DNA from: Blastocatellia bacterium
Lineage (GTDB): Bacteria; Acidobacteriota; Blastocatellia; Pyrinomonadales; Pyrinomonadaceae
DNA length: 64,000 nt
Reading direction: 5' to 3'
NCBI GenBank assembly: GCA_003168335.1
Contig: PMSM01000013.1
Location: 310,001-374,000 of the forward strand
Below the pieces are notes generated by a model, which saw only the letters and a list, made by a program, of their open reading frames with translations, had not been told where the DNA came from and searched no databases. This document shows positions 1-64,000 of this stretch, piece after piece. The translations under genes and the position numbers were made by a program. Positions within the stretch are counted from its first letter, which is position 1; every line of letters begins with the position of its first letter.

Positions 1-837
1 CTTGAAAGCGTCGATTTCTACATCGCGCAGGGTTATGCGGACATCGCGGTCGACACTCTCGACTTGTTGGAACGGCAATTTGGAGCGCACCCGGATATCG
101 ACCTGCGCCGGCGTCAACTGGGAACCATGGGGGACAGCCCGGAGTCGACGGCAACCGAGGCCGCCCTCCCGATTGACTCAGGCATTCCCGTGCAGCCGAA
201 AGAAGAATTTGAATTCGCGGCCAACGGAGCTGACGTGACCGCCGAAGTCGCCGTCCCAATCCAGCACGTCTCGCAGATCTCGATGCCTGTGCTCAAGGCG
301 CCCCAGGGGATTGACCCAGGCCTGGCCGAGATCTTCGAGGAGTACCGCGTCTCGGCGGAGAGCGAGGCCGAATCAAACGAAAACGGGGATTACGAAACAC
401 ATTACAATCTTGGCCTGGCTTATAAGGAAATGGACTTGTTTGAAGAAGCCCTCGAAGAATTTCAAATGGCAGTCGGCCTGGTTGGTCCGGACGATGGCAC
501 ACCACGCTATTTGCAATGCTGCAACCTTCTGGGACATTGTTTCATGCAGAAGGGCGTGCCACAGCTTGCAGTAAAGTGGTTTAATAAGGGATTCAATACG
601 CCAGGCGCCTCGGAAGATGAGCGTCAGGCTCTACGATACGAACTAGCCGGCGCGTACGAACAGGTTGGTGATTTGCATCGCGCCATAGATCTTTTTACCG
701 AAGTCTACGGAATCAATGTTTCTTATCGTGGTGTTAACGAGCGATTACGAGAGCTGCAGGCGCGCGCCAATGGAGAAAATGGCAAAGCTGCGCCGGTATC
801 TGAACGAAACCAGAACCACGAGCGGCGCGTAAACTAA
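1..837 (+). CDS. TPR protein, 5' end outside window
   Basis: The frame is open from the first base, so the start lies upstream and about 278 C-terminal residues are visible. Three helical TPR-like units sit in the C-terminal half, for example YNLGLAYKEM with EEALEEFQ, then LLGHCFMQKG, then LAGAYEQVGDLHRAIDLF. A low-complexity acidic linker (about residues 40-110) precedes them. No signal or membrane segment is seen in the visible part. TPR domains bind protein partners, but the partner here is unknown. The ATG at position 64 is internal and should not be taken as the start. Confidence 0.8.
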   Translation, partial: LESVDFYIAQGYADIAVDTLDLLERQFGAHPDIDLRRRQLGTMGDSPESTATEAALPIDSGIPVQPKEEFEFAANGADVTAEVAVPIQHVSQISMPVLKAPQGIDPGLAEIFEEYRVSAESEAESNENGDYETHYNLGLAYKEMDLFEEALEEFQMAVGLVGPDDGTPRYLQCCNLLGHCFMQKGVPQLAVKWFNKGFNTPGASEDERQALRYELAGAYEQVGDLHRAIDLFTEVYGINVSYRGVNERLRELQARANGENGKAAPVSERNQNHERRVN

Positions 838-926
838 TTTTCAGAAATCGTTTTAGGTTTATCGTCGGGCCAGTTAGGCGCAAGCCGGAGCTTGTGCAAG
901 TTCGGTCTATTCGAGGAGCATGACGA

Positions 927-1322
927 ATGTCTTCGCGGCTTTCGGTCATCTTTTACATCATTCTTTGTCTGGAGATCGGAATCGCGCTGACGGTTCTGCC
1001 CTGGGTGCACCTTGAGTGGCTGGGGCTAAGCGATTGGAGCAATAATTATTTTTTGCTGCTCGCCGCCCACAAGACCGGTTATGGCGTGCAGCGGTTTATC
1101 GCCTCGGGCTGGGTGCGGGGAGCAGTTTCCGGAATCGGGATCTTGAATCTTGGCATGGGTCTTTGGGAGTTAGTTCATTTCCGCCAGACTGTGCGGGCGC
1201 TGGACTCAGGGCAGCCTTCTGTGGAAAGCTCGCGCCAGAAATTGCCCGAACGCGTTACCGCCAATGACGCTCAACCTGTCAAAGCCGATCCTTTATCTGA
1301 TTACCCGCGGCGCAACCGTTGA
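927..1322 (+). CDS. Small membrane protein, unknown function
   Basis: A 131-residue protein with two hydrophobic segments (about residues 5-25 and 60-82) and a polar C-terminal tail. A GAGGAG Shine-Dalgarno at 913-918 lies 8 nt before the ATG. The last 59 nt overlap the start of thiE in another frame, so the two are probably co-transcribed. I do not recognise the family. The tail from about residue 95 is polar and may be less conserved than the membrane part. Confidence 0.65.
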   Translation: MSSRLSVIFYIILCLEIGIALTVLPWVHLEWLGLSDWSNNYFLLLAAHKTGYGVQRFIASGWVRGAVSGIGILNLGMGLWELVHFRQTVRALDSGQPSVESSRQKLPERVTANDAQPVKADPLSDYPRRNR

Positions 1323-1944
1323 GGCGACTACGCCGGAGAGTGAAGAGTTTCGGAACCTCCTGCAACAGGCTGCGGCGGCCGTCACCGCCGGCATTCAACT
1401 AATCCAAATCAGAGAAAAGCAGTTAGCGGCTCGAGTGCTCTTCGAGTTGACGGCCCGCGTCGTAGCCATCGCCCGTGGAAGTTCGACGCGAGTTTTGGTC
1501 AACGATCGCGCTGACATCGCGGCGAGCGCCGGTGCTGATGGGGTTCATCTGACGACGCGATCGCTGGGTGTGGATGTCATCAGAAAGATGTTTGGCTCGA
1601 ACTTTTTGATTGGGGCTTCGACACATTCGCTGCCAGAAGCTCAGACGGCTTGCGGGGAAGGCGCGGATTTCGCGGTCTTCGGGCCGATCTTCCCATCGCC
1701 TGCGAAAGAGAAGTATGGCCCTCCCCTGGGGGCCGGCGAACTGATCGCGGCCACGCGTGAATTGGCCCCTTTCCCCTTGCTTGCCCTCGGCGGCATTTCT
1801 ATTGAGAACGTGAATGAGTGCTGGTCAGCCGGAGCGAGCGGCATCGCCGGCATTACTCTGTTCGGCGAACCCAACACTCTGGCCAAAACGGTTGAGACTG
1901 TAAATGAAATAGCGAAAACTGAGGTCAGGAGAGCAGCGTCTTAA
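1264..1944 (+). CDS. thiE: Thiamine phosphate synthase
   Basis: ThiE joins hydroxymethylpyrimidine diphosphate and thiazole phosphate to make thiamine monophosphate. The 226-residue TIM-barrel shows the family signatures: IQIREK near the first substrate loop, VNDRADIA followed by ADGVHL, FGPIFPSPAK as the pyrophosphate loop, and a final LALGGIS. Length is typical. The start overlaps the preceding membrane-protein gene, with no strong ribosome site visible. An MGMT-like gene separates it from thiD. No TPP riboswitch was recognised upstream. Confidence 0.93.
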   Translation: MTLNLSKPILYLITRGATVEATTPESEEFRNLLQQAAAAVTAGIQLIQIREKQLAARVLFELTARVVAIARGSSTRVLVNDRADIAASAGADGVHLTTRSLGVDVIRKMFGSNFLIGASTHSLPEAQTACGEGADFAVFGPIFPSPAKEKYGPPLGAGELIAATRELAPFPLLALGGISIENVNECWSAGASGIAGITLFGEPNTLAKTVETVNEIAKTEVRRAAS

Positions 1945-1946
1945 GA

Positions 1947-2042
1947 AATCTTTGCGCCTTTTGAAGTTTCTCCGCGCCTTTGCGCGAACTCATTTTCGCA
2001 GCACTTTAGTTCACGCAAAGTCGCAAAGACAATTCTGAAGGC
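1947..2042. repeat. Imperfect inverted repeat (tttgcg / cgcaaag)
   Basis: The gap after thiE carries CTTTGCGCCTTT and CCTTTGCGCG on one side and CGCAAAGTCGCAAAG on the other, forming an imperfect palindrome of dispersed-repeat type. No gene is seen here. Confidence 0.5.
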
Positions 2043-2087
2043 ACCAAGAAGAACCAAATCAAGAGACTACCCGGGAGGGTGACCAAA

Positions 2088-2567
2088 ATGAAAAGCAAAT
2101 TTAGCAGTCGAGTGCCATGGCGCGAAAAACTTGAAAAACCCCAGCAGCCCAAGCTGGTTAAGGTTCCACCGAAGATGTCGCGGTTCGGGCAAGGCACAAT
2201 GCTAATCCCGACACCGAAGCTGGTGGACGAACTAATTCGGCGAATCCCGAAGGGGAAACTTGTCACTGTCGGCGAACTCCGCCGGAAGCTCGCTGCCGAT
2301 TTCGCCGCCGATGTGACCTGTCCGCTGACGACTGGGATCTTCGTTCGCATCGCCGCGGAAGCCGCCGAGGAAGATCGCGCGAATGGACGTCGTCGGATCA
2401 CGCCTTACTGGCGGGTCGTCAAAGATGACGGCGGCCTCAATCCGAAATTTCCCGGAGGCGAACACCTGCAAGCCCGATGGCTGCGAAGCGAGGGTCTATC
2501 AATTGTCCGCAAAGGCGAACGGGCGGTGGTTTTGGACTTTGAAAAGTGCCTCGCGATTCTGAAATAA
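2088..2567 (+). CDS. MGMT-like (alkyltransferase-like) protein
   Basis: A 159-residue protein resembling the DNA-binding winged-helix part of O6-alkylguanine-DNA alkyltransferases. The segment VDELIRRIPKGKLVTVGELR matches the family's entry helix, and TPYWRVV lies where active enzymes have IPCHRVV. The methyl-accepting Cys is thus Tyr and the next His is Trp, so alkyl transfer by the usual chemistry is not expected. A role in recognising alkylated bases, as in ATL proteins, is possible but unproven. The ATG at 2088 is preferred over an upstream GTG at 2079 because GGGAGG at 2073-2078 is well spaced from it. Confidence 0.75.
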   Translation: MKSKFSSRVPWREKLEKPQQPKLVKVPPKMSRFGQGTMLIPTPKLVDELIRRIPKGKLVTVGELRRKLAADFAADVTCPLTTGIFVRIAAEAAEEDRANGRRRITPYWRVVKDDGGLNPKFPGGEHLQARWLRSEGLSIVRKGERAVVLDFEKCLAILK

Positions 2568-2577
2568 GGCGCGGCTC

Positions 2578-3381
2578 ATGCCAACTAACTCAAATGCAGA
2601 TCGGGTCGTCCTTACCATCGCCGGTTTCGATCCTTCCGGTGGCGCAGGGATCATTGCCGACATTAGAGCTCTGGCAGCATTCGGTTGCCGGCCCGCGGCG
2701 GCGATGACGGCGATGACCTTCCAAAACTCGGCGGGCGTCTTTGGTGCAATTCATCAGACTGCCGAGTCGCTGCGCTCGCAGATTTTGCCTGTCGTCAAAG
2801 AATTCCGGATCGGGGCGGTGAAGATTGGCATGTTGCCGACAGCCGAATTGGTTTTGGAAGTTGTGCGGCTTTTGCGCGAAACAAATATGCCGGCGCCCGT
2901 CGTCGACCCGGTCCTGCGGTCGTCTTCGGGTTACGAGCTAATGGAACCCGCAGCGAGAGAAGCGTGGTTGAGTGAGTTGATGTCCCTCGCTCGATTGATC
3001 ACTCCTAATATTCCGGAAGCGGAAACCCTGGCAGGAATGACAATCGTGAACGAACACGATATGCGCAAAGCGGCAAACAAGCTGTGCGAGATGGGTGCGC
3101 GCTCAGTGCTGATCAAAGGCGGACATTTAGAAGAGAGGTCGGGGATCACAGGCCGGAGTTTGGTAGAAGCAGAGCCTAACCGTCAGGCAATTGACGTCCT
3201 TGATGATGAAGGTCTGTTTACCGTGTTTCGCGACGAATGGATCGATGCGCCGCCGGTGCGGGGCACGGGGTGCATGCTTTCATCCGCAATCGCGGCCTGC
3301 CTGTGTCTGGGAATGGACCTGCAAGACTCTGTCGGCAGCGCAAAACGGTTTGTCGCCGGAGCGATCCGGAAATGTGATTGA
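2578..3381 (+). CDS. thiD: Hydroxymethylpyrimidine/phosphomethylpyrimidine kinase
   Basis: ThiD phosphorylates hydroxymethylpyrimidine twice to give the diphosphate used by ThiE. The 267-residue ribokinase-fold protein has AGFDPSGGAGI at the N-terminus, VDPVLRSSSG in the middle, LITPNIPEAE, and the catalytic anion hole RGTGCMLSSAIAA near the C-terminus. It starts 10 nt after the MGMT-like gene, suggesting one transcript. Its TGA stop directly abuts a family A palindrome (TGA followed by GTGGCACAGAC). Confidence 0.94.
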   Translation: MPTNSNADRVVLTIAGFDPSGGAGIIADIRALAAFGCRPAAAMTAMTFQNSAGVFGAIHQTAESLRSQILPVVKEFRIGAVKIGMLPTAELVLEVVRLLRETNMPAPVVDPVLRSSSGYELMEPAAREAWLSELMSLARLITPNIPEAETLAGMTIVNEHDMRKAANKLCEMGARSVLIKGGHLEERSGITGRSLVEAEPNRQAIDVLDDEGLFTVFRDEWIDAPPVRGTGCMLSSAIAACLCLGMDLQDSVGSAKRFVAGAIRKCD

Positions 3382-3446
3382 GTGGCACAGACTTTCAGTC
3401 TGTGATTCACCTGCCACAGAATCGCAGACTGAAGTCTGGGCCACCT
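3381..3446. repeat. Palindromic repeat family A, copy 1
   Basis: Two head-to-head copies of GTGGCACAGACTT...AGTCTG, the second reading AGACTGAAGTCTGGGCCAC, form a composite hairpin. It begins at the last base of the thiD stop codon and lies between convergent thiD and the cyclophilin gene, where it could also act as a bidirectional terminator. Confidence 0.85.
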
Positions 3447-3461
3447 TGATCGCGGCTTTTA

Positions 3462-3947
3462 TCACTCTCCGACCGTAACTTTTTCCATCTTCACTTCTGA
3501 CGTCGGCTTATCGTTGCGATCTTTATCGGAAGTAGCAATCGCATCGACGACTTCCTGTCCTTCGGTGACGCGGCCAAAAATTGTGTAGCTCGGTGGCAGC
3601 GGATAATCAACGTGCATGATAAAGAATTGCGAGCCATTGGTGTTCGGGCCGGCGTTGGCCATGGCCACCGTGCCCGCTTTGTAGCCACGCTTATAAACTT
3701 CGGATGACGGATTAATCTCGTCCGCGAATTTCCCTCCCCATGCGGATTGTCCACCGCGGCCCGTGCCGTCGGGATCGCCACCCTGAATCATGAAACCTTT
3801 TATGACGCGGTGAAAGATCACCCCGTCATAGAAGCCCTTTTCGGCGAGCAAACGAAAATTCTCGGTTGTCTTGGGCGCATCTTCTTCGAGTAACTCAAAC
3901 TTTATCGTGCCTTTGTTTGTTTGGATCACTGCCGTTCGATTTGGCAT
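3462..3947 (-). CDS. Peptidyl-prolyl cis-trans isomerase, cyclophilin type
   Basis: A 161-residue single-domain cyclophilin that catalyses proline isomerisation during folding. Family residues are intact: FHRVIKGFMIQGGD, GTGRGG, VAMANAGPNTNGSQFFI and the late IFGRV. No signal peptide is seen, so it is probably cytosolic. The start is supported by GAGGAG about 9 nt upstream of the ATG. The gene stands alone, converging with thiD. Confidence 0.93.
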   Translation of the reverse strand: MPNRTAVIQTNKGTIKFELLEEDAPKTTENFRLLAEKGFYDGVIFHRVIKGFMIQGGDPDGTGRGGQSAWGGKFADEINPSSEVYKRGYKAGTVAMANAGPNTNGSQFFIMHVDYPLPPSYTIFGRVTEGQEVVDAIATSDKDRNDKPTSEVKMEKVTVGE

Positions 3948-4034
3948 CTCGTCTTGTCTCCTCGGTTTCTGTAAATATGTTGATGAGCAAGCTTAACCTC
4001 ATCAACTGCAAAGTGCACGTGAGGAGCGCGTCTT

Positions 4035-4103
4035 AAGTGGCACAGACTTTAGTCTGTGATTCTTCCAGTGCGTACGAATCACAGACTGAAGTCTGTGCCA
4101 CTT
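4035..4103. repeat. Palindromic repeat family A, copy 2
   Basis: AAGTGGCACAGACTTTAGTC and its inverted partner GACTGAAGTCTGTGCCACTT face each other across about 30 nt. This is the most symmetrical family A copy and lies upstream of the thrC promoter candidate. Confidence 0.88.
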
Positions 4104-4135
4104 TCCTTTTATCTGCCGCCGGATTCCCGCTCCAC

Positions 4136-4165
4136 CTGACGCATTAGCTCGCAAACGGCTATCAT
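4136..4165 (+). promoter_or_regulatory. Candidate sigma-70 promoter for thrC
   Basis: CTGACG (4/6 to the -35 consensus) and TATCAT (5/6 to the -10) are separated by 18 nt, about 65 nt before thrC. A short GC hairpin (CCCCG at 4172-4176 with CGGGG at 4184-4188) follows in the leader. Assigned by eye only. Confidence 0.4.
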
Positions 4166-4229
4166 TGTCTGCCCCGTTACTGGCGGGGTGCCGATCTAAC
4201 TCTCGGAAAGGAATCACAAAGGAAACTCA

Positions 4230-5396
4230 ATGAATGTCACTCATCTGGAATGCGCCGCATGCGCCGCGAGGCATGAGGCACGACGCTTGCACAACCTCTG
4301 CACTGAATGTGGAAAACCGCTGCTGGTTCGTTATGACCTGAAGAGCGCGGCGACTTCTTTGACAAAGGAAAGGCTGAAAGAACGAGGCCCCGATTTATGG
4401 CGTTACCGCGAAGTTCTGCCGGTCGATCAAGCCGAGAACATCATTACTTTGGGCGAAGGATTCACGCCGCTCGTGCGCGCATCGCGACTTGGCACGCGCA
4501 TGGGGTTGAGCCATCTCTACATCAAGGACGAGGGGCAGAATCCCACCCAGAGTTTCAAAGCCCGCGGCATGACAGCAGCGGTTTCGATGGCCAAAGAGCT
4601 GGGCGTGAAGAAGCTGGCGGTGCCCTCGGCAGGTAACGCGGCCGGCGCCCTGGCAGCTTACGCAGCGCGGGCCGGAATGGAAGCGCACATCTTTATGCCG
4701 CGCGATACGCCGCGAGCCAACGTCATCGAGTGCGAACAGACCGGCGCGCAGGTGACCTTGATGGATGGATTGATCACTGACTGCGGTGCGGAGGTCGGGC
4801 GCCGTAAGGAAGCCGAAGGTTGGTTTGATGTCTCGACCTTGAAAGAGCCATATCGGATTGAGGGCAAGAAGACGATGGGATATGAGTTGGCTGAGCAGTT
4901 CGACTGGGAATTGCCCGATGTGATCATGTATCCGACGGGCGGCGGCACCGGATTGATTGGGATGTGGAAAGCGTTCGATGAAATGGAACAGATGGGCTGG
5001 ATTGGATCAAAGCGACCGCGGATGGTGACAGTGCAAGCGGCAGGGTGTGCTCCGATCGTGCGCGCGTTCGAGTCAGGGAAGCGCTTTGCTGATGAATTCC
5101 CCAATGCCCAGACAACCGCTTCCGGCCTGCGTGTGCCCAAAGCGATCGGCGACTTTCTGATTCTTGACGCGTTGCGGGCGTCCGGGGGAACGGCGATCGC
5201 GGTTACCGATGCAGAGTTGATCGCCGCCACGAAAGAGATTGGGGCGGCGGAAGGAATCTTTTGCGCGCCGGAAGGCGCCGCCTGTCTGCCGGCCCTACGG
5301 AAGATGCTGGACGACGAGTCTGTGAAATCAGACGAGCGAGTGGTGCTTTTCAATACGGGAAGTGGTGTGAAGTATCTCGAGAGTTTCTCGAAATGA
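4230..5396 (+). CDS. thrC: Threonine synthase
   Basis: ThrC converts O-phosphohomoserine to threonine with pyridoxal phosphate. The 388-residue protein begins with a zinc-ribbon-like CAAC...CTEC segment (residues 8-27), as in ThrC of the form with an N-terminal ribbon. The PLP lysine is Lys110 in TQSFKARG, and the phosphate loop is PTGGGTGLIG. Length and domain order are typical. AAGGAA lies 5-6 nt upstream of the ATG. Other PLP-fold enzymes (cysteate synthase, for example) share this fold, but the N-terminal ribbon and motifs favour threonine synthase. Confidence 0.9.
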   Translation: MNVTHLECAACAARHEARRLHNLCTECGKPLLVRYDLKSAATSLTKERLKERGPDLWRYREVLPVDQAENIITLGEGFTPLVRASRLGTRMGLSHLYIKDEGQNPTQSFKARGMTAAVSMAKELGVKKLAVPSAGNAAGALAAYAARAGMEAHIFMPRDTPRANVIECEQTGAQVTLMDGLITDCGAEVGRRKEAEGWFDVSTLKEPYRIEGKKTMGYELAEQFDWELPDVIMYPTGGGTGLIGMWKAFDEMEQMGWIGSKRPRMVTVQAAGCAPIVRAFESGKRFADEFPNAQTTASGLRVPKAIGDFLILDALRASGGTAIAVTDAELIAATKEIGAAEGIFCAPEGAACLPALRKMLDDESVKSDERVVLFNTGSGVKYLESFSK

Positions 5397-5429
5397 ACGC
5401 GGCATAGCCGCGAACCTGGAGTGGTTTGA

Positions 5430-6695
5430 ATGAAATCTTTGATCTATCTGGCAATGCTTTTCATGCTCGCCGTTCCCGGCGCAGCTTTCTCGCAGAGTGC
5501 ACCGAGTCCCTGGCTCACCGGGGCCGAGCGCGCAAAGTTTGAAGCGCTTCGCGTGACCGGCTCAGAAGCTCTGTTCAATCTCGATTACGAAACGGCGCGC
5601 AAGAGCTTTAAAGAAATGGCCCTGGCCTTTCCGAATTATCCCGGCGGTCCGCAGTTTTTGGCGGACAGCCTGTGGATCGAGACTCTCTACAAGACGCGGC
5701 GCTTGCAGTCTTCGCTTTACGGCGGCGACGATACTTTTTATTCGACCAGCGACGACAAGGCTGATCCGCAGGTGGTCGATCAGTTTCGCACGTTGACGCG
5801 CCAGGCCCGTCTGTTGGCTGAGGCACGTTTGAAACAATCCCCACGCGACACGGAGGCACTCTATTTTCTCGGCGCGATTGAGGGCCTGAAGGCTTCGTTC
5901 GAGGAAGCAGTCGAGCGCCGCCACTTTGCCGCGTTGAAGGATGGGTCCGACGCTGTTGACCGGCATCGGGAAGTCATCAAGCTGGATCCGTCGTATCACG
6001 ACGCGGAAATTACGATTGGCCTTTACGACTTTACGGTAGGCTCGCTCCCGTTGCCGGTTAAGCTCGTGGCCGGAGTAGTCGGCTTTCGCGGATCGAAGAA
6101 GCGTGGACTGGCAACACTTGAGCGCGTGACGAAGGAAGGGAGCTGGGTGCGGGACGAAGCCCGGACTCTGCTGATCGTTTTGTACACGCGCGAAAAACGC
6201 TTCGCCGAAGCTGCCGCGATCGCCAGGGATCTGGCTGCGAAATACCCGCCCAACTACCTCTATCGGCTGGAAGCTGCGGACGCCCTGGTGTTGCAGGCGG
6301 CGCAGGAACGCGAAGCAAGCCACACGACCGCGACGACGACGACTGAGAACGAGGCCTTAGCTACCTTCGACTCGTTGCTCAAAGACAAGGCGGTACGCAA
6401 CACTGCGGCGCGGGCATTTGATCTGATTCACTTCAAGTACGGCGAGGCCCTCATGACTGCCGGCCAGTACGACCGCGCCGCGAAAGAATTCCTGGCGGCG
6501 GCCGATGTCGCCGGGGCTCAGCAGGGACTGGCGACGATGGCGCACCTGTACGCGGCGCGCGCACTGGATCTCGCGGGCAAGCGCAGCGACGCGGTGACTC
6601 AGTATCGCGCTGTACTCGCGCGGCCAAACGTTTACGATGCGCATGACCAGGCACAGTCAGGCTTGAAGGAAGCGTTCAAGAAGAAACTTATTTAG
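5430..6695 (+). CDS. Secreted TPR-like protein
   Basis: A 421-residue protein with a signal peptide (hydrophobic residues 3-17, then AFSQS). The mature part is helical with TPR-like pairs, such as YETARKSFKEMALAFPNY near residue 55, YHDAEITIGLYDF around 190-200, and repeats at about 340-415 (AGQYDRAAKEFL, AGKRSDAVTQYRAVL). No catalytic motif is seen. It lies 33 nt after thrC on the same strand and may be read through from it. Probable role: periplasmic protein-interaction scaffold (inference). Confidence 0.75.
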   Translation: MKSLIYLAMLFMLAVPGAAFSQSAPSPWLTGAERAKFEALRVTGSEALFNLDYETARKSFKEMALAFPNYPGGPQFLADSLWIETLYKTRRLQSSLYGGDDTFYSTSDDKADPQVVDQFRTLTRQARLLAEARLKQSPRDTEALYFLGAIEGLKASFEEAVERRHFAALKDGSDAVDRHREVIKLDPSYHDAEITIGLYDFTVGSLPLPVKLVAGVVGFRGSKKRGLATLERVTKEGSWVRDEARTLLIVLYTREKRFAEAAAIARDLAAKYPPNYLYRLEAADALVLQAAQEREASHTTATTTTENEALATFDSLLKDKAVRNTAARAFDLIHFKYGEALMTAGQYDRAAKEFLAAADVAGAQQGLATMAHLYAARALDLAGKRSDAVTQYRAVLARPNVYDAHDQAQSGLKEAFKKKLI

Positions 6696-6712
6696 TAGGA
6701 ATTCAACTCGAA

Positions 6713-6785
6713 GGTTTAGAGGCGGGCTACTGCCCGCCTTGTTTGATTTCACACTTCATCGGCGGGCGGTAGCCCGCCGCTAAAC
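6713..6785. repeat. REP family B, inverted pair (BIME-like)
   Basis: Two facing copies: GGTTTAGAGGCGGGC...GCCCGCC (6713-6738) and GGCGGGCGGTAGCCCGCCGC plus TAAAC (6761-6785). The same element flanks the RAYT gene near 50 kb. Read on the minus strand, the right copy starts with GTTTAG, and that TAG is the stop codon of speB. Confidence 0.9.
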
Positions 6786-7685
6786 ATTGCGCACGCGCGT
6801 CGTTTCTTTCTCAAACACAAACGCCAGCGTCTTATAAATCAGCTTCGCGCATAGAAACGCCGAGGCACTCTGTCCCTCAACGTAAGAGTACTCAGTTAAG
6901 TCCATCCCAACGACGTTGCGTTTTCTGGCAAGCGTCCTGACAAGTCCAATAACTTCGTACCAGCCCAAGCCGCCCGGTTCGGGCGTTCCGGTCGCGGAAA
7001 CCAGAGAAGGATCGAGACCATCGATGTCTATGGTCAGATAGACATTTTCAGTCAGACCATCCACCGCGTCATCCCACCAATCGTCGCGCCCGACGATGTC
7101 TCTGGCCCAGAAGATTCGCGTCGGCAATTGATCTATGGCCCGCGCTTCTTCGGCTGAGATCGAACGAATGCCGCACTGAACTGCTGGAATCTGCAGGTCT
7201 TTAACGACTCTGGCCATGATCGACGCATGAGAGTGCGGCGTGCCATCGTAAGTGTCACGCAGGTCCGCGTGCGCATCGATTTGCAAGACAGAGAGGTTCG
7301 CATACTTCTCGGCATGCGCGCGGATGACGGGACCACTGACTGAGTGTTCGCCGCCGATCATCGTGATGAATTTGGCGCTGGAGATGAGTTCCTTCGCGCG
7401 GTCGTAAAGCGCGTTCATCATGCGCTCCGGCGGATCGAGCGACGACGATTCCGCGAGCGTGTGAATGCCCAGCTGGTAGACTTCCGCATCGGTCTCTTCG
7501 TCATAGAGTTCCATGTTGCGCGAGGCGTCGATGATCGCCTCCGCGCCACGGCCGGTGCCGCCGCCGTACGAGACCGTGCCTTCGTAGGCGATGGGCCAGA
7601 CCAGGATGCGCGAGTTGTCGAAACTGGAAAACTCTACTTCGGCGATACCGCCAAAGTTCTTGGGTAAAGACTGTGACTCGGTCAT
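6780..7685 (-). CDS. speB: Agmatinase
   Basis: Hydrolyses agmatine to putrescine and urea with a binuclear manganese site. The 301-residue ureohydrolase carries the metal ligands GGEHS (usually GGDHS), DAHADLRD with SHAS, and DIDGLDPS. The ligand set and length favour agmatinase over arginase, and the neighbouring arginine decarboxylase supports that. Its TAG stop lies inside a REP family B element. It is the last gene of a three-gene polyamine cluster on the minus strand, 337 nt from the next member. Confidence 0.88.
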   Translation of the reverse strand: MTESQSLPKNFGGIAEVEFSSFDNSRILVWPIAYEGTVSYGGGTGRGAEAIIDASRNMELYDEETDAEVYQLGIHTLAESSSLDPPERMMNALYDRAKELISSAKFITMIGGEHSVSGPVIRAHAEKYANLSVLQIDAHADLRDTYDGTPHSHASIMARVVKDLQIPAVQCGIRSISAEEARAIDQLPTRIFWARDIVGRDDWWDDAVDGLTENVYLTIDIDGLDPSLVSATGTPEPGGLGWYEVIGLVRTLARKRNVVGMDLTEYSYVEGQSASAFLCAKLIYKTLAFVFEKETTRVRNV

Positions 7686-7750
7686 GGGCGAAGTTTAGCG
7701 AAGGTGGGGAAGAGAAGCCAGAAGCCGAGCGAGGCGAGGGACCAGCGTTC

Positions 7751-8022
7751 TGCTGACTGGTCGGATGATTCTTGAGCCCGATTTATCGGGCTTACCCGAA
7801 GGGTTACTAGCCCAGCGCTTTTAGCGCTGGGTCATTGGGCGACATAATCACACTAGCGCGCTTCAGCGTGCTTACCATCAAGTGGCTTAGCATCTGTCTG
7901 AAGCTCCTAATAAATAAGCCCGCTGAAGCGGGCTGGACCAGTTCATTTCACGTCATGACCCAGTCGTAAAACGGCTGGGCCAAAAAACCCCTGCGGGTGA
8001 AGCCGCGTTAACGCGGCTAATC
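7751..8022. repeat. Hairpin-rich intergenic block (337 nt gap)
   Basis: The gap between speB and the deoxyhypusine-synthase-like gene holds no convincing ORF but a chain of short GC hairpins: AGCCCGATTTATCGGGCTT, GCCCAGCGCTTTTAGCGCTGGG, GCGCGCTTCAGCGTGC, GCCCGCTGAAGCGGGCT, and CCGCGTTAACGCGG. The last ends three bases from the next gene's stop codon. Similar blocks occur near 26.0, 40.5 and 42.4 kb. Confidence 0.75.
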
Positions 8023-9084
8023 CTAAGGCACTTCGATGACCAGGTCTTTGCCGCCAAAGGTAAAGTTCGGCCGGCGCCGGCCCTTCATGTACTTCGCGGC
8101 TGTCTGTGAAAGCGCGGTAATGATTATTGGCAGCGCAATCGTCGCGTCGCAGTTTACATAAGACGTCAGCGCGCCCCGACCAAGCTTGCCGTAGACCAGT
8201 GATTCATCGAATGCCACGGCGCTGGAACGTCCGCCGGGATGTGGCGCATCGGCCGCGATTTGGATCGCATACTTATGGCCGTGAACCTGCTGCTTGAAAA
8301 TGTGAGCAGACATTTCCGTCTGGCGCAGAAAACTCTTGGTGATGCCGCCGCCGATATTTATCACTCCAGAGACGCGGGCGCGAATAGCGATCTGCGCCAT
8401 GTCGAGCACGTCCTGCACGATGTCAAACTGAAAATTGTTTTTCTTTTCGAAGCGCGAACCCGCGATCCCAACAGCGATGCCGCTGTCGGTGATTCCCGGA
8501 CAAAAGACGGGCACGCGAGATTTGTAAGCCGCAGTCAGGACGCCGTCTTCGGCGGCGATCTCTGCCAGTTCACGGCCGAGCAGATGAAGAAACTCACGGG
8601 TAGAGTAAGGCCGCGTCTGATCCAGTTGGCTCGCAAATCCTCCGACCCACTCTTCGGCCTCGTGATATTCCTCTTCGCTGGCCAGCAGGTCCCACATGCG
8701 ATTGATCTGCGCCGACTCGAGCTCGGCTTCGGTCATGTTCGGGTGGGCCTGGAAATGATGGCGTCCGAGCGTCTCGTGCAGATCATGGAAAATTACCGAG
8801 CCCGACAGCACCAACACGTCGACAAAACGGTTCTTGACCACATAAGCCAGCAGCCGCCGCATGCCGGCGGGGATTAATGCGCCCGACGCGGCCATCATGA
8901 TCGTCGTATTGTCGCCCAGCATGTCCAGCCAAATGCGATGCGCTTCGGCCAACTGGCGGCCGCCAAAGCCCGTGCCTTCCATCTTTTCCAGCAGGCCGGC
9001 CACCGAACGGTCCCGATCGACTTGCACGGGGCGGGTGGGAATAGTCAGATACTTGCTGGGTTTTGGTTTTCGCTGTGTCACCAT
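8023..9084 (-). CDS. Deoxyhypusine synthase-like protein (polyamine aminobutyl/aminopropyl transferase)
   Basis: A 353-residue member of the deoxyhypusine synthase family, which in eukaryotes moves an aminobutyl group from spermidine to eIF5A. Bacterial homologues are known to act on free polyamines, for example as homospermidine synthases. The family lysine that forms the enzyme-substrate imine is present as Lys300 in FDESLVYGKL, and NAD-binding glycines occur in SGSVIFHD and GVINIGGGITK. Its position between arginine decarboxylase and agmatinase, in the same direction, argues for a small-molecule role such as homospermidine formation from putrescine. The exact substrate pair is not visible from sequence. 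Confidence 0.82.
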   Translation of the reverse strand: MVTQRKPKPSKYLTIPTRPVQVDRDRSVAGLLEKMEGTGFGGRQLAEAHRIWLDMLGDNTTIMMAASGALIPAGMRRLLAYVVKNRFVDVLVLSGSVIFHDLHETLGRHHFQAHPNMTEAELESAQINRMWDLLASEEEYHEAEEWVGGFASQLDQTRPYSTREFLHLLGRELAEIAAEDGVLTAAYKSRVPVFCPGITDSGIAVGIAGSRFEKKNNFQFDIVQDVLDMAQIAIRARVSGVINIGGGITKSFLRQTEMSAHIFKQQVHGHKYAIQIAADAPHPGGRSSAVAFDESLVYGKLGRGALTSYVNCDATIALPIIITALSQTAAKYMKGRRRPNFTFGGKDLVIEVP

Positions 9085-9114
9085 AAGCTTGTCTTAACCT
9101 TCTTTCAAAATGTC

Positions 9115-9197
9115 CGACAAACTTTCAGTTTGTCGTGTGGCACAGACTTCAGTCTGTGGTTCCGGCGATTCAACACAGACTAAAGTCTGTGCCACTT
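9115..9197. repeat. Palindromic repeat family A, copy 3, with an extra hairpin
   Basis: A hairpin GACAAAC...GTTTGTC (9115-9134) is followed by a facing pair GTGGCACAGACTTCAGTC and GACTAAAGTCTGTGCCAC (9136-9195). On the minus strand the element begins at the speA stop: TAA is directly followed by GTGGCACAGAC. Confidence 0.85.
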
Positions 9198-11133
9198 AAT
9201 AATCATGACGCCGCCGACCCTTCGTTTGGTTACCATTAAGTGCAATGTAGGTGTAGGCATCGAAACGCGATTCGTAAAAATTTACCAATTCCGCGCCTTC
9301 GGCCTCGCTTAATTCGTCGTCTTTGATTCTTTGCGTTACCTGGCGGCGAAATCCGTCGTGGAGCAAACCGCGCTCGTAGCGCGCGCGTCCGACGGCTTCG
9401 CCCACCGTCGTACCGCGAATCACTTTCTTGATGAGATAGCCTTCCTCGTCGATGTGAATCTGGGCCTCGTTCGGCGCGCCGAAAAGGTTGTGGTTGTTGC
9501 CCATCACTTCCTGATAAGCACCGACCAGCATGAAAGCTACATAGTAAGGCTCGTCCGGATCGAGCTTGTGCAACTCGAGCACCTGCTTGACGTCGTGTAG
9601 ATCGACGAATTTGTCGACGACGCCATCGGAATCGCAGGTGATATCGCAGAGGGTCGCGAATTCCGTGGGGGGCTTGTTCAATTTCTGAATGGGCACAATC
9701 GGAAACAACTGATCCAGCGCCCAATGATCCGGCAGGGACTTAAACACGGAGAAGTTCGCCAGGTACTTGGCGCACAACAGCCGCCTGAGCTCGCCAAACT
9801 CTTCGGGAATGTACTTGGCTTGCTGGGCATAACCGTTGGCGCTCTCGCACACGTCCCAGAACAGCACTTCGCCCTTGGCGCGATCTTCCAGCGAGATCAG
9901 TCCGAGATTGAAAAGCGTGAACAGCTCTTCGCGATGTTCGAGCGCGTCGTGATAGTACTCGCGATAATTCTTGATAGTAATCGTCTCGCGCAGGTCGCCG
10001 AGTTCAATCACGACTTGCGGGTCGTCCTCGTCAATTTCGATGGGCGTGATGTCTTCGACGACCGTCTCGATTTCTTCCAGTATGTTGGTCACCAGAATCG
10101 CGTGATAGGCGGAGAGAAAGCGGCCCGACTCCTGAATGATCGTCGGATGCGGAACGTTTTCGTCGTCGCAGACCTGCTTGATCGTGTAGATAACGTCGTT
10201 GGCAAATTCCTGCGAGTTATAGTTTGCCGAAGAATCGAACGCCGTCTTCGAACCGTCATAATCCACGGCCATGCCGCCGCCGACATCCAGCAGCTCAATC
10301 GGCACCTTCATCTGATGGACCTTCGCATAAACGCGCGCGGCTTCCTTCATCGCATTCTTAATGCGCTTGATGTCGGTCAATTGCGAGCCGATGTGAAAAT
10401 GGAGCAGTCGCAACATGCCGATGCGATCGGCTTCTTTCAAGCGATTGATTACTTCCAACAGTTCGGTCGTGGTCAAACCAAACTTGGCGGCTTCACCACC
10501 CGACTTTTCCCAACGGCCCGAACCCTTTGAATAGAGCTTGACGCGCATGCCGATTATCGGCATGTCACCTTCGCTTTGATCGGCGATGCGCAGGATGTGA
10601 TCCAGCTCGCTCAGTTTTTCCACGACGATGACTACGCGCTTGCCTGCTTTTGCGCCGGCGAAGCCCATCTGGATGAACTCTTCATCTTTGAAACCATTCA
10701 GCACCAGCAGGCTATCGGGCGATTGCTCGAGGGCGAGTGCGGCGTACAGTTCGGCTTTCGATCCGGCCTCGAGGCCAAAGTCATAACGCGATCCTTCGCG
10801 CAAATATTCTTCGACCACAGAGCGTTGCTGATTGACCTTCATCGGATAGACGCACATGTGCGCGCCCTGGTATTCGTATTCGCGGATCGATTTGCTGAAG
10901 GCGCGTTGCAGCTTGCGCACCTGTGCGGCCACGAGTTGCGGAAACCGCAGCAGCACCGGCGCGGTAATGCCGCGGCCGGCCAAGTCTTCGATAATCTCCT
11001 TCAGGTCGGCTGAGCGCGGGTCACCCTCGGCCGGGCGGACAATCAGGTTGCCCTTCCGATTCACATCGAAATAGCCAGCTCCCCAGTTCTCGATCCCGTA
11101 GGTTTCGACAGTCTGTTCGATCGCGGTGGTCAA
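9196..11133 (-). CDS. speA: Biosynthetic arginine decarboxylase
   Basis: Decarboxylates arginine to agmatine using pyridoxal phosphate, the first step of the putrescine route completed by SpeB. The 645-residue length matches the SpeA family. The PLP lysine is Lys99 in YPMKVNQQ, and family blocks include GLEAGSKAELYAAL, HFHIGSQ, LDVGGGMAVDYDGS and DVCESANGYAQ. The start is a TTG at 11133, supported by AGGAG 8 nt upstream. A hairpin (11171-11193) lies in the leader. It is the first gene of the polyamine cluster. Confidence 0.94.
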   Translation of the reverse strand: MTTAIEQTVETYGIENWGAGYFDVNRKGNLIVRPAEGDPRSADLKEIIEDLAGRGITAPVLLRFPQLVAAQVRKLQRAFSKSIREYEYQGAHMCVYPMKVNQQRSVVEEYLREGSRYDFGLEAGSKAELYAALALEQSPDSLLVLNGFKDEEFIQMGFAGAKAGKRVVIVVEKLSELDHILRIADQSEGDMPIIGMRVKLYSKGSGRWEKSGGEAAKFGLTTTELLEVINRLKEADRIGMLRLLHFHIGSQLTDIKRIKNAMKEAARVYAKVHQMKVPIELLDVGGGMAVDYDGSKTAFDSSANYNSQEFANDVIYTIKQVCDDENVPHPTIIQESGRFLSAYHAILVTNILEEIETVVEDITPIEIDEDDPQVVIELGDLRETITIKNYREYYHDALEHREELFTLFNLGLISLEDRAKGEVLFWDVCESANGYAQQAKYIPEEFGELRRLLCAKYLANFSVFKSLPDHWALDQLFPIVPIQKLNKPPTEFATLCDITCDSDGVVDKFVDLHDVKQVLELHKLDPDEPYYVAFMLVGAYQEVMGNNHNLFGAPNEAQIHIDEEGYLIKKVIRGTTVGEAVGRARYERGLLHDGFRRQVTQRIKDDELSEAEGAELVNFYESRFDAYTYIALNGNQTKGRRRHDY

Positions 11134-11476
11134 CTAGCGGTCTCCTGGATGCCCTTTCAGCAAGCGTTCCGCCACGGCAAGCCTTTGCGTGGCTGCTATT
11201 TCCGGCCGGATAGCGGATTTCTAGGGATGGAACCTTAACCGCAGAATGTAACAGAAAACGCGGGGTGGGTCTATCACTTTTTTGTGGCGATTATATGGCC
11301 CAAGCCACTCGGTTCCCAGCGCTTAGCTATTTAGACGGAGCGGCGGCTGGCCATTTGATCTAACTTTTCAGTCTCTCATTACCGTTGCTCATCCGCGGAA
11401 TAGTTGAAGGGGGGACTCTTCCGATCAAAATCAGAAAGTCTCTTCACCAATTCCATGATTTCTTCATTAAAAGATC
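11134..11476. other. Divergent speA/glnA intergenic region, upstream part
   Basis: About 340 nt with no supported gene. It holds the speA leader hairpin (GCCACG 11171-11176 pairing with CGTGGC 11188-11193) and otherwise unremarkable sequence. A short open frame from 11404 into glnA is judged spurious, because it overlaps the promoter and shows no protein-like composition. Confidence 0.6.
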
Positions 11477-11504
11477 TTGACATCGCGAGTTTCCGAACTA
11501 TAAT
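11477..11504 (+). promoter_or_regulatory. Consensus sigma-70 promoter of glnA
   Basis: A perfect TTGACA (11477-11482), 16 nt spacer and perfect TATAAT (11499-11504). Transcription would start near 11511, giving a leader of about 130 nt. AGGAG at 11632-11636 then serves as the glnA ribosome site. No sigma-54 -24/-12 pair is seen here. Confidence 0.85.
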
Positions 11505-11641
11505 GCCGGTTTTTGTTGCGCGTCGTTACATGAAGTTTTTCGCGCTCTGCAGACCGCCCGTTCCACAACCAGGCTTCGCCCAAACACCGCTCGGGGCGAA
11601 GGTCAACCACATCACTCACTTTTTTTTCGACAGGAGACTAA

Positions 11642-13066
11642 ATGAACGCTAAAACCGTGTTGAAGTATGCCTCTGATCAAGGTGCAAAGTTTGTTTCTGT
11701 CCGCTTCACGGATCTGCCGGGTTCGTGGCAGCACTTGACGTTCCCGATTGGCGAACTGGCCGAAGATTCGTTTGAAGATGGGTTTGGCTTTGACGCGTCG
11801 TCAATTCGCGGTTGGGCCGCAATTCATGAATCGGACATGCTGCTGGTGCCCGATCCGTATCGGTTCTGGATGGATCCCTACTGCAGCGAGCCGACGCTTT
11901 GTCTGGTAGCCAACGCGGTCGACCCGCTCTCGCGCCAGGGTTATGCCTTTGACCCGCGCACCGTGGCGATACGCGCCGAGAGCTATCTCAAGAGCGCGGG
12001 CATCGCCGATGTCGCCAACTTTGGACCGGAAGCCGAGTTCTTCATTTTTGACAGCGCCCAGTTCTACAACGAGCAATACAGCGCCGGCTATTCGATTGAT
12101 TCGGACGAAGGACACTGGAACAGTGGGCGGGACGCGAGCGAATCGCAGGGCCCAAATCTGGGCCATCGGATTCGGCCGAAAGAAGGATACGTTCCTACCG
12201 CACCGACAGATACGCTGGTCGACATCCGCTCGGAAATTTCGCTCACTCTGGGCGAGTGCGGGATCAATGTCGAGTGTCATCATCATGAAGTGGCGACGGC
12301 GGGCCAGTGCGAGATTGATTTTCGCTATTCGACGCTGCTGGGCACCGCCGACAACCTGCAGATATTCAAGTACGTGGTGAAGAACACCGCCCGCAAGCAC
12401 GGCAAGACGGCGACGTTCATGCCGAAGCCTCTGTTCGGTGATAACGGATCAGGCATGCACTGTCATCAGTCATTGTGGAAAGGCGGAAAGCCGCTCTTTG
12501 CGGGTGATGGTTATGCCGGGTTGTCAGAGACCGCGTTGCACTACATCGGGGGGCTGCTGAAACACGCGCCGGCCATCGTGGCCTTTGCCGCTCCGACTAC
12601 CAATAGTTACAAACGCCTGGTCCCGGGCTTTGAGGCCCCGGTTAATCTTGCATATTCAGCCCGCAATCGTTCCGCGGCGATTCGAATACCGATGTTTTCC
12701 ACAAACCCCAAACTGAAGCGGCTCGAGTTTCGTCCGCCTGATCCGTCGTGCAATCCCTACCTGGCTTTTTCCGCCATGCTCATGGCTGGAATCGACGGCG
12801 TTCAGAACCGGATCGATCCCGGGGCGCCCCTCGATAAGGACATCTACGATCTTTCGCCGGAAGAGCTTAAAGACGTGCCAAGCCTGCCGGGATCGCTGGA
12901 TGAGTCGCTAAAAGCTTTGGAAGACGACCACGAGTTTTTGCTGAAGGGCGACGTCTTCACGACGCGAATGGTCGAACGTTGGATCGATTACAAGCGTGAG
13001 CGCGAGATTCAACCGCTGCGCCTGCGGCCGCATCCGCTCGAGTTCGCGATGTACTACGACGTTTAG
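11642..13066 (+). CDS. glnA: Glutamine synthetase, type I (adenylylated form)
   Basis: Makes glutamine from glutamate, ammonia and ATP. The 474-residue length and motifs are those of dodecameric [52 protein letters not shown], and the late [19 protein letters not shown]. Tyr402 in [10 protein letters not shown] matches the tyrosine that GlnE adenylylates, so this is the covalently regulated beta class. A consensus promoter and AGGAG precede it. glnE lies 259 nt downstream on the same strand, with a large palindromic repeat between. Confidence 0.96.
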
Positions 13067-13127
13067 TCCGGCACGAGCTGAGGCCCCAAGGGCCGACACT
13101 CAATAGCCACGCCCGTGAGCTCCGGAT

Positions 13128-13237
13128 GCTGGGAGCGCGGACGTCCCGTCCGCACTGAGCGCGCAGCGCGAACATGTATTTTCGAACGGACTTGAGCGTG
13201 CTGCGCACGCCGTGCGGGGGATGTCCGTGCTCCCAGC
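13128..13237. repeat. Composite palindrome family C, copy 1
   Basis: About 110 nt bounded by GCTGGGAGCGCGGACGTCCC on the left and its imperfect inverse ATGTCCGTGCTCCCAGC on the right. Internal arms are CTGAGCGCGCAGCGCGAA and GAGCGTGCTGCGCACGCCG. It lies between glnA and glnE. Confidence 0.85.
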
Positions 13238-13325
13238 GATAGGAACCTCTGACCACCCAAGCTGCGTCCAATAACACAACTCCTGTTGGCTCGCGTCGTT
13301 CTCGCTCGCCGCGTAATATGTCCCT

Positions 13326-16244
13326 GTGTCAGCTACCACTGATGAAATGGTCGAGCGGCTGCTGCGCCAACTTCCTGAATCTCACGCGGCGCAACTTCTC
13401 TTCGATCGCCTCGTGCATCAACACGAGCAAGTTAAGCGGCTATTTCAACGGGAGCCGGGATTACTCTCAGACGTGCTGGCGATTGCTGCATGGAGCCCGC
13501 TGCTGGCCACCACTCTGGAGCAAAATCCGGACTACGTCACCTGGCTGCAGCGTGAACGCGCCAGCACCCGCGTGCGCACTCGCGAAGAGATCGGCGAATC
13601 GCTCGCGCGCTTTGCGCTGACCAATTCGCAGCTGGATCCCCACGTCGTGTTGGCGCGCTTTCGCCGCCGCGAGTTGTTGCGCACCTACCTGCACGACCTT
13701 CGCCGCGCCCGCACGATTGTCGAAACAACCGAAGAACTGTCGAACCTGGCGGACGCGGTGCTCGAATATGCCCTGAACCTGTCCCGGCAAAAACTGGACA
13801 ATCGTTACGGTTCGCCGCAAAGCACCGACACGCATGGTCGCATCTTAAGCGCCGAGTTTTGCATCGTCGCGTTGGGCAAGCTCGGTTCTCGCGAACTGAA
13901 CTATGCGTCGGATCTCGATCTGGTCTTTCTCTTTTCCGATGAAGGCGTCACCTCGGCCGGTGGGTCGCGCGGGCAAATCACCAATCGAGAGTATTTCATC
14001 AAGCTGGCTGAGTCCCTTTTGCGCCTGGTCAGCGAGCCGACCGGCGAAGGCGCTGCCTATCGCATTGACGTGCGCTTGCGTCCGCACGGGCGGGACGGCG
14101 CCCTGGCATCTGCTCTTGATGAAGCCGGGCGCTATTACGAAAAAGCCGCCCAGGATTGGGAACTGCAAGCTTTGATTCGCGCGCGGGCTGCCGCCGGATC
14201 GCAGCCTCTGTACGCGCGATTTGCCCAGCGCGTGGTTGGCCGCGTCTTTCGATCTGATATCGGTGTCGCCACGGCGCTTACCAACGTGCGCCTGGCAAAG
14301 CAGAAGATTGATTACCAGCGCGAACGAGAAGAGAAGGGTTTCAACGTCAAGCTCGGCCGCGGCGGCATTCGCGAAATCGAGTTCATCGCGCAGGCGCTGC
14401 AACTCGCCTGCGGAGGTCGCGACCCCTGGTTGCGCGCGCCGCACACTTTGATTAGCCTCGGCCGACTGGCTGAACGCGGGTTGATTACCGAATCCGAGCA
14501 CTCGCAACTTTCCGATGCTTACCATTTTTTGCGCGCGCTCGAGCACCGGCTACAGATGGAGCACGGGCTGCAGACCCATACGCTGCCGATCGATCGCGAG
14601 CGCCGCGAGCTGGTCGCCCGCCGCATGAATTTCGCCGGCGACGATGTGCTAACCGACTTTGAGGTCGCGCTGGCCGAGCACGCAACGAACGTCCGCGCGG
14701 CTTTCGATCGCGTCTTTGCCCAGGCCGACGTCACCTTGGCGGAGGACCTGGGAAAGGGCCGGCAACGAGCGGCGGTTGATGCCCTAAAGGATCCTGATGC
14801 GGCGGCGGCGCGCCTGGCGGCCTCCATATTCGTGAAACATCTCGCTGGGCCCCACAAAACAGAACTCGACGTCGTGGCACTCACCAACGCGCTACGACAC
14901 GCAGCCAACGAGTCGCTGAATTCTCAGCGGGCCCTTTCCTTCGCCACGCGCGTCGCCAGTTCGCTCGATAAGGAGAGCGAACCCGAGCCAATTACTGAGC
15001 CGGAGATTAATTCGCTGGTGCGGGTTTGCGGCGCTTCCGAGTTTTTCGGGGAAATAATTGCCAGCAGGCCGGTCCTCATTCATGCGCTGGCTACAAATGC
15101 CGGAACGGCCCAGCGGCGCGACTACCTCACGGAACTTCGCGCCGGCGTGACGCAGCAGCAAAGCTTTCGCGGGGAACTGAACGCTTTCCGGCGCGCCTGG
15201 TCCGGCCTGCTGGTTGAGATTGGCGCGGGCGATGCGGCGGGTGACCTGACGCTGCCAGACTTGAATCGTTTGCAGACCGAACTGGCGATCGCCTCAATCG
15301 ACGTGGCGTTGCTGATTGCGCGACGCGAATTTGCGCGACGCTATGAAAACCTGGCGGCCGAACCGCGTCTGGCAGTGCTCGGCCTGGGTCGCCTGGGAAG
15401 CGGTGGCATGGACTATGGATCCGATCTCGATGTAGTGATGGTTTACGATTCGGCGGCGCCTTCACCGGTCGCCCGTTTGAGTCTTGATGAGGCTTATGCT
15501 CGCTTCGCCGAGTTGATGATCACAGTGTTGTCGAGCATTACTCGCGAGGGCTATCTATATCGCGTCGATCTACGGTTGCGACCCGACGGACAAAAAGGCC
15601 CGCTGGTTACCGGGTCGGAAGCGTTCATCGCTTACCTGCAAAAGCGGGCCGGTTCTTGGGAATGGCTGGCCTACGTAAAACTGCGGGCGGTCGCCGGCGA
15701 CCTGGAATTTGGCCGTCCCATTGAAGCCGCCGCGCGCAAATTGATTCACGAGTTGGCGCATAACGCCGACCAGAATCAACTCTGCGCTGAGACGCGTCGC
15801 GTGCGCGAACGCCTGGAGAAGGAAAAGGCATCGAGGCGCAATGCCGGCCTGGATATCAAGCACGGCGCCGGCGGCATGCTCGACGTTTACTTTGCCGCGC
15901 GCTACTTGCAGTTGCGCGACGGTGTGCAGGATGATGACCAAGACAGGACTACGCTGGCAACACTGGGGCGACTGCGTGCGGTTGGTTCCCTCGATGAAGC
16001 GGACTTTCGCGCTCTGGATGAGGGTTACACCCTGCTGCGTTCAGTAGATCATCAACTGCGTCTGATCGTGGGCCGCTCGGCGCTTCTTCCTTTGCCGGAG
16101 CACCCGGCGTCTCGCGACATCGCGCGCCGTCTGGGTTACGACACCGCGGCAGAGCTAACCCAGGAACTCACTGCGCGCATGACCGGCATTCGCACAGCGT
16201 ACGACAGAATCTTGCACCCCGAGGCCGATCGAGATGGAGCATAG
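13326..16244 (+). CDS. glnE: Bifunctional glutamine synthetase adenylyltransferase/deadenylase
   Basis: GlnE adds and removes AMP on the GlnA tyrosine according to nitrogen status. The 972-residue protein has the two-lobed family layout. The N-terminal nucleotidyltransferase (deadenylase) motif ELNYASDLDLVFLF is at about residue 195. The C-terminal adenylyltransferase motif GSGGMDYGSDLDVVMVYD is at about residue 695. Both metal-binding DxD pairs are intact. The called start is GTG 13326; ATG 13344 is an alternative, and neither has a strong ribosome site. Its last 11 nt overlap the next small gene. Confidence 0.93.
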   Translation: MSATTDEMVERLLRQLPESHAAQLLFDRLVHQHEQVKRLFQREPGLLSDVLAIAAWSPLLATTLEQNPDYVTWLQRERASTRVRTREEIGESLARFALTNSQLDPHVVLARFRRRELLRTYLHDLRRARTIVETTEELSNLADAVLEYALNLSRQKLDNRYGSPQSTDTHGRILSAEFCIVALGKLGSRELNYASDLDLVFLFSDEGVTSAGGSRGQITNREYFIKLAESLLRLVSEPTGEGAAYRIDVRLRPHGRDGALASALDEAGRYYEKAAQDWELQALIRARAAAGSQPLYARFAQRVVGRVFRSDIGVATALTNVRLAKQKIDYQREREEKGFNVKLGRGGIREIEFIAQALQLACGGRDPWLRAPHTLISLGRLAERGLITESEHSQLSDAYHFLRALEHRLQMEHGLQTHTLPIDRERRELVARRMNFAGDDVLTDFEVALAEHATNVRAAFDRVFAQADVTLAEDLGKGRQRAAVDALKDPDAAAARLAASIFVKHLAGPHKTELDVVALTNALRHAANESLNSQRALSFATRVASSLDKESEPEPITEPEINSLVRVCGASEFFGEIIASRPVLIHALATNAGTAQRRDYLTELRAGVTQQQSFRGELNAFRRAWSGLLVEIGAGDAAGDLTLPDLNRLQTELAIASIDVALLIARREFARRYENLAAEPRLAVLGLGRLGSGGMDYGSDLDVVMVYDSAAPSPVARLSLDEAYARFAELMITVLSSITREGYLYRVDLRLRPDGQKGPLVTGSEAFIAYLQKRAGSWEWLAYVKLRAVAGDLEFGRPIEAAARKLIHELAHNADQNQLCAETRRVRERLEKEKASRRNAGLDIKHGAGGMLDVYFAARYLQLRDGVQDDDQDRTTLATLGRLRAVGSLDEADFRALDEGYTLLRSVDHQLRLIVGRSALLPLPEHPASRDIARRLGYDTAAELTQELTARMTGIRTAYDRILHPEADRDGA

Positions 16245-16428
16245 CAACCAATGCCCACGTTGCGGCGCCGGGCGCCTGCGAGCGTGGAGCGAACTGAGCG
16301 AAGAAGAGCACGAAGTCGTGCGGCGCCTGCCGGCTTCAGCGGATTATTCTTTAGCCGAGCGCAAAGCCTCGCATCGCTGGTGCACCCGTTGTTGGTATGA
16401 AACGGCCGGCGGCGCCGGTCTCGCATGA
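16234..16428 (+). CDS. Small zinc-ribbon protein
   Basis: A 64-residue protein with CPRC near the N-terminus (residues 7-10) and CTRC near the C-terminus (about residues 50-53), a likely four-cysteine zinc site separated by a charged helix. The ATG overlaps the end of glnE by 11 nt, consistent with translational coupling. I do not recognise a named family. Its ordered Cys pairs and overlap with glnE favour a real gene over a chance ORF. Confidence 0.65.
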   Translation: MEHSNQCPRCGAGRLRAWSELSEEEHEVVRRLPASADYSLAERKASHRWCTRCWYETAGGAGLA

Positions 16429-16461
16429 GATCTAATTACTTTCATTTGATCACAAGTCCAA

Positions 16462-16968
16462 ATGTTTCGCGTCAAATCTTCCTTCAAAACTCAATTTGAG
16501 ATCCAGGCGCCGGTAAACAAGGTGCGGGACTTCTTTCGCAACCTGTCTAACTTCACCGACCTGCTTGGCGGTGTCGACAGCATCCGGCGCGAGTCCGGCG
16601 GCATAGCCCGCTGGACGATCGCTACTGACACTCCCGTTGGTCGTGTCCGCCTGTCGCTGCCTGTGCGCGAGACATCGCCGCACGCCGATGTGATCGAGTG
16701 GTCGCCGGCACTGAACGAGAACCAGAACCTGCTGCGTTATTCAATTAAGTTTGAGGAGCAGAAAGGCGCGACGCTGGTGCGAGTCTCACAGCAGGTGGAA
16801 CTGCGCCGGAACCGCGCGTGGGACCTGCATCCCGGCGTGGGCTTGATGGGCGAGGCGAGGCTTAGCGCTGCTTTGCAGCGTCGCATCAACGAAGCGATTG
16901 AAGGATTTCTGGCGCGAGTGAAAGAAAAACTGGAACGCGTTAATGCCGACACGGAAATATCGTCCTAA
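16462..16968 (+). CDS. SRPBCC-fold (START-like) protein
   Basis: A 168-residue soluble protein with the pattern of SRPBCC / polyketide-cyclase-like proteins. An opening strand FKTQFEIQAPVNKVRDFFRN is followed by curved beta strands and a long C-terminal helix (AALQRRINEAIEGFLARVKEKL). Such proteins hold hydrophobic ligands in a cavity, and the ligand here cannot be told. It follows the zinc-ribbon gene by 33 nt on the same strand. Confidence 0.65.
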   Translation: MFRVKSSFKTQFEIQAPVNKVRDFFRNLSNFTDLLGGVDSIRRESGGIARWTIATDTPVGRVRLSLPVRETSPHADVIEWSPALNENQNLLRYSIKFEEQKGATLVRVSQQVELRRNRAWDLHPGVGLMGEARLSAALQRRINEAIEGFLARVKEKLERVNADTEISS

Positions 16969-17020
16969 GCACGCAAGTTGATACTGGGAGTGCGCGTTCC
17001 GTCTAACTGCACAAGTCGAT

Positions 17021-17074
17021 GCCGGGAGCGCGGACGTCCCGTCCGCACTGAGCGCGAAGCGCGAAATCGTTTGC
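17021..17074. repeat. Family C, left half only
   Basis: GCCGGGAGCGCGGACGTCCC then GTCCGCACTGAGCGCGAAGC. The right-hand inverse found in the other three copies is missing and a family E block follows instead, so this copy looks truncated or interrupted. Confidence 0.75.
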
Positions 17075-17240
17075 GGCTTTGCCGCCCGATGTGCGGTAAG
17101 GCTCTGCCTTACCGGGGCGTATTTCTCTTGAATCTCGCTCATTGCGGCGAGGCCCAGCCTCGCCGCAATGAGCAAACAGGGGAGGCGTGCGGTCGGAAAG
17201 CCGTAGGCTTTCCGCACATCAGGCGGCAGAGCCGCAAGAA
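17069..17240. repeat. Palindrome cluster family E, copy 1
   Basis: Tandem hairpins: TTTGCGGCTTTGCCGCC, GTGCGGTAAGGCTCTGCCTTACC, ATTGCGGCGAGGCCCAGCCTCGCCGCAAT, CGGAAAGCCGTAGGCTTTCCG, and GGCGGCAGAGCCGC. The cluster ends 8 nt before the PIG-L gene stop. Related clusters lie near 29.9 and 35.0 kb. Confidence 0.8.
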
Positions 17241-17247
17241 CTCCAAG

Positions 17248-19827
17248 TCATTTCGAGTGCCCATAGCTGATCATATTCGCCAGCATGCGGTACGCGCCGG
17301 GCACGCCGCCGCGCAACTCGCGATACCAAACCATGCTGGTGTAGATGTAATGCCCACGGCCGAAATCAGCCACGAGCAACCCACCCTTTAGCGGCGCCTC
17401 GCCGGGATCATTTGATTGCAACAGCGCGTGATACTGCGCGTCCCAGTCCTTCGGATAGTAAAGCCCGCGCTCCTGAATCCAGTTCGCGAAATCCTCCTGC
17501 CCCATCTTGTTGGGAAAGTTAAGCAGCGGATGATCCGGCTCGATGAAAGTTATCGGCGCCGTTTCATCCGTGATGCGTTCATCGCCCAGAATAAGTTTAT
17601 AAGGGGCGAGTTGCGGCCGCTTCCGTCGCTCGTCCGGATTCCACTCGTTCGACTTGTGATAGAACACGATCAGCGTCCCGCCGGCATTCGCATAATCAAG
17701 CAGTTTCTGATTCGCCACGATCAATTCCGGCTGTGATTCATAAACGCGATTGTCGACGATGATCGAAGTGTATTTTGACAAGTCCGCCGTCTTCACTTCG
17801 TCAACGCTTAGTTCTTTTGATTCCACTCCGAGCGCGTTGAGTGCATTCGGCAAGCTGAAATCGAAACCGCGGACGTAACCGACTCGGAGATTGGGTGCGA
17901 CGCGCGCATCTGCGCCTACGAAGGGGACTGCAACCTCGTTCGATCTGCCATCAGTCGTGCGAAAGAGAAGTCTGGCTGCCGGCGCCGAAGGAGTCGCCTC
18001 CTGAGTTGTGACTGGCGGTTGGCCGGAAGTCATTGTAATGGTGGTGGTGCGACGGATCAGCATCGACTCTTTTTTAGATTCATTCGGTAGCGTAATCCTT
18101 ACTTCACGCTTCTCTCCCGGTCCTATCGTCAGAGGCGTCTCATTAATCTTGGTACGTTTTCTTTCCGGAGCGTCGACTGCGATTAGCGCTCCGATCGAAG
18201 TGTGCAGGACACTCTTCTCGTGATTGATGACTTGCAGTGTTAGTGTCTTCGGAACATTGGCTGTCTGAGGAGTGATCACCAGCGCCGACGGACTGATGCT
18301 TGAGATTTCAACAGAAGGGCCGATATCAACCTGCCGACTGAGCTTGAGAAGAGCACCAGCGCCATCAATGTTTAGATAGACCCCAGCGGTCATGAGCTGT
18401 CCAAAAGGATTTTCGTCGTAGAGATGGGCCGACTGAGGTAAATTCACTTTGGCGTCAAGAGGCATCTTGATGTTGCTAGTGACGCTCATCGTTGTTCCAG
18501 GCGAAAGCGTGCGGGACGTTGCGGAGTTTACGCCTGAGTTCTCAGCTGGCATTGATACTCTGTTGACGTTGACAGTCCGCTGGCCAGCATTGGTAAGCTC
18601 AACTGTGAAACTGTTCACGGTGTTAGGGACAAGCACGGATTGACTATGGATGAATCGCATCCGTACTCCTCCTGAAGTTGCCAAAGCCTCGCCAATACGC
18701 AATACCATTCTAAAAACATGCTCGTCAGGATAGGTAACAAGATTGCTTACGGCTCCATATCTGTTCTTGGTTGCGCCTAGCAAAGCCTCGAATACGCGCG
18801 CAGGTTGATCGTTGAACTCAAAAAGCGGTCTTCCGTCGATCGTCGGTGGTCTTATTGCCTTCTCGACATTCTCTGGCAATCGCAACCCATCAAGAAAATT
18901 ATGCGAATCCTTCGGCAGCGGCTCCGCGCCTTTCGCTTCGCGTGTGAGACGATAGCGAGTCAGTGGCAGTTGGCCGGGCCCTGCGCTTTGTCCACTGAAC
19001 GCGCGAAAGCGCGCAGCGAATTCGGCGAATGTCTTTGGCCAGGGGCCTTGTGTCGCGTGCTTTTGCAAAGCGCGCAAAGCTTCTTCCCCGTAAACTACGC
19101 CGCGAACTGGATCCTGTTCGTTCGGATCGATGGTTACTACGGGCGAGTTGTCGGCTGGCGCCTGGGCGTTTCCGCGGGCGCGCACGAAAAGCCTCTGCAC
19201 TTGCCAGACAGTGACGCCGTCCTTCAGCTGTTCAGGAAAGTGTTTCGGATCGGCGGCGGCGTCAAACGCTTCCAGCTCGAGCCGGGCAGTCGCCTGATGA
19301 TGACCGTGGTCTTTGTTAGTAACGGAATGGTTAGTAATGATCACATCGGGACGGAGCTTTCTGATTTCTAAAACCATGCGGCGCAAAGCTTCGTCGTGTC
19401 CCCAGAACTTGAAAGCCTCATCCGCCGATTTCGAATAACCAAAATCTTTCAAGCCGAGGAAGTGCGGTTCCGATCCCTGAATCTCAGCCGCCGCCATTGT
19501 CTCGCGCGCGCGAATCGCGCCCATCTCCTCGTAAAGCTCCGGTCCGATCGCGTTCTGTCCGCCTTCACCGAAAGTCGAAAATAGACTGACCGTGTGTGCG
19601 CCGTACTTGCGGCGCATCACGATCAGAGACGTACCGTCTTCGTCATCAGGATGCGCGGCGATACACATCACGGTCCAGGGATTTGTCAGGTCAAGCAGCG
19701 CCTGATAAAGCGCAATGCGATCTTCCGGGGCTTGTGCGGCGGCTGGTGTTTGCTGTGCGCGCGGTGCGGTTAACAGGAAGGAAACAACCAGGGCCGCAAG
19801 TGCGGTTTGAATAATTTTTCGGTTCAT
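17248..19827 (-). CDS. Secreted PIG-L family deacetylase with C-terminal glutaminase-like domain
   Basis: An 859-residue exported protein. From the ATG at 19827 a signal peptide (residues 5-22, then PRAQQ) is seen; the longer upstream frame adds 18 residues that would hide it. The PIG-L/LmbE zinc site is intact: AHPDDE (residues 58-63) and DHGHHQA about 110 residues later. The middle is beta-rich. The C-terminal 200 residues (SIIVDNRVYESQP, ANAGGTLIVFYHK) look like a class-I glutamine-amidotransferase-like fold. PIG-L enzymes remove N-acetyl groups from sugars; an extracytoplasmic glycan substrate is inferred. Confidence 0.85.
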   Translation of the reverse strand: MNRKIIQTALAALVVSFLLTAPRAQQTPAAAQAPEDRIALYQALLDLTNPWTVMCIAAHPDDEDGTSLIVMRRKYGAHTVSLFSTFGEGGQNAIGPELYEEMGAIRARETMAAAEIQGSEPHFLGLKDFGYSKSADEAFKFWGHDEALRRMVLEIRKLRPDVIITNHSVTNKDHGHHQATARLELEAFDAAADPKHFPEQLKDGVTVWQVQRLFVRARGNAQAPADNSPVVTIDPNEQDPVRGVVYGEEALRALQKHATQGPWPKTFAEFAARFRAFSGQSAGPGQLPLTRYRLTREAKGAEPLPKDSHNFLDGLRLPENVEKAIRPPTIDGRPLFEFNDQPARVFEALLGATKNRYGAVSNLVTYPDEHVFRMVLRIGEALATSGGVRMRFIHSQSVLVPNTVNSFTVELTNAGQRTVNVNRVSMPAENSGVNSATSRTLSPGTTMSVTSNIKMPLDAKVNLPQSAHLYDENPFGQLMTAGVYLNIDGAGALLKLSRQVDIGPSVEISSISPSALVITPQTANVPKTLTLQVINHEKSVLHTSIGALIAVDAPERKRTKINETPLTIGPGEKREVRITLPNESKKESMLIRRTTTITMTSGQPPVTTQEATPSAPAARLLFRTTDGRSNEVAVPFVGADARVAPNLRVGYVRGFDFSLPNALNALGVESKELSVDEVKTADLSKYTSIIVDNRVYESQPELIVANQKLLDYANAGGTLIVFYHKSNEWNPDERRKRPQLAPYKLILGDERITDETAPITFIEPDHPLLNFPNKMGQEDFANWIQERGLYYPKDWDAQYHALLQSNDPGEAPLKGGLLVADFGRGHYIYTSMVWYRELRGGVPGAYRMLANMISYGHSK

Positions 19828-19901
19828 AGAAGTTTCGCGGATTGCGAGGGATAGTTTAACCGCAGAGGCCGCAGAGGTCACGCAGAGCGGAGCAGTACCC
19901 C

Positions 19902-19985
19902 GACCGTAGGGAGGGCGTAACCACGTTGTGATGAAATCAACGTGGGTTGCGACACTGCTAAAAGCACGCCCTCCCTATCGACCAC
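19902..19985. repeat. Inverted repeat between PIG-L gene and ABC permease
   Basis: TAGGGAGGGCGT and ACGCCCTCCCTA form the outer arms. Inside, ACCACGTTG faces CAACGTGGGTT. A further GC-rich block (CCCCACGCGGGCTGCCCGCG) follows to about 20010. No gene is seen in the gap. Confidence 0.7.
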
Positions 19986-20036
19986 CCCACGCGGGCTGCC
20001 CGCGCGGGGACCCCGGTTGGTCGGGCTGCTGCCCCG

Positions 20037-21767
20037 CTATCGCGCCCGGCTTTCCAATCTTCCCGCCACGATCATCACGATCGCAATCATGGCGATCAGG
20101 ATCACGCCATAAGCCGCCGCCGTCCCCAGATTGAAATCGCGCATGGCGGACGCAATGGCGATCGAAACCGGCCGATTGCCCGGCGTGAATACGATCACCG
20201 AGGCCACGTATTCACCCATCGCGATCACGAATACCAATAAGGCACCGGCCAGCGCGCCCGGAGCAACCAGCGGCAAGCGGACGCGCCAGAATCTTCGCCA
20301 CCAGTTCGCCCCCAACACTCCGGCGGCTTCTTCCAGAGCGCGATCAAGTTGTTCGATACTGGCCTGGACGGCGCGCACAACCAGCGGCATGAAGCGCAAA
20401 AAATAAACTACTGGAAGAATCCAGAACGTGCCGACCAGGATGAACGATCCTGTCAATGCATTGGGTTGTCCGTAAGCCTCAGCGATTGACACCGCGACTA
20501 CAGTCCCCGGCAGGGCCCACGGCAGCAGAACCAGAACATTGATCAGACGCTTCCAACGGGTGCGTCTGCCGGTGGCCGTCAGTGCGGTAACACAGAAACT
20601 CCAAACCAGAGCAGCCAGCGTCGCGATGCCTGCCATCAGCAGACTGTTTCCGAAGACGGAGCGCGCGTCCACGTCAGTTGCGAGGTGGGCAAAGTTCGAC
20701 ACGGTGTAGACCGGTGGCAGAGTCTGCGTCGTCCATGAACCATCGCGCGAGAAACTCACCAGCACCAGCGTGGCTATCGGCAACGCCAACAGCAGGCTAA
20801 AAGCAATCGCAGCGCACGCCGCTAACAACCGGCCGAGCCCGCTCCCGATCGTCTGGCGTCGACGAGTAGTACCTTTCATCGCCGCGGCGACGAACCGCCG
20901 CGTGCCTTCGTATCTCTGAAAGAAAATCAGCGCCGCGAGTGAAATGAGCGCGAGCAAAACCGTCTCTGTCAAAGCGATGCTCGTATCGCCCCGCTGGCGC
21001 GCGTTGAAAATTTCCAAAGTCAGTACCCGCACGTTGCCGCCAAACAAAAGTGGCGCGCTGAAACTCGCCATCGAAGTCATAAATGTTAGGAGCGCTGCGG
21101 CTATCAGTGACGGCGTTAATTGCGGCAATGTCACGCGAAGGAGAACTCGCGCGCGTGAGGCGCCGAGACTGCGCGCAGCTTCAGCCAGCCCGGCATCGAC
21201 GCGTTGTAGTCCCGCGCCGGTAAGCACATAGAAGAACGGATACATCGTGTAAGTATGAAACAGCAGCAGCGCACCCCAGCCGCGCAAAGACCACGGGGCC
21301 TTCGATAGATGAAAGACGTGTTGGAGCGATCGGGCAAGTATTCCTGATTCGCCGCACAGAAAAATAAACGCGACCGTGCCCACCAGAGGGGGCAGGACCA
21401 AAGGCAGCGCGGCCAGCGCCGCAAACAAACGCCGGCCGGGAAATGCATAGCGCTCGAATAGAAACGCCAGCGGCACGCCGGCCAGTGCGCATAACAGGAC
21501 CGTTAAGACTGAAAGTGTGATGCTCGTCAACGCCGATTCGACGATGGTGCGTTGTGATAGCACCGCGAAGAAGTTAGCCGGCGACCAGCTGCCGTCGTGC
21601 TGCAGCGCCGCGAGTAAGACGTGTGCGTTTGGATAGATGACCCCGTAAAGCAGAACCAGAGCGATGATCAGGAAGAGGACGGATGTAGAGGGCGCCGGCA
21701 GAGCGAAGCGGCGACGGGGCTTTGGAGTGCGGCGACTCGTCGCCGCTTTTTTCTCTAGTAAATTCAC
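20037..21767 (-). CDS. ABC transporter permease, two fused domains (FbpB/ThiP type)
   Basis: A 576-residue inner-membrane protein made of two binding-protein-dependent permease halves, about 12 membrane segments. Each half has an EAA loop that docks the ATPase: EAARSLGASRARV and EEAAGVLGANWWRRF. This layout is typical of iron(III), thiamine or related anion/cation importers. The ATPase gene lies just upstream. The first about 30 residues (KKAATSRRTPKPRRRFALPAP) are encoded by a dispersed palindromic repeat, so this N-terminus is recent or the true start is further in. The GTG start has no clear ribosome site. Confidence 0.88.
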   Translation of the reverse strand: MNLLEKKAATSRRTPKPRRRFALPAPSTSVLFLIIALVLLYGVIYPNAHVLLAALQHDGSWSPANFFAVLSQRTIVESALTSITLSVLTVLLCALAGVPLAFLFERYAFPGRRLFAALAALPLVLPPLVGTVAFIFLCGESGILARSLQHVFHLSKAPWSLRGWGALLLFHTYTMYPFFYVLTGAGLQRVDAGLAEAARSLGASRARVLLRVTLPQLTPSLIAAALLTFMTSMASFSAPLLFGGNVRVLTLEIFNARQRGDTSIALTETVLLALISLAALIFFQRYEGTRRFVAAAMKGTTRRRQTIGSGLGRLLAACAAIAFSLLLALPIATLVLVSFSRDGSWTTQTLPPVYTVSNFAHLATDVDARSVFGNSLLMAGIATLAALVWSFCVTALTATGRRTRWKRLINVLVLLPWALPGTVVAVSIAEAYGQPNALTGSFILVGTFWILPVVYFLRFMPLVVRAVQASIEQLDRALEEAAGVLGANWWRRFWRVRLPLVAPGALAGALLVFVIAMGEYVASVIVFTPGNRPVSIAIASAMRDFNLGTAAAYGVILIAMIAIVMIVAGRLESRAR

Positions 21768-21832
21768 TTTAGATAATCAGGCTGCGACAGGTCGCAGCCT
21801 TCCAAAGCGCTGACAAGTCAGCGCACTCCAAA
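21692..21832. repeat. Palindrome family D, copy 1 (partly coding)
   Basis: Includes a hairpin GCGGCGACTCGTCGCCGC (21729-21746), the boundary motif TTTGGAGTGCGG, and the inverse AGCGCTGACAAGTCAGCGC ending CACTCCAAA. Bases 21692-21767 are coding for the ABC permease. Bases 21692-21717 are identical to 43727-43752. Confidence 0.85.
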
Positions 21833-21843
21833 TAAGACGCGCC

Positions 21844-22953
21844 TCATGATTCTGATAGCAGTTCCATGCGATCGACGGGCAACGTCACCACGCATTCATG
21901 GCCGATCCTAAATCCCTCTGCTTGCAATACCAGCGCCTCCAGTTTCAAACCATTCGCATCCAACGTAATCGTCGTGGTTGCCCCGCTGAATTCAAGATGT
22001 TCAATTCGCGCGGCCAGCCTATTGCCGGCTTCCGACCCGTCCTGATCTTTTGAAACCGTGATGGCTTCCGGTCGAATCGCGAGCAGGCAGGGCTTGTTCA
22101 CCGCCAGACGCATTAACTGATCGTGTCTCGCACTGACGATCAACGTATGACCACCTTCCAAAGTCTTGAACCTCGTCGATGGGTCGTTGCTCGAAGTCAG
22201 ACGCAGGGCGCGAATCAGATTATTGCGGCCCAGGAATTTTGCGACAAAGACGTTCGCCGGATTTTCATAGAGCTCGCGCGGCGCACCGACCTGATGAACT
22301 CGACCTTCACTCATCACCGCGATGCGATCGCAAAGGGCGAATGCTTCTACCTGATCGTGTGTGACGTAAACGGCCGTCAGGTCAAGCCGCTTGACCAGCG
22401 CGCGCAATTCGCGGCGCGTGTCTTCGCGCAGCGCGACGTCCAGATTTGAAAGTGGTTCATCAAACAGGAGCAGGGACGGCTCGATGGCAATCGCGCGGGC
22501 GATGGCCACGCGTTGTTGCTGCCCGCCGGAAAGCTCATCAACGCGGCGCGTGCCGAAGCCGGGAAGCTGGACGAGGTCGAGGGCTTGCTCGACGCGCTCC
22601 TGTAATGAGCCCTCCCTCACGGTCGGGCTAATGCCCCGGCCGCCGCGCGCACGCAGACCAAACGCCACGTTTTCAAAAACATTCAAGTGCGGGAAGAGCG
22701 CGTAGTTTTGAAAGACCATGCCAAAGCCACGCCGCTCCGGCTGAAGAGTAGTTATGTCGCGCCCTTCGAATTCGACCGTGCCTCCATCCGGCGCTTCCAA
22801 TCCGGCAATGATGCGCAGCGTCGTCGTCTTGCCACAACCGGACGGGCCGAGCAAGCCAAAGAACTCACCGCGCTCGACCGCGACCGAAACATCGGCGACC
22901 GCTGCTGTGGCGCCAAAGCGTTTGGAGATATTGTTAAGAGAGAGGAGCGGCAT
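21844..22953 (-). CDS. ABC transporter ATP-binding protein (FbpC/PotA-like)
   Basis: A 369-residue ATPase that energises the fused permease encoded just downstream (76 nt). Walker A is GPSGCGKTTT (residues 36-45), the Q-loop lies before FQNYALFPH, the signature is LSGGQQQR, Walker B is LLLFDEPLSNLD, and the switch is VTHDQ. A C-terminal TOBE-like extension (about 250-369) marks the CUT1/iron/spermidine subgroup. No substrate-binding protein gene is nearby, so the substrate is undetermined. Confidence 0.9.
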   Translation of the reverse strand: MPLLSLNNISKRFGATAAVADVSVAVERGEFFGLLGPSGCGKTTTLRIIAGLEAPDGGTVEFEGRDITTLQPERRGFGMVFQNYALFPHLNVFENVAFGLRARGGRGISPTVREGSLQERVEQALDLVQLPGFGTRRVDELSGGQQQRVAIARAIAIEPSLLLFDEPLSNLDVALREDTRRELRALVKRLDLTAVYVTHDQVEAFALCDRIAVMSEGRVHQVGAPRELYENPANVFVAKFLGRNNLIRALRLTSSNDPSTRFKTLEGGHTLIVSARHDQLMRLAVNKPCLLAIRPEAITVSKDQDGSEAGNRLAARIEHLEFSGATTTITLDANGLKLEALVLQAEGFRIGHECVVTLPVDRMELLSES

Positions 22954-22990
22954 GGTTTACGATTTCTTAAAGCGTCCAGTTAAGTCGAAG

Positions 22991-23122
22991 TTTGGAGTGC
23001 GCTGACTTGTCAGCGCTTTGGTACGCAGCGATTTGTCGCGGCAAGGCTGGCTAGTCCGGCTTCTAAGCTGGCCGCGACCAGTCGCGGCCTACCAAAGCGG
23101 TAACAAGTTACCGCACTCCAAA
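22991..23122. repeat. Palindrome family D, copy 2 (full composite)
   Basis: Bounded by TTTGGAGTGCG and CGCACTCCAAAG in inverse orientation. Inside are CTGACTTGTCAG, CAGCGATTTGTCGCG, GGCCGCGACCAGTCGCGGCC and GCGGTAACAAGTTACCGC hairpins. It fills most of the gap between the ATPase and EEP genes. Confidence 0.88.
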
Positions 23123-23142
23123 GTCTCGGCAATTCTGGAGCG

Positions 23143-23958
23143 TTATCTCAGCTCCAGGTCAGCTACAACTGGCACGTGATCGGAAGCCTGCGTGTTGACT
23201 ATCCACGCGCGTTTGGTCCGCACGCGATCGGTTGAGCGAAAGAAAATGTAATCGATTCGCTTTGCCGGTTTGTCCGCGGGATAGCTAAAGCCCTCTGCGG
23301 TGCTGCGACTTTCAATCCAGGCGTCGCCGAATTGATAACGCATCAGCTGATAAGTGTGGCCGGCGGGGATGTCGTTGAAATCGCCGACCACGATCAGCGG
23401 ACCCTTAACATCTTTCAGAGCGCTCAAGAGCTGTTGCGCTTCGAACAGCCGACCGTCGTCGTACTGGTAATCGAGGTGCGTGGTAACAAAGGTAAGCAGA
23501 CGGCCGTGAACGCTCACTTCCGCGCGAATAACACCACGGCGCTCGGCTTCGCGCGTGTTTTGAAACAGGCGGTGATCAGTGGCCCTGATCGGAAAGCTGG
23601 AAAGAATCGCCACGCCATATTGTCCGCCCTGATAGCGCAGATTAAAGGCAAACGCATAGTCCATCCGCGTCAACTTTGCCAGTTCGGCGATCTCATCAAT
23701 CCGCTGCGTGCGAGTAACGCCGCGATCGACTTCCTGCAAGCCAACCAGATCCGGCCGTTGGGCATTGATAACGCCGGCAATACGCGGCAAGTCAAGCTTC
23801 TTATCCATGCCGACGCCGACGTGGATGTTGTAGGTCATCACCCGCAGCGTTCGACTTGAGGCGCGCGGTGCGACAGAGGTTCGCGCTGCCGGGGAGCTAA
23901 ACATAAATGCGCCGGACAGCGCGATCAGCAGTACAGAAAAGAGAGACCTGCGCAGCAT
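23143..23958 (-). CDS. Secreted endonuclease/exonuclease/phosphatase family protein
   Basis: A 271-residue exported EEP-fold phosphodiesterase. A signal peptide (residues 5-22) precedes the catalytic domain. Motifs: MTYNIHVG, LVGLQEVDRG (metal-binding Glu), VVGDFNDIP (catalytic Asp/Asn) and the C-terminal SDHVPV (Asp-His pair). Substrates in this family range from DNA to sphingolipids and inositol phosphates, so only hydrolysis of a phosphodiester outside the cytosol can be claimed. The CDGSH gene lies 15 nt upstream on the same strand. Confidence 0.85.
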   Translation of the reverse strand: MLRRSLFSVLLIALSGAFMFSSPAARTSVAPRASSRTLRVMTYNIHVGVGMDKKLDLPRIAGVINAQRPDLVGLQEVDRGVTRTQRIDEIAELAKLTRMDYAFAFNLRYQGGQYGVAILSSFPIRATDHRLFQNTREAERRGVIRAEVSVHGRLLTFVTTHLDYQYDDGRLFEAQQLLSALKDVKGPLIVVGDFNDIPAGHTYQLMRYQFGDAWIESRSTAEGFSYPADKPAKRIDYIFFRSTDRVRTKRAWIVNTQASDHVPVVADLELR

Positions 23959-23973
23959 CGAAACTGCCCCGGT

Positions 23974-24210
23974 CTATTCGGCGGCCTCTGGTTCGGCGCT
24001 TGCCGGGTTGATAGTTTCAGCCGCCTGAAAACCAATCTGGCTGTGGGTGCCGTCGCAGAAAGGCTTGTTCGATGAAGCTCCGCACCGGCACAAGGCAATC
24101 TTCGGCCGGTCATCGGTGGGAATCTTATTTCCCGCGGTGTCGTAAATCTCGACCGGGCCTTCGACAAGATAAGGTCCATTTGGTTTCGGACGAATAGTGA
24201 CGTCTGCCAT
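23974..24210 (-). CDS. CDGSH iron-sulfur domain protein
   Basis: A 78-residue single-domain CDGSH protein. The [2Fe-2S] ligands are Cys41, Cys43, Cys52 and His56 in CRCGASSNKPFCDGTH, exactly the 3Cys:1His spacing. Such proteins act in iron-sulfur or redox handling. AGGAG lies 7 nt before the ATG, a strong site. It is probably the first gene of a two-gene unit with the EEP protein. Confidence 0.93.
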   Translation of the reverse strand: MADVTIRPKPNGPYLVEGPVEIYDTAGNKIPTDDRPKIALCRCGASSNKPFCDGTHSQIGFQAAETINPASAEPEAAE

Positions 24211-24294
24211 TGTTCACTCCTGATAGATTTGTTCTTGAAATTGCCCGGCCATTCTAACACGTCGTTGCGGCGAGAGCGGGGCCAAGCCCGTTTT

Positions 24295-24420
24295 GCTGGG
24301 AGCGCGGACGTCCCGTCCGCATTGAGTGCGTAGCGCGAAGAAGTTGGTTGCCAGTTCCTAAACGCCCGAAAGAAGTGCGCGCCTGCGGCGCTGTGCGGAC
24401 GAGACGTCCGCGCTCCCAGC
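24295..24420. repeat. Composite palindrome family C, copy 2
   Basis: Bounded by GCTGGGAGCGCGGACGTCCC and GACGTCCGCGCTCCCAGC in inverse orientation over 126 nt, with GAGTGCGTAGCGCG and GCGCGCCTGCGGCGC inside. It lies just upstream of the TauE-like gene. Confidence 0.88.
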
Positions 24421-24499
24421 AAAAAAGAGCGTGCCCGCTGTTCTGGTTGCTTTTATGCTGCATCAACAGGCTTTTTCTTTTACACTGTCGCCCACACTT

Positions 24500-25267
24500 A
24501 TGACACCGCTCAATGTCGCCCTGATGTTCGTCGCCGCTTTCTTTGCCGGCGTCGTGAACTCGATCGCCGGCGGCGGCATGTTGCTGGCATTCCCGCTGCT
24601 GATCTGGTTGGGGCTTGATCCCAAAGTCGCGAACGCGACGGGCACGGTTGCGCTATTGCCGGGATTGGTTGGGGGCCTGTTCGGTTATCGCCGTGAGATG
24701 AATGACAGCTCGCTGATTCTGATGCGCCTGGGTGTGATCAGCATCATCGGCGGCGGTGTGGGAGCATGGCTTTTGATTGTCACGCCGTCGCCGGTGTTCG
24801 CGCGACTGGTTCCATGGCTGATTCTGTTTGCGACGATTCTGTTCATGCTGCAGGCGCCGGTGACCCGTTGGTTACATCTGCCGGCCGCCGCAGGTGAATC
24901 GACCAGGGCGTGGTGGATCGGAGCCATGGTGTTTCAGTTCTTCTCGGCCAGTTACGGCGGTTACTTTGGCGCCGGCAACGGTATTCTGATGCTGGCGGCG
25001 ATGGGCCTGCTCGGCTTGCACGATATTCATCGCGCCAACGGGATTAAGAATTTCCTGGGCATCTGTATCAACAGCGTCGCGGTGGTCGCTTTCGCGATTT
25101 CACATCTGGTTTCGTGGCCGAGGGCTTTGCTGATGGCGGTAGGCGCACTGGCCGGGGGCTACGTCGGCGCGCGCACCGCGCGACGCGTCGGGCGCACGTT
25201 CATTCGGCGCGCAATTGTCGTGATTGGATTTGCGATTACGATCGTGATGCTGTGGCGGATGCGTTAG
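24500..25267 (+). CDS. TauE/SafE family membrane permease
   Basis: A 255-residue integral membrane protein with about eight hydrophobic segments and the family's repeated glycine-rich blocks: GVVNSIAGGGMLLAFPLL early and GGYFGAGNGILMLAAMGL in the second half. Family members export sulfite, sulfoacetate or related anions, and the specific solute is unknown. The ATG at 24500 starts at the first membrane helix. An upstream GTG at 24431 would add 23 residues that begin next to a family C repeat and is less likely. Confidence 0.85.
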   Translation: MTPLNVALMFVAAFFAGVVNSIAGGGMLLAFPLLIWLGLDPKVANATGTVALLPGLVGGLFGYRREMNDSSLILMRLGVISIIGGGVGAWLLIVTPSPVFARLVPWLILFATILFMLQAPVTRWLHLPAAAGESTRAWWIGAMVFQFFSASYGGYFGAGNGILMLAAMGLLGLHDIHRANGIKNFLGICINSVAVVAFAISHLVSWPRALLMAVGALAGGYVGARTARRVGRTFIRRAIVVIGFAITIVMLWRMR

Positions 25268-25373
25268 GCGATCCACAGATTACGCAGATGTCACAGATTC
25301 AAAAAGGATTGGAGCATGTCTTATGCAGACAAGTTCTGTTCTGTTTGCTAGTCTGTGCAATCTGCGTAATCGG
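25268..25373. repeat. Inverted repeat (acagattacgcagat type)
   Basis: CCACAGATTACGCAGATGTC faces GTGCAATCTGCGTAATCGG across about 70 nt. It starts a few bases after the TauE-like stop and ends just before the glycosylase gene. Confidence 0.75.
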
Positions 25374-25395
25374 CGGATTCTCTTGAATCGAAAGC

Positions 25396-26001
25396 ATGAA
25401 ACTTCCTCGCGATTTTTACACCCGCTCCGATGTTCTCGAAGTCGCCCGCGATTTGCTTGGCAAGAAGTTGGTGGTCAAAGCTCGGAACGGTGCTCGCGTC
25501 GCCGGCATCATCGTCGAGACCGAAGCCTATCGCGGCCCGGAAGATCGGGCCTCGCACGCATACAACGGCCGTCGCACTACGCGCACTGAGACGATGTACG
25601 GAATTGGCGGTACTGCTTACGTCTACTTCGTCTATGGCATGTACAACCAGTTCAATGTGGTCACGGGCGCCCCGGATACTCCGCATGCGATTCTGGTGCG
25701 CGCCCTCGAGCCGATTGAAGGACTGGACGTTATGCGCCGTCGACGCCGCGGACGATCGGAATATGAATTGACCAGCGGTCCAGGGCGCTTGTGCCTGGCA
25801 ATGGGAATCGATCGCAAATTGGATCAGGCAGATCTGCTCGGCGGACGCGTCTGGATCGAAGCAGGCGCTTCAATCTCTCCGCGACAGATCGCGCGCGGGC
25901 CGCGGATTGGAATTGATTATGCGGAAAAGTGGATCACAAAGCCGTGGCGGTTTTGGGTGCGTGACAATCCGTTTGTGAGCAAGCCGAACAGAGTTAGGTG
26001 A
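25396..26001 (+). CDS. DNA-3-methyladenine glycosylase (AAG/MPG family)
   Basis: Removes alkylated and deaminated purines from DNA to start base excision repair. The 201-residue protein has the AAG-family catalytic block IIVETEAYRGPEDRASHAY (the first Glu activates water), MYGIGGTAYVYFVYGMYNQFNVV, and the late GPGRLCLAMGI. The length is typical of bacterial homologues of human MPG and unrelated to AlkA or Tag. It stands alone, converging with the envelope cluster. Confidence 0.93.
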   Translation: MKLPRDFYTRSDVLEVARDLLGKKLVVKARNGARVAGIIVETEAYRGPEDRASHAYNGRRTTRTETMYGIGGTAYVYFVYGMYNQFNVVTGAPDTPHAILVRALEPIEGLDVMRRRRRGRSEYELTSGPGRLCLAMGIDRKLDQADLLGGRVWIEAGASISPRQIARGPRIGIDYAEKWITKPWRFWVRDNPFVSKPNRVR

Positions 26002-26005
26002 ACTC

Positions 26006-26099
26006 TAAACAAGTTGGTGAGAAGCTTGCATTGAGCCCGCGAAGCGCGGCTTCCACCCGCTGCGCGGGTTTGGAAAGGCAACCCGGATTAACTTGTTCA
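26006..26099. repeat. Nested inverted repeat between convergent genes
   Basis: AACAAGTT and AACTTGTT form the outer arms. Inside are GCCCGCGAAGCGCGGC and CCCGCTGCGCGGGT hairpins. The position between two convergent genes suggests a terminator role as well. Confidence 0.7.
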
Positions 26100-26121
26100 G
26101 ACCTTACTTAACTGAACCTCG

Positions 26122-29004
26122 CTAATCGCCTGCCAGCTTCTTCCACACGCTCGCCTCGCCACCTGTCTTGATTAGATCAAAAACAGTCCTGTAAGCATCG
26201 GCGTAAAGCGCACGCATCTCCTGCTGCGAACCCGGTCGTTCGAGTTTCTTTTCAAGCTGGTCAGTCGTTAGTTTGGCCTTCGTCGCATAACGCGAAATCG
26301 TGGGGCCTTCGCCTGCAAGATAAATCGCGAACCCTTCCTCCAGCCAGCGTGGCGTGTGATTATGACTGACTGCATCGATCACAACATGGGCCAATTCATG
26401 ACGAAGAGTCGTTGTCAGGACGCCGCGACGTTTCAGAAGAGCCACTGGTTGCAGTTCAATTCGGTTTCCCTTTGTAGCCGCCGCAGCCCACCACGGTTGA
26501 CCGGTGTGCGCGGTAAAGTCACCCGTGCTTTCGTTGAGGCGAATCTCCAGCGTGGGCAGATTGCCGATCGAGACCGAGGCGGTGTTGGCCCGGCGCAGAA
26601 AGTCAGCGCGGGCAGATTCCAAAGTGCTCAATACCTGATCAGCATCACGGCGCTCGACATCGGCTGGGTAGGTCACGCGGAAGTGTTCGCTGGAGATGGT
26701 GAGGTATCTAGAGTTTGGGAAAGAAGGATCCGCCGCATAGCGGCGCGTGACTGTAGCCCTGCCTTTCAAGGCAGGGGTTACGTCGGCATACCATTCTGTC
26801 CGTCGCGTCAGCGACGGTTGACTAGAGAAATCAATCGTCGCTAACGCGACGAGTTGATCGTTTTCTTCCTGGTCCCGGGCCTTGAAAGGTCGGGCTAAAC
26901 TCACCGTGCTGCTGCGCGGCAAAATGCTCGTTCCCGGAAAATACTTCTCCAGGATCCGCTGGTAACTGACGCCGCGCGCAGCCATCACGTGCGCGCCCTC
27001 CTGACAGAGGCCGAGGCCGTGGCCAAAACCACTGCCGCGAAAGATGAAATTCGAACCTGAACGAGAGACTTCGAATCGCGAACTCTTCAGCACGTTCCAT
27101 CCCAGCACGCGGCCGACTATGATCTTGAAATCCCAACCGCGAACAGACTTTCGTTGCTCGCCTTCGAGTCTGATGAACTCCGCGCGGCCGGTGGCATCGC
27201 GCTTACTCACCAACACCTGGTCGAGTCGGGCGCCGACGTTGGTACGGGCATCGCTCTGGAGCGCGCGGAGCAAATCCGCGCGAGTGATCACGTCGTTCCA
27301 GGTGGCGTGCGGGCCTGAAAGACAATACTCGTCACGCACCCCACGCAGATATGCGGGCGGCGTCACCCCCCAAAGCGTCCCCTCGTTCGCAGTTTCACCG
27401 CCGCATGACGCGCCAAAGTACGCATCCACGAGCTGGCCTCGGTCGTCGATAAGTGTCTGGCCCTCGGTTGCGCGAACCGCCTGCAGCATCGTGTCAGAAG
27501 CCCGACTGTCAGGGAGGGCTTGATCATTCGATTCGGAGCCCTTGCTAACGCGCGGGCTTCTGAAACCAGCCGGCAAGAATCGCTGACAATGCGTGGTCGA
27601 GCAGAAGTCATAACCATCCTTCGCATGCCGTCCGCGATTTTTCAAAGCGTAAGTGCGAATCGCAATGGCCAGAGCTTTTAGCGCTTCGGGCTCCGTTTCC
27701 ATGCTGCCTTCAGCGTGCATCACCCCAAGCACGTAATCCTCCAAAGGCATTTCCCGGGTGACGTTCTCAGATACCAGATGGATCTTGATTGCTGATGTCG
27801 ATTTGGGTACGGCGGAATTATCGTTCGTGGAAATCGAGATAGTTTCAGTCTTAAGAGTCCGCGCACGAGCGCCGGCATAAGCTGCGAAAATTGGTTTCGA
27901 GAGCGCGGCCGCCTCAGCGCCATGCGAACGTCCCACCAGCACGAGCACCGCGAGATCGATCTCCGCCGAGCCCGGTTCACTCTTGGGTTGCGGAGCGCCC
28001 GCGAATCCCACGAACCAGCCGTTCGGGCGAAAACCTTTCGCCGGCAGCGACGTTCCGGTCTTGCCCATGATGTAAAGGGGAAGCAAATCAAGGTGAGCGC
28101 TCCGGGCGGTGCCGTAACGCACCGCGCCGGCCAGGCCTTCGGTGATAATCGCGCGGTGCTGTGGAGCGATGTCGATCGTCGCGCGCTCGACTGCAACAAA
28201 CCCGGCGGCACCGGCGAAGCGTGGTTGGAACAGATGTCCGCCATTCACCAGCGCGGTATAAGCCATCAGCAACTGAACTGGCGTCACCTGGATGTGATCG
28301 CTTTCGCCGATCGCTTCGCGCGCATCGCAATCGCTTTGCCGCGCGGCGTGGTTGGCTTCCTTTTGAATCCGCGCGCTGTTTCCTGTCTCGCACGGTCGCA
28401 ACGTTCCGGCTACATCTTCGTTGGGCCCGGTAAGCTGACCAAACCCGAACGGTCGCACGGTTTCGATTAACTTGTCGCGGCCGAGACGTTGGCCCAGCGT
28501 CGCGAAGTAGTAGTTGCAAGAGTACGCGATGGCCTGTGAGGGCGAGAACGGCGGCAAGTGATCGGCGTGCACGCACGCCAAGGAAAAATTCAGCCCGGTG
28601 AATCGTCCGGGACAAACCGTTCGGGAATCCTGATCAATCATTCCCGCCCGCAGCGCGGCCAGCGCGGTGAAGGGCTTCATCGTCGAACCAGGCATCATGG
28701 CCTGCCCGAAAGCAGTATTTTGGTTAACGATTGCCCGGACGCGACCGCTGTGCGCATCGATGACGATGATCGTGCCTTCGCGTTGGGCCAGAGCGGTGGT
28801 CGCAGCTTCCTGTAAGACCGAATCGATTTCGCTTTCAATTTCCGTTCTGTCGCGAGCAGAGTCTTCCGTCTTCCAGCCTAGCGACGCCCAGCCGCCAGGT
28901 GAAAAGGGAAAGCCGAGAAATAGAATCGCCACGCACGCGCAGGTGAGTAGCAGTGCATGCTCGCGGGTCATGCGGTCAAGATAGTTAATCGCGAGAAGCT
29001 TCAC
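26122..29004 (-). CDS. Penicillin-binding transpeptidase / SpoIID / peptidase-MA-like fusion
   Basis: A 960-residue membrane-anchored protein with three enzyme-like domains. A membrane helix (about 17-34) leads to a transpeptidase domain (about 75-375) with all three active-site motifs: Ser107-TM-Lys110, Ser162-C-Asn164 and Lys315-TGT. A SpoIID domain follows (about 405-700), with Glu432 in MHAEGS at the expected catalytic spot and GHGLGLCQEGA at 661-671. The C-terminal part (about 765-930) has HELAH (869-873) with a downstream WLEEGF, a gluzincin zinc site. SpoIID cleaves denuded glycan strands, so cross-linking and cutting activities are joined. It is the last gene of the cluster and overlaps the previous one by 4 nt. 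Confidence 0.9.
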   Translation of the reverse strand: MKLLAINYLDRMTREHALLLTCACVAILFLGFPFSPGGWASLGWKTEDSARDRTEIESEIDSVLQEAATTALAQREGTIIVIDAHSGRVRAIVNQNTAFGQAMMPGSTMKPFTALAALRAGMIDQDSRTVCPGRFTGLNFSLACVHADHLPPFSPSQAIAYSCNYYFATLGQRLGRDKLIETVRPFGFGQLTGPNEDVAGTLRPCETGNSARIQKEANHAARQSDCDAREAIGESDHIQVTPVQLLMAYTALVNGGHLFQPRFAGAAGFVAVERATIDIAPQHRAIITEGLAGAVRYGTARSAHLDLLPLYIMGKTGTSLPAKGFRPNGWFVGFAGAPQPKSEPGSAEIDLAVLVLVGRSHGAEAAALSKPIFAAYAGARARTLKTETISISTNDNSAVPKSTSAIKIHLVSENVTREMPLEDYVLGVMHAEGSMETEPEALKALAIAIRTYALKNRGRHAKDGYDFCSTTHCQRFLPAGFRSPRVSKGSESNDQALPDSRASDTMLQAVRATEGQTLIDDRGQLVDAYFGASCGGETANEGTLWGVTPPAYLRGVRDEYCLSGPHATWNDVITRADLLRALQSDARTNVGARLDQVLVSKRDATGRAEFIRLEGEQRKSVRGWDFKIIVGRVLGWNVLKSSRFEVSRSGSNFIFRGSGFGHGLGLCQEGAHVMAARGVSYQRILEKYFPGTSILPRSSTVSLARPFKARDQEENDQLVALATIDFSSQPSLTRRTEWYADVTPALKGRATVTRRYAADPSFPNSRYLTISSEHFRVTYPADVERRDADQVLSTLESARADFLRRANTASVSIGNLPTLEIRLNESTGDFTAHTGQPWWAAAATKGNRIELQPVALLKRRGVLTTTLRHELAHVVIDAVSHNHTPRWLEEGFAIYLAGEGPTISRYATKAKLTTDQLEKKLERPGSQQEMRALYADAYRTVFDLIKTGGEASVWKKLAGD

Positions 29005-29846
29005 GCAGGCGCCTCTGCCGGAGCATTGGGAACCGTGCTCACCGGCACTGCCGGGGATGTTTCACGGGTTGATCTTGCCAGCGTTGTCAGCGTTACAGTC
29101 CATCCAATCAAAGTGAAGGAATAAGCGAGTAGTAGCTGCGCAATGAAAACCGCGAAGTCGGTCTTCGTGCCTTTAGCTGGAATCCGCACGAAGAGGATGG
29201 CATAAGGAACCAGAACGAAGACGATCAAGCCGAGCCCGTATGTCAGCACTGAATCAAAGGCGAAAGCACCGGCCAGGGCATTGCCAACGCGCTTCGAAAC
29301 CGTTTTCGCGCCGCCGTCGAGCGAAGCGCGCAAATCCCGAGCGGTAACTTCAATCCATAGATGGATGGTCGCAAGCGGCAACGCGACGCCCAGAATTAGA
29401 AGTCTAACGGTAGCGAACAGGACCGTTGGCCAATGAAGAGGTTGGGTCGCAGGTGGCGTCCTGGCGCCGGGCGCTGCTAGCAAAGGCTCGGGAGCAAGGT
29501 AGTGCGCCTGCCACTTGTTGAGTAAGTAGGCCACCAAAAATCCGAGCAGGACAATAGGGATACTAACGACGGCGAGCTTAATTGCATCGCGCCCGATTTG
29601 TGCCCAATGAAACTTTTGGGTGCGCGCGTGATGCAGAATCGCGGCCTGCAGGACGAAGAACTCGATCGGTATCAGCACGAGAAAAACGAAAGTGATGGCT
29701 ACCTGCGAGATAGTGGCTTCGCGAACCCATGCAAACCCAAGCAGCGTCGCGAGCAGCAACGCGTAGAGTATTTTCAGAAGGCCGAAGGCCTTCGGGTTTG
29801 TTAGTAGTGATTTGGTGGTGTCGAGAAATCTTTTGATTGTGGTCAT
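29001..29846 (-). CDS. Multi-pass membrane protein, unknown family
   Basis: A 281-residue protein with about six membrane segments and short polar loops, ending in a Pro/Ala-rich tail. Its stop overlaps the start of the transpeptidase fusion by 4 nt (ATGA), so the two are translationally coupled. It lies 128 nt after the alpha-2-macroglobulin gene. No catalytic motif is visible. I do not recognise the family; a role in anchoring or assembling the envelope complex is inference from position only. Confidence 0.75.
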   Translation of the reverse strand: MTTIKRFLDTTKSLLTNPKAFGLLKILYALLLATLLGFAWVREATISQVAITFVFLVLIPIEFFVLQAAILHHARTQKFHWAQIGRDAIKLAVVSIPIVLLGFLVAYLLNKWQAHYLAPEPLLAAPGARTPPATQPLHWPTVLFATVRLLILGVALPLATIHLWIEVTARDLRASLDGGAKTVSKRVGNALAGAFAFDSVLTYGLGLIVFVLVPYAILFVRIPAKGTKTDFAVFIAQLLLAYSFTLIGWTVTLTTLARSTRETSPAVPVSTVPNAPAEAPA

Positions 29847-29869
29847 GGGTCCTCTTCGGCTCCGCCGCT

Positions 29870-29962
29870 GATGTGCGGAAAGCCTTTGGCTTTCCGTCTC
29901 ACTGCCTGAGAATAAGTTTGAGGCTACGCCTCCGGCTCGTGCGGCATAGCCGCGGTCGATTT
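29870..29962. repeat. Palindrome cluster family E, copy 2
   Basis: GATGTGCGGAAAGCCTTTGGCTTTCCG hairpin, then GAGGCTACGCCTCC and GTGCGGCATAGCCGC hairpins. It lies between the macroglobulin gene and the membrane-protein gene of the same cluster. Confidence 0.78.
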
Positions 29963-29974
29963 GAAAAGCTCACC

Positions 29975-32900
29975 CTACTTCTTGTCCAAAATCCGCAACC
30001 GATCGTTGCTGGTATTCGCCTGCACAGTCGGTTGATACATCAGTTCCGCGCGCGCCGGCGCGACGCGGAATTCGCCGGGCACCTCGACGCGCATGGCATA
30101 CTGGAAAGTTGCGTCGCCGTCGAAATAATTCTCGAAGATGACAGTGCGATTGTCACGGAACTCGCGGTTGCTGTACCAATCCGACCACTGCCCGGTGGAG
30201 TAGTTCAGATAAATGCCGCTGACTTGCGCGACCTGTTCGGCTCCCGCCGGTATGGGATCCTCGATCATCAGGTATTGCGCGCGCGCGCCCGTCAGGTGCA
30301 GCCGCACGACAATCAAATCTCCTGAGCGCAGTTCGCCCGTTAACGGCTCGATCTTCCAACTCGACTTGCCGCCTTCATTCTCAGTTACATGCAAGCGCAG
30401 ATACTCGCGAGTGATCTTCAGATTCTGCGAAGCCTGGGCCGGCACGTTTTCGTCCGCGGTGAAATATTCCAGCGCGGTCGAGATGTAAAGCGCGCCTTTG
30501 CCGTGCTTCACGATCCGAATTTGATTGTTGGTGCTGACTTCGCCGGCCTTCTTTGTAATCACGAGGGCCTGGGCGTTGGTAGCATCGCTCGCGCCTACGT
30601 GTTGTGCGGCGACCTGCGTGCCGTTCAGATAAATCTCGAACGAGTAGTCGGGCGACAGTTCGTGACTGACCTTTAAATAGTCAGTCAAACCATAAATCGC
30701 GAATGCGGTTTCTTTGGTCGAGAGCCAGTAGTAACCGTTGCTGCGGTTCTTTACCAGCCAGCGCGCGACCTTCGGCAACAGCGCATTGTTCGGATCGATT
30801 TGCGACAGAGCTTTCAAGGACAGAGCTGTCGCTTCAGAGTCAAGATAGACATCGCGGCCATAGTCGTTGACCCGAGCAGTCTGCCAGTGCGCTTCGAATT
30901 CATCCTTCTGTGCCGCGCCGGCAATTGTGTTCGCGATTTCTTTGGCGCGGCCGTCTTTACGCTCCTGCAGTGCCAGCGCGAGCAGCGCGCGTCCGTACGG
31001 TCCAAGCTTGTCGCGTTTTGCGTAAAGCTCTTCGAGGTAGTGACCGTCGCTGTCACCGCTTTCGGTGAAAGCATAGATCATGTAAGCGCGGGTTTCGTCG
31101 TCGATCGGATTGCCGTCGTCGCGCTTGCCGGCGGTGAGCAGGGCGGAAAGTTTCTCGCGCCCGGAATCGCGCTTGGATGTGTCGATCTGATAACCCGCTC
31201 GAGTGGCCAGCGTCAGGCCATCGACTACGTAAGCAGTCATGAACGGGTCGGTTTTGTCATCCTTCCACCAACCCCAGCCGCCGTCATCGTGCTGATAGGC
31301 GTAGAGCCGATCCATACCCTTCTGCACCTTCTTGTCCAGATCGTTCGAGGCGCGCAGCTTCGCGGTCGGCACGTCTTTCAGCGCCTGCGCCACGATCACG
31401 TTTGGCAGGAAGCTCGACATCGTTTGTTCAGTGCAGCCATACGGAAAGCTCGTCAGGTAATCAAGAGCTCCGAACAGCGTGCCGGCAATTGACGATGACG
31501 CTTCAATGCGCATCACCCGGGCAGAGACATTGGGATTGACCGGAATGTCGAGAGCGATGGTTTGGTCGGCATCATTCTGCGTCAGAGTGGTCGAGTTCCC
31601 CATTGTCTGCTTCAGACCATGCGGCACGATTTCCATGGTCATCTCGACCGCGTCGGATTCAGTATCGGTGAGCGCCTTCGCCAACAGCGTCAGCTTGCCC
31701 ACCTGATCGGCGCGCACGCGCCAGTCAACCCGATGCTCCCCGTTTTGTTGGATGGTCACCGTTTCGCTGGGCGAATCCAGCAACTGCGCGCCGTTAAGGT
31801 CGAGCGAAATCTTCGTCGACTTATCGCTCTTCAGGAAGTTGTGCACCACGCCTGAGATTGTCACCGTGTCGCCTTCGGTCAGAAAGCGCGGCATCTCCAG
31901 ACGCATGATCACGTCTTTGCGCGCGATCGTTTTTTGGACGGCAGCGCCGACGCGCGTATCGGCGGTGACGGCGCGCGCAGTCGCCCGCCAGGTCGTCAGG
32001 TTGTCCGGCAGTGTGAAACTGACCGTGGCTTTGCCATCGCCGCCGGTGACGACGTCCGGTTGCCAGAAAGCAGTGTCCTTAAATTCGCGCCGGATCGTCG
32101 GTTCGGCGTACGAACTCTCGTTCTTGAAGTCAGCCAGTTGATAAGACGATTTATTCCGGGCCAGGTTCGCCGGTTTGTCGCCCGCATAGCCGGTGAAGGT
32201 GTAATGAATCGCGAGACTGGTTTGCACTGAGTCAAAGCGCTTGCCGTAAAACTCGCGTTTGATATTGCCGGCGGTGTCAGGCTGAATACTGTAGATCGCT
32301 TCGTCAATGATCCCGAGGCTCACTTCGGCGTTGGCGGCCGGCGATCCGTCCTCGTTGCGCGCCAGAATTGTGTACGATGCCACATCGCGTGGCTTGAACT
32401 CCTTCTTATTCGGAACAATGTCGAGCTTCAGCATTTTGTCGCGCGCCGGCACGGCCAGGAGTTGGCTCTGGTTGTACATGTCACTGTCTTTGACGAACGA
32501 GACGTCGAGATACACGTTCGGTTCATACTTGTGATCGATGGGTACGTCGATCACGATGCTGCGTCCGGTCGCATCGATTTGGCGCACGGTGATGACTTGG
32601 GCCAGTTCGGTAGTTACTAATAAATGGGCTTTGTCCGCTGGCAGCATGGCCAGCACGTGCGCCGTCTCGCCCGGCTTGTAGGATTTCTTGTCGGGCACAA
32701 GTTTGATCGACTTTTCGTCAAAGTCCCGGTACTGAAAATCAGACCATTCGCCCTTCTTGTCCGGCGCCCAGAACGAGCCGCCGCGATTAACGATCTGTTT
32801 TCCGTTCTCGTTGACGATTGCCTTGACGTAGATACTGCCGGGCGAGGGAACCGTGAAATCATAACTGCCGTTGCCCTGGCTGTCGGTATTCACCTCGGCC

Positions 32901-34894
32901 GTGGCCAGATCGCGTTCGTGCAGAACGTAATCGGTAGTCTTGTACTTATAGCCGTTGGTCTCTTCTTCTTTTTCGACTTTTTCCCACTTCTGTTCGACAA
33001 ACTTCAGCGTGACTTTCTCAGACACCGGCTTGCCTGAATAGTCAGCCGTCTTGACTTTGACCTTCGCGGCGTCGCCCTGGTAGTAGAGATAACGTTCGGG
33101 ATAAGCATCAGCGACTATCTTGCCGCGGGTGCCGATGAACGAAGCTGCGCCCTGCATTTCGCGGCGTGAGGCGTCGGTGACCTGGGCTTCCAGGCGGTAG
33201 GAATAGTCCCATTCGTCTTTCGCTTCAGGAGCCGGCACCTGGAATTCGACGGCCGCCTCGCCTTTGGAATTGAGTGAGGCGTCGCCCTCGGTCACGAGAT
33301 CGCTGCCAGAGTAGCCGGGGTCATTTTCGTCTCCGCCTTCGTTTTCCGGCCCGGCCGCGTCGTCGAACTCGTCGCTCGAATCGCCGCCCCACCACCAGTG
33401 GTAATAGCGCTGCTTATAAATGTAGTAATGCACGTCGGCGTTGGTAACCGGCGCGCCAAAAAAGTAGTTCGCGCTGATAGTGAACTTTACTTTCTCGCCG
33501 ACGGCGGCGAACTCTTTCGGGCCCGTGACCTTAACTTTGAACTCAGGTTTCTTGTATTCCTGAACTTCAAAGTAGCCGCTGGACTTTGCTTCGCCCACCG
33601 CGGCGGTAATGTTGTAACTGCCCAGCGGCGCTTCGTCCGCGATGTCCACCTCGCCGCTGAAAGTGCCGCGAGTCGAGAGTGGCAATTCCTTCTCGAAGAC
33701 TTTGCCGTTGTTGGGATCCTCGATGGTGACGTTGACCGTCTTGCTGTCGAGCAGTTCGTATCCGTTGCGTCCAAATTTGCGCAGGATGCCTTTAAAATAG
33801 ACTTTCTGGGCGGGGCGATAGATGGGCCGGTCGGTGTAGATATAGCTGGTTAGATCTTCACCGGTAAGAGCGTCGTCCTCGCCGCCTTCGCCGCCGAAGT
33901 AAAAAGACTCGACGTCCGAAATGACAAAGTTGTCGCGCTCCTTCGCCATGATCAGATAAGCGTTTTTAGTTTGCGATTCGGGGTCGACATCCTCGGGCGC
34001 GGCTTCGGTTGTTTGCGGCGCCTTGATCTCGGCTTTGAAAACACCGGTCTTGTCGGTTGAGCCGGTGGCGAGGGTTTGTTTGGCTTTAGTGACTTCGACG
34101 CTGACGCCTTCATGCGGCGCGCCGGATTTTCGATCGACGACATAGACCAGAACCTGGCCGTCCTTGGTCGTCTTTTCAATCATGGTGAGGTTGGTAACGA
34201 TGGCGATTGAGTAAGCGCGCAGGTCTCCGTTCACCGCCTCGATAAGATAGACGCCCGCCTCAACTTTTCCGAGCGAAACCATGCGGCTATCGTAGTCGTT
34301 CTCGAGCGGCGGCAGCTTCTCGCGCCAATCCTTAACTTTCTGATCCGGATTCAGCAGTGGGACGCGCGCGTAATCGGTGGCCACATTGAGCGGCGTGCGC
34401 TCAGGCGTGTCCTCTTGGCGGAATTTTTGATTGAAAGTCTCGCGATGCTCTTTCAGCAAATGCGAGCGCACGTAATCCCGGACTGCCGAGAAAAGTGAAA
34501 TCTTCAGGCGGTGCGTGCGCTCCAGAATCGAGACGCGGCTGCCATAACCCTGCGAGACTGCTTCCTTTTCCTTCTCGCCCATTTGATGTGGGTCGTCGAG
34601 TTGCTTAAAGAATTTCGAGGGGTCCTTAACCCGATAGACACGAAAGTCCAGATAGTCGACATTCTGGTAGCTGGCCCACATCCGCGCCGACTCGTTCGGC
34701 GAGTAAGTGCGATTGGTGGTCAGCGAGAAGTAGGGCTTACTGCTGACAATCGTTGGTCCGGGCGGCGGCGCCTCTGCGGACGGTCGCGCGGCGCGCGAGC
34801 GAATGATGTTGAATCCGAAAGCCGAGGCAACGATTGCCAGATAGATCGCCGCGGTTGCCAGATAACGAGGTAGACGCGATTTAGTTTGCGACAC
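29975..34894 (-). CDS. Bacterial alpha-2-macroglobulin, thioester type
   Basis: A 1639-residue envelope protein thought to trap proteases by a bait-and-thioester mechanism. An N-terminal hydrophobic segment (about 10-30) gives export and anchoring. Macroglobulin beta-sandwich repeats follow, with the hallmark DRPIYRPAQKVYFKG near residue 355. The thioester motif is intact as YGCTEQ, with Cys1154 and Gln1157. A Trp/Asp/Glu/Gly-rich segment (about 500-540) is a possible bait or linker insert. Bacterial family members are usually paired with PbpC or grouped with DUF1175 (YfaT) proteins; here both a DUF1175 protein and a transpeptidase fusion flank it. Confidence 0.93.
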   Translation of the reverse strand: MSQTKSRLPRYLATAAIYLAIVASAFGFNIIRSRAARPSAEAPPPGPTIVSSKPYFSLTTNRTYSPNESARMWASYQNVDYLDFRVYRVKDPSKFFKQLDDPHQMGEKEKEAVSQGYGSRVSILERTHRLKISLFSAVRDYVRSHLLKEHRETFNQKFRQEDTPERTPLNVATDYARVPLLNPDQKVKDWREKLPPLENDYDSRMVSLGKVEAGVYLIEAVNGDLRAYSIAIVTNLTMIEKTTKDGQVLVYVVDRKSGAPHEGVSVEVTKAKQTLATGSTDKTGVFKAEIKAPQTTEAAPEDVDPESQTKNAYLIMAKERDNFVISDVESFYFGGEGGEDDALTGEDLTSYIYTDRPIYRPAQKVYFKGILRKFGRNGYELLDSKTVNVTIEDPNNGKVFEKELPLSTRGTFSGEVDIADEAPLGSYNITAAVGEAKSSGYFEVQEYKKPEFKVKVTGPKEFAAVGEKVKFTISANYFFGAPVTNADVHYYIYKQRYYHWWWGGDSSDEFDDAAGPENEGGDENDPGYSGSDLVTEGDASLNSKGEAAVEFQVPAPEAKDEWDYSYRLEAQVTDASRREMQGAASFIGTRGKIVADAYPERYLYYQGDAAKVKVKTADYSGKPVSEKVTLKFVEQKWEKVEKEEETNGYKYKTTDYVLHERDLATAEVNTDSQGNGSYDFTVPSPGSIYVKAIVNENGKQIVNRGGSFWAPDKKGEWSDFQYRDFDEKSIKLVPDKKSYKPGETAHVLAMLPADKAHLLVTTELAQVITVRQIDATGRSIVIDVPIDHKYEPNVYLDVSFVKDSDMYNQSQLLAVPARDKMLKLDIVPNKKEFKPRDVASYTILARNEDGSPAANAEVSLGIIDEAIYSIQPDTAGNIKREFYGKRFDSVQTSLAIHYTFTGYAGDKPANLARNKSSYQLADFKNESSYAEPTIRREFKDTAFWQPDVVTGGDGKATVSFTLPDNLTTWRATARAVTADTRVGAAVQKTIARKDVIMRLEMPRFLTEGDTVTISGVVHNFLKSDKSTKISLDLNGAQLLDSPSETVTIQQNGEHRVDWRVRADQVGKLTLLAKALTDTESDAVEMTMEIVPHGLKQTMGNSTTLTQNDADQTIALDIPVNPNVSARVMRIEASSSIAGTLFGALDYLTSFPYGCTEQTMSSFLPNVIVAQALKDVPTAKLRASNDLDKKVQKGMDRLYAYQHDDGGWGWWKDDKTDPFMTAYVVDGLTLATRAGYQIDTSKRDSGREKLSALLTAGKRDDGNPIDDETRAYMIYAFTESGDSDGHYLEELYAKRDKLGPYGRALLALALQERKDGRAKEIANTIAGAAQKDEFEAHWQTARVNDYGRDVYLDSEATALSLKALSQIDPNNALLPKVARWLVKNRSNGYYWLSTKETAFAIYGLTDYLKVSHELSPDYSFEIYLNGTQVAAQHVGASDATNAQALVITKKAGEVSTNNQIRIVKHGKGALYISTALEYFTADENVPAQASQNLKITREYLRLHVTENEGGKSSWKIEPLTGELRSGDLIVVRLHLTGARAQYLMIEDPIPAGAEQVAQVSGIYLNYSTGQWSDWYSNREFRDNRTVIFENYFDGDATFQYAMRVEVPGEFRVAPARAELMYQPTVQANTSNDRLRILDKK

Positions 34895-34942
34895 GTTTGG
34901 TTGCCTCCGACAGGAACACGAATCCAGGAACTGACGAGCGCG

Positions 34943-35108
34943 GCTGTGCCGCTCGATGTGCGGAAAGGCTTCGCCTTTCCGAGAGTTGGTATCTAGAAGC
35001 GGCGAGGCTGTGCCTCGCGCCGCTCTTATGAGGCATAGCCTCAGAACAGAAATAGAAAGTGTTTCGGAAAGGCAGAGCCTTTCCGCACATCAGGCGGCGG
35101 AGCCGCGA
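34943..35108. repeat. Palindrome cluster family E, copy 3
   Basis: GCGGCTGTGCCGC, GATGTGCGGAAAGGCTTCGCCTTTCC, GGCGAGGCTGTGCCTCGC, GAGGCATAGCCTC, then GGAAAGGCAGAGCCTTTCC and CATCAGGCGGCGGAGCCGC. It lies between the DUF1175 gene and the macroglobulin gene. Confidence 0.82.
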
Positions 35109-35151
35109 TACACCGAACTTGTGGTTAATCTGCATTGAATGGTTCATTAAC

Positions 35152-36066
35152 TCACTGCAGGATCTTCAATCGATAAAACCCGATAAAGTTGTGATTGCTT
35201 TCCACCGGCCGCCAGCGCGGATCAGGGTGGCGGTCAAGGACTGAAAGCTGAACCTTTTTTACTGTTCCCTGATCGGTCGGCGATGACCCGGTGTGATAGA
35301 CCACCCAGTCCTGCGCGCCATTCGGCGCGATCCGCGCTGAGCCGAGCAAGATCATCACGTGATAGGGAAACTTCCGCACCCACGGTTGATAGAAGAAAAG
35401 CAGATCGCCGGGCTGGGCCTCGCGCCGATCACGGCTGACAAAGACGCTGTTGAAATTCTTTAGTGAGCGGCCGTCAGCAAACTCTGAGAACCTCCCGTTG
35501 CGCAGGTCGCTCTCATGAAAAGACCCAAAGTCCGTGCGAAAGATTTTCTCGCCGAGCGGATTCTGATCGAGATCAAAGCCGGCCACATCCGGCGCGATGG
35601 TTTCATAGCCCGGCCCCATTTTCTGAAACCAGACCCGATTGTGACGACGCAGCGCTTCGCGCATCGCAAATCGCACCATTCCGGCGCAGTCGCGCTGTTC
35701 GGCGTTCCATTGATCGCTCAATTGATAGAACTGATTTTCGGCGATCGCCGTGAACCAGCGTCGAAAACTGTCGCGATCCTGAAACGTGTGCAACTCGGCA
35801 ACGTCCGGAATGCCGTCGCTGTCTGAGTCGATTAGCTTTGCTTCGGCGGACGTGCTGGTCGAAGCGGAACTAGCGGCCGCGCTTTCTGCCTCCTGCTTTC
35901 TGCCTCCGGCCTTCTGCTTGATTGAGGCGGGCGCCCCTTCGAAACCACGCGCACGCGGCAGCAAACCTCTAAAGCTCCACGCCAGCGCTGCGAGCAGGAT
36001 CAAGAGGATGCTCGCCATCGTCACCAGGCGCTTCGAAGGGGCACGCATTTGATAGGACATCAGCAT
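35152..36066 (-). CDS. DUF1175 (YfaT-like) membrane-anchored protein
   Basis: A 304-residue protein with an N-terminal membrane helix, a linker, and a domain matching DUF1175, the family that accompanies alpha-2-macroglobulin genes (as yfaT beside yfaS in E. coli). The domain looks papain/NlpC-like, with Cys127 in RDCAGMVRF and His236 in PYHVMILLG as candidate catalytic residues. A DSDSDGIPDV segment resembles calcium-binding type-3 repeats. Part of the linker (residues about 49-62) is encoded by a dispersed repeat. ATG 36066 is chosen; TTG 36075 and ATG 36048 are possible. It is the first gene of the cluster. Confidence 0.83.
   Translation of the reverse strand: MLMSYQMRAPSKRLVTMASILLILLAALAWSFRGLLPRARGFEGAPASIKQKAGGRKQEAESAAASSASTSTSAEAKLIDSDSDGIPDVAELHTFQDRDSFRRWFTAIAENQFYQLSDQWNAEQRDCAGMVRFAMREALRRHNRVWFQKMGPGYETIAPDVAGFDLDQNPLGEKIFRTDFGSFHESDLRNGRFSEFADGRSLKNFNSVFVSRDRREAQPGDLLFFYQPWVRKFPYHVMILLGSARIAPNGAQDWVVYHTGSSPTDQGTVKKVQLSVLDRHPDPRWRPVESNHNFIGFYRLKILQ
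35881..35920. repeat. Purine-rich dispersed repeat inside DUF1175 gene
   Basis: On the minus strand, AGAAGGCCGGAGGCAGAAAGC followed by AGGAGGCAGAAAGC. The same aggcagaaagcag unit recurs at 55121-55183. Here it encodes a Lys/Gly/Gln/Glu-rich linker between the membrane helix and the catalytic domain. Confidence 0.65.
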
Positions 36067-36091
36067 TGCTGACAACTAATACGCCGTTTAT

Positions 36092-36196
36092 GTATCAAGA
36101 GATACGCGGATGCTATCACGTATCCGGCAGGCCAACCACTGTAATATCCGGGCCTGATACGTCGCGGGCGAGTGTGGATTCCCTCAGTCGCGTATC
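36092..36196. promoter_or_regulatory. Cluster of GTATC/GATAC motifs in divergent promoter region
   Basis: GTATC or its inverse occurs five times in 105 nt (36092, 36101, 36120, 36156, 36192), including a facing pair TGTATCAAGAGATACG. Chance would give about 0.2 occurrences for a 5-mer on both strands. The region separates the macroglobulin cluster (minus) from the CNB redox gene (plus), so a shared operator is possible. Confidence 0.4.
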
Positions 36197-36344
36197 GCAT
36201 GCTAAGCTGCGCACAATCTGCCGCGACTGTGGCTCTGCGAGTGCGGATTGCGATAAGTCTTTTCGGCGGACAGCGCAAGGTACAGAACCGGCAGCGGTAG
36301 CGACCGGGTCTGAGGTCAAGCAAGTTCTAGTGTTGATAGATCAC

Positions 36345-36364
36345 CCGCTTGCTACCGCAAGCGG
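36345..36364 (+). promoter_or_regulatory. Hairpin just upstream of the CNB redox gene
   Basis: CCGCTTGC, loop TACC, GCAAGCGG gives an 8-bp perfect stem ending 9 nt before the ATG. No Shine-Dalgarno is seen, so the hairpin occupies the ribosome-landing zone. Confidence 0.5.
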
Positions 36365-36373
36365 TTCCGTAAC

Positions 36374-38827
36374 ATGCCCAAAGAGAACGCCAATCCCGCT
36401 GCCATTCTTGAAGCCATCCGGAAGATCGAGATCGTGTCTGAGCTGCTCGAGGAAAAGAACAAAAACAATCTGAAAATGATCGCCGAAGGGAAAGTGTCGG
36501 GTGGCAAGCAAATCGGTCCGTATGCGCGTTTGCTTACTTACTCTGCGGGCGAAGTGATCATGACCGAGGGCGAATGGGGCGGAAACACCTTTTATTTTTC
36601 GGTCGACGGAGAGTTGCACGTTTATGTCGCGGACGAGTCGGGTCAAAAACGGAAGGTGGGCACAGTTCAGCCGGGCACGTGCTTTGGCGAGATGTCGATT
36701 CTCGCCGGCGTTCCCCGCAATGCCACCATCGTCACCGCTCCCTCCGGTGGCGACGCGACGGTTTTGGAAATGGTCAGGCCGGCCCTCAGGCTCTTAAGGT
36801 CGCTAAGAAAATTCGCCGAGAAGGTTGACGCGAGTTATCGACTTCATGGCCTGGGAAATACGGTCGCCGCGATCCAGGAAGAGACCGGCGAGGCCTTGAG
36901 CGCAATCGAGTTGGTTGCACTCGGCAATCTGGCGCAGTTTATGGCCTACGGCAAGCACCATCTGCTGGTCGAAGAAGGGAAGCCGATCGAAAAGCTGCTC
37001 CTGATTCGCAGCGGCTGGGTGCGCCGCGTGCGCGGTGTGCCGATTTATAAGGACCTCACGGACAGTGCCGGGCCAAGTGTGCTGATCCCCGAGGATTTTC
37101 TGGGGGCGGGCAATTGCCTGGGATTAGAGGCGCTCAGCGGCCAGGCGACCTGGCAATATTCAGCCGAGCTGATGGCTCGGACTGAGGTGCTGGAGATTTC
37201 ATTGTCTGAACTGCGCGGCGACCGGAAACTCTGCGAGCGAGTTTTGAAAGCCTTCGGTGATTTTTCCGTCGCCGATGATGATACGAGCGTGCGCGCTCGC
37301 GCTGAGCCGAAGGTTCTGGCTGCGGCCGAGAAAGAAATCACAACCGGAATCGTCGACGCGGTCAACCTGCTGGTCATGGACATGGATTTGTGCGTGCGTT
37401 GCGGTAATTGCTCGCTCGCCTGTCATAAGGTCCATGGCCAATCGCGGCTCCTGCGTCGCGGCATACACATTGAACGTCCTCAGCAGATCGGATCCAAGGC
37501 TACGCAACACGTGCTGGCACCTTCAGTGTGCATGCACTGTAAGGATCCTGAGTGCCTGACCGGCTGTCCCACGGGTGCGATTTTTCGCGATCCGAAAGGA
37601 CAGGTAGACATCAATATAGACACTTGCATTGGCTGTTTCGATTGCGCGACGCAATGTCCTTACAACGCCATCTCGATGGTTCCTCGCGAGGGATCGCCGA
37701 CCGTGCCGCTGGATTTGAAGACCCGCATAAGCAATCTGTTCAGCTTCAACGTCCAGAAGCCCGCGGCGGCCGTCGAAAGCGACGACATGGTGGCTATCAA
37801 GTGCAATCTCTGTGAAAGCACGACCTTGAATCCGAGCGGTGCGTCGCGTCCGGCTTATTCGTGTGAAGAGAACTGCCCCACCGGAGCGCTGGTCCGGGTC
37901 AACCCGCAGGAATATTTCGGCGAGATTGAAAAGACCCTCGGTCTTGTCTTCCGGGATCAGACGCACGCTATCGGTCGCAATATACATAAAAGCGATCCGA
38001 TCGCCAGGCTCTGGCACATCGGCGGTGTCTTGGTGACGATAGCCATCGCCGGCGTGATTGGCTGGGCGGTCCTGCATTACGGATTCCGGGAGCACCTGCG
38101 CGGAACCTGGCTGACGATGCGTTGGGTAACCGGGCTGGTGGGTCTGGTGGGAATCGCGGGTGCGATAACCTATCCGGGTCGAAAGCAAGTGTATCGCCGG
38201 CGCGTGGGTGCTTTGCGTTACTGGCTGCTGGCGCATATTTATCTTGGGGCGCTCGGGGGCATCGTGTTGCTCATGCACGGCGGCAGTCATGGCGGCAGCT
38301 GGTTGACCTCGGTGTTGATGCTTTGGTTTGACGCGGTGATCGTGACGGGCCTTTTCGGACTGTTTTGTTACCTGATTGTGCCGCGCATCATGACCAGTAT
38401 CGAAGGCGATCCGTTGCTGATCGAAGATCTGGAAGGACGCCGGGCTGAGCTGCGCGAAGAGTTGGCGACGATCAGCGGCAAAGGCGACGCGCAACTACGT
38501 GATTTGATCGAACGAAGAGTGCGCCGCCATTTCTCATCACTCCGGTATCTCATGAGACAGTATCTGCGCGGCCAGGACTTGACCGCATCGTTGGCGAAAG
38601 GCCGTCTGGAGTTCAAAGACGAAATGGCCACCCTTGGCGACCGGGAAAAACGCCACTTATTTTTGAAAGCGATTGAGCGGGCGGCGACCCTCCGACGAGT
38701 GGAATCGCTGATCTATCTTCACCGGCTCCTCAAAGTGTGGCTGGCGCCCCATGTCATTTCAACGTCGGTGATGTTGGCTCTGATGGTTGTGCACATTATT
38801 CAGGTCGTGTTTTTTAACGTTCGCTAG
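36374..38827 (+). CDS. Cyclic-nucleotide-binding / tetra-[4Fe-4S] / diheme cytochrome b fusion
   Basis: An 817-residue inner-membrane redox protein. Domain 1 (about 45-140) is a cyclic-nucleotide-binding fold with an intact phosphate cassette, FGEMSILAGVPRNAT (Phe104, Arg115). Domain 2 (about 180-290) is a second, degenerate copy. Residues about 339-530 carry four ferredoxin-type cysteine sets (CVRCGNCSLAC, CMHCKDPECLTGC, CIGCFDCATQC, CNLCE with CEENC), the layout of DmsB/NrfC-like subunits. About five membrane helices follow, with His621/His635 and His793/His807, each pair 14 apart, as in bis-histidine diheme cytochromes b. Inferred role: cNMP-responsive electron transfer between iron-sulfur carriers and the quinone pool. 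Confidence 0.85.
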   Translation: MPKENANPAAILEAIRKIEIVSELLEEKNKNNLKMIAEGKVSGGKQIGPYARLLTYSAGEVIMTEGEWGGNTFYFSVDGELHVYVADESGQKRKVGTVQPGTCFGEMSILAGVPRNATIVTAPSGGDATVLEMVRPALRLLRSLRKFAEKVDASYRLHGLGNTVAAIQEETGEALSAIELVALGNLAQFMAYGKHHLLVEEGKPIEKLLLIRSGWVRRVRGVPIYKDLTDSAGPSVLIPEDFLGAGNCLGLEALSGQATWQYSAELMARTEVLEISLSELRGDRKLCERVLKAFGDFSVADDDTSVRARAEPKVLAAAEKEITTGIVDAVNLLVMDMDLCVRCGNCSLACHKVHGQSRLLRRGIHIERPQQIGSKATQHVLAPSVCMHCKDPECLTGCPTGAIFRDPKGQVDINIDTCIGCFDCATQCPYNAISMVPREGSPTVPLDLKTRISNLFSFNVQKPAAAVESDDMVAIKCNLCESTTLNPSGASRPAYSCEENCPTGALVRVNPQEYFGEIEKTLGLVFRDQTHAIGRNIHKSDPIARLWHIGGVLVTIAIAGVIGWAVLHYGFREHLRGTWLTMRWVTGLVGLVGIAGAITYPGRKQVYRRRVGALRYWLLAHIYLGALGGIVLLMHGGSHGGSWLTSVLMLWFDAVIVTGLFGLFCYLIVPRIMTSIEGDPLLIEDLEGRRAELREELATISGKGDAQLRDLIERRVRRHFSSLRYLMRQYLRGQDLTASLAKGRLEFKDEMATLGDREKRHLFLKAIERAATLRRVESLIYLHRLLKVWLAPHVISTSVMLALMVVHIIQVVFFNVR

Positions 38828-38857
38828 TGGTCAGTGGTCGTTTGTTAGTTGTTGCTC

Positions 38858-38956
38858 CCTTCTCCCTCTGGGAGAAGGGCTGAGGAAGAGGGCGCGAAGC
38901 GTGAGATGTCGATCACAGTCCCTCTCCCTAACCCTCTCCCGAAGGGAGAGGGGACA
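38858..38956. repeat. Inverted repeat (ccttctccc / gggagagggg type)
   Basis: CTCCCTTCTCCCTCTGGGAG and CCCTCTCCCTAACCCTCTCC with CGAAGGGAGAGGGG form facing purine/pyrimidine arms. It separates the CNB redox gene from the FHA cytochrome gene. Confidence 0.75.
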
Positions 38957-38994
38957 GAGCCAAAGGAAAACCCCTGACTTCTGACCTCTGTTTT

Positions 38995-40464
38995 ATGGAA
39001 GCTACCTTCATCATCATCCGTGAGGACTTGCAGGTCGATCCGGTGACGATCGTTGCCGAAGGCCTGCTGGTCGGGCGACTGCCTACCTGCGAACTGCTCC
39101 TGAACCACCCGTCGGTTTCCCGTCTGCATGCCGGCATCACCAGCGCCGACGGTGACTTTTACATTCGTAATCTTCGCCCCGGCAATCCCATCATGCTCAA
39201 CGGCGCGCGCCTGGAAGAATACGAAGCGCTGGCTGACGGCGATGTCATCGGCGTTGGTCCGTTTACTCTGAACATCCACTTCGTGCAAGGCACGCTGGTC
39301 ATCCAAGTATCGTTACAGATTGCCGCGACCGCGGGTGACGCGGTAACGCGCCGGGAAGCATCCGGGCTTTGGGAGCTGCCCACGACAGTGCACCTGGAAT
39401 TGCCGAGCACCCCGCCGGAAGGACACCTTGCAGAAGCAGCGCATAAGAAGCCGGCGGCACGAAAAGCAAAGCCTGCCGCGGACAGTTCAAAGGCCCTCGA
39501 CGTTTTTTGGGACAAGCGCATCACCGCGGCGACCAAGACGATCAAGCCGTCTCCACTTTTTCCGCTCACCGGGCGACCGAGCGGTAAAGCCCAGTCTGTC
39601 TGGACCCCGACTACCGATCTAAGACGGCGCTGGCCGGCGTCGCTGATGCTCTGGAGCGCGATTCCGATCGCTTTACTGTCAGTGGCGGGCGCGCTCTTCT
39701 ATGCCTCGGCGTTTGCTCCGGCCCCAATCTCTGAGGCACACACCAGATCCAGCAGACTGCTGTCGCCGCCGGTGGCGAACCGTGCGAACGCCGGCTCGTG
39801 TACTTCCTGTCACGCGTTCAGAGCGGACATGGAAGCGAAGTGCTCAGCGTGTCACGCGACGGAGGCTTTTGTGGCCACAGTGATCCAGCCGCACATGAAT
39901 GCCGGCATCGGTTGCGTGGCTTGTCACAGCGAACATCGCGGCGTGGAGTTCAACGCCATAGATGGAGCGCTGCAATCGTGTGCCGAATGCCATAACGACA
40001 GTAACCAGACTCTCTACAACGGAAAGAAAGTCAGCACCCCGCACGGTGGGACATTTGGCTATCCGGTGATCAATGGTCAGTGGAAGTGGGCCGGACTCGA
40101 CCCGGAAGAGTTGCTCCAGCGAAAGACCCCGTTGAAGCTGGAGCGGCTACCGAGCGACAGCGAGAATCAATGGCGCAGCAAACAGTTCCATGCAGTCCAT
40201 GCGTATCGGGTTCGTGCGATTGGAGGGCTTCCGGGAGACAAAGAAGGCGAATTGAGCTGTCCGAGTTGTCATGCTACGCAAAACCCTCCCGATTTAGCTA
40301 CGCCACGAACGACGTGCGCCAAGTGCCACAACGGTCAAGAGGATCCCCGGGCGCGACATCAGGTGATCGCTGCCGACAAACCTAACTGCACCTCATGCCA
40401 TATTCAGCACCGTCTGGACAAAAGACATTGGAATCCGGGTTTACTGGCGAAAGCGACGCAATGA
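38995..40464 (+). CDS. FHA domain - membrane helix - heptaheme cytochrome c
   Basis: A 489-residue fusion of a signalling reader and a cytochrome. The N-terminal FHA domain (about 20-105) keeps the phosphothreonine-binding residues: VGRLPTCELLL, PSVSRLHAG and NPIMLNGARL. A basic linker leads to one membrane helix (about 215-240). The C-terminal part (about 267-470) has seven CxxCH motifs: CTSCH, CSACH, CVACH, CAECH, CPSCH, CAKCH, CTSCH. With FHA in the cytosol and hemes in the periplasm, the helix would link protein phosphorylation to periplasmic electron flow. It follows the CNB redox gene on the same strand by 167 nt and is probably its partner. Confidence 0.88.
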   Translation: MEATFIIIREDLQVDPVTIVAEGLLVGRLPTCELLLNHPSVSRLHAGITSADGDFYIRNLRPGNPIMLNGARLEEYEALADGDVIGVGPFTLNIHFVQGTLVIQVSLQIAATAGDAVTRREASGLWELPTTVHLELPSTPPEGHLAEAAHKKPAARKAKPAADSSKALDVFWDKRITAATKTIKPSPLFPLTGRPSGKAQSVWTPTTDLRRRWPASLMLWSAIPIALLSVAGALFYASAFAPAPISEAHTRSSRLLSPPVANRANAGSCTSCHAFRADMEAKCSACHATEAFVATVIQPHMNAGIGCVACHSEHRGVEFNAIDGALQSCAECHNDSNQTLYNGKKVSTPHGGTFGYPVINGQWKWAGLDPEELLQRKTPLKLERLPSDSENQWRSKQFHAVHAYRVRAIGGLPGDKEGELSCPSCHATQNPPDLATPRTTCAKCHNGQEDPRARHQVIAADKPNCTSCHIQHRLDKRHWNPGLLAKATQ

Positions 40465-40494
40465 ATTTGAGGATTGTCCGTTGAGAGGGCGACG

Positions 40495-40735
40495 AGAGTT
40501 GAAGCGCCAAAGGCGCGAAATGTAAAAGCCCAGGGCATCGCCCTGGGTTCCGGCATTAGAAGAAAGACCAATTAGCCCCAACGGGGCGAAATGATGGTGG
40601 CAGAGAGAGGATGCAGCGTGTATGCCGCGCCTTCAGCGCTCGCGGGTCTTCGTTGCTGCGACCTGGGGCGTTGCCCCAGGCTATTGCATTGCGCGCTTTC
40701 AGCGCTCTCTAAATCTTCGGATTATTTGCTGAGAA
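40495..40735. repeat. Hairpin-rich intergenic block (290 nt gap)
   Basis: Short hairpins in series: GCGCCAAAGGCGC, GCCCAGGGCATCGCCCTGGG, GCCCCAACGGGGC, GCGCCTTCAGCGCTC, CCTGGGGCGTTGCCCCAGG and GCGCTTTCAGCGC. No ORF is supported. The block separates the convergent FHA cytochrome and tetraheme genes. Confidence 0.75.
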
Positions 40736-40754
40736 GTTGAATGACGTGGCAACG

Positions 40755-41333
40755 TCACTTCGCGACGTGACACTTCACACAGCCCTTTGGATCAGAACCT
40801 GCCGTTTTCGTGGCCAGATCGGGCCGCGCTTTGATGGCGGCATCGTGGCAGGCAAAACAATTGGTGTGATAGGCGACTTCGTTGTCGAGCTTCAGTTGCT
40901 TGGCGTCTTTGGTGATCACCGGAAGTGGCTTGCTGTCGTCACCGGCTTGCAAGTGACATGAGCGGCAACCTTTCACTGGCGCAGCGGCAGCATCTTTCAG
41001 CACGTCGGCGGTGAGAGCGACAGTTCTTTCCGAAGTAACAAGTGGCAGCGTCAGCTTATCTTTCGGCTGATCGGTGTGGTGGCATTCGATGCAGGTGCCA
41101 GTGGTCTTTCCATCCGGAGTGTAGTTCTTGATCGTGTGGTTTTCGTGGTCGAACGCAACTTCCCCCCACTTGTCGTCGAGGCTGTCGGTATCCAGCTTGA
41201 CCTTCTTCGGCTGCTCTTTGCTTTCCTTTGGTATCTGCTGGACCAGCGACGCGGAAGTGCGCGCCACATTACCGACAAATCCGAGTGCCAACACACTAAG
41301 TACCACGATCAAACCAAGCAGCAGCCGTTTCAT
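40755..41333 (-). CDS. Periplasmic tetraheme cytochrome c
   Basis: A 192-residue exported protein with a signal peptide (hydrophobic residues 3-20) and four CxxCH motifs: CIECH, CRSCH, CFACH and CVKCH. Extra histidines (DHENH, AYH) can supply distal ligands. The spacing resembles class III / c3-c7 cytochromes. It is the last gene of a six-gene minus-strand series starting at the HbpS-like gene. Likely role: small periplasmic electron shuttle (inference). Confidence 0.88.
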   Translation of the reverse strand: MKRLLLGLIVVLSVLALGFVGNVARTSASLVQQIPKESKEQPKKVKLDTDSLDDKWGEVAFDHENHTIKNYTPDGKTTGTCIECHHTDQPKDKLTLPLVTSERTVALTADVLKDAAAAPVKGCRSCHLQAGDDSKPLPVITKDAKQLKLDNEVAYHTNCFACHDAAIKARPDLATKTAGSDPKGCVKCHVAK

Positions 41334-41414
41334 GTCTTGTTCGTCCTCCTCGCCAATCTTATTGACGCGATTGAAAGCTTGTCAAACAGGTTGGATGCGC
41401 GATTAGTAGAGCGC

Positions 41415-41518
41415 GTTTAGAGTACCAACTTTAGTTGGGTTCTTCTGAGTCGACAAAGACCTGAATGAAGTCGGTACTCTGAGCGTCGCGGATTAGCCTC
41501 AAGTCCCAACTCTAAACG
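41415..41518. repeat. Inverted repeat between tetraheme and nonaheme genes
   Basis: GTTTAGAGTACCAACTTTAG is followed by a partial inverse AAGTCGGTACTCTGA and by CCCAACTCTAAAC, giving nested arms around about 100 nt. The right end overlaps the last codons of the nonaheme gene. Confidence 0.65.
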
Positions 41519-42308
41519 ACTGCCCGGTGTGACATCGGTGGCAAGCCTTGAAATCCAGATCTCCTCCGAAGGATCGCTTTCCGCTATGACAAGTGGCGCA
41601 GGTGTTATTGCCGTTGGGGAAGTGTTCCAAAGCCCGGGGCGAACTGACTTGTCGTTTTTGTGGCAACCCCGCGGTGTAGTTGTGACAATCGGCGCAACCG
41701 AGACGCTGGCGCCCGCTGTGTTGCGCGTGGCTGAACGCGAGACGAAATGCGGTGGCATCAGTCGACGTTCTGCCATACGGTTTTTGATCGTGACAGACGC
41801 CGCACGATGCGAGGTCACGTCCTTTCGATTGCGAGTTCGGAGTGTGACAGGTGTAGCACTGGTCATGCGCCGCAAGATTCGCCGGAATAGACAGCGCCAT
41901 CCTGCGCCTGAGCGATGAGGCGTGACATGAGATACAGCCATTCTTTGGACGCGCGGCACCGGTCAGGTGCTGGGCATGATCGAACTTCAGGTTGAAGCTT
42001 TCTTTGAAGCTGCTGGGAAAAGCCTTTCGCGGCGGCTGGTTACCGTTCACGTCCGTGTGGCAGATAAAGCACATGGGCGTGTTGGGCGTGCCGAACTGTG
42101 TTCCGTGGCATCCGAAGCAATCCTTGTGACCGGGGAAGCTGGGCTGCGCGGAGTTGTCATTTCGATGATGACAAGCCGAACACGCGACCGACGCATGACG
42201 CTGACTCGTGTGCAGAAACTTCGAGTAGTCCAGATCGTTACCCTGGGGCAGAGCGAAGGAAAAAGGAAAAAGTAAAAAGGAAAACAGAAGGGCTGAGCTG
42301 GCGATCAT
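41499..42308 (-). CDS. Periplasmic nonaheme cytochrome c, shorter paralogue
   Basis: A 269-residue protein from ATG 42308, where a clean signal peptide begins (MIASSALLFSFLLF); the frame stays open further upstream but the extra residues are not protein-like and cross a hairpin block. Nine CxxCH: CSACH, CFGCH, CFICH, CISCH, CYTCH, CGVCH, CADCH, CATCH, CHRCH. The opening KFLHTSQRHASVACSACH resembles that of the next gene, so the two are paralogues. Probable periplasmic electron wire. Confidence 0.87.
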   Translation of the reverse strand: MIASSALLFSFLLFPFSFALPQGNDLDYSKFLHTSQRHASVACSACHHRNDNSAQPSFPGHKDCFGCHGTQFGTPNTPMCFICHTDVNGNQPPRKAFPSSFKESFNLKFDHAQHLTGAARPKNGCISCHASSLRRRMALSIPANLAAHDQCYTCHTPNSQSKGRDLASCGVCHDQKPYGRTSTDATAFRLAFSHAQHSGRQRLGCADCHNYTAGLPQKRQVSSPRALEHFPNGNNTCATCHSGKRSFGGDLDFKACHRCHTGQSFRVGT

Positions 42309-42365
42309 TCTTCTTTGAAGACATCGATCAACGAGCCATCGCAGATGGCGGTAGGTTTCAGCAGC

Positions 42366-42470
42366 CAAACCTCTGTCGCCCCTTGCGGGGCTCAGAAGAT
42401 CAACAACCACAATTACCCCGGGCTCACGCCCGGGGCTACATTCTGACGCCCGCTGTACGCGGGCTGGTTG
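42366..42470. repeat. Hairpin-rich intergenic block between nonaheme genes
   Basis: CGCCCCTTGCGGGGC, CCCCGGGCTCACGCCCGGGG and GCCCGCTGTACGCGGGC hairpins in the 273-nt gap. They resemble the blocks at 7.8 and 40.5 kb. No gene is seen. Confidence 0.72.
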
Positions 42471-42581
42471 AGCGCAAGGGTATTCAGTTGCGTCTCCGCC
42501 GTGGTCAGATTTTCTCGTGAGCACCTTGTTTGTCTCACTCATGTCGCAATCTCGATATGCCTGAATTCTTCCTTCAAGCCC

Positions 42582-43700
42582 TTACTGTACCGCCGCTTCA
42601 TGGCTCGCCGGCGGCTTTTTCCGTCCCACGTCTGGCGTATGGCAATAGTGGCACTCGCCGGTCTTCTTGAATTGCGCCAGCTCACTTTCGATCGTCACGA
42701 TATTTTTGTAAGTGATCGTCTTGTTGTCATTGTGGCAGGCTTCGCAACTGGCAATCGGCACATCAGGAGTAAGACCGCTCAAGGTCCTGGCTCGCGTAAT
42801 ATTGATGTGACAGGTCGTGCACTCAGCCACGTGTGCACCCTGGCCGCCCTCATGACTGAACTTCGCAGACTTGCGCGGCGGCAGATCCAGACCGATAAAC
42901 GTGGCCGCAGGCTTATGACAACCAGCACAATCGTCGCCGGTCGGCCGCTGGTTCTGCCAGTGACAGTTGAAGCAGGAGTCGTGCGAGTGAGGCATGGTTT
43001 TGAAGAACCTGTTTGGCTGCGTTGTCGCATTCGCCGGGGTCGTGAGCGGAACAATGTTCGTAATGTTGTTCGGCTGGTGACAGATTGAGCAGTTGTTGTA
43101 CTCAGGCTTCTTCTCGTCTACGGTTTGTGGTTCGAAGAACGAAGTGCGAATAAAGCTCACTCGGTTGTCTGTGGACGGTTTAGGGCGCACTGAGGCGATC
43201 ACGTTCTGATGTTTGTCGTGAGGGAACTCGATCATAAACTGCCGTTCATCTTTCGGCTTTGTGGCCTGGCTGGCGCCGTTCGGTTTGCCGAAACTGAAGC
43301 GCCCATCTTCGCGCGGCGCGGCCCGCACATGACAGACCGTACAAATTGTCGGACCCGGGCCCACGAATGATTGTCGCGTAAAAAACTGCTGTCGATGACA
43401 ACGGACACAGGCGTCATGGTTTGGAAAGTCAGCGACGTCGGGAAACGCGCGCTTAGCCGTCCAGTCAGTCGGGACCTTGTGACAGGCATTGCACGCCAGA
43501 CCCTTGTGCTTTTCAGATGAGTGGAGAAAGGCTGAGTACTTAGTTGCAGAGCCTCGCGGTGCTTGTGCCGATGAAGCAGCAACACGTTTGGGGCGACGCC
43601 TTTGAGCGTTGACGACTTCCTCGATGGACCACCGGGGATAGATCACTCCGATCGCGAGCGCAATCGCGAACAGAAGTAAGGGAATGGTTACGCGTTTCAT
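42582..43700 (-). CDS. Periplasmic nonaheme cytochrome c, longer paralogue
   Basis: A 372-residue exported protein. A signal peptide or membrane anchor occupies residues 5-21. Nine CxxCH: CNACH, CVRCH, CTVCH, CSICH, CFNCH, CAGCH, CTTCH, CEACH, CHYCH. The FLHSSEKHKGLACNACH opening matches the shorter paralogue, and spaced histidines (FPHDKH, MPHSHD) are candidate distal ligands. The extra 100 residues lie mostly between hemes 3 and 5. Electron donors and acceptors are unknown. Confidence 0.88.
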   Translation of the reverse strand: MKRVTIPLLLFAIALAIGVIYPRWSIEEVVNAQRRRPKRVAASSAQAPRGSATKYSAFLHSSEKHKGLACNACHKVPTDWTAKRAFPDVADFPNHDACVRCHRQQFFTRQSFVGPGPTICTVCHVRAAPREDGRFSFGKPNGASQATKPKDERQFMIEFPHDKHQNVIASVRPKPSTDNRVSFIRTSFFEPQTVDEKKPEYNNCSICHQPNNITNIVPLTTPANATTQPNRFFKTMPHSHDSCFNCHWQNQRPTGDDCAGCHKPAATFIGLDLPPRKSAKFSHEGGQGAHVAECTTCHINITRARTLSGLTPDVPIASCEACHNDNKTITYKNIVTIESELAQFKKTGECHYCHTPDVGRKKPPASHEAAVQ

Positions 43701-43719
43701 CGAAAGGTTTCGACAACTC

Positions 43720-43822
43720 TTGGAGTGCGCCGGCAGAGCGAAGCGGCGACGGCGCTTTGGTTACATCCTGACCGTTAGAAAGATCCAAAGCGGTGTCGCG
43801 CTACGCTTGCCACCGCACTCCA
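43720..43822. repeat. Palindrome family D, copy 3
   Basis: Bounded by TTGGAGTGCG and CCGCACTCCA in inverse orientation. Bases 43727-43752 are identical to 21692-21717, which is coding in the ABC permease. It lies between the secreted-protein gene and the longer nonaheme gene. Confidence 0.85.
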
Positions 43823-43828
43823 TAGAAT

Positions 43829-44623
43829 TCACTTCACAGTCTTCTCACAAACCGGCAATGGTCGTTCGATAATTTCGCATTTAACCTTCGGGTCCTTCTC
43901 GTTCGAAAGAATCAAAGGCCGCATCGCGATCGCCAGGTTCCCGGCCTTAACTTCTTTTTCGCAGGCCCAGAGAATGCTGGTTTTCTCGGCCTCGCTGCCG
44001 ACGAGATTCGAGATCGTGTAGGTGCCGGGCTCGATGTCGGTCAGATATGCCGTGCCCTTCCGATCAGTCATCACCGACATGACCTTCGTCGTGATGGCAG
44101 TCTCAGCCTGCGTAATCAGATTGGTAATGACTCGCTGCTTTTCATTGTAGAAGCCGTCCCGAATATCCGCGGGCAGATTGACCGTAAGCCAACGCCGCGC
44201 CAGCTCCGGGGTTTTGAATTCGCGTAGCCCCTGATTGTATGCGGCCTGGAATTCGGGCACGGCGTCACTCCCGCTCAAATACTTTTCTTCAATCTCGCGG
44301 CAATAGACTGAGTCACACTCGTTATCGTTCAGCCACTTAATCAGAGCTTCGCTGGCGCCCCGGCCGCGGTAGTAGCACTCGCGCGACATCGGATCAGTTT
44401 GTTTGATCCTCTCGATCAGGCTCTTGTTTTCTTCGAGCGTGCCTTTAATCAGGAAGAAGCGTTTGCGGGGTAAATCTTTCGACTTATATCTAACCTTCAG
44501 ACGGATGACACCGCGAGTCGCCGGCTCGGGCGTCTGAGCATGGCTCAGCAGATCGCCTACGAGAAGCATAGTCACGATCAGTGTGCCGACAACGAAGGGA
44601 CTGAAGGTTCGCAAACTCTTCAT
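43829..44623 (-). CDS. Secreted protein, unknown, in cytochrome cluster
   Basis: A 264-residue protein from ATG 44623, chosen because a signal peptide starts there (about residues 8-28, ending near SHAQ). The middle is charged and helical with several cysteines (ECYYRGRG, NECDSVYC). The C-terminal third (KGTAYLTDIEPGTYTISNLVG) looks like a transthyretin-like beta-sandwich segment. No CxxCH is present. Its position between the DUF4431-like gene and the nonaheme cytochrome gene suggests a role in the same envelope system. Confidence 0.7.
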   Translation of the reverse strand: MKSLRTFSPFVVGTLIVTMLLVGDLLSHAQTPEPATRGVIRLKVRYKSKDLPRKRFFLIKGTLEENKSLIERIKQTDPMSRECYYRGRGASEALIKWLNDNECDSVYCREIEEKYLSGSDAVPEFQAAYNQGLREFKTPELARRWLTVNLPADIRDGFYNEKQRVITNLITQAETAITTKVMSVMTDRKGTAYLTDIEPGTYTISNLVGSEAEKTSILWACEKEVKAGNLAIAMRPLILSNEKDPKVKCEIIERPLPVCEKTVK

Positions 44624-44651
44624 TAAATACTCGACCCGATTTGAGTTGGTC

Positions 44652-45086
44652 TCACGTCGCCCTCTTAATTGAAGAAACGTCAATTAAGATTTTTGTATGA
44701 TGATGTCCCGTGTGTGCGTGGATTAGCGTTCCCTCGACTGTGACCCGCCGTTTCAGGTAAAACCTAACCGGGTGCGGTGTGGATTCGCCGAACACTAGCG
44801 TTACTCTCTTCACGCCGCGCTCGGTTGCACTCAGCGCATCCTGCTTGACTGCGATTATGTCGATAGCCGAATCCAGGAGAAGGATACTCTGGGTTTCCTT
44901 ACTATCGGTCTTGGGATTCTCTCCATAATTCGGCGGTCCATAGAAGGTCCTGTAAACAAGTCTGCCCGTCAACGTAACTTTCTCAGGCCAATAATGGAGC
45001 ACTCTTCGTTCGTTGCCAGCTTGAGAAGCCGCGATGTAAAGATGAAGGCAGGCGATGAAAATGAAAATACAAAGTGGTTTCTTCAC
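44652..45086 (-). CDS. DUF4431-like secreted protein
   Basis: A 144-residue exported protein. GTG 45086 is preferred because AGGAAA lies 6 nt upstream and a normal signal peptide follows (KKPLCIFIFIACLHLYIAAS); ATG 45116 lacks a ribosome site. The body VTLTGRLVYRTFYGPPNYGE, a following SILLLDSAIDI and a final strand VEGTLIHAHTGHHHTKILIDV resemble DUF4431. His-rich HAHTGHHH could bind metal or heme (inference). Confidence 0.65.
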   Translation of the reverse strand: MKKPLCIFIFIACLHLYIAASQAGNERRVLHYWPEKVTLTGRLVYRTFYGPPNYGENPKTDSKETQSILLLDSAIDIIAVKQDALSATERGVKRVTLVFGESTPHPVRFYLKRRVTVEGTLIHAHTGHHHTKILIDVSSIKRAT

Positions 45087-45171
45087 GGAATTTCCTGTTA
45101 GTGTCCGATCTTTCATTTTTTACGCCGGCTATCGTTATGCGTACTGCGAAAGTAAGACGCAAAGGGCAAAA

Positions 45172-47334
45172 CTATAGATTCGGGCTGCGCGGAAGCTTAA
45201 CAAATGGCAGACGCACGCTGCGCACAAAAAACTGATCGGCGCGAATGTTGACCGGTGGCGTGTAGCCGACACTTCCTCCGGCGGCGATCAAATCGTCCTG
45301 GTCAATGCCGTCGCCGCTGATGCCGATCGCGCCGACCAACTCGCCGTTCTTATAAAGCGGAATGCTGCCCGCAAAGATTTGCAGCCCATTCGCCAGATTC
45401 GGTAGCGATGTGCACGGCGCCACGCCGCCCGCAAGCACTGTCTGCAGATTCGTCTTGATCAGATCGAGTTGCAGTCCAACGTTGAAAACGCTCCACTGAT
45501 CTATTGGCGGACTGAATGGCCCGGGCGCAGTGTTGTTGATGCCGTCCGGAAAGAAGGGGCGGTGCAGAAAACCAATCGCGCGATCGCTGAGCGCAATCGC
45601 GCCATTGAGTTGTACGCCGTCACTCGCGGCCCGCGTGACGTAAGCACCAAAGCCTGCGCCGTTCAATAACGCTCCCGCATTTGCGCGCGAAAACAACGCC
45701 GCCGTGCGCGCCTTCTGGACCGCTACGTCGAACCCAAACACCGGCGCATCCGTCTGGCGGAAGACGCCGAGCACCACGCCGTTTGTATCAACCACCGCTA
45801 TCGTCACCCGCGCGTTGCTGCCGAGCGGTTGCCGGATCGCCGCGCGGGTAATGTTTCCCTGCTGGGCAGCGTGCGCAACGATCGTGCTGACATCGGCAGC
45901 AGTGAGCGAGTTCGGCGTGATCGTAGGGCTGCCGACAAAGGGAAAGAAACGTGTGTCGACTTCGCCGGCGATGCCGCCAACGACCGCGGCGGTGAATTCT
46001 GATGGTTGCGCTCCGCGAATTGGAAACAAAGGATCTACCGTGCCGGGCAAACTTAAGAACGCCATCGTGGGCGGAGCGGGCGCGTTGGTGACGTTGAGGT
46101 AAGCGAGTCGAATGCCGTCGACGAGAATGTTGTCACCGCGTATCAATGATGGAGCTTCGAAACCGCGCGCGGCCGACACTGCTATCACTTCTTCGAACGG
46201 CTGATCGAAATCAGACGGATCGCGATCGACGGTATAGAGGCCATCGCCTTCGATGCCCACACCGCCGACTGCTTCGCCGTTTTTATAAATCGGCACGCTG
46301 CCGGGATCTCCGCTCAGGCCGAGCGGCAGCCCGGGTATCTTGATGTCCGAACAGGGAAGCGAAGAAAACTGCACGCCGTAGAGTGGACCGCCTGAGCGAA
46401 AATCGACGCCCGGGGGAAAATGTTCCTGGAGGATAAAGCCCGCCGTGCGCGAAGTGAAAGCATTGCCGCCCGTGCTGAACAAAGACGCCGTGCCGGCCTT
46501 CGAGATTGCCGCCAGCTTTGCCGGCACCACGGTTCCATCAAGCCCGACCGGGACGAATCCGGTAAGCGGGTTGGGAACTTGCGAAGGCCCCGGTCCACCA
46601 CCGCGAAATTGGGTCGAGGCAGGTGCGCCGTTCATCTTGAAAACGCCCAGTACATTTCCTTCTCGATCAGTGACCGCAACGGTCACCGGATGATTCAACG
46701 CGGCGGCGGTCGAAACCGCCTGCGCGATGATCGTCTGCACCTCGGACGTGCTGAGCGTGCCCGCCGTGCTTGCGTGTGGCGCCGGTGGGGTGGTTGATCC
46801 CGGGGTCGGGATCGCGCCGGTGTCGTCGGGCGGGCCATCGCCTACGTGACCAATGCCGACGCGCACGCGATTGCTCTGCGTCCCGTGATAACTAATTCCT
46901 ACCAGGACGTCGCCCGTGTCTCCCATCTGATCGTCGAGCCGCAGCACGATCGAACTAAGCCATTCCTGCTCAGGTACCGGTCCGACGTATTCAACTGCCA
47001 ATTGATAGATATTGTGCGCGCCATCTTCCGCATCTGCGGTAACCGCGGTGGCTGCTTCGCCCGGCTGCAAACTCAAGCCCATCGCAAAGATCATAATGCG
47101 AGTGCGACTGTCCGATCCCCAGGGCACCGCCGCAGCCGCAGAGAAAGGCTCGTGCGTCTGGGTCACTGAATCGACAGCCACCGCGCGGGTAGAAGTCTCT
47201 TCGCTGATCAGTGTTAGCTTGTTGCTTTGTGAGTGCGCTTGGCTGAAGAAAGTAAGGCTGGCGAAAACCACGAGCGCGCAAATGGACGTTGCCAGCACAA
47301 AGCGCGTGCGTTTGACCAGAGACTTAGCTGTCAT
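45172..47334 (-). CDS. Exported protein with two GlcG/HbpS (DUF336) domains
   Basis: A 720-residue protein with a signal peptide (residues 10-33). An N-terminal beta-sandwich (about 60-165) precedes two GlcG/HbpS-like domains at about 193-420 and 478-715. Each contains the family pattern VTVAVTDREGNVLGVFKM / VTIAVVDTNGVVLGVFRQ, then a helix with TAALFS, and a C-terminal SVPIYKNGEAVGGVGIEGDG / SIPLYKNGELVGAIGISGDG. HbpS binds heme in Streptomyces, but heme binding is not assured here. It is the first gene of the minus-strand cytochrome series. Confidence 0.85.
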   Translation of the reverse strand: MTAKSLVKRTRFVLATSICALVVFASLTFFSQAHSQSNKLTLISEETSTRAVAVDSVTQTHEPFSAAAAVPWGSDSRTRIMIFAMGLSLQPGEAATAVTADAEDGAHNIYQLAVEYVGPVPEQEWLSSIVLRLDDQMGDTGDVLVGISYHGTQSNRVRVGIGHVGDGPPDDTGAIPTPGSTTPPAPHASTAGTLSTSEVQTIIAQAVSTAAALNHPVTVAVTDREGNVLGVFKMNGAPASTQFRGGGPGPSQVPNPLTGFVPVGLDGTVVPAKLAAISKAGTASLFSTGGNAFTSRTAGFILQEHFPPGVDFRSGGPLYGVQFSSLPCSDIKIPGLPLGLSGDPGSVPIYKNGEAVGGVGIEGDGLYTVDRDPSDFDQPFEEVIAVSAARGFEAPSLIRGDNILVDGIRLAYLNVTNAPAPPTMAFLSLPGTVDPLFPIRGAQPSEFTAAVVGGIAGEVDTRFFPFVGSPTITPNSLTAADVSTIVAHAAQQGNITRAAIRQPLGSNARVTIAVVDTNGVVLGVFRQTDAPVFGFDVAVQKARTAALFSRANAGALLNGAGFGAYVTRAASDGVQLNGAIALSDRAIGFLHRPFFPDGINNTAPGPFSPPIDQWSVFNVGLQLDLIKTNLQTVLAGGVAPCTSLPNLANGLQIFAGSIPLYKNGELVGAIGISGDGIDQDDLIAAGGSVGYTPPVNIRADQFFVRSVRLPFVKLPRSPNL

Positions 47335-47513
47335 CGGACTTGTCCAGTAGTGCGCAATTGCAATGTCGAAACGTTTTCGGAAGACTCTGGAAATCTATCA
47401 CTAATCGCCGGTGAGCGAAAGCATCTTTCCTTTTCGCTTTAGCAATGGAAATTCGATTGATGGCCTCGGATGCTACCAGACGCTCATGATTGGTTTTGTT
47501 CATTGGCCATTGT
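47335..47513. other. Divergent intergenic region, left part
   Basis: The 393-nt gap between the HbpS-like gene (minus) and the barrel gene (plus) must hold both promoters. No consensus pair was recognised by eye. The right part is taken up by a family C repeat. Confidence 0.5.
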
Positions 47514-47623
47514 GCCGGGAGCGCGGACGTCCCGTCCGCACAGCTCCGCAGGCGCTCAATCTTTTCGATCGCGTAATATTCGCGCTGCGCGCTCAGTGCG
47601 GACGGGACGTCCGCGCTCCCAGC
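47514..47623. repeat. Composite palindrome family C, copy 3
   Basis: Bounded by GCCGGGAGCGCGGACGTCCC and GGACGTCCGCGCTCCCAGC in inverse orientation, 110 nt, with CAGCTCCGCAGGCGC and CGCGCTGCGCGCTCAG inside. Confidence 0.88.
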
Positions 47624-47727
47624 GATAAGGTGATTGAGCTGTTCGATAACACGCTTACCCAGGGCGTTGTCCGGGGCTGAAAATTGCCGAGCACTTTCAA
47701 CGCTTTGCTTCCAACTCCAGGAAACGG

Positions 47728-49875
47728 TTGATAGGAACTGCCTGCTATGCTACAAAACGATCAATCTTGACGCGGCTATTACTAGTCATGGCTTTTATCT
47801 TGACCCTGGCCTTGTCTGCCTACGGACAAAAACGGGGAACGATCGCTGGCGTCGTTAAGTCAAACCAAACCCTCTCTGGCGTTACGGTCGTCGCCACAAA
47901 TCAGGTCAATAGCAAAGTTATTCGGACCAGCGTCGGCGGCGACGGACGCTATTCATTGAAACTTCCGCCGGGCGCATATCGTGTCAGCGTCGAACTTCCT
48001 TACGTCGCGAAGTTTGATAAAGCAAAAAACTATGGCGCACATGCGTTGATTCGTGACGAGTCTTTGGAAAACGTCATCGTCAGCGGCGGCAAGGAGACGA
48101 CGATCGATTTCGCGGTCGAGAAGCGAGCCGGGAATCCGCTGGTCAACCTTCCCGAACGCAAACCTCCGGGTGCCGCCGGAGAGCAGAGCGTCGAATCAGA
48201 ACCGCAAACGGAACCGGATCGCCGGCCGGTGCGCGATCGCTGGCGCATAGGCTTTCCCGAATACGATCGCTACGGTGACAAAGGCGCGCGGGGTCGCGAC
48301 ATTCCTTTCAGGAAAGGCCGCTGGTACGACCCGTACGATCAGAGCTGGCTGAAGGGCGACTATCCGATCATCGGTAATAAGACATTTATGATTCTTTCGG
48401 CAGTGAGTTCGACGGATGTCGAACTGCGGCGCACCCCGACGCCTTCGGATGTCAGCAGCGCGCGAGCGGGCAGCGCGGAGTTCTTTGGCCGGCCGGAAGC
48501 GCTCTCCGTGAATCAGATTTTCCAGATGACTTTCGAGATGTTTCACGGCGACTCGACCTTCAAACCACGTGACTGGGCCATTAAGATTTCACCGACCTTC
48601 AGTCTTCCCAACTATCTCAACGCGCGCGAAAACGGCGTAGTGAACATCGATGTCAGACGCGGCACCAACCGCACGGACACGCAATTCTCGCTCGAAGAAG
48701 CTTTCGTTGAAAAGAAGTTGAAGGACGTCGACGCAAACTTTGATTTCATCTCGGCGCGGGTTGGGATTCAGCCGTTCGTTTCGGATTTTCGCGGCTTCAT
48801 CTTCTCGGATAACAATCTGGGGGCGCGGGTCTTCGGGGCGTTTGATAATAATCGTTACCAGTACAATCTCGCTTATTTCGCACAGCTCGAGAAAGACACG
48901 AACAGCGGGCTTAATCGTTTTGATCGCCGCAATCAGAACGTCTACATCGCGAATATTTTTCGGCAGGACTTTATCAAGAAAGGTTATACGATCCAGGCCA
49001 GCGCGCTCTACAATGATGACCGCGCCAGCCGCAAATTCGATCGTAATGGATTTTTGGTGCGGCCCGCCTTGATTGGCGACGCGCGGCCGCACTCGATCAA
49101 GGTTGGTTACATAGGCGTCAATGGCGATGGGCATTTGGGCCGATTGAATCTGACGAATTCTTATTACTACGCTTTCGGCCGCGACGATCGCAATCCCATC
49201 GCCGGACGCGGCGTGCACATAAGTTCACAGATGGCGGCAGTGGAAGCGTCAGTTGATAAGGACTACTTTCGTTTTCGCGGCTCGTTTTTCTGGGCGCAGG
49301 GCGACAAGAATCCGACCGATGGAAAGGCGACGGGTTTTGACGCAATCTTCGACGATCCGAATTTCGTTGGCGGACAATTCTCGTTTTGGAATCGCAACGG
49401 CATACGCTTAACGCAAACCGGCGTCGGGCTGGTGCAACCAAACAGCATTTTGCCTTCGCTGCGCAGCAGCAAGATTGAGGGCCAGGCCAACTTTGTCAAT
49501 CCGGGGATCTTGATCTATAACGCGGGCGTTGATGTGGAGATTACGCAAAGACTGAAAGCTATCTTCAACGTCAACTATCTGCGCTTTCATCGCACTGAGT
49601 CGCTGGAATACATTCTGTTTCAGCCGCATATTCGTCACGAGATCGGTTGGGACTATAGCGTGGGCGTCGCGTACCGGCCTTTGCTAATCAACAATGTGAC
49701 GCTCACCTTCGGCGCGGCGACGCTGAAGCCGGGACGCGGCTTTCGCGACATCTACACGAGTGCGAACAGCAACTGTCCGCCGAACCTGTCGGACTTTTGC
49801 ACGGCGGACAACACCGTCATTAATCCGAGCAAGCCTTTGTTCAATCTGTTCGCGCAGGTGAAGTTTGTTTTTTAG
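47728..49875 (+). CDS. Outer-membrane beta-barrel candidate with N-terminal regulatory-like domain
   Basis: A 715-residue exported protein. The signal peptide ends near AYGQ (residue 34); TTG 47728 is the longest start, with TTG 47767 possible. Residues about 36-105 form a carboxypeptidase-regulatory-like sandwich (GVVKSNQTLSGVTVVATNQ, GRYSLKLPPGAYRVSV). From about 200 onward, alternating hydrophobic/polar strands rich in Phe/Tyr end in FAQVKFVF, typical of outer-membrane barrels. No TonB plug motif is seen. It lies upstream of the large LVIVD cytochrome gene with the RAYT between, so a porin partner for cytochromes is possible. Confidence 0.75.
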   Translation: MIGTACYATKRSILTRLLLVMAFILTLALSAYGQKRGTIAGVVKSNQTLSGVTVVATNQVNSKVIRTSVGGDGRYSLKLPPGAYRVSVELPYVAKFDKAKNYGAHALIRDESLENVIVSGGKETTIDFAVEKRAGNPLVNLPERKPPGAAGEQSVESEPQTEPDRRPVRDRWRIGFPEYDRYGDKGARGRDIPFRKGRWYDPYDQSWLKGDYPIIGNKTFMILSAVSSTDVELRRTPTPSDVSSARAGSAEFFGRPEALSVNQIFQMTFEMFHGDSTFKPRDWAIKISPTFSLPNYLNARENGVVNIDVRRGTNRTDTQFSLEEAFVEKKLKDVDANFDFISARVGIQPFVSDFRGFIFSDNNLGARVFGAFDNNRYQYNLAYFAQLEKDTNSGLNRFDRRNQNVYIANIFRQDFIKKGYTIQASALYNDDRASRKFDRNGFLVRPALIGDARPHSIKVGYIGVNGDGHLGRLNLTNSYYYAFGRDDRNPIAGRGVHISSQMAAVEASVDKDYFRFRGSFFWAQGDKNPTDGKATGFDAIFDDPNFVGGQFSFWNRNGIRLTQTGVGLVQPNSILPSLRSSKIEGQANFVNPGILIYNAGVDVEITQRLKAIFNVNYLRFHRTESLEYILFQPHIRHEIGWDYSVGVAYRPLLINNVTLTFGAATLKPGRGFRDIYTSANSNCPPNLSDFCTADNTVINPSKPLFNLFAQVKFVF

Positions 49876-49895
49876 AAGAATGAAACACGAAGAAC

Positions 49896-49921
49896 GGTTT
49901 AGAGGCGGGCTACCGCCCGCC
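49896..49921. repeat. REP family B, left flank of RAYT
   Basis: GGTTTAGAGGCGGGC, loop TACC, GCCCGCC. It lies 11 nt before the RAYT start codon, opposite in orientation to the right-flank copy. Confidence 0.92.
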
Positions 49922-49932
49922 AGTTCTAAGCG

Positions 49933-50538
49933 ATGAAGCTTTTCAAGTCGAACGAGCCGAATACGTTCCACTACGTCACGCTGGTTACACATAACCGCGT
50001 GCCGGTTTTTCGCAGCGAGCAGGCCTGCAAGATTTTCGTTGACGTGCTGGCCGAAGTTCGAGAGAAGTTTCCTTACAAGCTTATTGGCTATGTGTTAATG
50101 CTTGATCACGTGCACGCCATCGTCAACAATCGAAGTGGCACCATAAGCGACTGGCTTCGACGCGTCCGAGGCAATTCCGCGCGGAAGATCCTCGCTTGGT
50201 TGCGAGAGGAGCGACATCTGATGTCGCTTAAGAAGCTGGCGCTAGCCCACCCGCAGAAACGGCAACATACACACGCCGTCTGGCAAAAAGACCCGTCGGT
50301 TATTGATTTGTGGAGTCACAGATTCATTCGACAGAAACTAAACTATCTGCATTTGAATCCTGTAAGAGCGGGGTTGTGCGAACATCCAGCCGACTGGAAG
50401 TGGTCGAGCTATCGTGCATATGTGCCACACAAAGTAAGCGAGGTTCCGATTGAAGTCGATTGGCAAGCGTATTGGAAAGAAGACGAGTTGGAAATCGAGA
50501 AAGTTGCGGAGGTTCAGCGTCGAAAGGGCGGGCGGTAG
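49933..50538 (+). CDS. REP-associated tyrosine transposase (RAYT)
   Basis: A 201-residue Y1/HUH single-strand transposase of the RAYT class. The metal-binding HUH motif is His59-Val-His61 in LDHVHAIV. The nucleophile candidate is Tyr138 in NYLHLNPVRAGL, followed by WKWSSYRAY. RAYTs are thought to recognise and move REP hairpins. Family B REPs flank the gene in inverted orientation, and the right one overlaps the final codons and stop (RKGGR, TAG). The protein looks intact. It lies between the barrel and large cytochrome genes. Confidence 0.93.
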   Translation: MKLFKSNEPNTFHYVTLVTHNRVPVFRSEQACKIFVDVLAEVREKFPYKLIGYVLMLDHVHAIVNNRSGTISDWLRRVRGNSARKILAWLREERHLMSLKKLALAHPQKRQHTHAVWQKDPSVIDLWSHRFIRQKLNYLHLNPVRAGLCEHPADWKWSSYRAYVPHKVSEVPIEVDWQAYWKEDELEIEKVAEVQRRKGGR

Positions 50539-50551
50539 CCCGCCTCTAAAC
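50526..50551. repeat. REP family B, right flank of RAYT (overlaps stop codon)
   Basis: GGGCGGGC, loop GGTA, GCCCGCC then TCTAAAC. The RAYT TAG (50536-50538) is formed by the loop and first stem base of this hairpin. Confidence 0.92.
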
Positions 50552-50573
50552 GGGGCGTTTATTTTTTAAGTTG

Positions 50574-53500
50574 ATGAATCAGCGTAACGAAATGCGGCTC
50601 AAGCTCGTAGTCATCCTGGCCCTAATTGTCGGCTCATGTGCGACGGTTTTGACTCGTGTTGATTCATCCGTGGCCAGTAGCTCAACCGGCAGTTCTCCGC
50701 TGTCCGCTAATGCCGCAGCCGCTGAAGCGCTCGAAGGCTGTCTGAAATGTCACGACAAGATCGAACCGATGCACAGGTTCGGCCCGACGGTGACTTTGGA
50801 CAATCTCGATCATGGCAAAGACGCTTTGGGTCTTACCTGTACAGCTTGTCACGGCGGCAATCCGATCGCGACCGAAAAGGAAGCGGCGCACGTGCGGCCG
50901 CGTTTCCCGCGCGAGTGGGAACAAAACGGAAAGTTCAAAATTCCTGAGAGGTCAGGACCACTGCTCGCCCGAGAGAGTCTCGAGTTTGTGCGCTTCATTA
51001 ATCCGGGCGACCTGCGCGTGTCGAACAAAACATGCGGCGGTGAGTGTCACAGCACCGAGACGAGTGCGGTGTCCAACAGCATGATGAGACACGGGGCGAT
51101 GCTTTGGGGCGCGGCCCTCTACAACAACGGCGGCTTTCCGATTAAGGACGCGAGCTTTGGCGAGAGTTACAGCGAAGACGGCGCGCCGCAGAAACTGATC
51201 CAGGTTCCGCAGCCAACTGCCGAGCAGCGCCGGACGAAGGGAGTGCTGTCGTTTCTCGATCCGCTTCCGCGTTGGGAAATTTCGCAACCAGGCAATGTCT
51301 TGCGCGTCTTTGAGCGCGGCGGCAAGCGCCGGCTGGAAGTGGGACTGCCCGATAAAGATGAAGATCCCGGCAAGCCTGACAAGGGACTAAGCACGCGCGG
51401 ACTGGGCACGGCGCAACGGACTGATCCGGTCTATCTGGGTTTGCAGAAGACGCGTCTGTTGGATCCGACGCTGAACTTTCTCGGCACGAACGATCACGGG
51501 GGTGATTATCGTTCGTCAGGATGCACGGCATGTCACGTCATCTATGCCAACGATCGTGATCCGCGGCACTCGGCCATCTACAGCGCGGCCGGAAATCGCG
51601 GCATGTCGCAATCCTCAGACGTAAGCATTCCCAAGAACGAGTCGGGCCATCCGATCAAACATCAGTTGACCAGCCGCATTCCGACTTCGCAGTGCATGAT
51701 CTGTCACATGCATCCGGGCGAAAACATGGTTGCGTCTTATCTCGGTCTGATTTGGTGGGACAACGAAACTGATGGCGACAGAATGTATCCGGCCGAGCAG
51801 CATGACCCGACGCAGTCTGAGGAGCAGAGAAAGCTCAACCGCAATCCTGAGGCGGCCAGCCTGCGCGGTTTGTGGTCGGAACCGGACTTTCTGAATAAAA
51901 CCGGAACGGCGGAATTCAACAACCGGCTGAAACGCACGCAGTTTGCCGACTTTCACGGGCATGGCTGGATATTTCGTCAGGTCTTCAAACGAGATCGGGA
52001 AGGGAACCTGCTCGACGCAAAGAATGCGATTGTCTCGCCTGACGATCCGGATCGATTCAAGAAAGCGGTCCATCTCAACGACATTCATCTCGAGAAAGGC
52101 ATGCAGTGCGTTGATTGCCACTTCCGGCAAGACGCGCACGGTAATGGCATTCTCTACAACGAACCGCGCGCTGCTATTGAGATTGGTTGCATTGATTGCC
52201 ACGGCTCGATTCGTGAGCGAGCGACCCTGGTCACTTCAGGGCCCGCTGCGGGGTTTGGCACAAAGGACGGCAAGTTCGCAGAGGTCCCTAAACGTAATCT
52301 CGCGACAATTCGCTTTCGCAGTCCGGAAGGTGATCGACAGTTGTTGTTTCAGCGCATAAGAAATGACTCGAAGCGAAAGGACGAGAACGGAAACGAGATC
52401 GCGCTGAAAGCCGGCGACGTCGTGCAGAATTCGATCGTGGTGCCGGGCCGCTGGTGGCGGGTGAAGCAGACCGCCGACACGATCAATCCGAATGCACCAC
52501 ACCCGGAAGACTACAGTATGAAGTCGCGCTATGCGAAGACGATGCGCACCGACAACGCGACCTGGGGCGACGTGCCCGCGGACGACAAACAGCTCGCCCA
52601 TCGCGATTCCAACATGACCTGCTTTGCGTGTCACTCGTCATGGATGACCAGTTGTTTTGGCTGCCATCTCTCGATGCAGGCGAATCGCAAAATGCCCAAT
52701 CGTCACAACGAAGGTGGCGACACCCGCAATTTCACCACCTATAACTATCAAGTCTTGCGCGACGATGTGTTTATGCTCGGCCGTGACGGCACGGTTACGG
52801 GCAATCGGATCGCGCCGGTGCGTTCTTCGAGCGCGGTCCTGGTCAGCTCGCAGAATCAAAATCGAGAGTGGATCTATTCGCAGCAGCAGACTGTTTCGGC
52901 GGAAGGTTTTTCGGGCCAGACTTTCAATACGCATGTGCCGCACACGGTCCGCGCGACCGAGACCAAAGGCTGCAGCGATTGTCACGTCTCAAAGCAGAAC
53001 GACAACAACGCCTGGATGGCCCAGACGCTCTTGCTGGGCACCAACTTCGTCAACTTCATGGGGCGATATGTCTACGTTGCGGCGGACGATGCACTCGCAG
53101 CAGTGGTCGCGACTGAGCGCACTGAACCGCAGGCCGTCATCGGCAGCACGCTGCATAAAATTGCTTATCCGGAGAACTATCGAAAATTTGTGAACGGCGG
53201 AGCCGAGCTGGGCGAAGCTTATGAGCACAAGGGCAATCCCCGCGTGTTGCAGGTGCAACTGCGTGGTGAGTACGCCTACGTGGCTGCGGGTGAAGGCGGC
53301 CTGCGCGTGTACGATGTCGCGCAGATCGATCAGAAGGGATTCTCAGAACGCATCACGACCGCGCCGGTTTCGCGTTTCGGACAGAAATTCTACGTCAAGA
53401 CAAAGTACGCGACGGCGGTGGCGGCGCCGTCGACTCTGGCTGTCGATCCGGCGCGCTGGCGGATGACTACCGATGGACAGATGGTTGATCCGGATCGCGC

Positions 53501-54572
53501 GCGACAATTGCCCGCCGACAAACTAGTCAACGAAGAACAGCCGATTCATTCGCTTTACGCTTATTTATATTTGGTTGATAAGTTCGAAGGATTGATTCTG
53601 GTGAACGCGGCCACGCTGCTGGATGGCGACCCGCTGAATAACTATCTGAAGCGCCAACTCGATCCAAACAAGTATGCTAACGGAGCGTTCAATCCTGACG
53701 GTGCGCTTACGGGAGCGAACAACATCGTCCTCGCGGGCGCCTACGCTTATATTACGACCGACCGTGAACTCGTAATCGTCAACCTCGACGATCCGCTTAA
53801 CCCAAAGATCACCGGTCGTATTGCCGCGCCGTTGCTCAAGCATCCGCGCGCGGTTGCGATTCAATTTAGGTACGGCTTTGTCGTCGATGACGATGGCCTG
53901 AAGGTCATTGATCTAACTGAGCCAGGGAGCGCGCGAGTGGTCGAAGGCGCGCTGGTGCCGCTGGCTGATGCGCGCGACGTGTACGCGGCGCGCACCTACG
54001 CCTACGTGGCCGACGGTAAGGACGGGATGGCGATTATTGATGTGAAGCTGCCGGAGAAACCGCGCAGCGTCCAAATTTACAGCGCGGGCGGTCAACTAAA
54101 CGATACGCGGCAGGTGAAGATCGCCATGACCAATGCGAGCCTGTTTGCCTACGTCGCTGACGGAAAAAATGGTTTGCGGATCGTGCAACTAACTTCTCCG
54201 GAGACGATGGCGACTTATGCCGGCTTCAGTCCGCGGCCTGAGCCGCAATTGATTGCCACCTTCAAAACAAAAGGTGCCGCGCTGGCTGTTTCCAAAGCTC
54301 TCGATCGTGATCGGGCCGTGGATGAGAGCGGTCACCAGATCGCCGTCTTTGGCCGGCGTGGCGCGCGACCATTTACGTTTGCGGAAATGCAGCGGACGCT
54401 CCGGACCAACGAAGGGCAGGGGCCATTATTTACCGTCACTGACGAGCCGACCACAGAGCCGCGCAACCCGAAAGCGGCTGGTCTTTCCAAGTCGGCCGCC
54501 CTCGTTGGCGTTTTGTCAGGACTGCTTCTCGCTGTCGCCGGTTGGCGGATGCGCGGACGCGGGTTGGGGTGA
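50574..54572 (+). CDS. Large multiheme cytochrome c with C-terminal LVIVD propeller
   Basis: A 1332-residue exported protein. A hydrophobic signal (about 8-25) contains VGSC, a possible lipobox. Nine CxxCH motifs lie between about residues 55 and 800 (CLKCH, CTACH, CTACH, CMICH, CVDCH, CIDCH, CFACH, CFGCH, CSDCH). A tenth candidate is noncanonical: Cys154-Gly-Gly-Glu-Cys158-His159, a CX3CH. From about 840 to 1240, repeats like [15 protein letters not shown] and [16 protein letters not shown] are LVIVD units of a beta-propeller. A C-terminal hydrophobic helix with basic end follows (about 1305-1330). Inferred role: surface or outer-membrane terminal electron carrier. ATG 50592 is an alternative start. 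Confidence 0.88.
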
Positions 54573-54600
54573 TTTGCGATGAGTTTGAAATAAGACAAGC
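54573..54600. other. Start of 359-nt gap before LysW-like gene
   Basis: No gene is supported between 54573 and 54931. The gap is mostly a nested palindrome (next entry), then an AT-rich stretch with TTTTTTC and TTTTTAGCGAAAAAGG before the LysW-like gene. Confidence 0.5.
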
Positions 54601-54750
54601 CTCATTAGCATTTCACTTCAGTGAGGTGCCAGGCGAAGGGTGGTTTGATCTCAATAACCGTTTCTAACGGTTTTCGCGAAAAGCCGTTGAAACGGCTGAT
54701 AGTACCTCAGCGGATCTGTGGTCACCTCAGTGAAGTGAGGTGCTAATGAG
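54601..54750. repeat. Nested palindrome (cacttcagtgaggtg type)
   Basis: Outer arms CTCATTAGCATTTCACTTCA and TGAAGTGAGGTGCTAATGAG face each other across 150 nt. Internal hairpins are CACTTCAGTGAGGTG, AACCGTTTCTAACGGTT, AGCCGTTGAAACGGCT and CACCTCAGTGAAGTGAGGTG. Confidence 0.85.
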
Positions 54751-54918
54751 ATTTAGCCGACCCAGTGCCGCTAATGGCGCTTGCTAACTTTTTTCTTTTT
54801 AGCGAAAAAGGTTATTGCAAAATCAGTGGGGCTGCGGTTAGATTGACGGGCGGAGTAATTGAAAGATCTTAATGCGAGAGGCGCGCGCCGCCACGCGCCA
54901 GCATGCGAAATCTTCAGT

Positions 54919-54923
54919 GGAGG
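54919..54923 (+). promoter_or_regulatory. Ribosome binding site fixing the LysW-like start
   Basis: GGAGG lies 8 nt before the GTG at 54932, giving a protein that begins PTGTCPEC, as LysW proteins do. The upstream ATG at 54872 lacks such a site and adds 20 residues with no family match. Confidence 0.8.
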
Positions 54924-54931
54924 TAGAAGAA

Positions 54932-55117
54932 GTGCCGACCGGAACCTGTCCTGAATGCGATGCCGACGTCCACGTGGATCTTGATGCGGACAAAGGCGAC
55001 ATAGTTGATTGTGAAGAGTGTGGAGTGAACCTGGAACTCGTCGGCCTCGATCCTGTAGAACTGGACCTCGTCGAGGAAGAAGCGCTTGACGATGACGACG
55101 ATGAGGATGATTTCTGA
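54932..55117 (+). CDS. LysW-like carrier protein with atypical acidic tail
   Basis: A 61-residue zinc-ribbon protein resembling LysW, the amino-group carrier of lysine/arginine biosynthesis. Zinc cysteines are Cys6, Cys9, Cys27 and Cys30 (CPEC, CEEC), followed by the family's LELVGLDPVEL. Canonical LysW ends in EDWGE, whose last Glu is loaded with substrate. Here the tail is Asp-rich and ends in Phe, so normal loading is unlikely unless the tail is processed. No lysX, lysZ or similar genes are near. It may be a LysW-derived protein with another role. Confidence 0.78.
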   Translation: MPTGTCPECDADVHVDLDADKGDIVDCEECGVNLELVGLDPVELDLVEEEALDDDDDEDDF

Positions 55118-55120
55118 AGA

Positions 55121-55183
55121 ACAGTAGGCAGAAAGCAGAAAACAGCAACCGTGCGCTTCCAGGTTTTCTGCCTACTGCTTTCC
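55121..55183. repeat. Inverted repeat (aggcagaaagcag type), overlaps VWA stop
   Basis: ACAGTAGGCAGAAAGCAGAA faces GGTTTTCTGCCTACTGCTTT. The right arm contains the TAG stop of the VWA gene and its last codons. The same unit is found inside the DUF1175 gene. Confidence 0.78.
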
Positions 55184-56251
55184 AGCTTGATATCCCGGCC
55201 TGCTTGACCTCAGAGTCATCCCCCGCGGGCCTTCAATCGTAATCGCGTGGAACTTGCCATCATTCCGTTTATCACCTGGCGGGTAAAACCCCAGTGCATA
55301 AGCCGCTGCCACTTCTTCGGCGATAGCCCGAAACAGCGGTCCTAAATCCTTTTCGTTGGCATAGACACTTCGTCCGCCGGTCTTCTCCACCAGTCCGCTA
55401 ACGTCCAGCGGGGTCGGCAGCGGAGTCATCTGCGCGGACGCCAGCAGGTGTGTAAACGAGGGCATCGTGACCACGTAGACGCTCGCGTCCGCGGCGTTGG
55501 CGCGGTCGATCACGGTATCGGGTGAAACCGTATCGCCCACCGGAAAGCCGTCGGTGATGACTACGATGGCCCGCTTCATCAGCCGATGCTCGCGCGTGAG
55601 CGGCGCATGACGAACCAGCATTCGCACGGCGTCGTCGACCGCATCATAGGTGTGCGTGGACATGCCGTTAGGTTCGTGTGCCAGCCGGTCGAAGGCCCGA
55701 TCGAGTTTCTCGCGATCATTGGTGAAGGTCTGAATTGTCTTTACCCGCATGCCGAAGGTCATGACCGCGAAGACCGCTGGATGTTCGTCCAGGCGGCGCG
55801 AAAACTCGCGCATGGCATCGCTGACTCGCGCGACCTCTTCGGGCGTCATACTGCCAGAGAGATCAAGCGCGAACACGATCGCCACCGGACGCGGCGCGCC
55901 TTCGATCTTCTCAACCACAAAGGAAGCGATCGGTCGTTCGACGCCGTCTTCATAGAGCTTGAAATCTTCTTTCTTGAGGTTGCGCACCAGCCGGCCCTGC
56001 GCGTCCGTCACGGTGACGTCTACCGGGACCAGGTCTGTGTCGATCTTGATAATTTCCTGCGGCTCGCTTTCGGCCGGAAGGGCCCGGCGAGGGCGCTCCT
56101 TCTGCGAGTCGTCCTGGGCTGCGATTGAGATCGATGCCAGCGCCGTCAACATGAAAACGAGTAAGAGCTGGCCGGCCCGCCGGCGCAACACTCGATGACC
56201 AAACGGGAAGCACGGCCGTGGCGACTGGAATGAACTGGAGCGGGCTAACAT
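55172..56251 (-). CDS. Secreted VWFA-related domain protein
   Basis: A 359-residue exported protein of the VWFA-related type common in acidobacteria. ATG 56251 is chosen; the upstream frame adds 36 residues without protein character. A hydrophobic segment (about 28-44) gives export. Residues about 65-110 form a small beta domain (LVPVDVTVTDAQGRLVRNLKKEDF). The VWA domain begins at about 122 with an intact metal site, Asp130-x-Ser132-x-Ser134, plus VITDG later. Function is probably adhesion or metal-dependent protein binding. Its C-terminus (AGKQ and stop) is encoded by a dispersed repeat. Confidence 0.85.
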   Translation of the reverse strand: MLARSSSFQSPRPCFPFGHRVLRRRAGQLLLVFMLTALASISIAAQDDSQKERPRRALPAESEPQEIIKIDTDLVPVDVTVTDAQGRLVRNLKKEDFKLYEDGVERPIASFVVEKIEGAPRPVAIVFALDLSGSMTPEEVARVSDAMREFSRRLDEHPAVFAVMTFGMRVKTIQTFTNDREKLDRAFDRLAHEPNGMSTHTYDAVDDAVRMLVRHAPLTREHRLMKRAIVVITDGFPVGDTVSPDTVIDRANAADASVYVVTMPSFTHLLASAQMTPLPTPLDVSGLVEKTGGRSVYANEKDLGPLFRAIAEEVAAAYALGFYPPGDKRNDGKFHAITIEGPRGMTLRSSRPGYQAGKQ

Positions 56252-56410
56252 GATGTCGGGGCAATTATACGACCGAGACGATTTGCGCGCTACGTCTGCG
56301 CAGGCAACGCCGGCACGCCGGGAAGCGTCAGTTAATACGTAACGACCGGATGGTTCCACCTGGTAGCTGTGTAGCTTTTCATGTTAATTTCAAATCAAGG
56401 AAGCCGATAT

Positions 56411-57031
56411 ATGAGATTGATCAAAGCGAGTTCTGTAACCGTCCTGCTGCTGCTCCTCGCAGTTGCATGTTTGGCCCAGGATAAAACGAGCGGAGCAATC
56501 AAAGGCAAAGTGCGAGTTGAACAGGGATCGCCAGGCGGCGTAGCGGTGATCCTGACACAGAACGACCGGGAGGTTACGCGCGCAGCCACCGACAAGAGAG
56601 GCGATTTTGTGATCGCCCACATTGTCCCCGGACTTTACACGGTCACGTTTCGCAAACCGGGTCTGGCGGTCGGTTCGATTGCAAGCCTCGACGTGAAAGC
56701 CGGCAAGACTCGCGCCCTCCATGACCTCGTCCTGGGTATAGACGATGGCTCGATCGCTTTTCTTCGTGGCAGCGTATTCGCCGAATCGGGGCGCAGCGTT
56801 CCCGGAGTGCGGGTTGACCTCGTCAAAGTCATTGATGAGAACTCGGTGCAAAAGATCGATGCCCGGGTGACCGGCGAAACCGGCGAGTTTGTATTTCGGC
56901 TGTCTCCCGAGAAGGCGAAGTATCGGCTCACGGTGAAAGCGGACGGGGCACAACCTGTTTCAAAAGATGTCGAGGTCGACAGCGCGGCGGTCTACCGAGT
57001 GGCACTCACGCTTAAGCCAATGCCGAAATAG
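56411..57031 (+). CDS. Secreted protein with two carboxypeptidase-regulatory-like domains
   Basis: A 206-residue exported protein. ATG 56411 starts a good signal peptide (MRLIKASSVTVLLLLL, ending near CLAQ). Two transthyretin-like sandwiches follow: one at about 28-105 (IKGKVRVEQG, GDFVIAHIVPGLYTVTFRK) and one at about 115-205 (RGSVFAESGRSVPGVRVDLV, GEFVFRLSPEKAKYRLTVKADG). No catalytic residues are seen. Such domains often bind carbohydrate or protein. It is divergent from the VWA gene. Confidence 0.8.
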   Translation: MRLIKASSVTVLLLLLAVACLAQDKTSGAIKGKVRVEQGSPGGVAVILTQNDREVTRAATDKRGDFVIAHIVPGLYTVTFRKPGLAVGSIASLDVKAGKTRALHDLVLGIDDGSIAFLRGSVFAESGRSVPGVRVDLVKVIDENSVQKIDARVTGETGEFVFRLSPEKAKYRLTVKADGAQPVSKDVEVDSAAVYRVALTLKPMPK

Positions 57032-57190
57032 GGCCGACTTCTCAAAACTCCAGTACGCTGCTCGCGCCAGACTTCAGAAAAAACAGATTCTTAGTTGGAT
57101 AGAGATCGGCTTTGCGTTACGATGGGCCCATTCGCTAAGAATCCATCCTGGAGAGCGGTCCCTGGGGACTTGCTTTGAGAGTTAAGACTG

Positions 57191-57433
57191 GTGTCTGACA
57201 GGGAAGAGTTTCTAACTGCGCGGCAGCTCGCCGACGTTTTGCAGGTGAGCGAATCCACCGTGCGCCGGCTGGCCGCCAAACGCCGCATTCCTTCGGTGCG
57301 CCTTACTCCGCATATTATCCGTTTCCATCTGGATGCTGTGCGGGAAGCTTTGGACGTGCCGCGTGCTTCGAGTCCCCATCATTTGCAAACTGATGATGCG
57401 CAGTTGTCGTTTGAAGATTTGCGGTCGAGTTAG
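57191..57433 (+). CDS. Excisionase/MerR-type HTH DNA-binding protein
   Basis: An 80-residue protein with one winged HTH of the helix_turn_helix_17 / excisionase type: FLTARQLADVLQVSESTVRRLAAKRRIPSVRL, then IIRFHLDAVREAL. Such proteins are excisionase-like factors or small regulators. No integrase or phage gene is nearby, so a plain regulator is as likely. The start is GTG 57191. Weak promoter-like TTGGAT (57095) and TACGAT (57118) with 17-nt spacing lie upstream. Confidence 0.8.
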   Translation: MSDREEFLTARQLADVLQVSESTVRRLAAKRRIPSVRLTPHIIRFHLDAVREALDVPRASSPHHLQTDDAQLSFEDLRSS

Positions 57434-57444
57434 TCTGATATTTC

Positions 57445-57471
57445 AAATCTCAAATCTGAAATTTGAGATTT
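57445..57471. terminator. AT-rich hairpin between convergent genes
   Basis: AAATCTCAAAT, loop CTGAA, ATTTGAGATTT: a perfect 11-bp stem between the HTH gene and the convergent NTF2-like gene. It lacks a long T tract, so it is either a weak bidirectional terminator or another dispersed palindrome. Confidence 0.5.
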
Positions 57472-58042
57472 ACTTGCCTGGCGGCCGCCGCCCCAGAGGA
57501 ATTTCCACCCACTGTCCATTCTGATTAATGTAAGCGCGCGTTGGTTTGATCGGAAACTTGCGGGCGAAGGCAGGATTACTTTTCAAAAAGCGATCGATGG
57601 TCGCGCGATCGCCGGTGGCTACGCGCCAGCTTCCATCTTCCCGCACCAGGTACTGCTGCACGACTAACTTCCCGTCGGCATTAAAAGGTTGAGCGATGTG
57701 CGCGTACATGGTGGTATCGACCACCGCCAGGTTTCCCGACACGCTCACGCGACCAATCTCGATCCGCTCGAGTTGATACATGTTCCGCGTGTTCTGAAGC
57801 GCCTTAACGAAACGATCGCGCGTCATGCGTGAATGCGAAGACGACGGAAGGGAGTCGTAGAGCGCTTCGTATTGGCCGCCTTTGAGTTGATCAAAGATAC
57901 GTTGGACTGCGCTGCGCACTTCAGACTCATCCGATGGCGCGGCGCTGACTGTCGCCAGACTTACTGGCGCCATGAAGCTTAAGCAGCAAACCACGAGCAT
58001 CAGCGAGAGAATTAATAGCTTACTTTTTATCGGCTTCTTCAT
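57470..58042 (-). CDS. Secreted NTF2-like protein
   Basis: A 190-residue exported protein. ATG 58042 starts a signal peptide (about residues 7-35, ending near VSAA). The mature part (SEVRSAVQRIFDQLKGGQYEALYDSL, then LERIEIGRVSVSGNLAVVDTTMYAHI) has the helix-strand order of small NTF2/SnoaL-like domains; the match is by pattern only. Its start overlaps the preceding membrane-protein gene by 23 nt, so it is the last gene of the response-regulator operon. Confidence 0.7.
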   Translation of the reverse strand: MKKPIKSKLLILSLMLVVCCLSFMAPVSLATVSAAPSDESEVRSAVQRIFDQLKGGQYEALYDSLPSSSHSRMTRDRFVKALQNTRNMYQLERIEIGRVSVSGNLAVVDTTMYAHIAQPFNADGKLVVQQYLVREDGSWRVATGDRATIDRFLKSNPAFARKFPIKPTRAYINQNGQWVEIPLGRRPPGK

Positions 58043-58247
58043 GAGTTTCCTGCTCGTTTGATTCCTCTTCGGTCGCCGCAAGCTTTGCGTGCATCTGTAC
58101 GCGATAGCTCAGGAACCACGCGACAGCGCCCAGAGTTGCTGTAACGAAAGCGGCCGACACATTGTTCCGCCACAGGAACGCTCCCGCAATCGCTACCATT
58201 ACCGCCGCCAGCATGATCCAGATGCGTTCAGTCATAGTCGCGTTCAT
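58020..58247 (-). CDS. Small two-helix membrane protein
   Basis: A 75-residue protein from ATG 58247 with two hydrophobic segments (about 8-25 and 30-46) and a Glu-rich cytosolic tail. Its start overlaps the lipoprotein stop by 4 nt (ATGA) and its end overlaps the next gene by 23 nt, showing tight coupling. Function unknown. Confidence 0.72.
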   Translation of the reverse strand: MNATMTERIWIMLAAVMVAIAGAFLWRNNVSAAFVTATLGAVAWFLSYRVQMHAKLAATEEESNEQETHEEADKK

Positions 58248-58806
58248 TTCACTTCGACCGGAATCGTCGCGTTCACGGTCGCGGGTGGAAAGCATTTTTC
58301 GTTATCGCACGCCTGCACCTTGACGATGATTGGCAATGAAAGATGGGCTCCTTTACCAGGGTGAACATAGTTCACACTCGGGAGTTGAAGCGGTAGCGTG
58401 ATGGTCACATCGCCCTCGTAGACGGCTAATGGCTGCTCGGCGAAGGCAAACTTTTTCTTGATACCGGCGGGATAGACTGGCTTTCCAGTTACCAAAGGTT
58501 CGTCTGGATCGGCGCTATGTACCACTTCAGTGGCGATCAAATAAGAAAACGTCGCCGGGTTCGCGTTGATATGAAAGCCGGGCGAGATCAATAGATTAAC
58601 AACGGCGTTAGCAGAGCCGATGGCTGCGATTGACACTGGTGGCGTTGTGATTTTCACCACCTCGGCCGAAGATGAAATCCCAACCGGCGCGGGAGACGAA
58701 GACGGCCGATTACCGTTCGCGTCCGAGAGCGCGCCTCTATTGCATCCGATCAAAGTGGCAAAAGCGACAACAACGAACAGGCATAACCCAAAAGGAAAGG
58801 CTGGCT

Positions 58807-58810
<4 letters not shown>
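58244..58810 (-). CDS. DsbD N-terminal-like lipoprotein
   Basis: A 188-residue lipoprotein (lipobox LIGC, Cys23) whose mature part resembles the N-terminal periplasmic domain of DsbD/ScsB: GFHINANPATFSYLIATEV, then PLAVYEGDVTITLPLQL, and the late pair ACDNEKCFPP that corresponds to the redox cysteines. No membrane DsbD core is fused or adjacent, so it may receive reducing power from another protein or be only structural. It overlaps the response-regulator gene by 4 nt. Confidence 0.78.
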
Positions 58811-60153
<1,343 letters not shown>

Positions 60154-60161
60154 GATTGATT

Positions 60162-60184
60162 TGGAATGCGGTGACTGTCACCGC
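60162..60184. repeat. Palindrome family D, short copy
   Basis: TTGGAATGCGGTGACTGTCACCGC: one boundary and one hairpin of family D in the gap between kinase and regulator genes. Confidence 0.65.
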
Positions 60185-60203
60185 TCTTTTCGTTTCCCGA
60201 AAT

Positions 60204-60258
60204 GGCGGGCCGTAGCCCGTCTTTAAACGTCGCTTCTCTTGCGGTAGCCCGCCGCTAG
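60204..60258. repeat. REP family B pair, overlaps kinase stop codon
   Basis: GGCGGGCCGTAGCCCGTCTT plus AAAC, and the partner GCGGTAGCCCGCCGCTAGG. On the minus strand the TAG at 60257-60255 is the kinase stop, followed directly by CGGCGGGCTACCGC, as at speB. Confidence 0.85.
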
Positions 60259-61826
60259 GGGTTCGGCTGCCGATTCGTTGGCAGCGTGATCGTGAACGTG
60301 GTGCCTTCGCCCACTTTCGATTTTACCGAGATCGTTCCGTCATGATCATCGACGGCTTTCCTGACGATCGCCAACCCGAGACCGGTCCCCGTCTCTTTGG
60401 TTGAATAGTATGGCTCGAACACTTTTGAGATATCTTCCGGGGCTATCCCACGGCCGCTGTCGACCACGTCAATGCGCACCCGGCGGCCATCGTCCTCGCT
60501 CGACAAAACCACGGATAGCTTACCACCGCTGCCGTCCATCGCCTGGAAGCCGTTGATAATCAGGTTAGTCAACGCCGAGCGCAGCGATTCGGCGTCAGCC
60601 ATTACCGGCGGAACGTCGCCCTGTTTGTCAACGCGAGCTTCGACATTACTTTCGGCAGCCTGAACTTCAAAGATGCGTATCGCGTCACAGGCGGCGGCGT
60701 ACAAATCGAGCGGCTGCAGCTCGAGCTTGGCCGGACGAGAATAGTTTAGGAACTCCGTGATCCGACTATTGATACGCGCAACTTCCAACTTTAGTTGTTT
60801 AGTCAGGCGGTTGAATTTCTCCTGCTTGTCCGGATCGGTCGGGGCGAATGTGGCGCGTAAGTGATCGAGGGTCAGGTTTATGTAGTTCAGCGGATTTCTG
60901 ATTTCGTGCGCAATGGCCGAAGCCAATCGACTTACCACCACGGCCTTCTCGGCATTGTAAAGTTGCGCTTCGAGTTCGCGCGTGCGACCGAGCTTGACGG
61001 TCATCTCATTGAACAGTTCAGTGAGCTCTCCCATTTCGTCGTGGCGTCCACGGGTCGGAACCTGAAAAGAAAAGTCTCCGCCGGCGACCCGACGGGCGCC
61101 GATTGACAAGAACTTGATCGGGCGGGTGAAGCGCCAGACTACAATCGCGGTCAAGCACGTGGTGACCAGTAGTACTGCCAGGGTGTAAAGCAACGATTGT
61201 TGGGCCTGGCGTTTCAAGAGCAGGTTTAGCGTGTTCGCTGAATCGAGCACGACCACAACGTAGCGCCGCCCTATGTTCGTTTCCACCGGGAAGTAAAACG
61301 CACCAGCGTTGCCCCGATGATGCGGCATGATCGTCATGCCCTCAGGCAGCGGCGTACTATCAGGAGGGAGTTCGATTGCGCTGTTCAGCGGCGGCAGGGA
61401 AATGTCCTTCACTTGTACCCAACGAATGGATTTATCCGGATTCTCTCGGGGCACCTGATTCTGATCCAGACTGTCCTTGATATTTCCCTGCTCGTCAACG
61501 ATGAGCACGTTCTTCACGAGGTCGGCCTGCTCGCCGAGTAGAGGCTGCTTCGCCTGCTCACGCATCTGATCCAGATACAAGCCGCTGGAGAGGCTCTTCA
61601 CGCCGAGAGTGACGCCGGCCATGATGGCTTGTTGTTGCTCGATAATGAATTGCGTGTTGCTGCGCACTGAACGCAGATTCACGTAGTACTGAACGCTCAG
61701 GGTAAGCATCAACAGCGCTGCCAGCAGCAGCAAGAGGCGAACGCGGAAGCTGTTTAGCAATCTCGACAAGTTATTCTTGTGGCAAGCAAAATCCGCGCCA
61801 AACTGCAGAAAAGTAGCTCGACCCAC
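60255..61826 (-). CDS. Membrane sensor histidine kinase (NtrB/ZraS-like)
   Basis: A 523-residue kinase. Two membrane helices (about 29-48 and 211-232) enclose a periplasmic sensor domain. HAMP lies at about 233-285. The phosphoacceptor is His307 in IAHEIRNPLN, and the ATPase domain has NLIINGFQAM (N box), VVDSGRGIAPED (G1) and GTGLGLAI (G2). It should phosphorylate the adjacent NtrC-type regulator. The GTG start at 61826 has no clear ribosome site and nearby TTG codons are alternatives. The stop lies in a REP. Confidence 0.92.
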   Translation of the reverse strand: MGRATFLQFGADFACHKNNLSRLLNSFRVRLLLLLAALLMLTLSVQYYVNLRSVRSNTQFIIEQQQAIMAGVTLGVKSLSSGLYLDQMREQAKQPLLGEQADLVKNVLIVDEQGNIKDSLDQNQVPRENPDKSIRWVQVKDISLPPLNSAIELPPDSTPLPEGMTIMPHHRGNAGAFYFPVETNIGRRYVVVVLDSANTLNLLLKRQAQQSLLYTLAVLLVTTCLTAIVVWRFTRPIKFLSIGARRVAGGDFSFQVPTRGRHDEMGELTELFNEMTVKLGRTRELEAQLYNAEKAVVVSRLASAIAHEIRNPLNYINLTLDHLRATFAPTDPDKQEKFNRLTKQLKLEVARINSRITEFLNYSRPAKLELQPLDLYAAACDAIRIFEVQAAESNVEARVDKQGDVPPVMADAESLRSALTNLIINGFQAMDGSGGKLSVVLSSEDDGRRVRIDVVDSGRGIAPEDISKVFEPYYSTKETGTGLGLAIVRKAVDDHDGTISVKSKVGEGTTFTITLPTNRQPNP

Positions 61827-61839
61827 CTATAATTTTGGG

Positions 61840-61868
61840 TTGCCGTTTCCTTAAGCTGATGTTATAGT
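61840..61868 (+). promoter_or_regulatory. Candidate sigma-70 promoter for the transpeptidase gene
   Basis: TTGCCG (4/6), 17-nt spacer, TATAGT (5/6 to TATAAT). It implies a 5' leader of about 240 nt before the ATG at 62119. Confidence 0.5.
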
Positions 61869-61884
61869 CGGCTCGGCCTCAAAG

Positions 61885-61967
61885 CAAACTTCCCAGCAGA
61901 GGCTGCCCCCGGGATTGAATCCCGTCTCACGTTACGGTTAGCGGTGGAATTAGAACTTGGGAGTTTG
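61885..61967 (+). ncRNA. Candidate structured 5' leader element
   Basis: CAAACTTCCCA (61885-61895) can pair with TGGGAGTTTG (61958-61967) with one bulge. Inside are GCAG-AGG-CTGC (61896-61906) and CGGGAT-TGA-ATCCCG (61910-61924) hairpins. This makes a multi-branched fold in the long leader of the transpeptidase gene. It matches no riboswitch I recognise. Confidence 0.4.
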
Positions 61968-62118
61968 GTTGCAGGAATTTTGAGCGCCCTTAAGGGTTCA
62001 GAGCTTACATAGGACGAGCAACGCACGTCGCCCCTCGACGCGCAAATCAAAGCAGCGAGAGTTTCATTCAGTTCCGCCTCGATCTTGCGATAGTATTTTG
62101 TTAACGAGGGAGTTGCCG

Positions 62119-63801
62119 ATGAATCTTAAAAGTTCCCCCAGGGTCGCACGTGTTGCATTTAGCCTCTTCATCCTCTTCGCACTAATTGGTTCACTTACAA
62201 TTGAAACTTCGGCACGCGGAAGGCATCCGCGGGGCCGCGCTGCCCGCAGAACTACAGCCAGAGATACGCGCGGCGGGAAGGTATCCAGACGCGAGCGCAG
62301 GCAGTTGGCGCGTGCCGGCCGCCGCGGTGGTCGCGTACATTTATCGAAACGAGAAATGCGCGCCGAGCGCCAACGCGATGCGCGTGACCAGGCCTCATAT
62401 ATGGCCAAGCTCGAAAAGCGTGCCGGTCACAAGCTGAGCAAGCGCGAGCGCGCGGCAGAGATGCGCCGTTTCGGATCGAAGCACCGCCGTGAGCTTGAAG
62501 AAGCGCGTCGTCGCGCGGAAGCCGCGCGGCAGGCAGCGATTGCCAGACAACGTGCCATCGACGAGGGTATGCGCAACGAAGTCGAGGCGAATATCGCCAA
62601 AGACAATACAGTGGGCGAGGATCTGGAAGTGCGCAACGCGGCGATCGCGGCCCTCGGTCACCATGCCGGCACCGTCGTCGTGATGGATCCGAAGACCGGA
62701 CGCATTTACACGGTCGTTAACCAGGAGTGGGCGCTTCGTCGCGGCTTCAAACCCTGCTCTACAATAAAACTGGTTACGGGTGTCGCCGGCTTGTGCGAGA
62801 AGGTTATTCAGCCGATCGAAACTGTCAGCGATGGCAGTAATTATCGTATTGACCTGACGGATGCGCTGGCTTATTCAAACAATTCTTACTTCCAACACGT
62901 AGGCGGCGAGGTCGGTTTCGACAAGATGGTGTCCTATGCTCGCGAGTTGGGCCTGGGTGAAAAAACCGGAATTAACTACGTCAACGAATCTCCCGGGAAG
63001 GTGCCGCTATTCAAATCGGGGTACGCGGTAAACCATATGAGTTCCCATGGAGACGATTTCGAAGTCACCGCGATTCAGTTAGCGTCCCTCGTCTCGGCGA
63101 TGTCGAATGGCGGCAAATTGCTGGTGCCTCACGTACCGCGAACGGTTGAAGAGAACTCGAAGTTTAAGACCGAGGTTCGCCGCCAAATCAACATCACCAA
63201 TGAAGCCTGGAAGCGCATGGTTCCCGGAATGATCGGCGCCGTTAACTACGGCTCTGGCAGGAAAGCGTATCGCCCCGAACAAACCGTCGCCGGAAAGACC
63301 GGTACTTGCATCGGACAGGGATCGTGGCTGGGGCTGTTCACTTCTTACGCTCCGGTCGTCAATCCGCGTCTGACCGTGGTGGTGATCACGCGTGGGACGG
63401 ATGCGCATGGACACCTGCCCGCGGCAGTTGCCGGCAATATCTATCGGGCCCTCAGTCCACGCTTTGCCCCGCAGATCAATTTCCAGGTCGCCGAAGGTCC
63501 GGACGACGAAGCGACGCCTAACGGCGCGCGCGACAAGAAAGCAGCCGCCCTGAATGAAGAGGCCAAGGAAACAAAAGCCGCGACGGATGCCGAGGAAAAT
63601 AGCGATGATGCTGCCGACGCCGCAAACTCAGGGAAACCGAATCCAAATGCCAATAACGCACCGGCAAGTGATAAGAGCAAGGTGAAGGCTACTTCGATGC
63701 CGATCGAAGGCAAGCCAAAGGCACCGGCTAAGGCTCCGGCAAAGACGGGCACGAATAACACCAACGACGGGCGCCCGCGGCGAATTCAACCGAACCAGTA
63801 G
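62119..63801 (+). CDS. Exported penicillin-binding transpeptidase domain protein
   Basis: A 560-residue protein. ATG 62119 is chosen over the upstream TTG because GAGGGAG lies before it and a signal peptide follows (about 10-30). Residues 33-150 are extremely Arg-rich and helical, unlike ordinary class B PBPs. The transpeptidase domain (about 180-445) has Ser214-TI-Lys217, Ser253-N-Asn255 and Lys393-TGT, the complete active site. The C-terminal about 110 residues are Ala/Lys/Glu/Pro-rich and likely disordered. The usual PBP dimerisation domain is absent. It may be a D,D-transpeptidase or penicillin-binding regulator of the wall. Confidence 0.88.
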   Translation: MNLKSSPRVARVAFSLFILFALIGSLTIETSARGRHPRGRAARRTTARDTRGGKVSRRERRQLARAGRRGGRVHLSKREMRAERQRDARDQASYMAKLEKRAGHKLSKRERAAEMRRFGSKHRRELEEARRRAEAARQAAIARQRAIDEGMRNEVEANIAKDNTVGEDLEVRNAAIAALGHHAGTVVVMDPKTGRIYTVVNQEWALRRGFKPCSTIKLVTGVAGLCEKVIQPIETVSDGSNYRIDLTDALAYSNNSYFQHVGGEVGFDKMVSYARELGLGEKTGINYVNESPGKVPLFKSGYAVNHMSSHGDDFEVTAIQLASLVSAMSNGGKLLVPHVPRTVEENSKFKTEVRRQINITNEAWKRMVPGMIGAVNYGSGRKAYRPEQTVAGKTGTCIGQGSWLGLFTSYAPVVNPRLTVVVITRGTDAHGHLPAAVAGNIYRALSPRFAPQINFQVAEGPDDEATPNGARDKKAAALNEEAKETKAATDAEENSDDAADAANSGKPNPNANNAPASDKSKVKATSMPIEGKPKAPAKAPAKTGTNNTNDGRPRRIQPNQ

Positions 63802-63850
63802 TGACACGCTGCCAAGGTCAACTGCCGGTTTCACGACGATTGAAGTGATG

Positions 63851-63889
63851 CCGAACTCTCGTGGTCTCTTGCGAGAGTTCGGCTTTTTT
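63851..63889 (+). terminator. Rho-independent terminator
   Basis: CCGAACTCTCG and CGAGAGTTCGG form an 11-bp stem around a 10-nt loop, followed by CTTTTTT. It lies 50 nt after the transpeptidase stop. Confidence 0.93.
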
Positions 63890-63930
63890 GATGCGATGTT
63901 GCAACGGCGGTCGCCGGCGCAGATTAAGGC

Positions 63931-63960
63931 TTGACACACGACGGCTCTTGCCCTGATTAT
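63931..63960 (+). promoter_or_regulatory. Candidate promoter for a gene beyond the window
   Basis: A perfect TTGACA (63931-63936) and GATTAT (4/6) with an 18-nt spacer. No start codon with ribosome site is visible before the window ends. Confidence 0.4.
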
Positions 63961-64000
63961 TGCCGCTTCGCTTCTGGCTTTTGATTCCCGAACGAGTTTA

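Follow-up and report, generated by a model that had tools for sequence, protein, structure and literature searches.

Bacterial alpha-2-macroglobulins (A2Ms) have so far been read as protease traps. In the published scheme, type I A2Ms are paired with PBP1c, and type II A2Ms, which lack the thioester, are paired with the mag operon (PMC5764988). The pairing of the E. coli A2M (ECAM) with PBP1C underlies an idea of combined defence and repair (PMC4498604). Regarding mag, the 2018 paper found no stable MagD-MagE complex, and MagE is regarded there as a cytoplasmic protein and a possible chaperone or processing factor (PMC5764988). A 2025 study reported that the mag operon guards against the wall-attacking T6SS effectors VgrG3 and Tae1 and left the mechanism open (PMC12663445). 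With reference to the MagC study, a review describes DUF1175, the domain of MagC, as a peptidoglycan-binding domain without activity (PMC10318531).

E. coli YfaQ has been described as a protein with a transpeptidase (TP)-like N-terminal part and a SpoIID-like C-terminal part; its loss results in wider cells, and its phenotype links it to peptidoglycan, wall/envelope and membrane genes (PMC12282094). The available portion of that report mentions no third domain, and the term 'macroglobulin', YfaS and YfaT are absent from its main text. SpoIID is a lytic transglycosylase/muramidase that cuts glycan strands, including denuded strands, and SpoIID proteins of other bacteria act at septa (PMC6635528). 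In the literature searched, no paper dealt with an A2M-linked SpoIID protein, and only the report on YfaQ (PMC12282094) was relevant to the present architecture.

Domain organization of the fusion protein

The window analysed in the present study is a stretch of 64,000 nt from a Blastocatellia bacterium of soil. At 26122..29004 on the minus strand, it contains one uninterrupted frame of 960 aa with a GTG start, in which an anchor is followed by TP, SpoIID and gluzincin-like domains. An earlier note, made from the sequence alone, had proposed three domains in one anchored chain, and the single ORF, the Pfam and NCBIfam matches and hydropathy bear this out. All of the motifs named in that note are present and correctly numbered (S107TMK110, S162CN164, K315TG, E432, GHGLGLCQ at 661-668, HELAH at 869-873, and E890). 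Residues 17-35 (28900..28956, minus strand; hydropathy of 2.26 over 19 residues) form the sole hydrophobic segment and are the only anchor candidate. The AlphaFold2 model of the whole protein (mean pLDDT 69.7, pTM 0.41) showed three domains and low-confidence linkers at residues 385-403 and 698-765.

The TP domain (approximately residues 58-345; 27970..28833, minus strand; S107, K110, S162, N164 and K315) follows the anchor. Pfam Transpeptidase (PF00905) matched residues 77-341 at 7.6e-34 (117.7 bits against a curated cut-off of 22.1). In the whole-protein model, this region matched PBP2 of H. pylori (5lp4; Z 33.5, rmsd 2.8, 290 aligned), and its nearest structures are the transpeptidase domains of PBP2 and PBP3. 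The domain is active-looking by its residues, and acylation by penicillin is predicted at most. As claimed previously, Pfam gave neither a glycosyltransferase (GT51) nor a PBP dimerisation (pedestal) domain ahead of the TP domain. A standard two-domain PBP was ruled out by the absence of the partner domain in Pfam. DUF2300 (PF10062) did not match the window protein at E<=1, and a weak match (0.016) was obtained with the locus L079 only.

The SpoIID domain spans approximately residues 402-697 (26914..27801, minus strand). Pfam SpoIID matched residues 414-518 above the cut-off (4.2e-20), NCBIfam SpoIID_LytB matched residues 417-694 (4.2e-48; 164.6 bits against a cut-off of 83.3), and the SpoIID structure 5i1t was matched at 8.9e-21. 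Similar to SpoIID/LytB proteins, the fusion has a full SpoIID domain, E432 at the catalytic position and a His/Cys cluster, in addition to the GHGLGLCQ motif. H460, C468, H472 and C473 may resemble the zinc site of clostridial SpoIID. In contrast to those proteins, the domain lies between the TP and gluzincin domains, and a sporulation context is absent. The catalytic residues of this domain are intact, and glycan cleavage is a predicted activity.

The third domain (approximately residues 765-960; 26125..26712, minus strand) had been called zinc protease-like, the weakest of the earlier calls. Pfam Peptidase_MA_2 matched residues 865-951 at 7.6e-5 (23 bits) and reached 24.1 bits at most, which is below the curated cut-off of 32.4. 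Since the fold search with the whole protein picked up the TP region only, residues 760-960 were modelled alone (pLDDT 93.8, pTM 0.90). The best match of this model was collagenase 8jt1 (Z 14.8, rmsd 3.2, 191 aligned), and the catalytic domains of M1 aminopeptidases were also matched (Z 14.8 downwards). A search of a viral structure library yielded aminopeptidase-like and unnamed matches only and was otherwise uninformative. The model thus backs the earlier call: it has a gluzincin (Peptidase MA-like) fold in which the HExxH motif (H869, E870 and H873) and the downstream E890 are placed. The domain is a putative peptidase.

Distribution and conservation in the class

The fusion protein was found in 48 of the 162 class genomes searched, including its own, and in 22 of 53 genera. 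Among named relatives, the nearest bear the labels Acidobacteria or Pyrinomonadaceae. The earlier note had considered that the join might be an assembly artefact or that close homologues might have lost the active residues. Since 47 other class genomes carry the fusion, and the join recurs across many assemblies, misassembly and a chance join are both excluded. The residues are also conserved. S107, K110, S162, N164, K315, T316, G317, E432, H460, C468, H472, C473, C534, H662, C667, H869, E870 and E890 do not vary among 24 full-length rows, a count that leaves out L041 and L043, with their separate third-domain frame, and the divergent L054. H873 is kept in 23 of these rows; it is lost in L039, the other catalytic residues of which remain. 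The divergent L054 and eight fused proteins of other classes (L199-L204, L213 and L078) all possess the TP Ser and Lys, SCN and KTG, the SpoIID Glu, the GH..GLC core, and HExxH with the Glu; Q668, the end of GHGLGLCQ, is not conserved. SxxK, SxN and KTG are also kept in the 10 rows shown of a wider (phylum) alignment.

In L041 and L043, the third domain occupies its own adjoining frame, which may be a frameshift or a true split.

The operon around the fusion gene

The start of the fusion gene overlaps the stop of the upstream gene by 4 nt (29001-29004). This upstream gene (29001..29846, minus strand) encodes a 281-aa membrane protein with six hydrophobic segments, which was recognized in sister loci with a family profile and matches no Pfam family above the cut-off. 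It is preceded by a gene for a 1639-aa A2M (29975..34894, minus strand) with the thioester motif GCTEQ, an N-terminal anchor by hydropathy (residues 13-31) and the Pfam domains MG2, BRD, A2M, TED and bMG10; this protein matches YfhM structures at 2e-31. The first gene (35152..36075, minus strand) encodes a 307-aa DUF1175 protein (Pfam, 1.7e-64) of the MagC/YfaT type, which is NlpC/P60-like and matches the MagC structure 7bk8 at 4.2e-25. Its Cys and His (Cys-His motif) are conserved in 16 of 16 aligned proteins. The order on one strand is, therefore, DUF1175, A2M, membrane protein and, last, the fusion. The earlier note missed this end position in the operon, and its account was incomplete in this respect.

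This order and strand were retained in all 25 non-redundant loci with enough contig (the window, L033-L054, L073 and L075) among the 35 sources examined. The other sources were duplicates (L071, L072 and L074), loci cut by contig ends (L056-L059, L076 and L077), and L055, which holds a different SpoIID protein only. An A2M orthologue was located on the same contig, 831-3738 nt from the fusion, in 41 of the 48 class genomes with the fusion; in the remaining seven, the A2M was on a different contig or not found, and the fusion there was close to a contig end. Five class genomes had the A2M and no fusion match at 1e-50. Four of these loci are cut at a contig end (G057, G067, G148 and G157, the last of which retains the membrane protein and the beginning of TP), and the fifth (G058) has a divergent fusion. 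Across the 162 genomes, 46 had both proteins, two the fusion only, five the A2M only, and 109 neither (p 4e-32, with kinship ignored). A blastp search (1e-4) of the fusion's neighbourhood detected no relatives of YfaA and YfaP, the E. coli counterparts of Mag proteins. That the fusion belongs to an A2M-linked module is well supported. With this operon setting, A2M-linked envelope defence or repair becomes a likelier role than general wall growth.

Additional sequence separates the A2M and membrane protein genes in L044 and L047, and the A2M of L053 is spread over two frames.

Pairing in other Acidobacteriota

The A2M of a Terriglobia MAG was used as a query against 392 phylum genomes at a threshold of 1e-100, and 32 genomes gave matches. 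Four of these matches were weak (about 1e-106 to 1e-113) and were of the PbpC kind by appearance. In the other 28 genomes, which have the window-type A2M, the TP, SpoIID and Peptidase MA-like (MA) domains were encoded next door in 23 and elsewhere in three, and contig ends limited the view in two. Nine of the 28 belong to the class, and the fusion adjoins the A2M in all nine. Outside the class, the TP-SpoIID-MA gene or genes adjoin DUF1175-A2M in 14 of 19 genomes, in a tail-to-tail arrangement. They are fused in G259, G275, G291, G402, G451, G477 and G507, and split into TP and then SpoIID-MA in G288, G323, G378, G413, G441, G481 and G505. Since adjacency persists even though the genes are tail-to-tail and often split, it does not merely reflect a frozen operon. 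TP-SpoIID-MA was away from the A2M in G211 (~26 kb, same contig) and in G316 and G497 (other contigs), and contig ends prevented its adjacency from being judged in G355 and G487.

G430 (L213) argues against strict pairing: it has the fusion and a nearby 146-aa DUF1175 fragment, and no A2M match. Ten loci (L217-L226) encode SpoIID-MA with neither TP nor A2M within the stretch fetched, and nine of the ten lack HExxH. Other A2Ms of ~2000 aa, including two of the host genome (L187 and L188), had no TP or SpoIID neighbours by profiles.

Comparison with YfaQ and Mag

In E. coli K-12, the order is yfaT (DUF1175), yfaS (A2M, a pseudogene in K-12) and yfaQ, and the genes are arranged likewise in Citrobacter, where the copy is intact. 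The yfaA-T-S-Q-P locus thus resembles the present locus in placing a protein with TP followed by SpoIID beside an A2M, in the order DUF1175-A2M-X, and YfaQ has a C-terminal HExxH (HEYLH). We aligned YfaQ and its Citrobacter homologue with a profile of eight Terriglobia-type fusions using hhalign and obtained 95.4% (E 1.7e-8) over 313 columns, covering TP and then SpoIID. Among the controls, all but one of 16 other E. coli proteins reached at most 0.8%, the reversed sequence 0.8%, and 10 shuffles at most 0.3%; the exception was PbpC, a true TP, at 56%. YfaQ as a single sequence against the Terriglobia-type profile gave 68.4% over 58 columns. The window-class profile aligned with 45 SpoIID columns of YfaQ only (78.9%, E 1.6e-5), and the full TP and SpoIID alignment requires the Terriglobia-type set. 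By itself, YfaQ matched SpoIID at 7.2e-6. YfaQ is a remote homologue of the Acidobacteriota family across TP and SpoIID.

However, YfaQ is only 549 aa long, has KTW for KTG and SCG for SCN, and lacks GHGLGLCQ; by eye, its motifs are PLGSLWK, RSCG, KTW, and HEYLH near the C-terminus. As the TP and SpoIID motifs of YfaQ are degraded, catalysis may be absent in some of the family. The equivalence of its C-terminus with the third domain failed by profile (4.2%, E 0.01), and only the HEYLH motif is co-located.

In P. aeruginosa, the Mag complex likewise has a MagC-type DUF1175 protein, an A2M at the MagD position and an envelope location; the fusion stands at the MagE position and is likened to MagE by gene position alone. 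In contrast to the present locus, mag is a six-gene operon with a thioester-less type II A2M (PMC5764988). Citrobacter YfaS, the partner of YfaQ, also lacks the thioester. Since the thioester is absent from these two A2Ms and present in the window A2M, the parts may work differently.

A puzzling defence protein of E. coli and Pseudomonas probably has a complete relative in the fusion, the architecture of which is real and conserved. The earlier note had regarded the join as unusual. The join is not unique or categorically new because YfaQ, at the matching place, had already been described as a TP-SpoIID protein (PMC12282094). What appears new from the sequences is a complete, active-looking variant that has a gluzincin domain and is partnered by a thioester A2M.

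Possible function

We consider it fairly likely that the fusion is the peptidoglycan enzyme of an A2M envelope-defence module, a counterpart of YfaQ (and of MagE by gene position) with intact catalytic residues, and that it serves to repair the wall. From the observed linkage, folds and residues, we infer the following reactions, their order and the threat. The trigger would be a breach of the outer membrane, with the wall attacked by proteases, T6SS or the wall hydrolases of predators. The anchored A2M would use its bait and thioester to capture the invading protein, and DUF1175 may keep the A2M complex on peptidoglycan. SpoIID would trim glycan strands stripped of their stem peptides, and TP would re-cross-link neighbouring strands or accept new strands from a SEDS polymerase, which we propose because the fusion lacks a glycosyltransferase. 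The gluzincin domain may cleave peptides or proteins, with trapped invaders and the A2M itself as possible targets. This scheme extends the ECAM-PBP1C repair idea, in which the A2M traps and a paired enzyme mends the wall. As the fusion has a cutter and no polymerase, it fits trimming and re-cross-linking rather than the laying of new strands. The 2018 finding of no stable MagD-MagE complex, with the processing or chaperone role proposed there (PMC5764988), and the SpoIID-MA loci that have neither TP nor A2M nearby speak against this reading.

The peptidase fold of the third domain and the degenerate TP and SpoIID motifs of YfaQ would also suit a maturation factor, in which clipping or activation of the A2M falls to the gluzincin domain together with DUF1175, and TP and SpoIID are wall anchors and not repair enzymes. 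We regard this as unlikely. A mere anchor needs no catalytic residues; however, those of TP and SpoIID do not vary within the class and are retained throughout the phylum, and L039 has lost a zinc histidine yet retains the rest. It is quite improbable that the fusion is an ordinary enzyme of wall growth or division, namely, a class-B-like PBP that is monofunctional, carries a SpoIID tail and works with a SEDS partner, and that its A2M neighbourhood is historical. The closest structures, the septal location of SpoIID proteins elsewhere (PMC6635528) and the altered cell width on yfaQ deletion (PMC12282094) agree with such an enzyme. However, its patchy occurrence in the class shows that it is not essential, the host genome encodes eight further TP domains, the A2M linkage holds across re-arranged gene orders, and a dimerisation/pedestal domain for a SEDS partner is missing. 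We also considered TP as a beta-lactam sensor, a carboxypeptidase or a beta-lactamase-like domain instead of a cross-linker, as it is built without a partner domain and is weakly matched by profiles of class D beta-lactamase and BlaR1 (7.3e-9). The PBP2 profile is far stronger (4.4e-42) and the best structural matches are PBP2/PBP3, which makes this reading very improbable.

A conserved partner with intact residues in all three domains offers a testable candidate, wall repair of the MagE/YfaQ type, for the mechanism of protection by mag. For experiments, the Acidobacteriota fusion is also better suited than E. coli YfaQ, which is degraded.

A2M types

Type II (mag-type) A2Ms are recognized by the absence of the CxEQ thioester. 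The window A2M has GCTEQ, and C[TV]EQ is found in every mag-like A2M listed. A thioester A2M within a mag-type locus falls outside the published type I/type II scheme (PMC5764988). In a tree of 30 A2M rows, 18 mag-like A2Ms share one side of a branch (99) and Citrobacter YfaS lies with them, and YfhM groups with the PbpC-linked A2Ms; the placing of YfaS and YfhM is unsure because both reference branches are very long. We tentatively speculate, while holding it to be somewhat doubtful, that the Mag/Yfa A2M operons are wall-repair systems at root. The original MagE/YfaQ would have been a complete machine for cutting and cross-linking, equipped with a peptidase arm, which stays intact in Acidobacteriota beside a thioester A2M that covalently captures attackers, and the proteobacterial versions would have lost the thioester while their active sites decayed. 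If so, the published split between thioester A2Ms with PbpC and thioester-less A2Ms with mag is not general.

The E. coli YfhM (ECAM)-PbpC pair resembles the present locus in that a thioester A2M adjoins the gene of a peptidoglycan transpeptidase (PMC4498604). However, PbpC combines a transpeptidase with a transglycosylase and has no SpoIID or peptidase domain. Classical YfhM-PbpC pairing was rejected for the fusion locus: PbpC-like neighbours occur only beside other A2Ms, and pairs of this type are present separately in Acidobacteriota (L214 and L215). In G217 and G426, the two genomes examined of the four with weak matches (G217, G426, G461 and G464), the A2M directly precedes a PbpC-like gene, the product of which is 31-35% identical to E. 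coli PbpC.

Relatives of the fusion protein and other alpha-2-macroglobulins

A relative of the fusion protein in the same genus as the window organism (L039:12172-15189) carries HELAL in place of HELAH. One zinc ligand is missing from this protein, and the remaining catalytic residues checked in the residue comparison were all present. Ten other loci (L217-L226) encode proteins of 512-676 aa that join SpoIID to a Peptidase MA-like domain. Neither a penicillin-binding transpeptidase nor alpha-2-macroglobulin or DUF1175 was found within the stretch fetched around each locus, and the HExxH motif was absent from nine of the ten proteins. These proteins form a branch of their own within the family, one that may lack catalytic activity.

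Additional alpha-2-macroglobulins (~2000 aa) are encoded in the window's own genome (L187 and L188) and at other loci. Some carry CSEQ or lack a thioester motif. Profile searches detected no transpeptidase or SpoIID domain among their neighbours.

Other genes in the window

A second penicillin-binding transpeptidase domain (match 5.7e-40) was identified in a 567-aa protein (window:62098-63801, + strand), and is one of nine in the genome. Domain matches also revealed joined cyclic-nucleotide-binding and 4Fe-4S ferredoxin domains (window:36374-38827, +) adjoining an FHA and cytochrome c3-like fusion (38995-40464, +), a possible redox-signalling pair. Three HbpS-like (haem-degrading) stretches were matched in a 720-aa protein (window:45172-47334, -), and LVIVD repeats with cytochrome c7/c3-like matches in a 1333-aa protein (window:50571-54572, +).

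Follow-up and report, generated by a model that had tools for sequence, protein, structure and literature searches.

A conserved Blastocatellia gene cluster with features of an envelope-spanning multihaem electron conduit

Gene content of the locus

The window analysed here, 64,000 nt of the genome of a Blastocatellia bacterium (GCA_003168335.1, contig PMSM01000013.1, 310,001-374,000), carries at positions 36374-54572 a group of genes, A to K, that includes several multihaem cytochromes. A (36374..38827, 817 aa) and B (38995..40464) lie on the forward strand. They are followed on the reverse strand by the secreted cytochromes C (40755..41333), D (41499..42308) and E (42582..43700), the small secreted protein F (43829..44623), which has no assigned fold, and the secreted protein H (45172..47334); I (47728..49875) and K (50571..54572) are again on the forward strand. 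The open reading frames and coordinates of the original prediction were borne out on re-examination, apart from a few corrections: D probably starts near 42308 rather than at 42542, to which the annotated frame extends, F probably starts near 44623, and one open reading frame between I and K (49933-50538), encoding an IS200-like transposase (Y1_Tnp, 2.2e-7), had been overlooked. In a family-level comparison F travels with the cluster, and the position of G (DUF4431) is not conserved among relatives.

We count 38 CxxCH motifs, seven in B, four in C and nine each in D, E and K, together with one CX3CH motif, the same numbers as first reported. Shuffled proteins contain 0.00-0.08 CxxCH motifs each.

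Entry proteins A and B

A combines tandem cNMP-binding domains, about four [4Fe-4S] clusters and a C-terminal membrane domain of cytochrome b type; domain searches matched cNMP_binding twice (7.5e-24) and also picked up Fer4 clusters. The first CNB domain (36536..36739, forward strand) has a canonical phosphate-binding cassette (FGEMS...PRNAT), in which Glu is conserved in 70 of 73 proteins and Arg in 69 of 73; A therefore retains the combination by which cNMP-binding domains are recognised, a CNB fold with an intact cassette Glu and Arg. The second CNB domain appears degenerate. The Fe-S region (aa 333-505; 37370..37888, forward strand) holds 16 invariant Cys, enough for about four [4Fe-4S] clusters, and is of the same type as the four-cluster subunits of the CISM family (DmsB/NrfC/ArrB). 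Unlike those subunits, it is fused to CNB and cytochrome b domains, and the cluster encodes neither a molybdopterin catalytic subunit nor NrfD. A CX3CH string at residue 346 was rejected as a haem site, its Cys being part of an invariant [4Fe-4S] motif.

The membrane domain (37997..38824, forward strand) contains conserved His at positions 548, 621, 635, 793 and 807, the pairs 621/635 and 793/807 each being spaced by 14, and it is homologous to the product of a separate Sphingobium gene of 296 aa (5.7e-12). Pfam gave no confident match to a known cytochrome b family. The closest Pfam family for A-type membrane domains is Ni_hydr_CYTB, a weak match: PF01292 (cytochrome b561/Ni-hydrogenase cytochrome b) gives E values of 0.45 to 1.4e-4 in A-type relatives, all short of the cut-off, and does not match window A itself. 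The Foldseek and VIA-align 2 lists for A are occupied by matches to CNB domains. Because no family match is confident, the haem number and orientation of this domain can be proposed only tentatively. Domain searches of A and B found neither a NapC/NirT domain nor an FdnI-type cytochrome b with an N-terminal multihaem region.

B consists of a cytosolic FHA domain (5e-15), a single membrane helix and seven periplasmic c-type haems in a region matching cytochrome c3/c7. The phosphothreonine-site residues (Gly-Arg, Ser and Asn) are all present in window B. Among 63 B orthologues, Asn is present in all and Ser in 61, with the phosphothreonine-binding Arg in only 48; this Arg is lost in 15 and replaced by Ser in 13, and the site His is replaced by Gln in 11. 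The cNMP and phosphothreonine signal domains originally noted in A and B are thus real, as judged from the CNB and FHA matches and their conserved pocket residues.

In most relatives, a [4Fe-4S]/FAD oxidoreductase of NAD(P)H type adjoins B or is fused to it; this subunit is absent from the window genome. Its FAD module matches YpdA (2.3e-42) as well as bacillithiol disulfide reductase structures, and so resembles the YpdA and thioredoxin-reductase-like FAD oxidoreductases, but it differs from them in carrying a two-cluster 4Fe-4S region and in its frequent fusion to B. Its occurrence in most relatives suggests that the ancestral electron donor was probably NAD(P)H. The earlier interpretation is thus supported only in part, and the quinone-to-surface route is its weak point: the relatives' oxidoreductase points to cytosolic NAD(P)H as the source.

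Multihaem cytochromes C, D, E and K

C is a tetrahaem cytochrome of c3/c7 type, D is a nonahaem cytochrome, and E, a distant paralogue of D, has eight or nine haems. K joins c3/c7 domains to a C-terminal LVIVD propeller (1.6e-14). The idea that the CX3CH site of K is degenerate was rejected, since 22 other K proteins have CX2CH or CX4CH at the aligned position; K therefore has ten haem sites, and the CX3CH counted in the original prediction is a genuine one. Alongside the motif His we find conserved non-motif His in nearly the same numbers, 7/7 in the haem region of B, 4/4 in C, 9/9 in D and 8/7 (non-motif to motif) in E, and in K ten further invariant His stand beside the ten haem sites (10/10, a count made without Sphingobium K, which was compared by pairwise alignment only). 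The equality of conserved His and haem numbers in B, C, D and K is expected for bis-His wires and not for catalytic haems.

The K alignment contains no conserved lipobox, and the C-terminal hydrophobic tail of K is missing from the Sphingobium protein, so that K is at most a candidate for surface exposure. A comparison of K with solved structures gave a single, insignificant match. A second, paralogous C-D-E cluster also exists, so that the presence of D alone is not diagnostic of the system.

Barrel I and protein H

I carries an N-terminal CarboxypepD_reg domain ahead of a predicted outer-membrane barrel, modelled with 18 strands at moderate quality (pLDDT 60). The model resembles the 18-strand substrate porins AlgE/OprD. 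Neither TIGR03509 (MtrB/PioB barrel) nor any other NCBIfam model matches I, and C, D, E and K are unmatched by, or below the cut-off of, the DmsE/MtrA-type decahaem model TIGR03508. As a control, a barrel near A-B in one relative (G017) does match TIGR03509 (241.5 bits), and that relative has an MtrA/MtrB-type pair above the NCBIfam cut-offs downstream of A-B-FAD.

Barrel and multihaem cytochrome are encoded as a pair: each of the 36 genomes with I has it immediately ahead of K. I had been suspected to be a later addition, having been seen only within the genus in 20-kb windows; this was dropped, as the I-K pair is fixed class-wide. In some relatives a tetrahaem domain replaces CarboxypepD_reg at the N-terminus of I. 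The neighbouring H is a double HbpS/GlcG-like (heme-binding) protein (HbpS-like domains, 1e-21) that is conserved beside I-K and is 41% identical to its Sphingobium counterpart.

Conservation of the cluster

A occurs in 38 of 60 relatives, and its co-occurrence with K is nearly complete: 36 genomes have both, two have A only, one has K only and 21 have neither (p ~7e-13, a value that ignores shared ancestry). Within the family the corresponding numbers are 17, two, zero and 17. Of the 64 distinct loci in the class, 63 have A and B as direct neighbours in the same orientation. In some relatives the core set forms a single block, in three arrangements (for example K-I-H-F-E-D-C-A-B-FAD and I-K-C-E-D-A-B+FAD), and other genomes place A-B at one site and I-K-(C-E-D) at another.

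The distribution covers the class Blastocatellia, including Chloracidobacterium, and extends to plasmids of Sphingobium (Alphaproteobacteria). These plasmids carry a rearranged set, with orthologues of H, I and K (39-44% identity) neighboured by FAD-CNB-FeS, cytochrome b and FHA-like-10-haem genes. The conserved gene order, the joint presence of the genes and their return in another phylum strongly support the earlier idea that the genes of the locus form one redox system; the finding that would have spoken against it, genes never together in relatives, is the opposite of the clustering seen. Searches of the open-access literature found no paper describing the cluster.

Discussion

Our preferred reading, to which we give somewhat better than an even chance, is that the products of these genes make up a single electron conduit across the envelope, whose entry complex in the inner membrane responds to signals. 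A and B would form this complex, with the four [4Fe-4S] clusters of A receiving electrons from a cytosolic donor. In most relatives these would come from NAD(P)H via the [4Fe-4S]/FAD subunit, and in the window genus, where that subunit is missing, a soluble reductase or ferredoxin may take its place. Electrons would then cross the membrane through the b-type haem domain of A to the seven haems of B, and the soluble C, D and E (22 haems) would ferry them through the periplasm to I and K, placed at the outer membrane. I and K may finally hand them to a substrate, for which humics, Fe(III) and other redox compounds are candidates. The separation of A-B from I-K-(C-E-D) in some genomes counts against this scheme.

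The chain could instead end in the periplasm or inner membrane, with I and K processing a small substrate imported through the porin, as a periplasmic reductase or detoxification system that exports no electrons. The resemblance of I to AlgE/OprD and not to MtrB fits such a role, and a role in selenite entry has been proposed for the porin ExtI. The missing lipobox of K fits as well, as does its sub-cut-off similarity to ExtM, a cytochrome from the selenite/tellurite cluster of Geobacter (PMC5877670). However, the ten invariant non-motif His of K leave no obvious open catalytic haem, and the tetrahaem domain on I in some relatives suggests that the barrel itself handles electrons; we regard a periplasmic end as unlikely. 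Inward flow, in which K and I accept outside electrons and A-B(-FAD) pass them on, with the quinone pool, NAD(P)+ or ferredoxin as recipient, would be compatible with an all-wire chain that has no direction-diagnostic feature and with an FAD module of NAD(P)H type, reversible in principle; conduits of related type have been linked to outward as well as inward flow (PMC6295460). Reduction of NAD(P)+ would be uphill from most extracellular donors, however, and no genes for carbon fixation or known iron oxidation came to notice here; we consider this direction quite improbable. That unrelated envelope redox genes lie together by chance is hardly credible and was rejected: genes occupy both strands within the window, and three of the proteins (F, G, H) do not act as redox wires, but synteny is kept class-wide and recurs in Alphaproteobacteria.

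For the preferred conduit, domain composition suggests gating, in that the two signal domains, cNMP in A and FHA in B, lie on the cytosolic side and would tune how active the entry complex is, or how it assembles, according to cAMP/cGMP and Thr phosphorylation. Class III cyclases are encoded in the genome, as are some 38 Ser/Thr kinases. An FHA-GAF-cyclase orthologue lies near A-B in two genera and near H-I-K in a third family, few independent cases in all. Alternatively, the CNB and FHA domains might serve as structural docking modules outside cNMP or phosphothreonine control. The loss of the FHA Arg in 15 of 63 orthologues, which counts against our preferred reading, and the Arg-to-Ser and His-to-Gln exchanges are in keeping with docking, as are the degenerate second CNB domain and the multihaem partners of Binataceae and family f7, in which FHA was not detected. 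Against this stand the cassette Glu and Arg, nearly invariant in the first CNB domain, the recurrence of CNB in three phyla and the cyclase neighbours, which make pure docking somewhat unlikely.

Extracellular conduits have mostly been studied in anaerobes (Geobacter, Shewanella), and their control is attributed to gene expression. The present set is widespread in a common soil class and also found on plasmids of Sphingobium, an aerobic genus. If CNB and FHA gate the entry, electron export could be opened or closed within seconds. It is a plausible idea, though one we put a little below an even chance, that the set represents an undescribed cross-phylum respiratory-type complex of mainly aerobic bacteria, in which NAD(P)H or ferredoxin feeds an entry complex built of CNB, [4Fe-4S], cytochrome b and FHA-multihaem parts, and the output of that complex to a barrel-decahaem pair at the outer membrane is switched directly and post-translationally by cyclic nucleotide and Ser/Thr phosphorylation. 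Plasmid-bearing Sphingobium offer culturable hosts for study, and a testable function can be proposed for many of the genes that have been recorded as "unknown multihaem" in Acidobacteriota (PMC8100337).

Among known systems, MtrCAB and OmcB-OmaB-OmbB resemble the proposed working of the locus, a barrel and multihaem cytochrome fed by periplasmic and inner-membrane cytochromes. They differ in that no MtrB or MtrC/OmcA model matches I or K above its cut-off, I is predicted to be an 18-strand, AlgE/OprD-like barrel, and K has no conserved lipobox. ImcH is a heptahaem protein, as is B. CymA, CbcL/MtoC and ImcH are inner-membrane entry proteins of extracellular electron transfer (PMC6295460), likewise multihaem proteins that are anchored in the membrane and deliver electrons into the periplasm, whereas B pairs FHA with a single membrane helix, A pairs CNB with 4x[4Fe-4S] and cytochrome b, and relatives add an FAD partner. 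The Geobacter cluster extHIJKLMNOPQS encodes the porin ExtI, the 12-haem ExtM, the Rieske protein ExtO and the cytochrome b ExtP (PMC5877670, PMC6148476) and, like the present locus, unites a porin-like barrel, large multihaem cytochromes and an inner-membrane b-type/Fe-S entry. Part of K aligns with the ExtM model (1.8e-20), at a score of 72.8 bits where the model's cut-off is 800. Domain searches of A-K found no Rieske protein or ExtP-type cytochrome b; conversely, CNB, FHA and FAD modules are not described for ext, and K has an LVIVD propeller. An ExtP-like gene sits in a second cluster of the window genome.

Gene inventory and linkage of the redox cluster

The region 36374-54572 of the window (G000:C8:310001-374000; genome size 5.16 Mb, 14 contigs) holds eleven open reading frames that match their descriptions in the original prediction, whose count of 38 CxxCH motifs plus one CX3CH is exact (0.00-0.08 expected for each shuffled protein). 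An additional ORF, at 49933-50538, encodes an IS200-like, RAYT-type transposase (Y1_Tnp).

The gene for protein A (CNB, four [4Fe-4S] and cytochrome b; 36374-38827, +) is present in 38 of 60 relatives, as is that for K, a decahaem protein with LVIVD repeats (50571-54572, +). Both occur in 36 genomes, A only in 2, K only in 1 and neither in 21, with the weak K match of G051 counted as absent (Fisher 6.6e-13); inside the window's own family, where presence is patchy, the same table reads 17/2/0/17 (p = 2e-8), both p-values ignoring shared ancestry. In 63 of 64 distinct loci with room downstream, the next gene after A, in the same orientation, encodes protein B (FHA and seven haems; 38995-40464, +); the sole exception, L111, still has it downstream. 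The barrel candidate I (47728-49875, +) was found in 36 genomes, immediately before K in every one. Three block orders recur: A>B>(FAD>)C<D<E<F<H<I>K>, K<I<H>F>E>D>C>A>B>FAD> and I>K>C>E>D>A>B+FAD>, where C, D and E are secreted cytochromes, F a small secreted protein, H an HbpS/GlcG-like protein and FAD an oxidoreductase described below. This co-occurrence, the A-B and I-K adjacency and the conserved orders bear out the idea of a single system, which the cluster genes almost certainly form.

Among the copies of the cluster, only the window's has a DUF4431 gene (G, secreted; 44652-45116), between F and H; it is probably outside the system. Upstream of A, an alpha-2-macroglobulin-like gene and a DUF1175 gene (29975-36075) keep their position within the genus and seem to have no connection with the redox genes.

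The putative entry complex

Protein A begins with tandem CNB domains (residues 1-300; cNMP_binding, 7.5e-24) whose PDB relatives are PKA and PKG regulatory domains, the first retaining its phosphate-binding Glu in 70 and its Arg in 69 of 73 proteins. An Fe-S region resembling DmsB, NrfC and ArrB follows (residues 333-505; 16 invariant Cys in four sets), and then membrane helices predicted at approximately 542-569, 582-604, 614-635, 643-676 and 790-816 (pLDDT 74), for which a Pfam search gave no clearly fitting family. His 548, 621, 635, 793 and 807 are kept in nearly all 73 proteins, and the pairs 621/635 and 793/807 are each spaced by 14 residues, a spacing typical of cytochromes of the bc1 and ferric-reductase types, where two haems sit between a pair of helices. 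From these positions we infer the number of haems in the membrane domain.

Protein B comprises an N-terminal FHA domain (5e-15), one membrane helix at about 217-243 and then seven haems. Because it has a single helix and no N-terminal signal peptide, the FHA domain should be on the cytosolic side and the haems in the periplasm. Among 63 proteins, the FHA residues Asn69 (63), Ser42 (61), His45 (52) and Arg28 (48) are kept. Across 297 genomes of the phylum, B occurred in its own class only.

Most other genera encode, after B or fused with it, a protein with two 4Fe-4S clusters and a YpdA/thioredoxin-reductase-like FAD part. This gene is absent beside B in the window genome, which also lacks a full-length homologue elsewhere, the best counterpart being a 35% match to the FAD part only. 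Entry from quinone had been proposed; given the FAD partner in most genera, the ancestral complex is better called NAD(P)H-coupled than quinol-coupled.

Secreted cytochromes, predicted barrel and decahaem protein

C, D and E carry signal-like N-termini and 4, 9 and 9 haems, respectively. Protein I combines an N-terminal CarboxypepD_reg domain with a predicted 18-strand barrel (pLDDT 60), whose closest structural neighbors are AlgE and OprD-family porins (TM by target ~0.6). In several relatives a tetrahaem domain stands in place of this N-terminal domain, linking the barrel to electron handling. All 23 full-length K orthologues share ten haem sites, the third of them CX2-4CH, and ten more His are invariant besides. 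In B (7, not counting the FHA-domain residue His38), C (4), D (9) and K (10) there are as many conserved non-motif His as haem motifs; the two counts in E are 8 and 7. Bis-His haems would produce such a match, and no haem is obviously left open for catalysis.

In the MAG contig G001:C119, K is split across several frames, probably reflecting sequence quality rather than a true pseudogene. The transposase ORF lies in the I-K gap of the window genome, which in several relatives is only a few bases; two further weak copies lie elsewhere in this genome.

Electrons from a cytosolic donor could pass, via the FAD protein where present, to the [4Fe-4S] clusters of A, then through its b haems to the seven haems of B, and onward through C/D/E to I-K, which would lie at the outer membrane and face an acceptor; CNB and FHA would modulate the entry complex. 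Domains, motifs, conservation and linkage are observed features; electron order and direction, complex formation, a surface location and gating are predictions. A trans-envelope conduit is the probable function, and outward flow is moderately favored.

Signal domains and cyclase neighbors

The window genome encodes about 4 class III cyclases and about 38 Ser/Thr kinases and is thereby equipped to make both signals. Near A-B in two genera (g37, g45), and near H-I-K in family f4, there is an FHA-GAF-cyclase orthologue; in f4 it and an NDH-2-like dehydrogenase-CNB fusion flank H-I-K (L168, 13550-15190 and 2360-3994). The window genome's orthologue (41%; C8:260632-262371, L191 2633-4372), on the cluster's own contig and ~84 kb from it, is a candidate cognate cyclase. 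These cyclase neighborhoods are suggestive at most. Of the predicted second-messenger and kinase control, the domains, cyclases and kinases are present; we lean only slightly toward direct control of the conduit.

Counterparts in other phyla and comparison with known conduits

One half of a ~21-kb region on the Sphingobium plasmid pMSHV encodes a C554-type cytochrome and homologues of H (41%), I (39%) and K (44% along its full length, with ten haems). On the opposite strand after K are a 599-aa FHA-like-membrane-10-haem protein, a 296-aa cytochrome b homologous to the A C-terminus (5.7e-12) and an 825-aa FAD-CNB-CNB-4Fe-4S protein; the FHA match (0.0054) is under the Pfam cut-off, with the related Yop-YscD_cpl at 3.6e-6. 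K occurs on thirteen sphingomonad plasmids. A Binataceae genome encodes in a row CNB2-FeS, a small membrane protein matching the cytochrome b part of A, and an 8-haem-FAD protein. That these domains recur in varied fusion states and in distant hosts argues for joint function. Large sphingomonad plasmids bear both the H-I-K and the CNB/FHA electron-transfer genes; on pMSHV (L190, 795000-818500), a YdeI/OmpD-like gene and a metallophosphoesterase gene separate the two halves.

Functionally the system would be akin to porin-cytochrome conduits, and its outline recalls the Geobacter ext cluster (PMC5877670, PMC6148476). ExtM and K match at 1.8e-20, yet with 72.8 bits against a cut-off of 800, and the tests made placed the system in neither the Mtr nor the ext family. 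Its entry complex is none of CymA, CbcL and ImcH (PMC6295460). Within the open-access literature no description of this gene set appeared, which, given that scope, is weak evidence that it is new.

Downstream of A-B-FAD, genome G017 encodes an MtrA/MtrB-type decahaem and barrel pair over NCBIfam cut-offs (L039 3674-7309). The window genome has a second C-D-E paralogue cluster (L175, C1:415000-432000) with CbcL-like, NrfH-like heptahaem and ExtP-like cytochrome b proteins, together with a DmsE-type decahaem adjoining a 763-aa ORF, possibly a barrel; L175 is likely a second electron conduit. Both the G017 pair and L175 speak for these modules serving in electron conduits.
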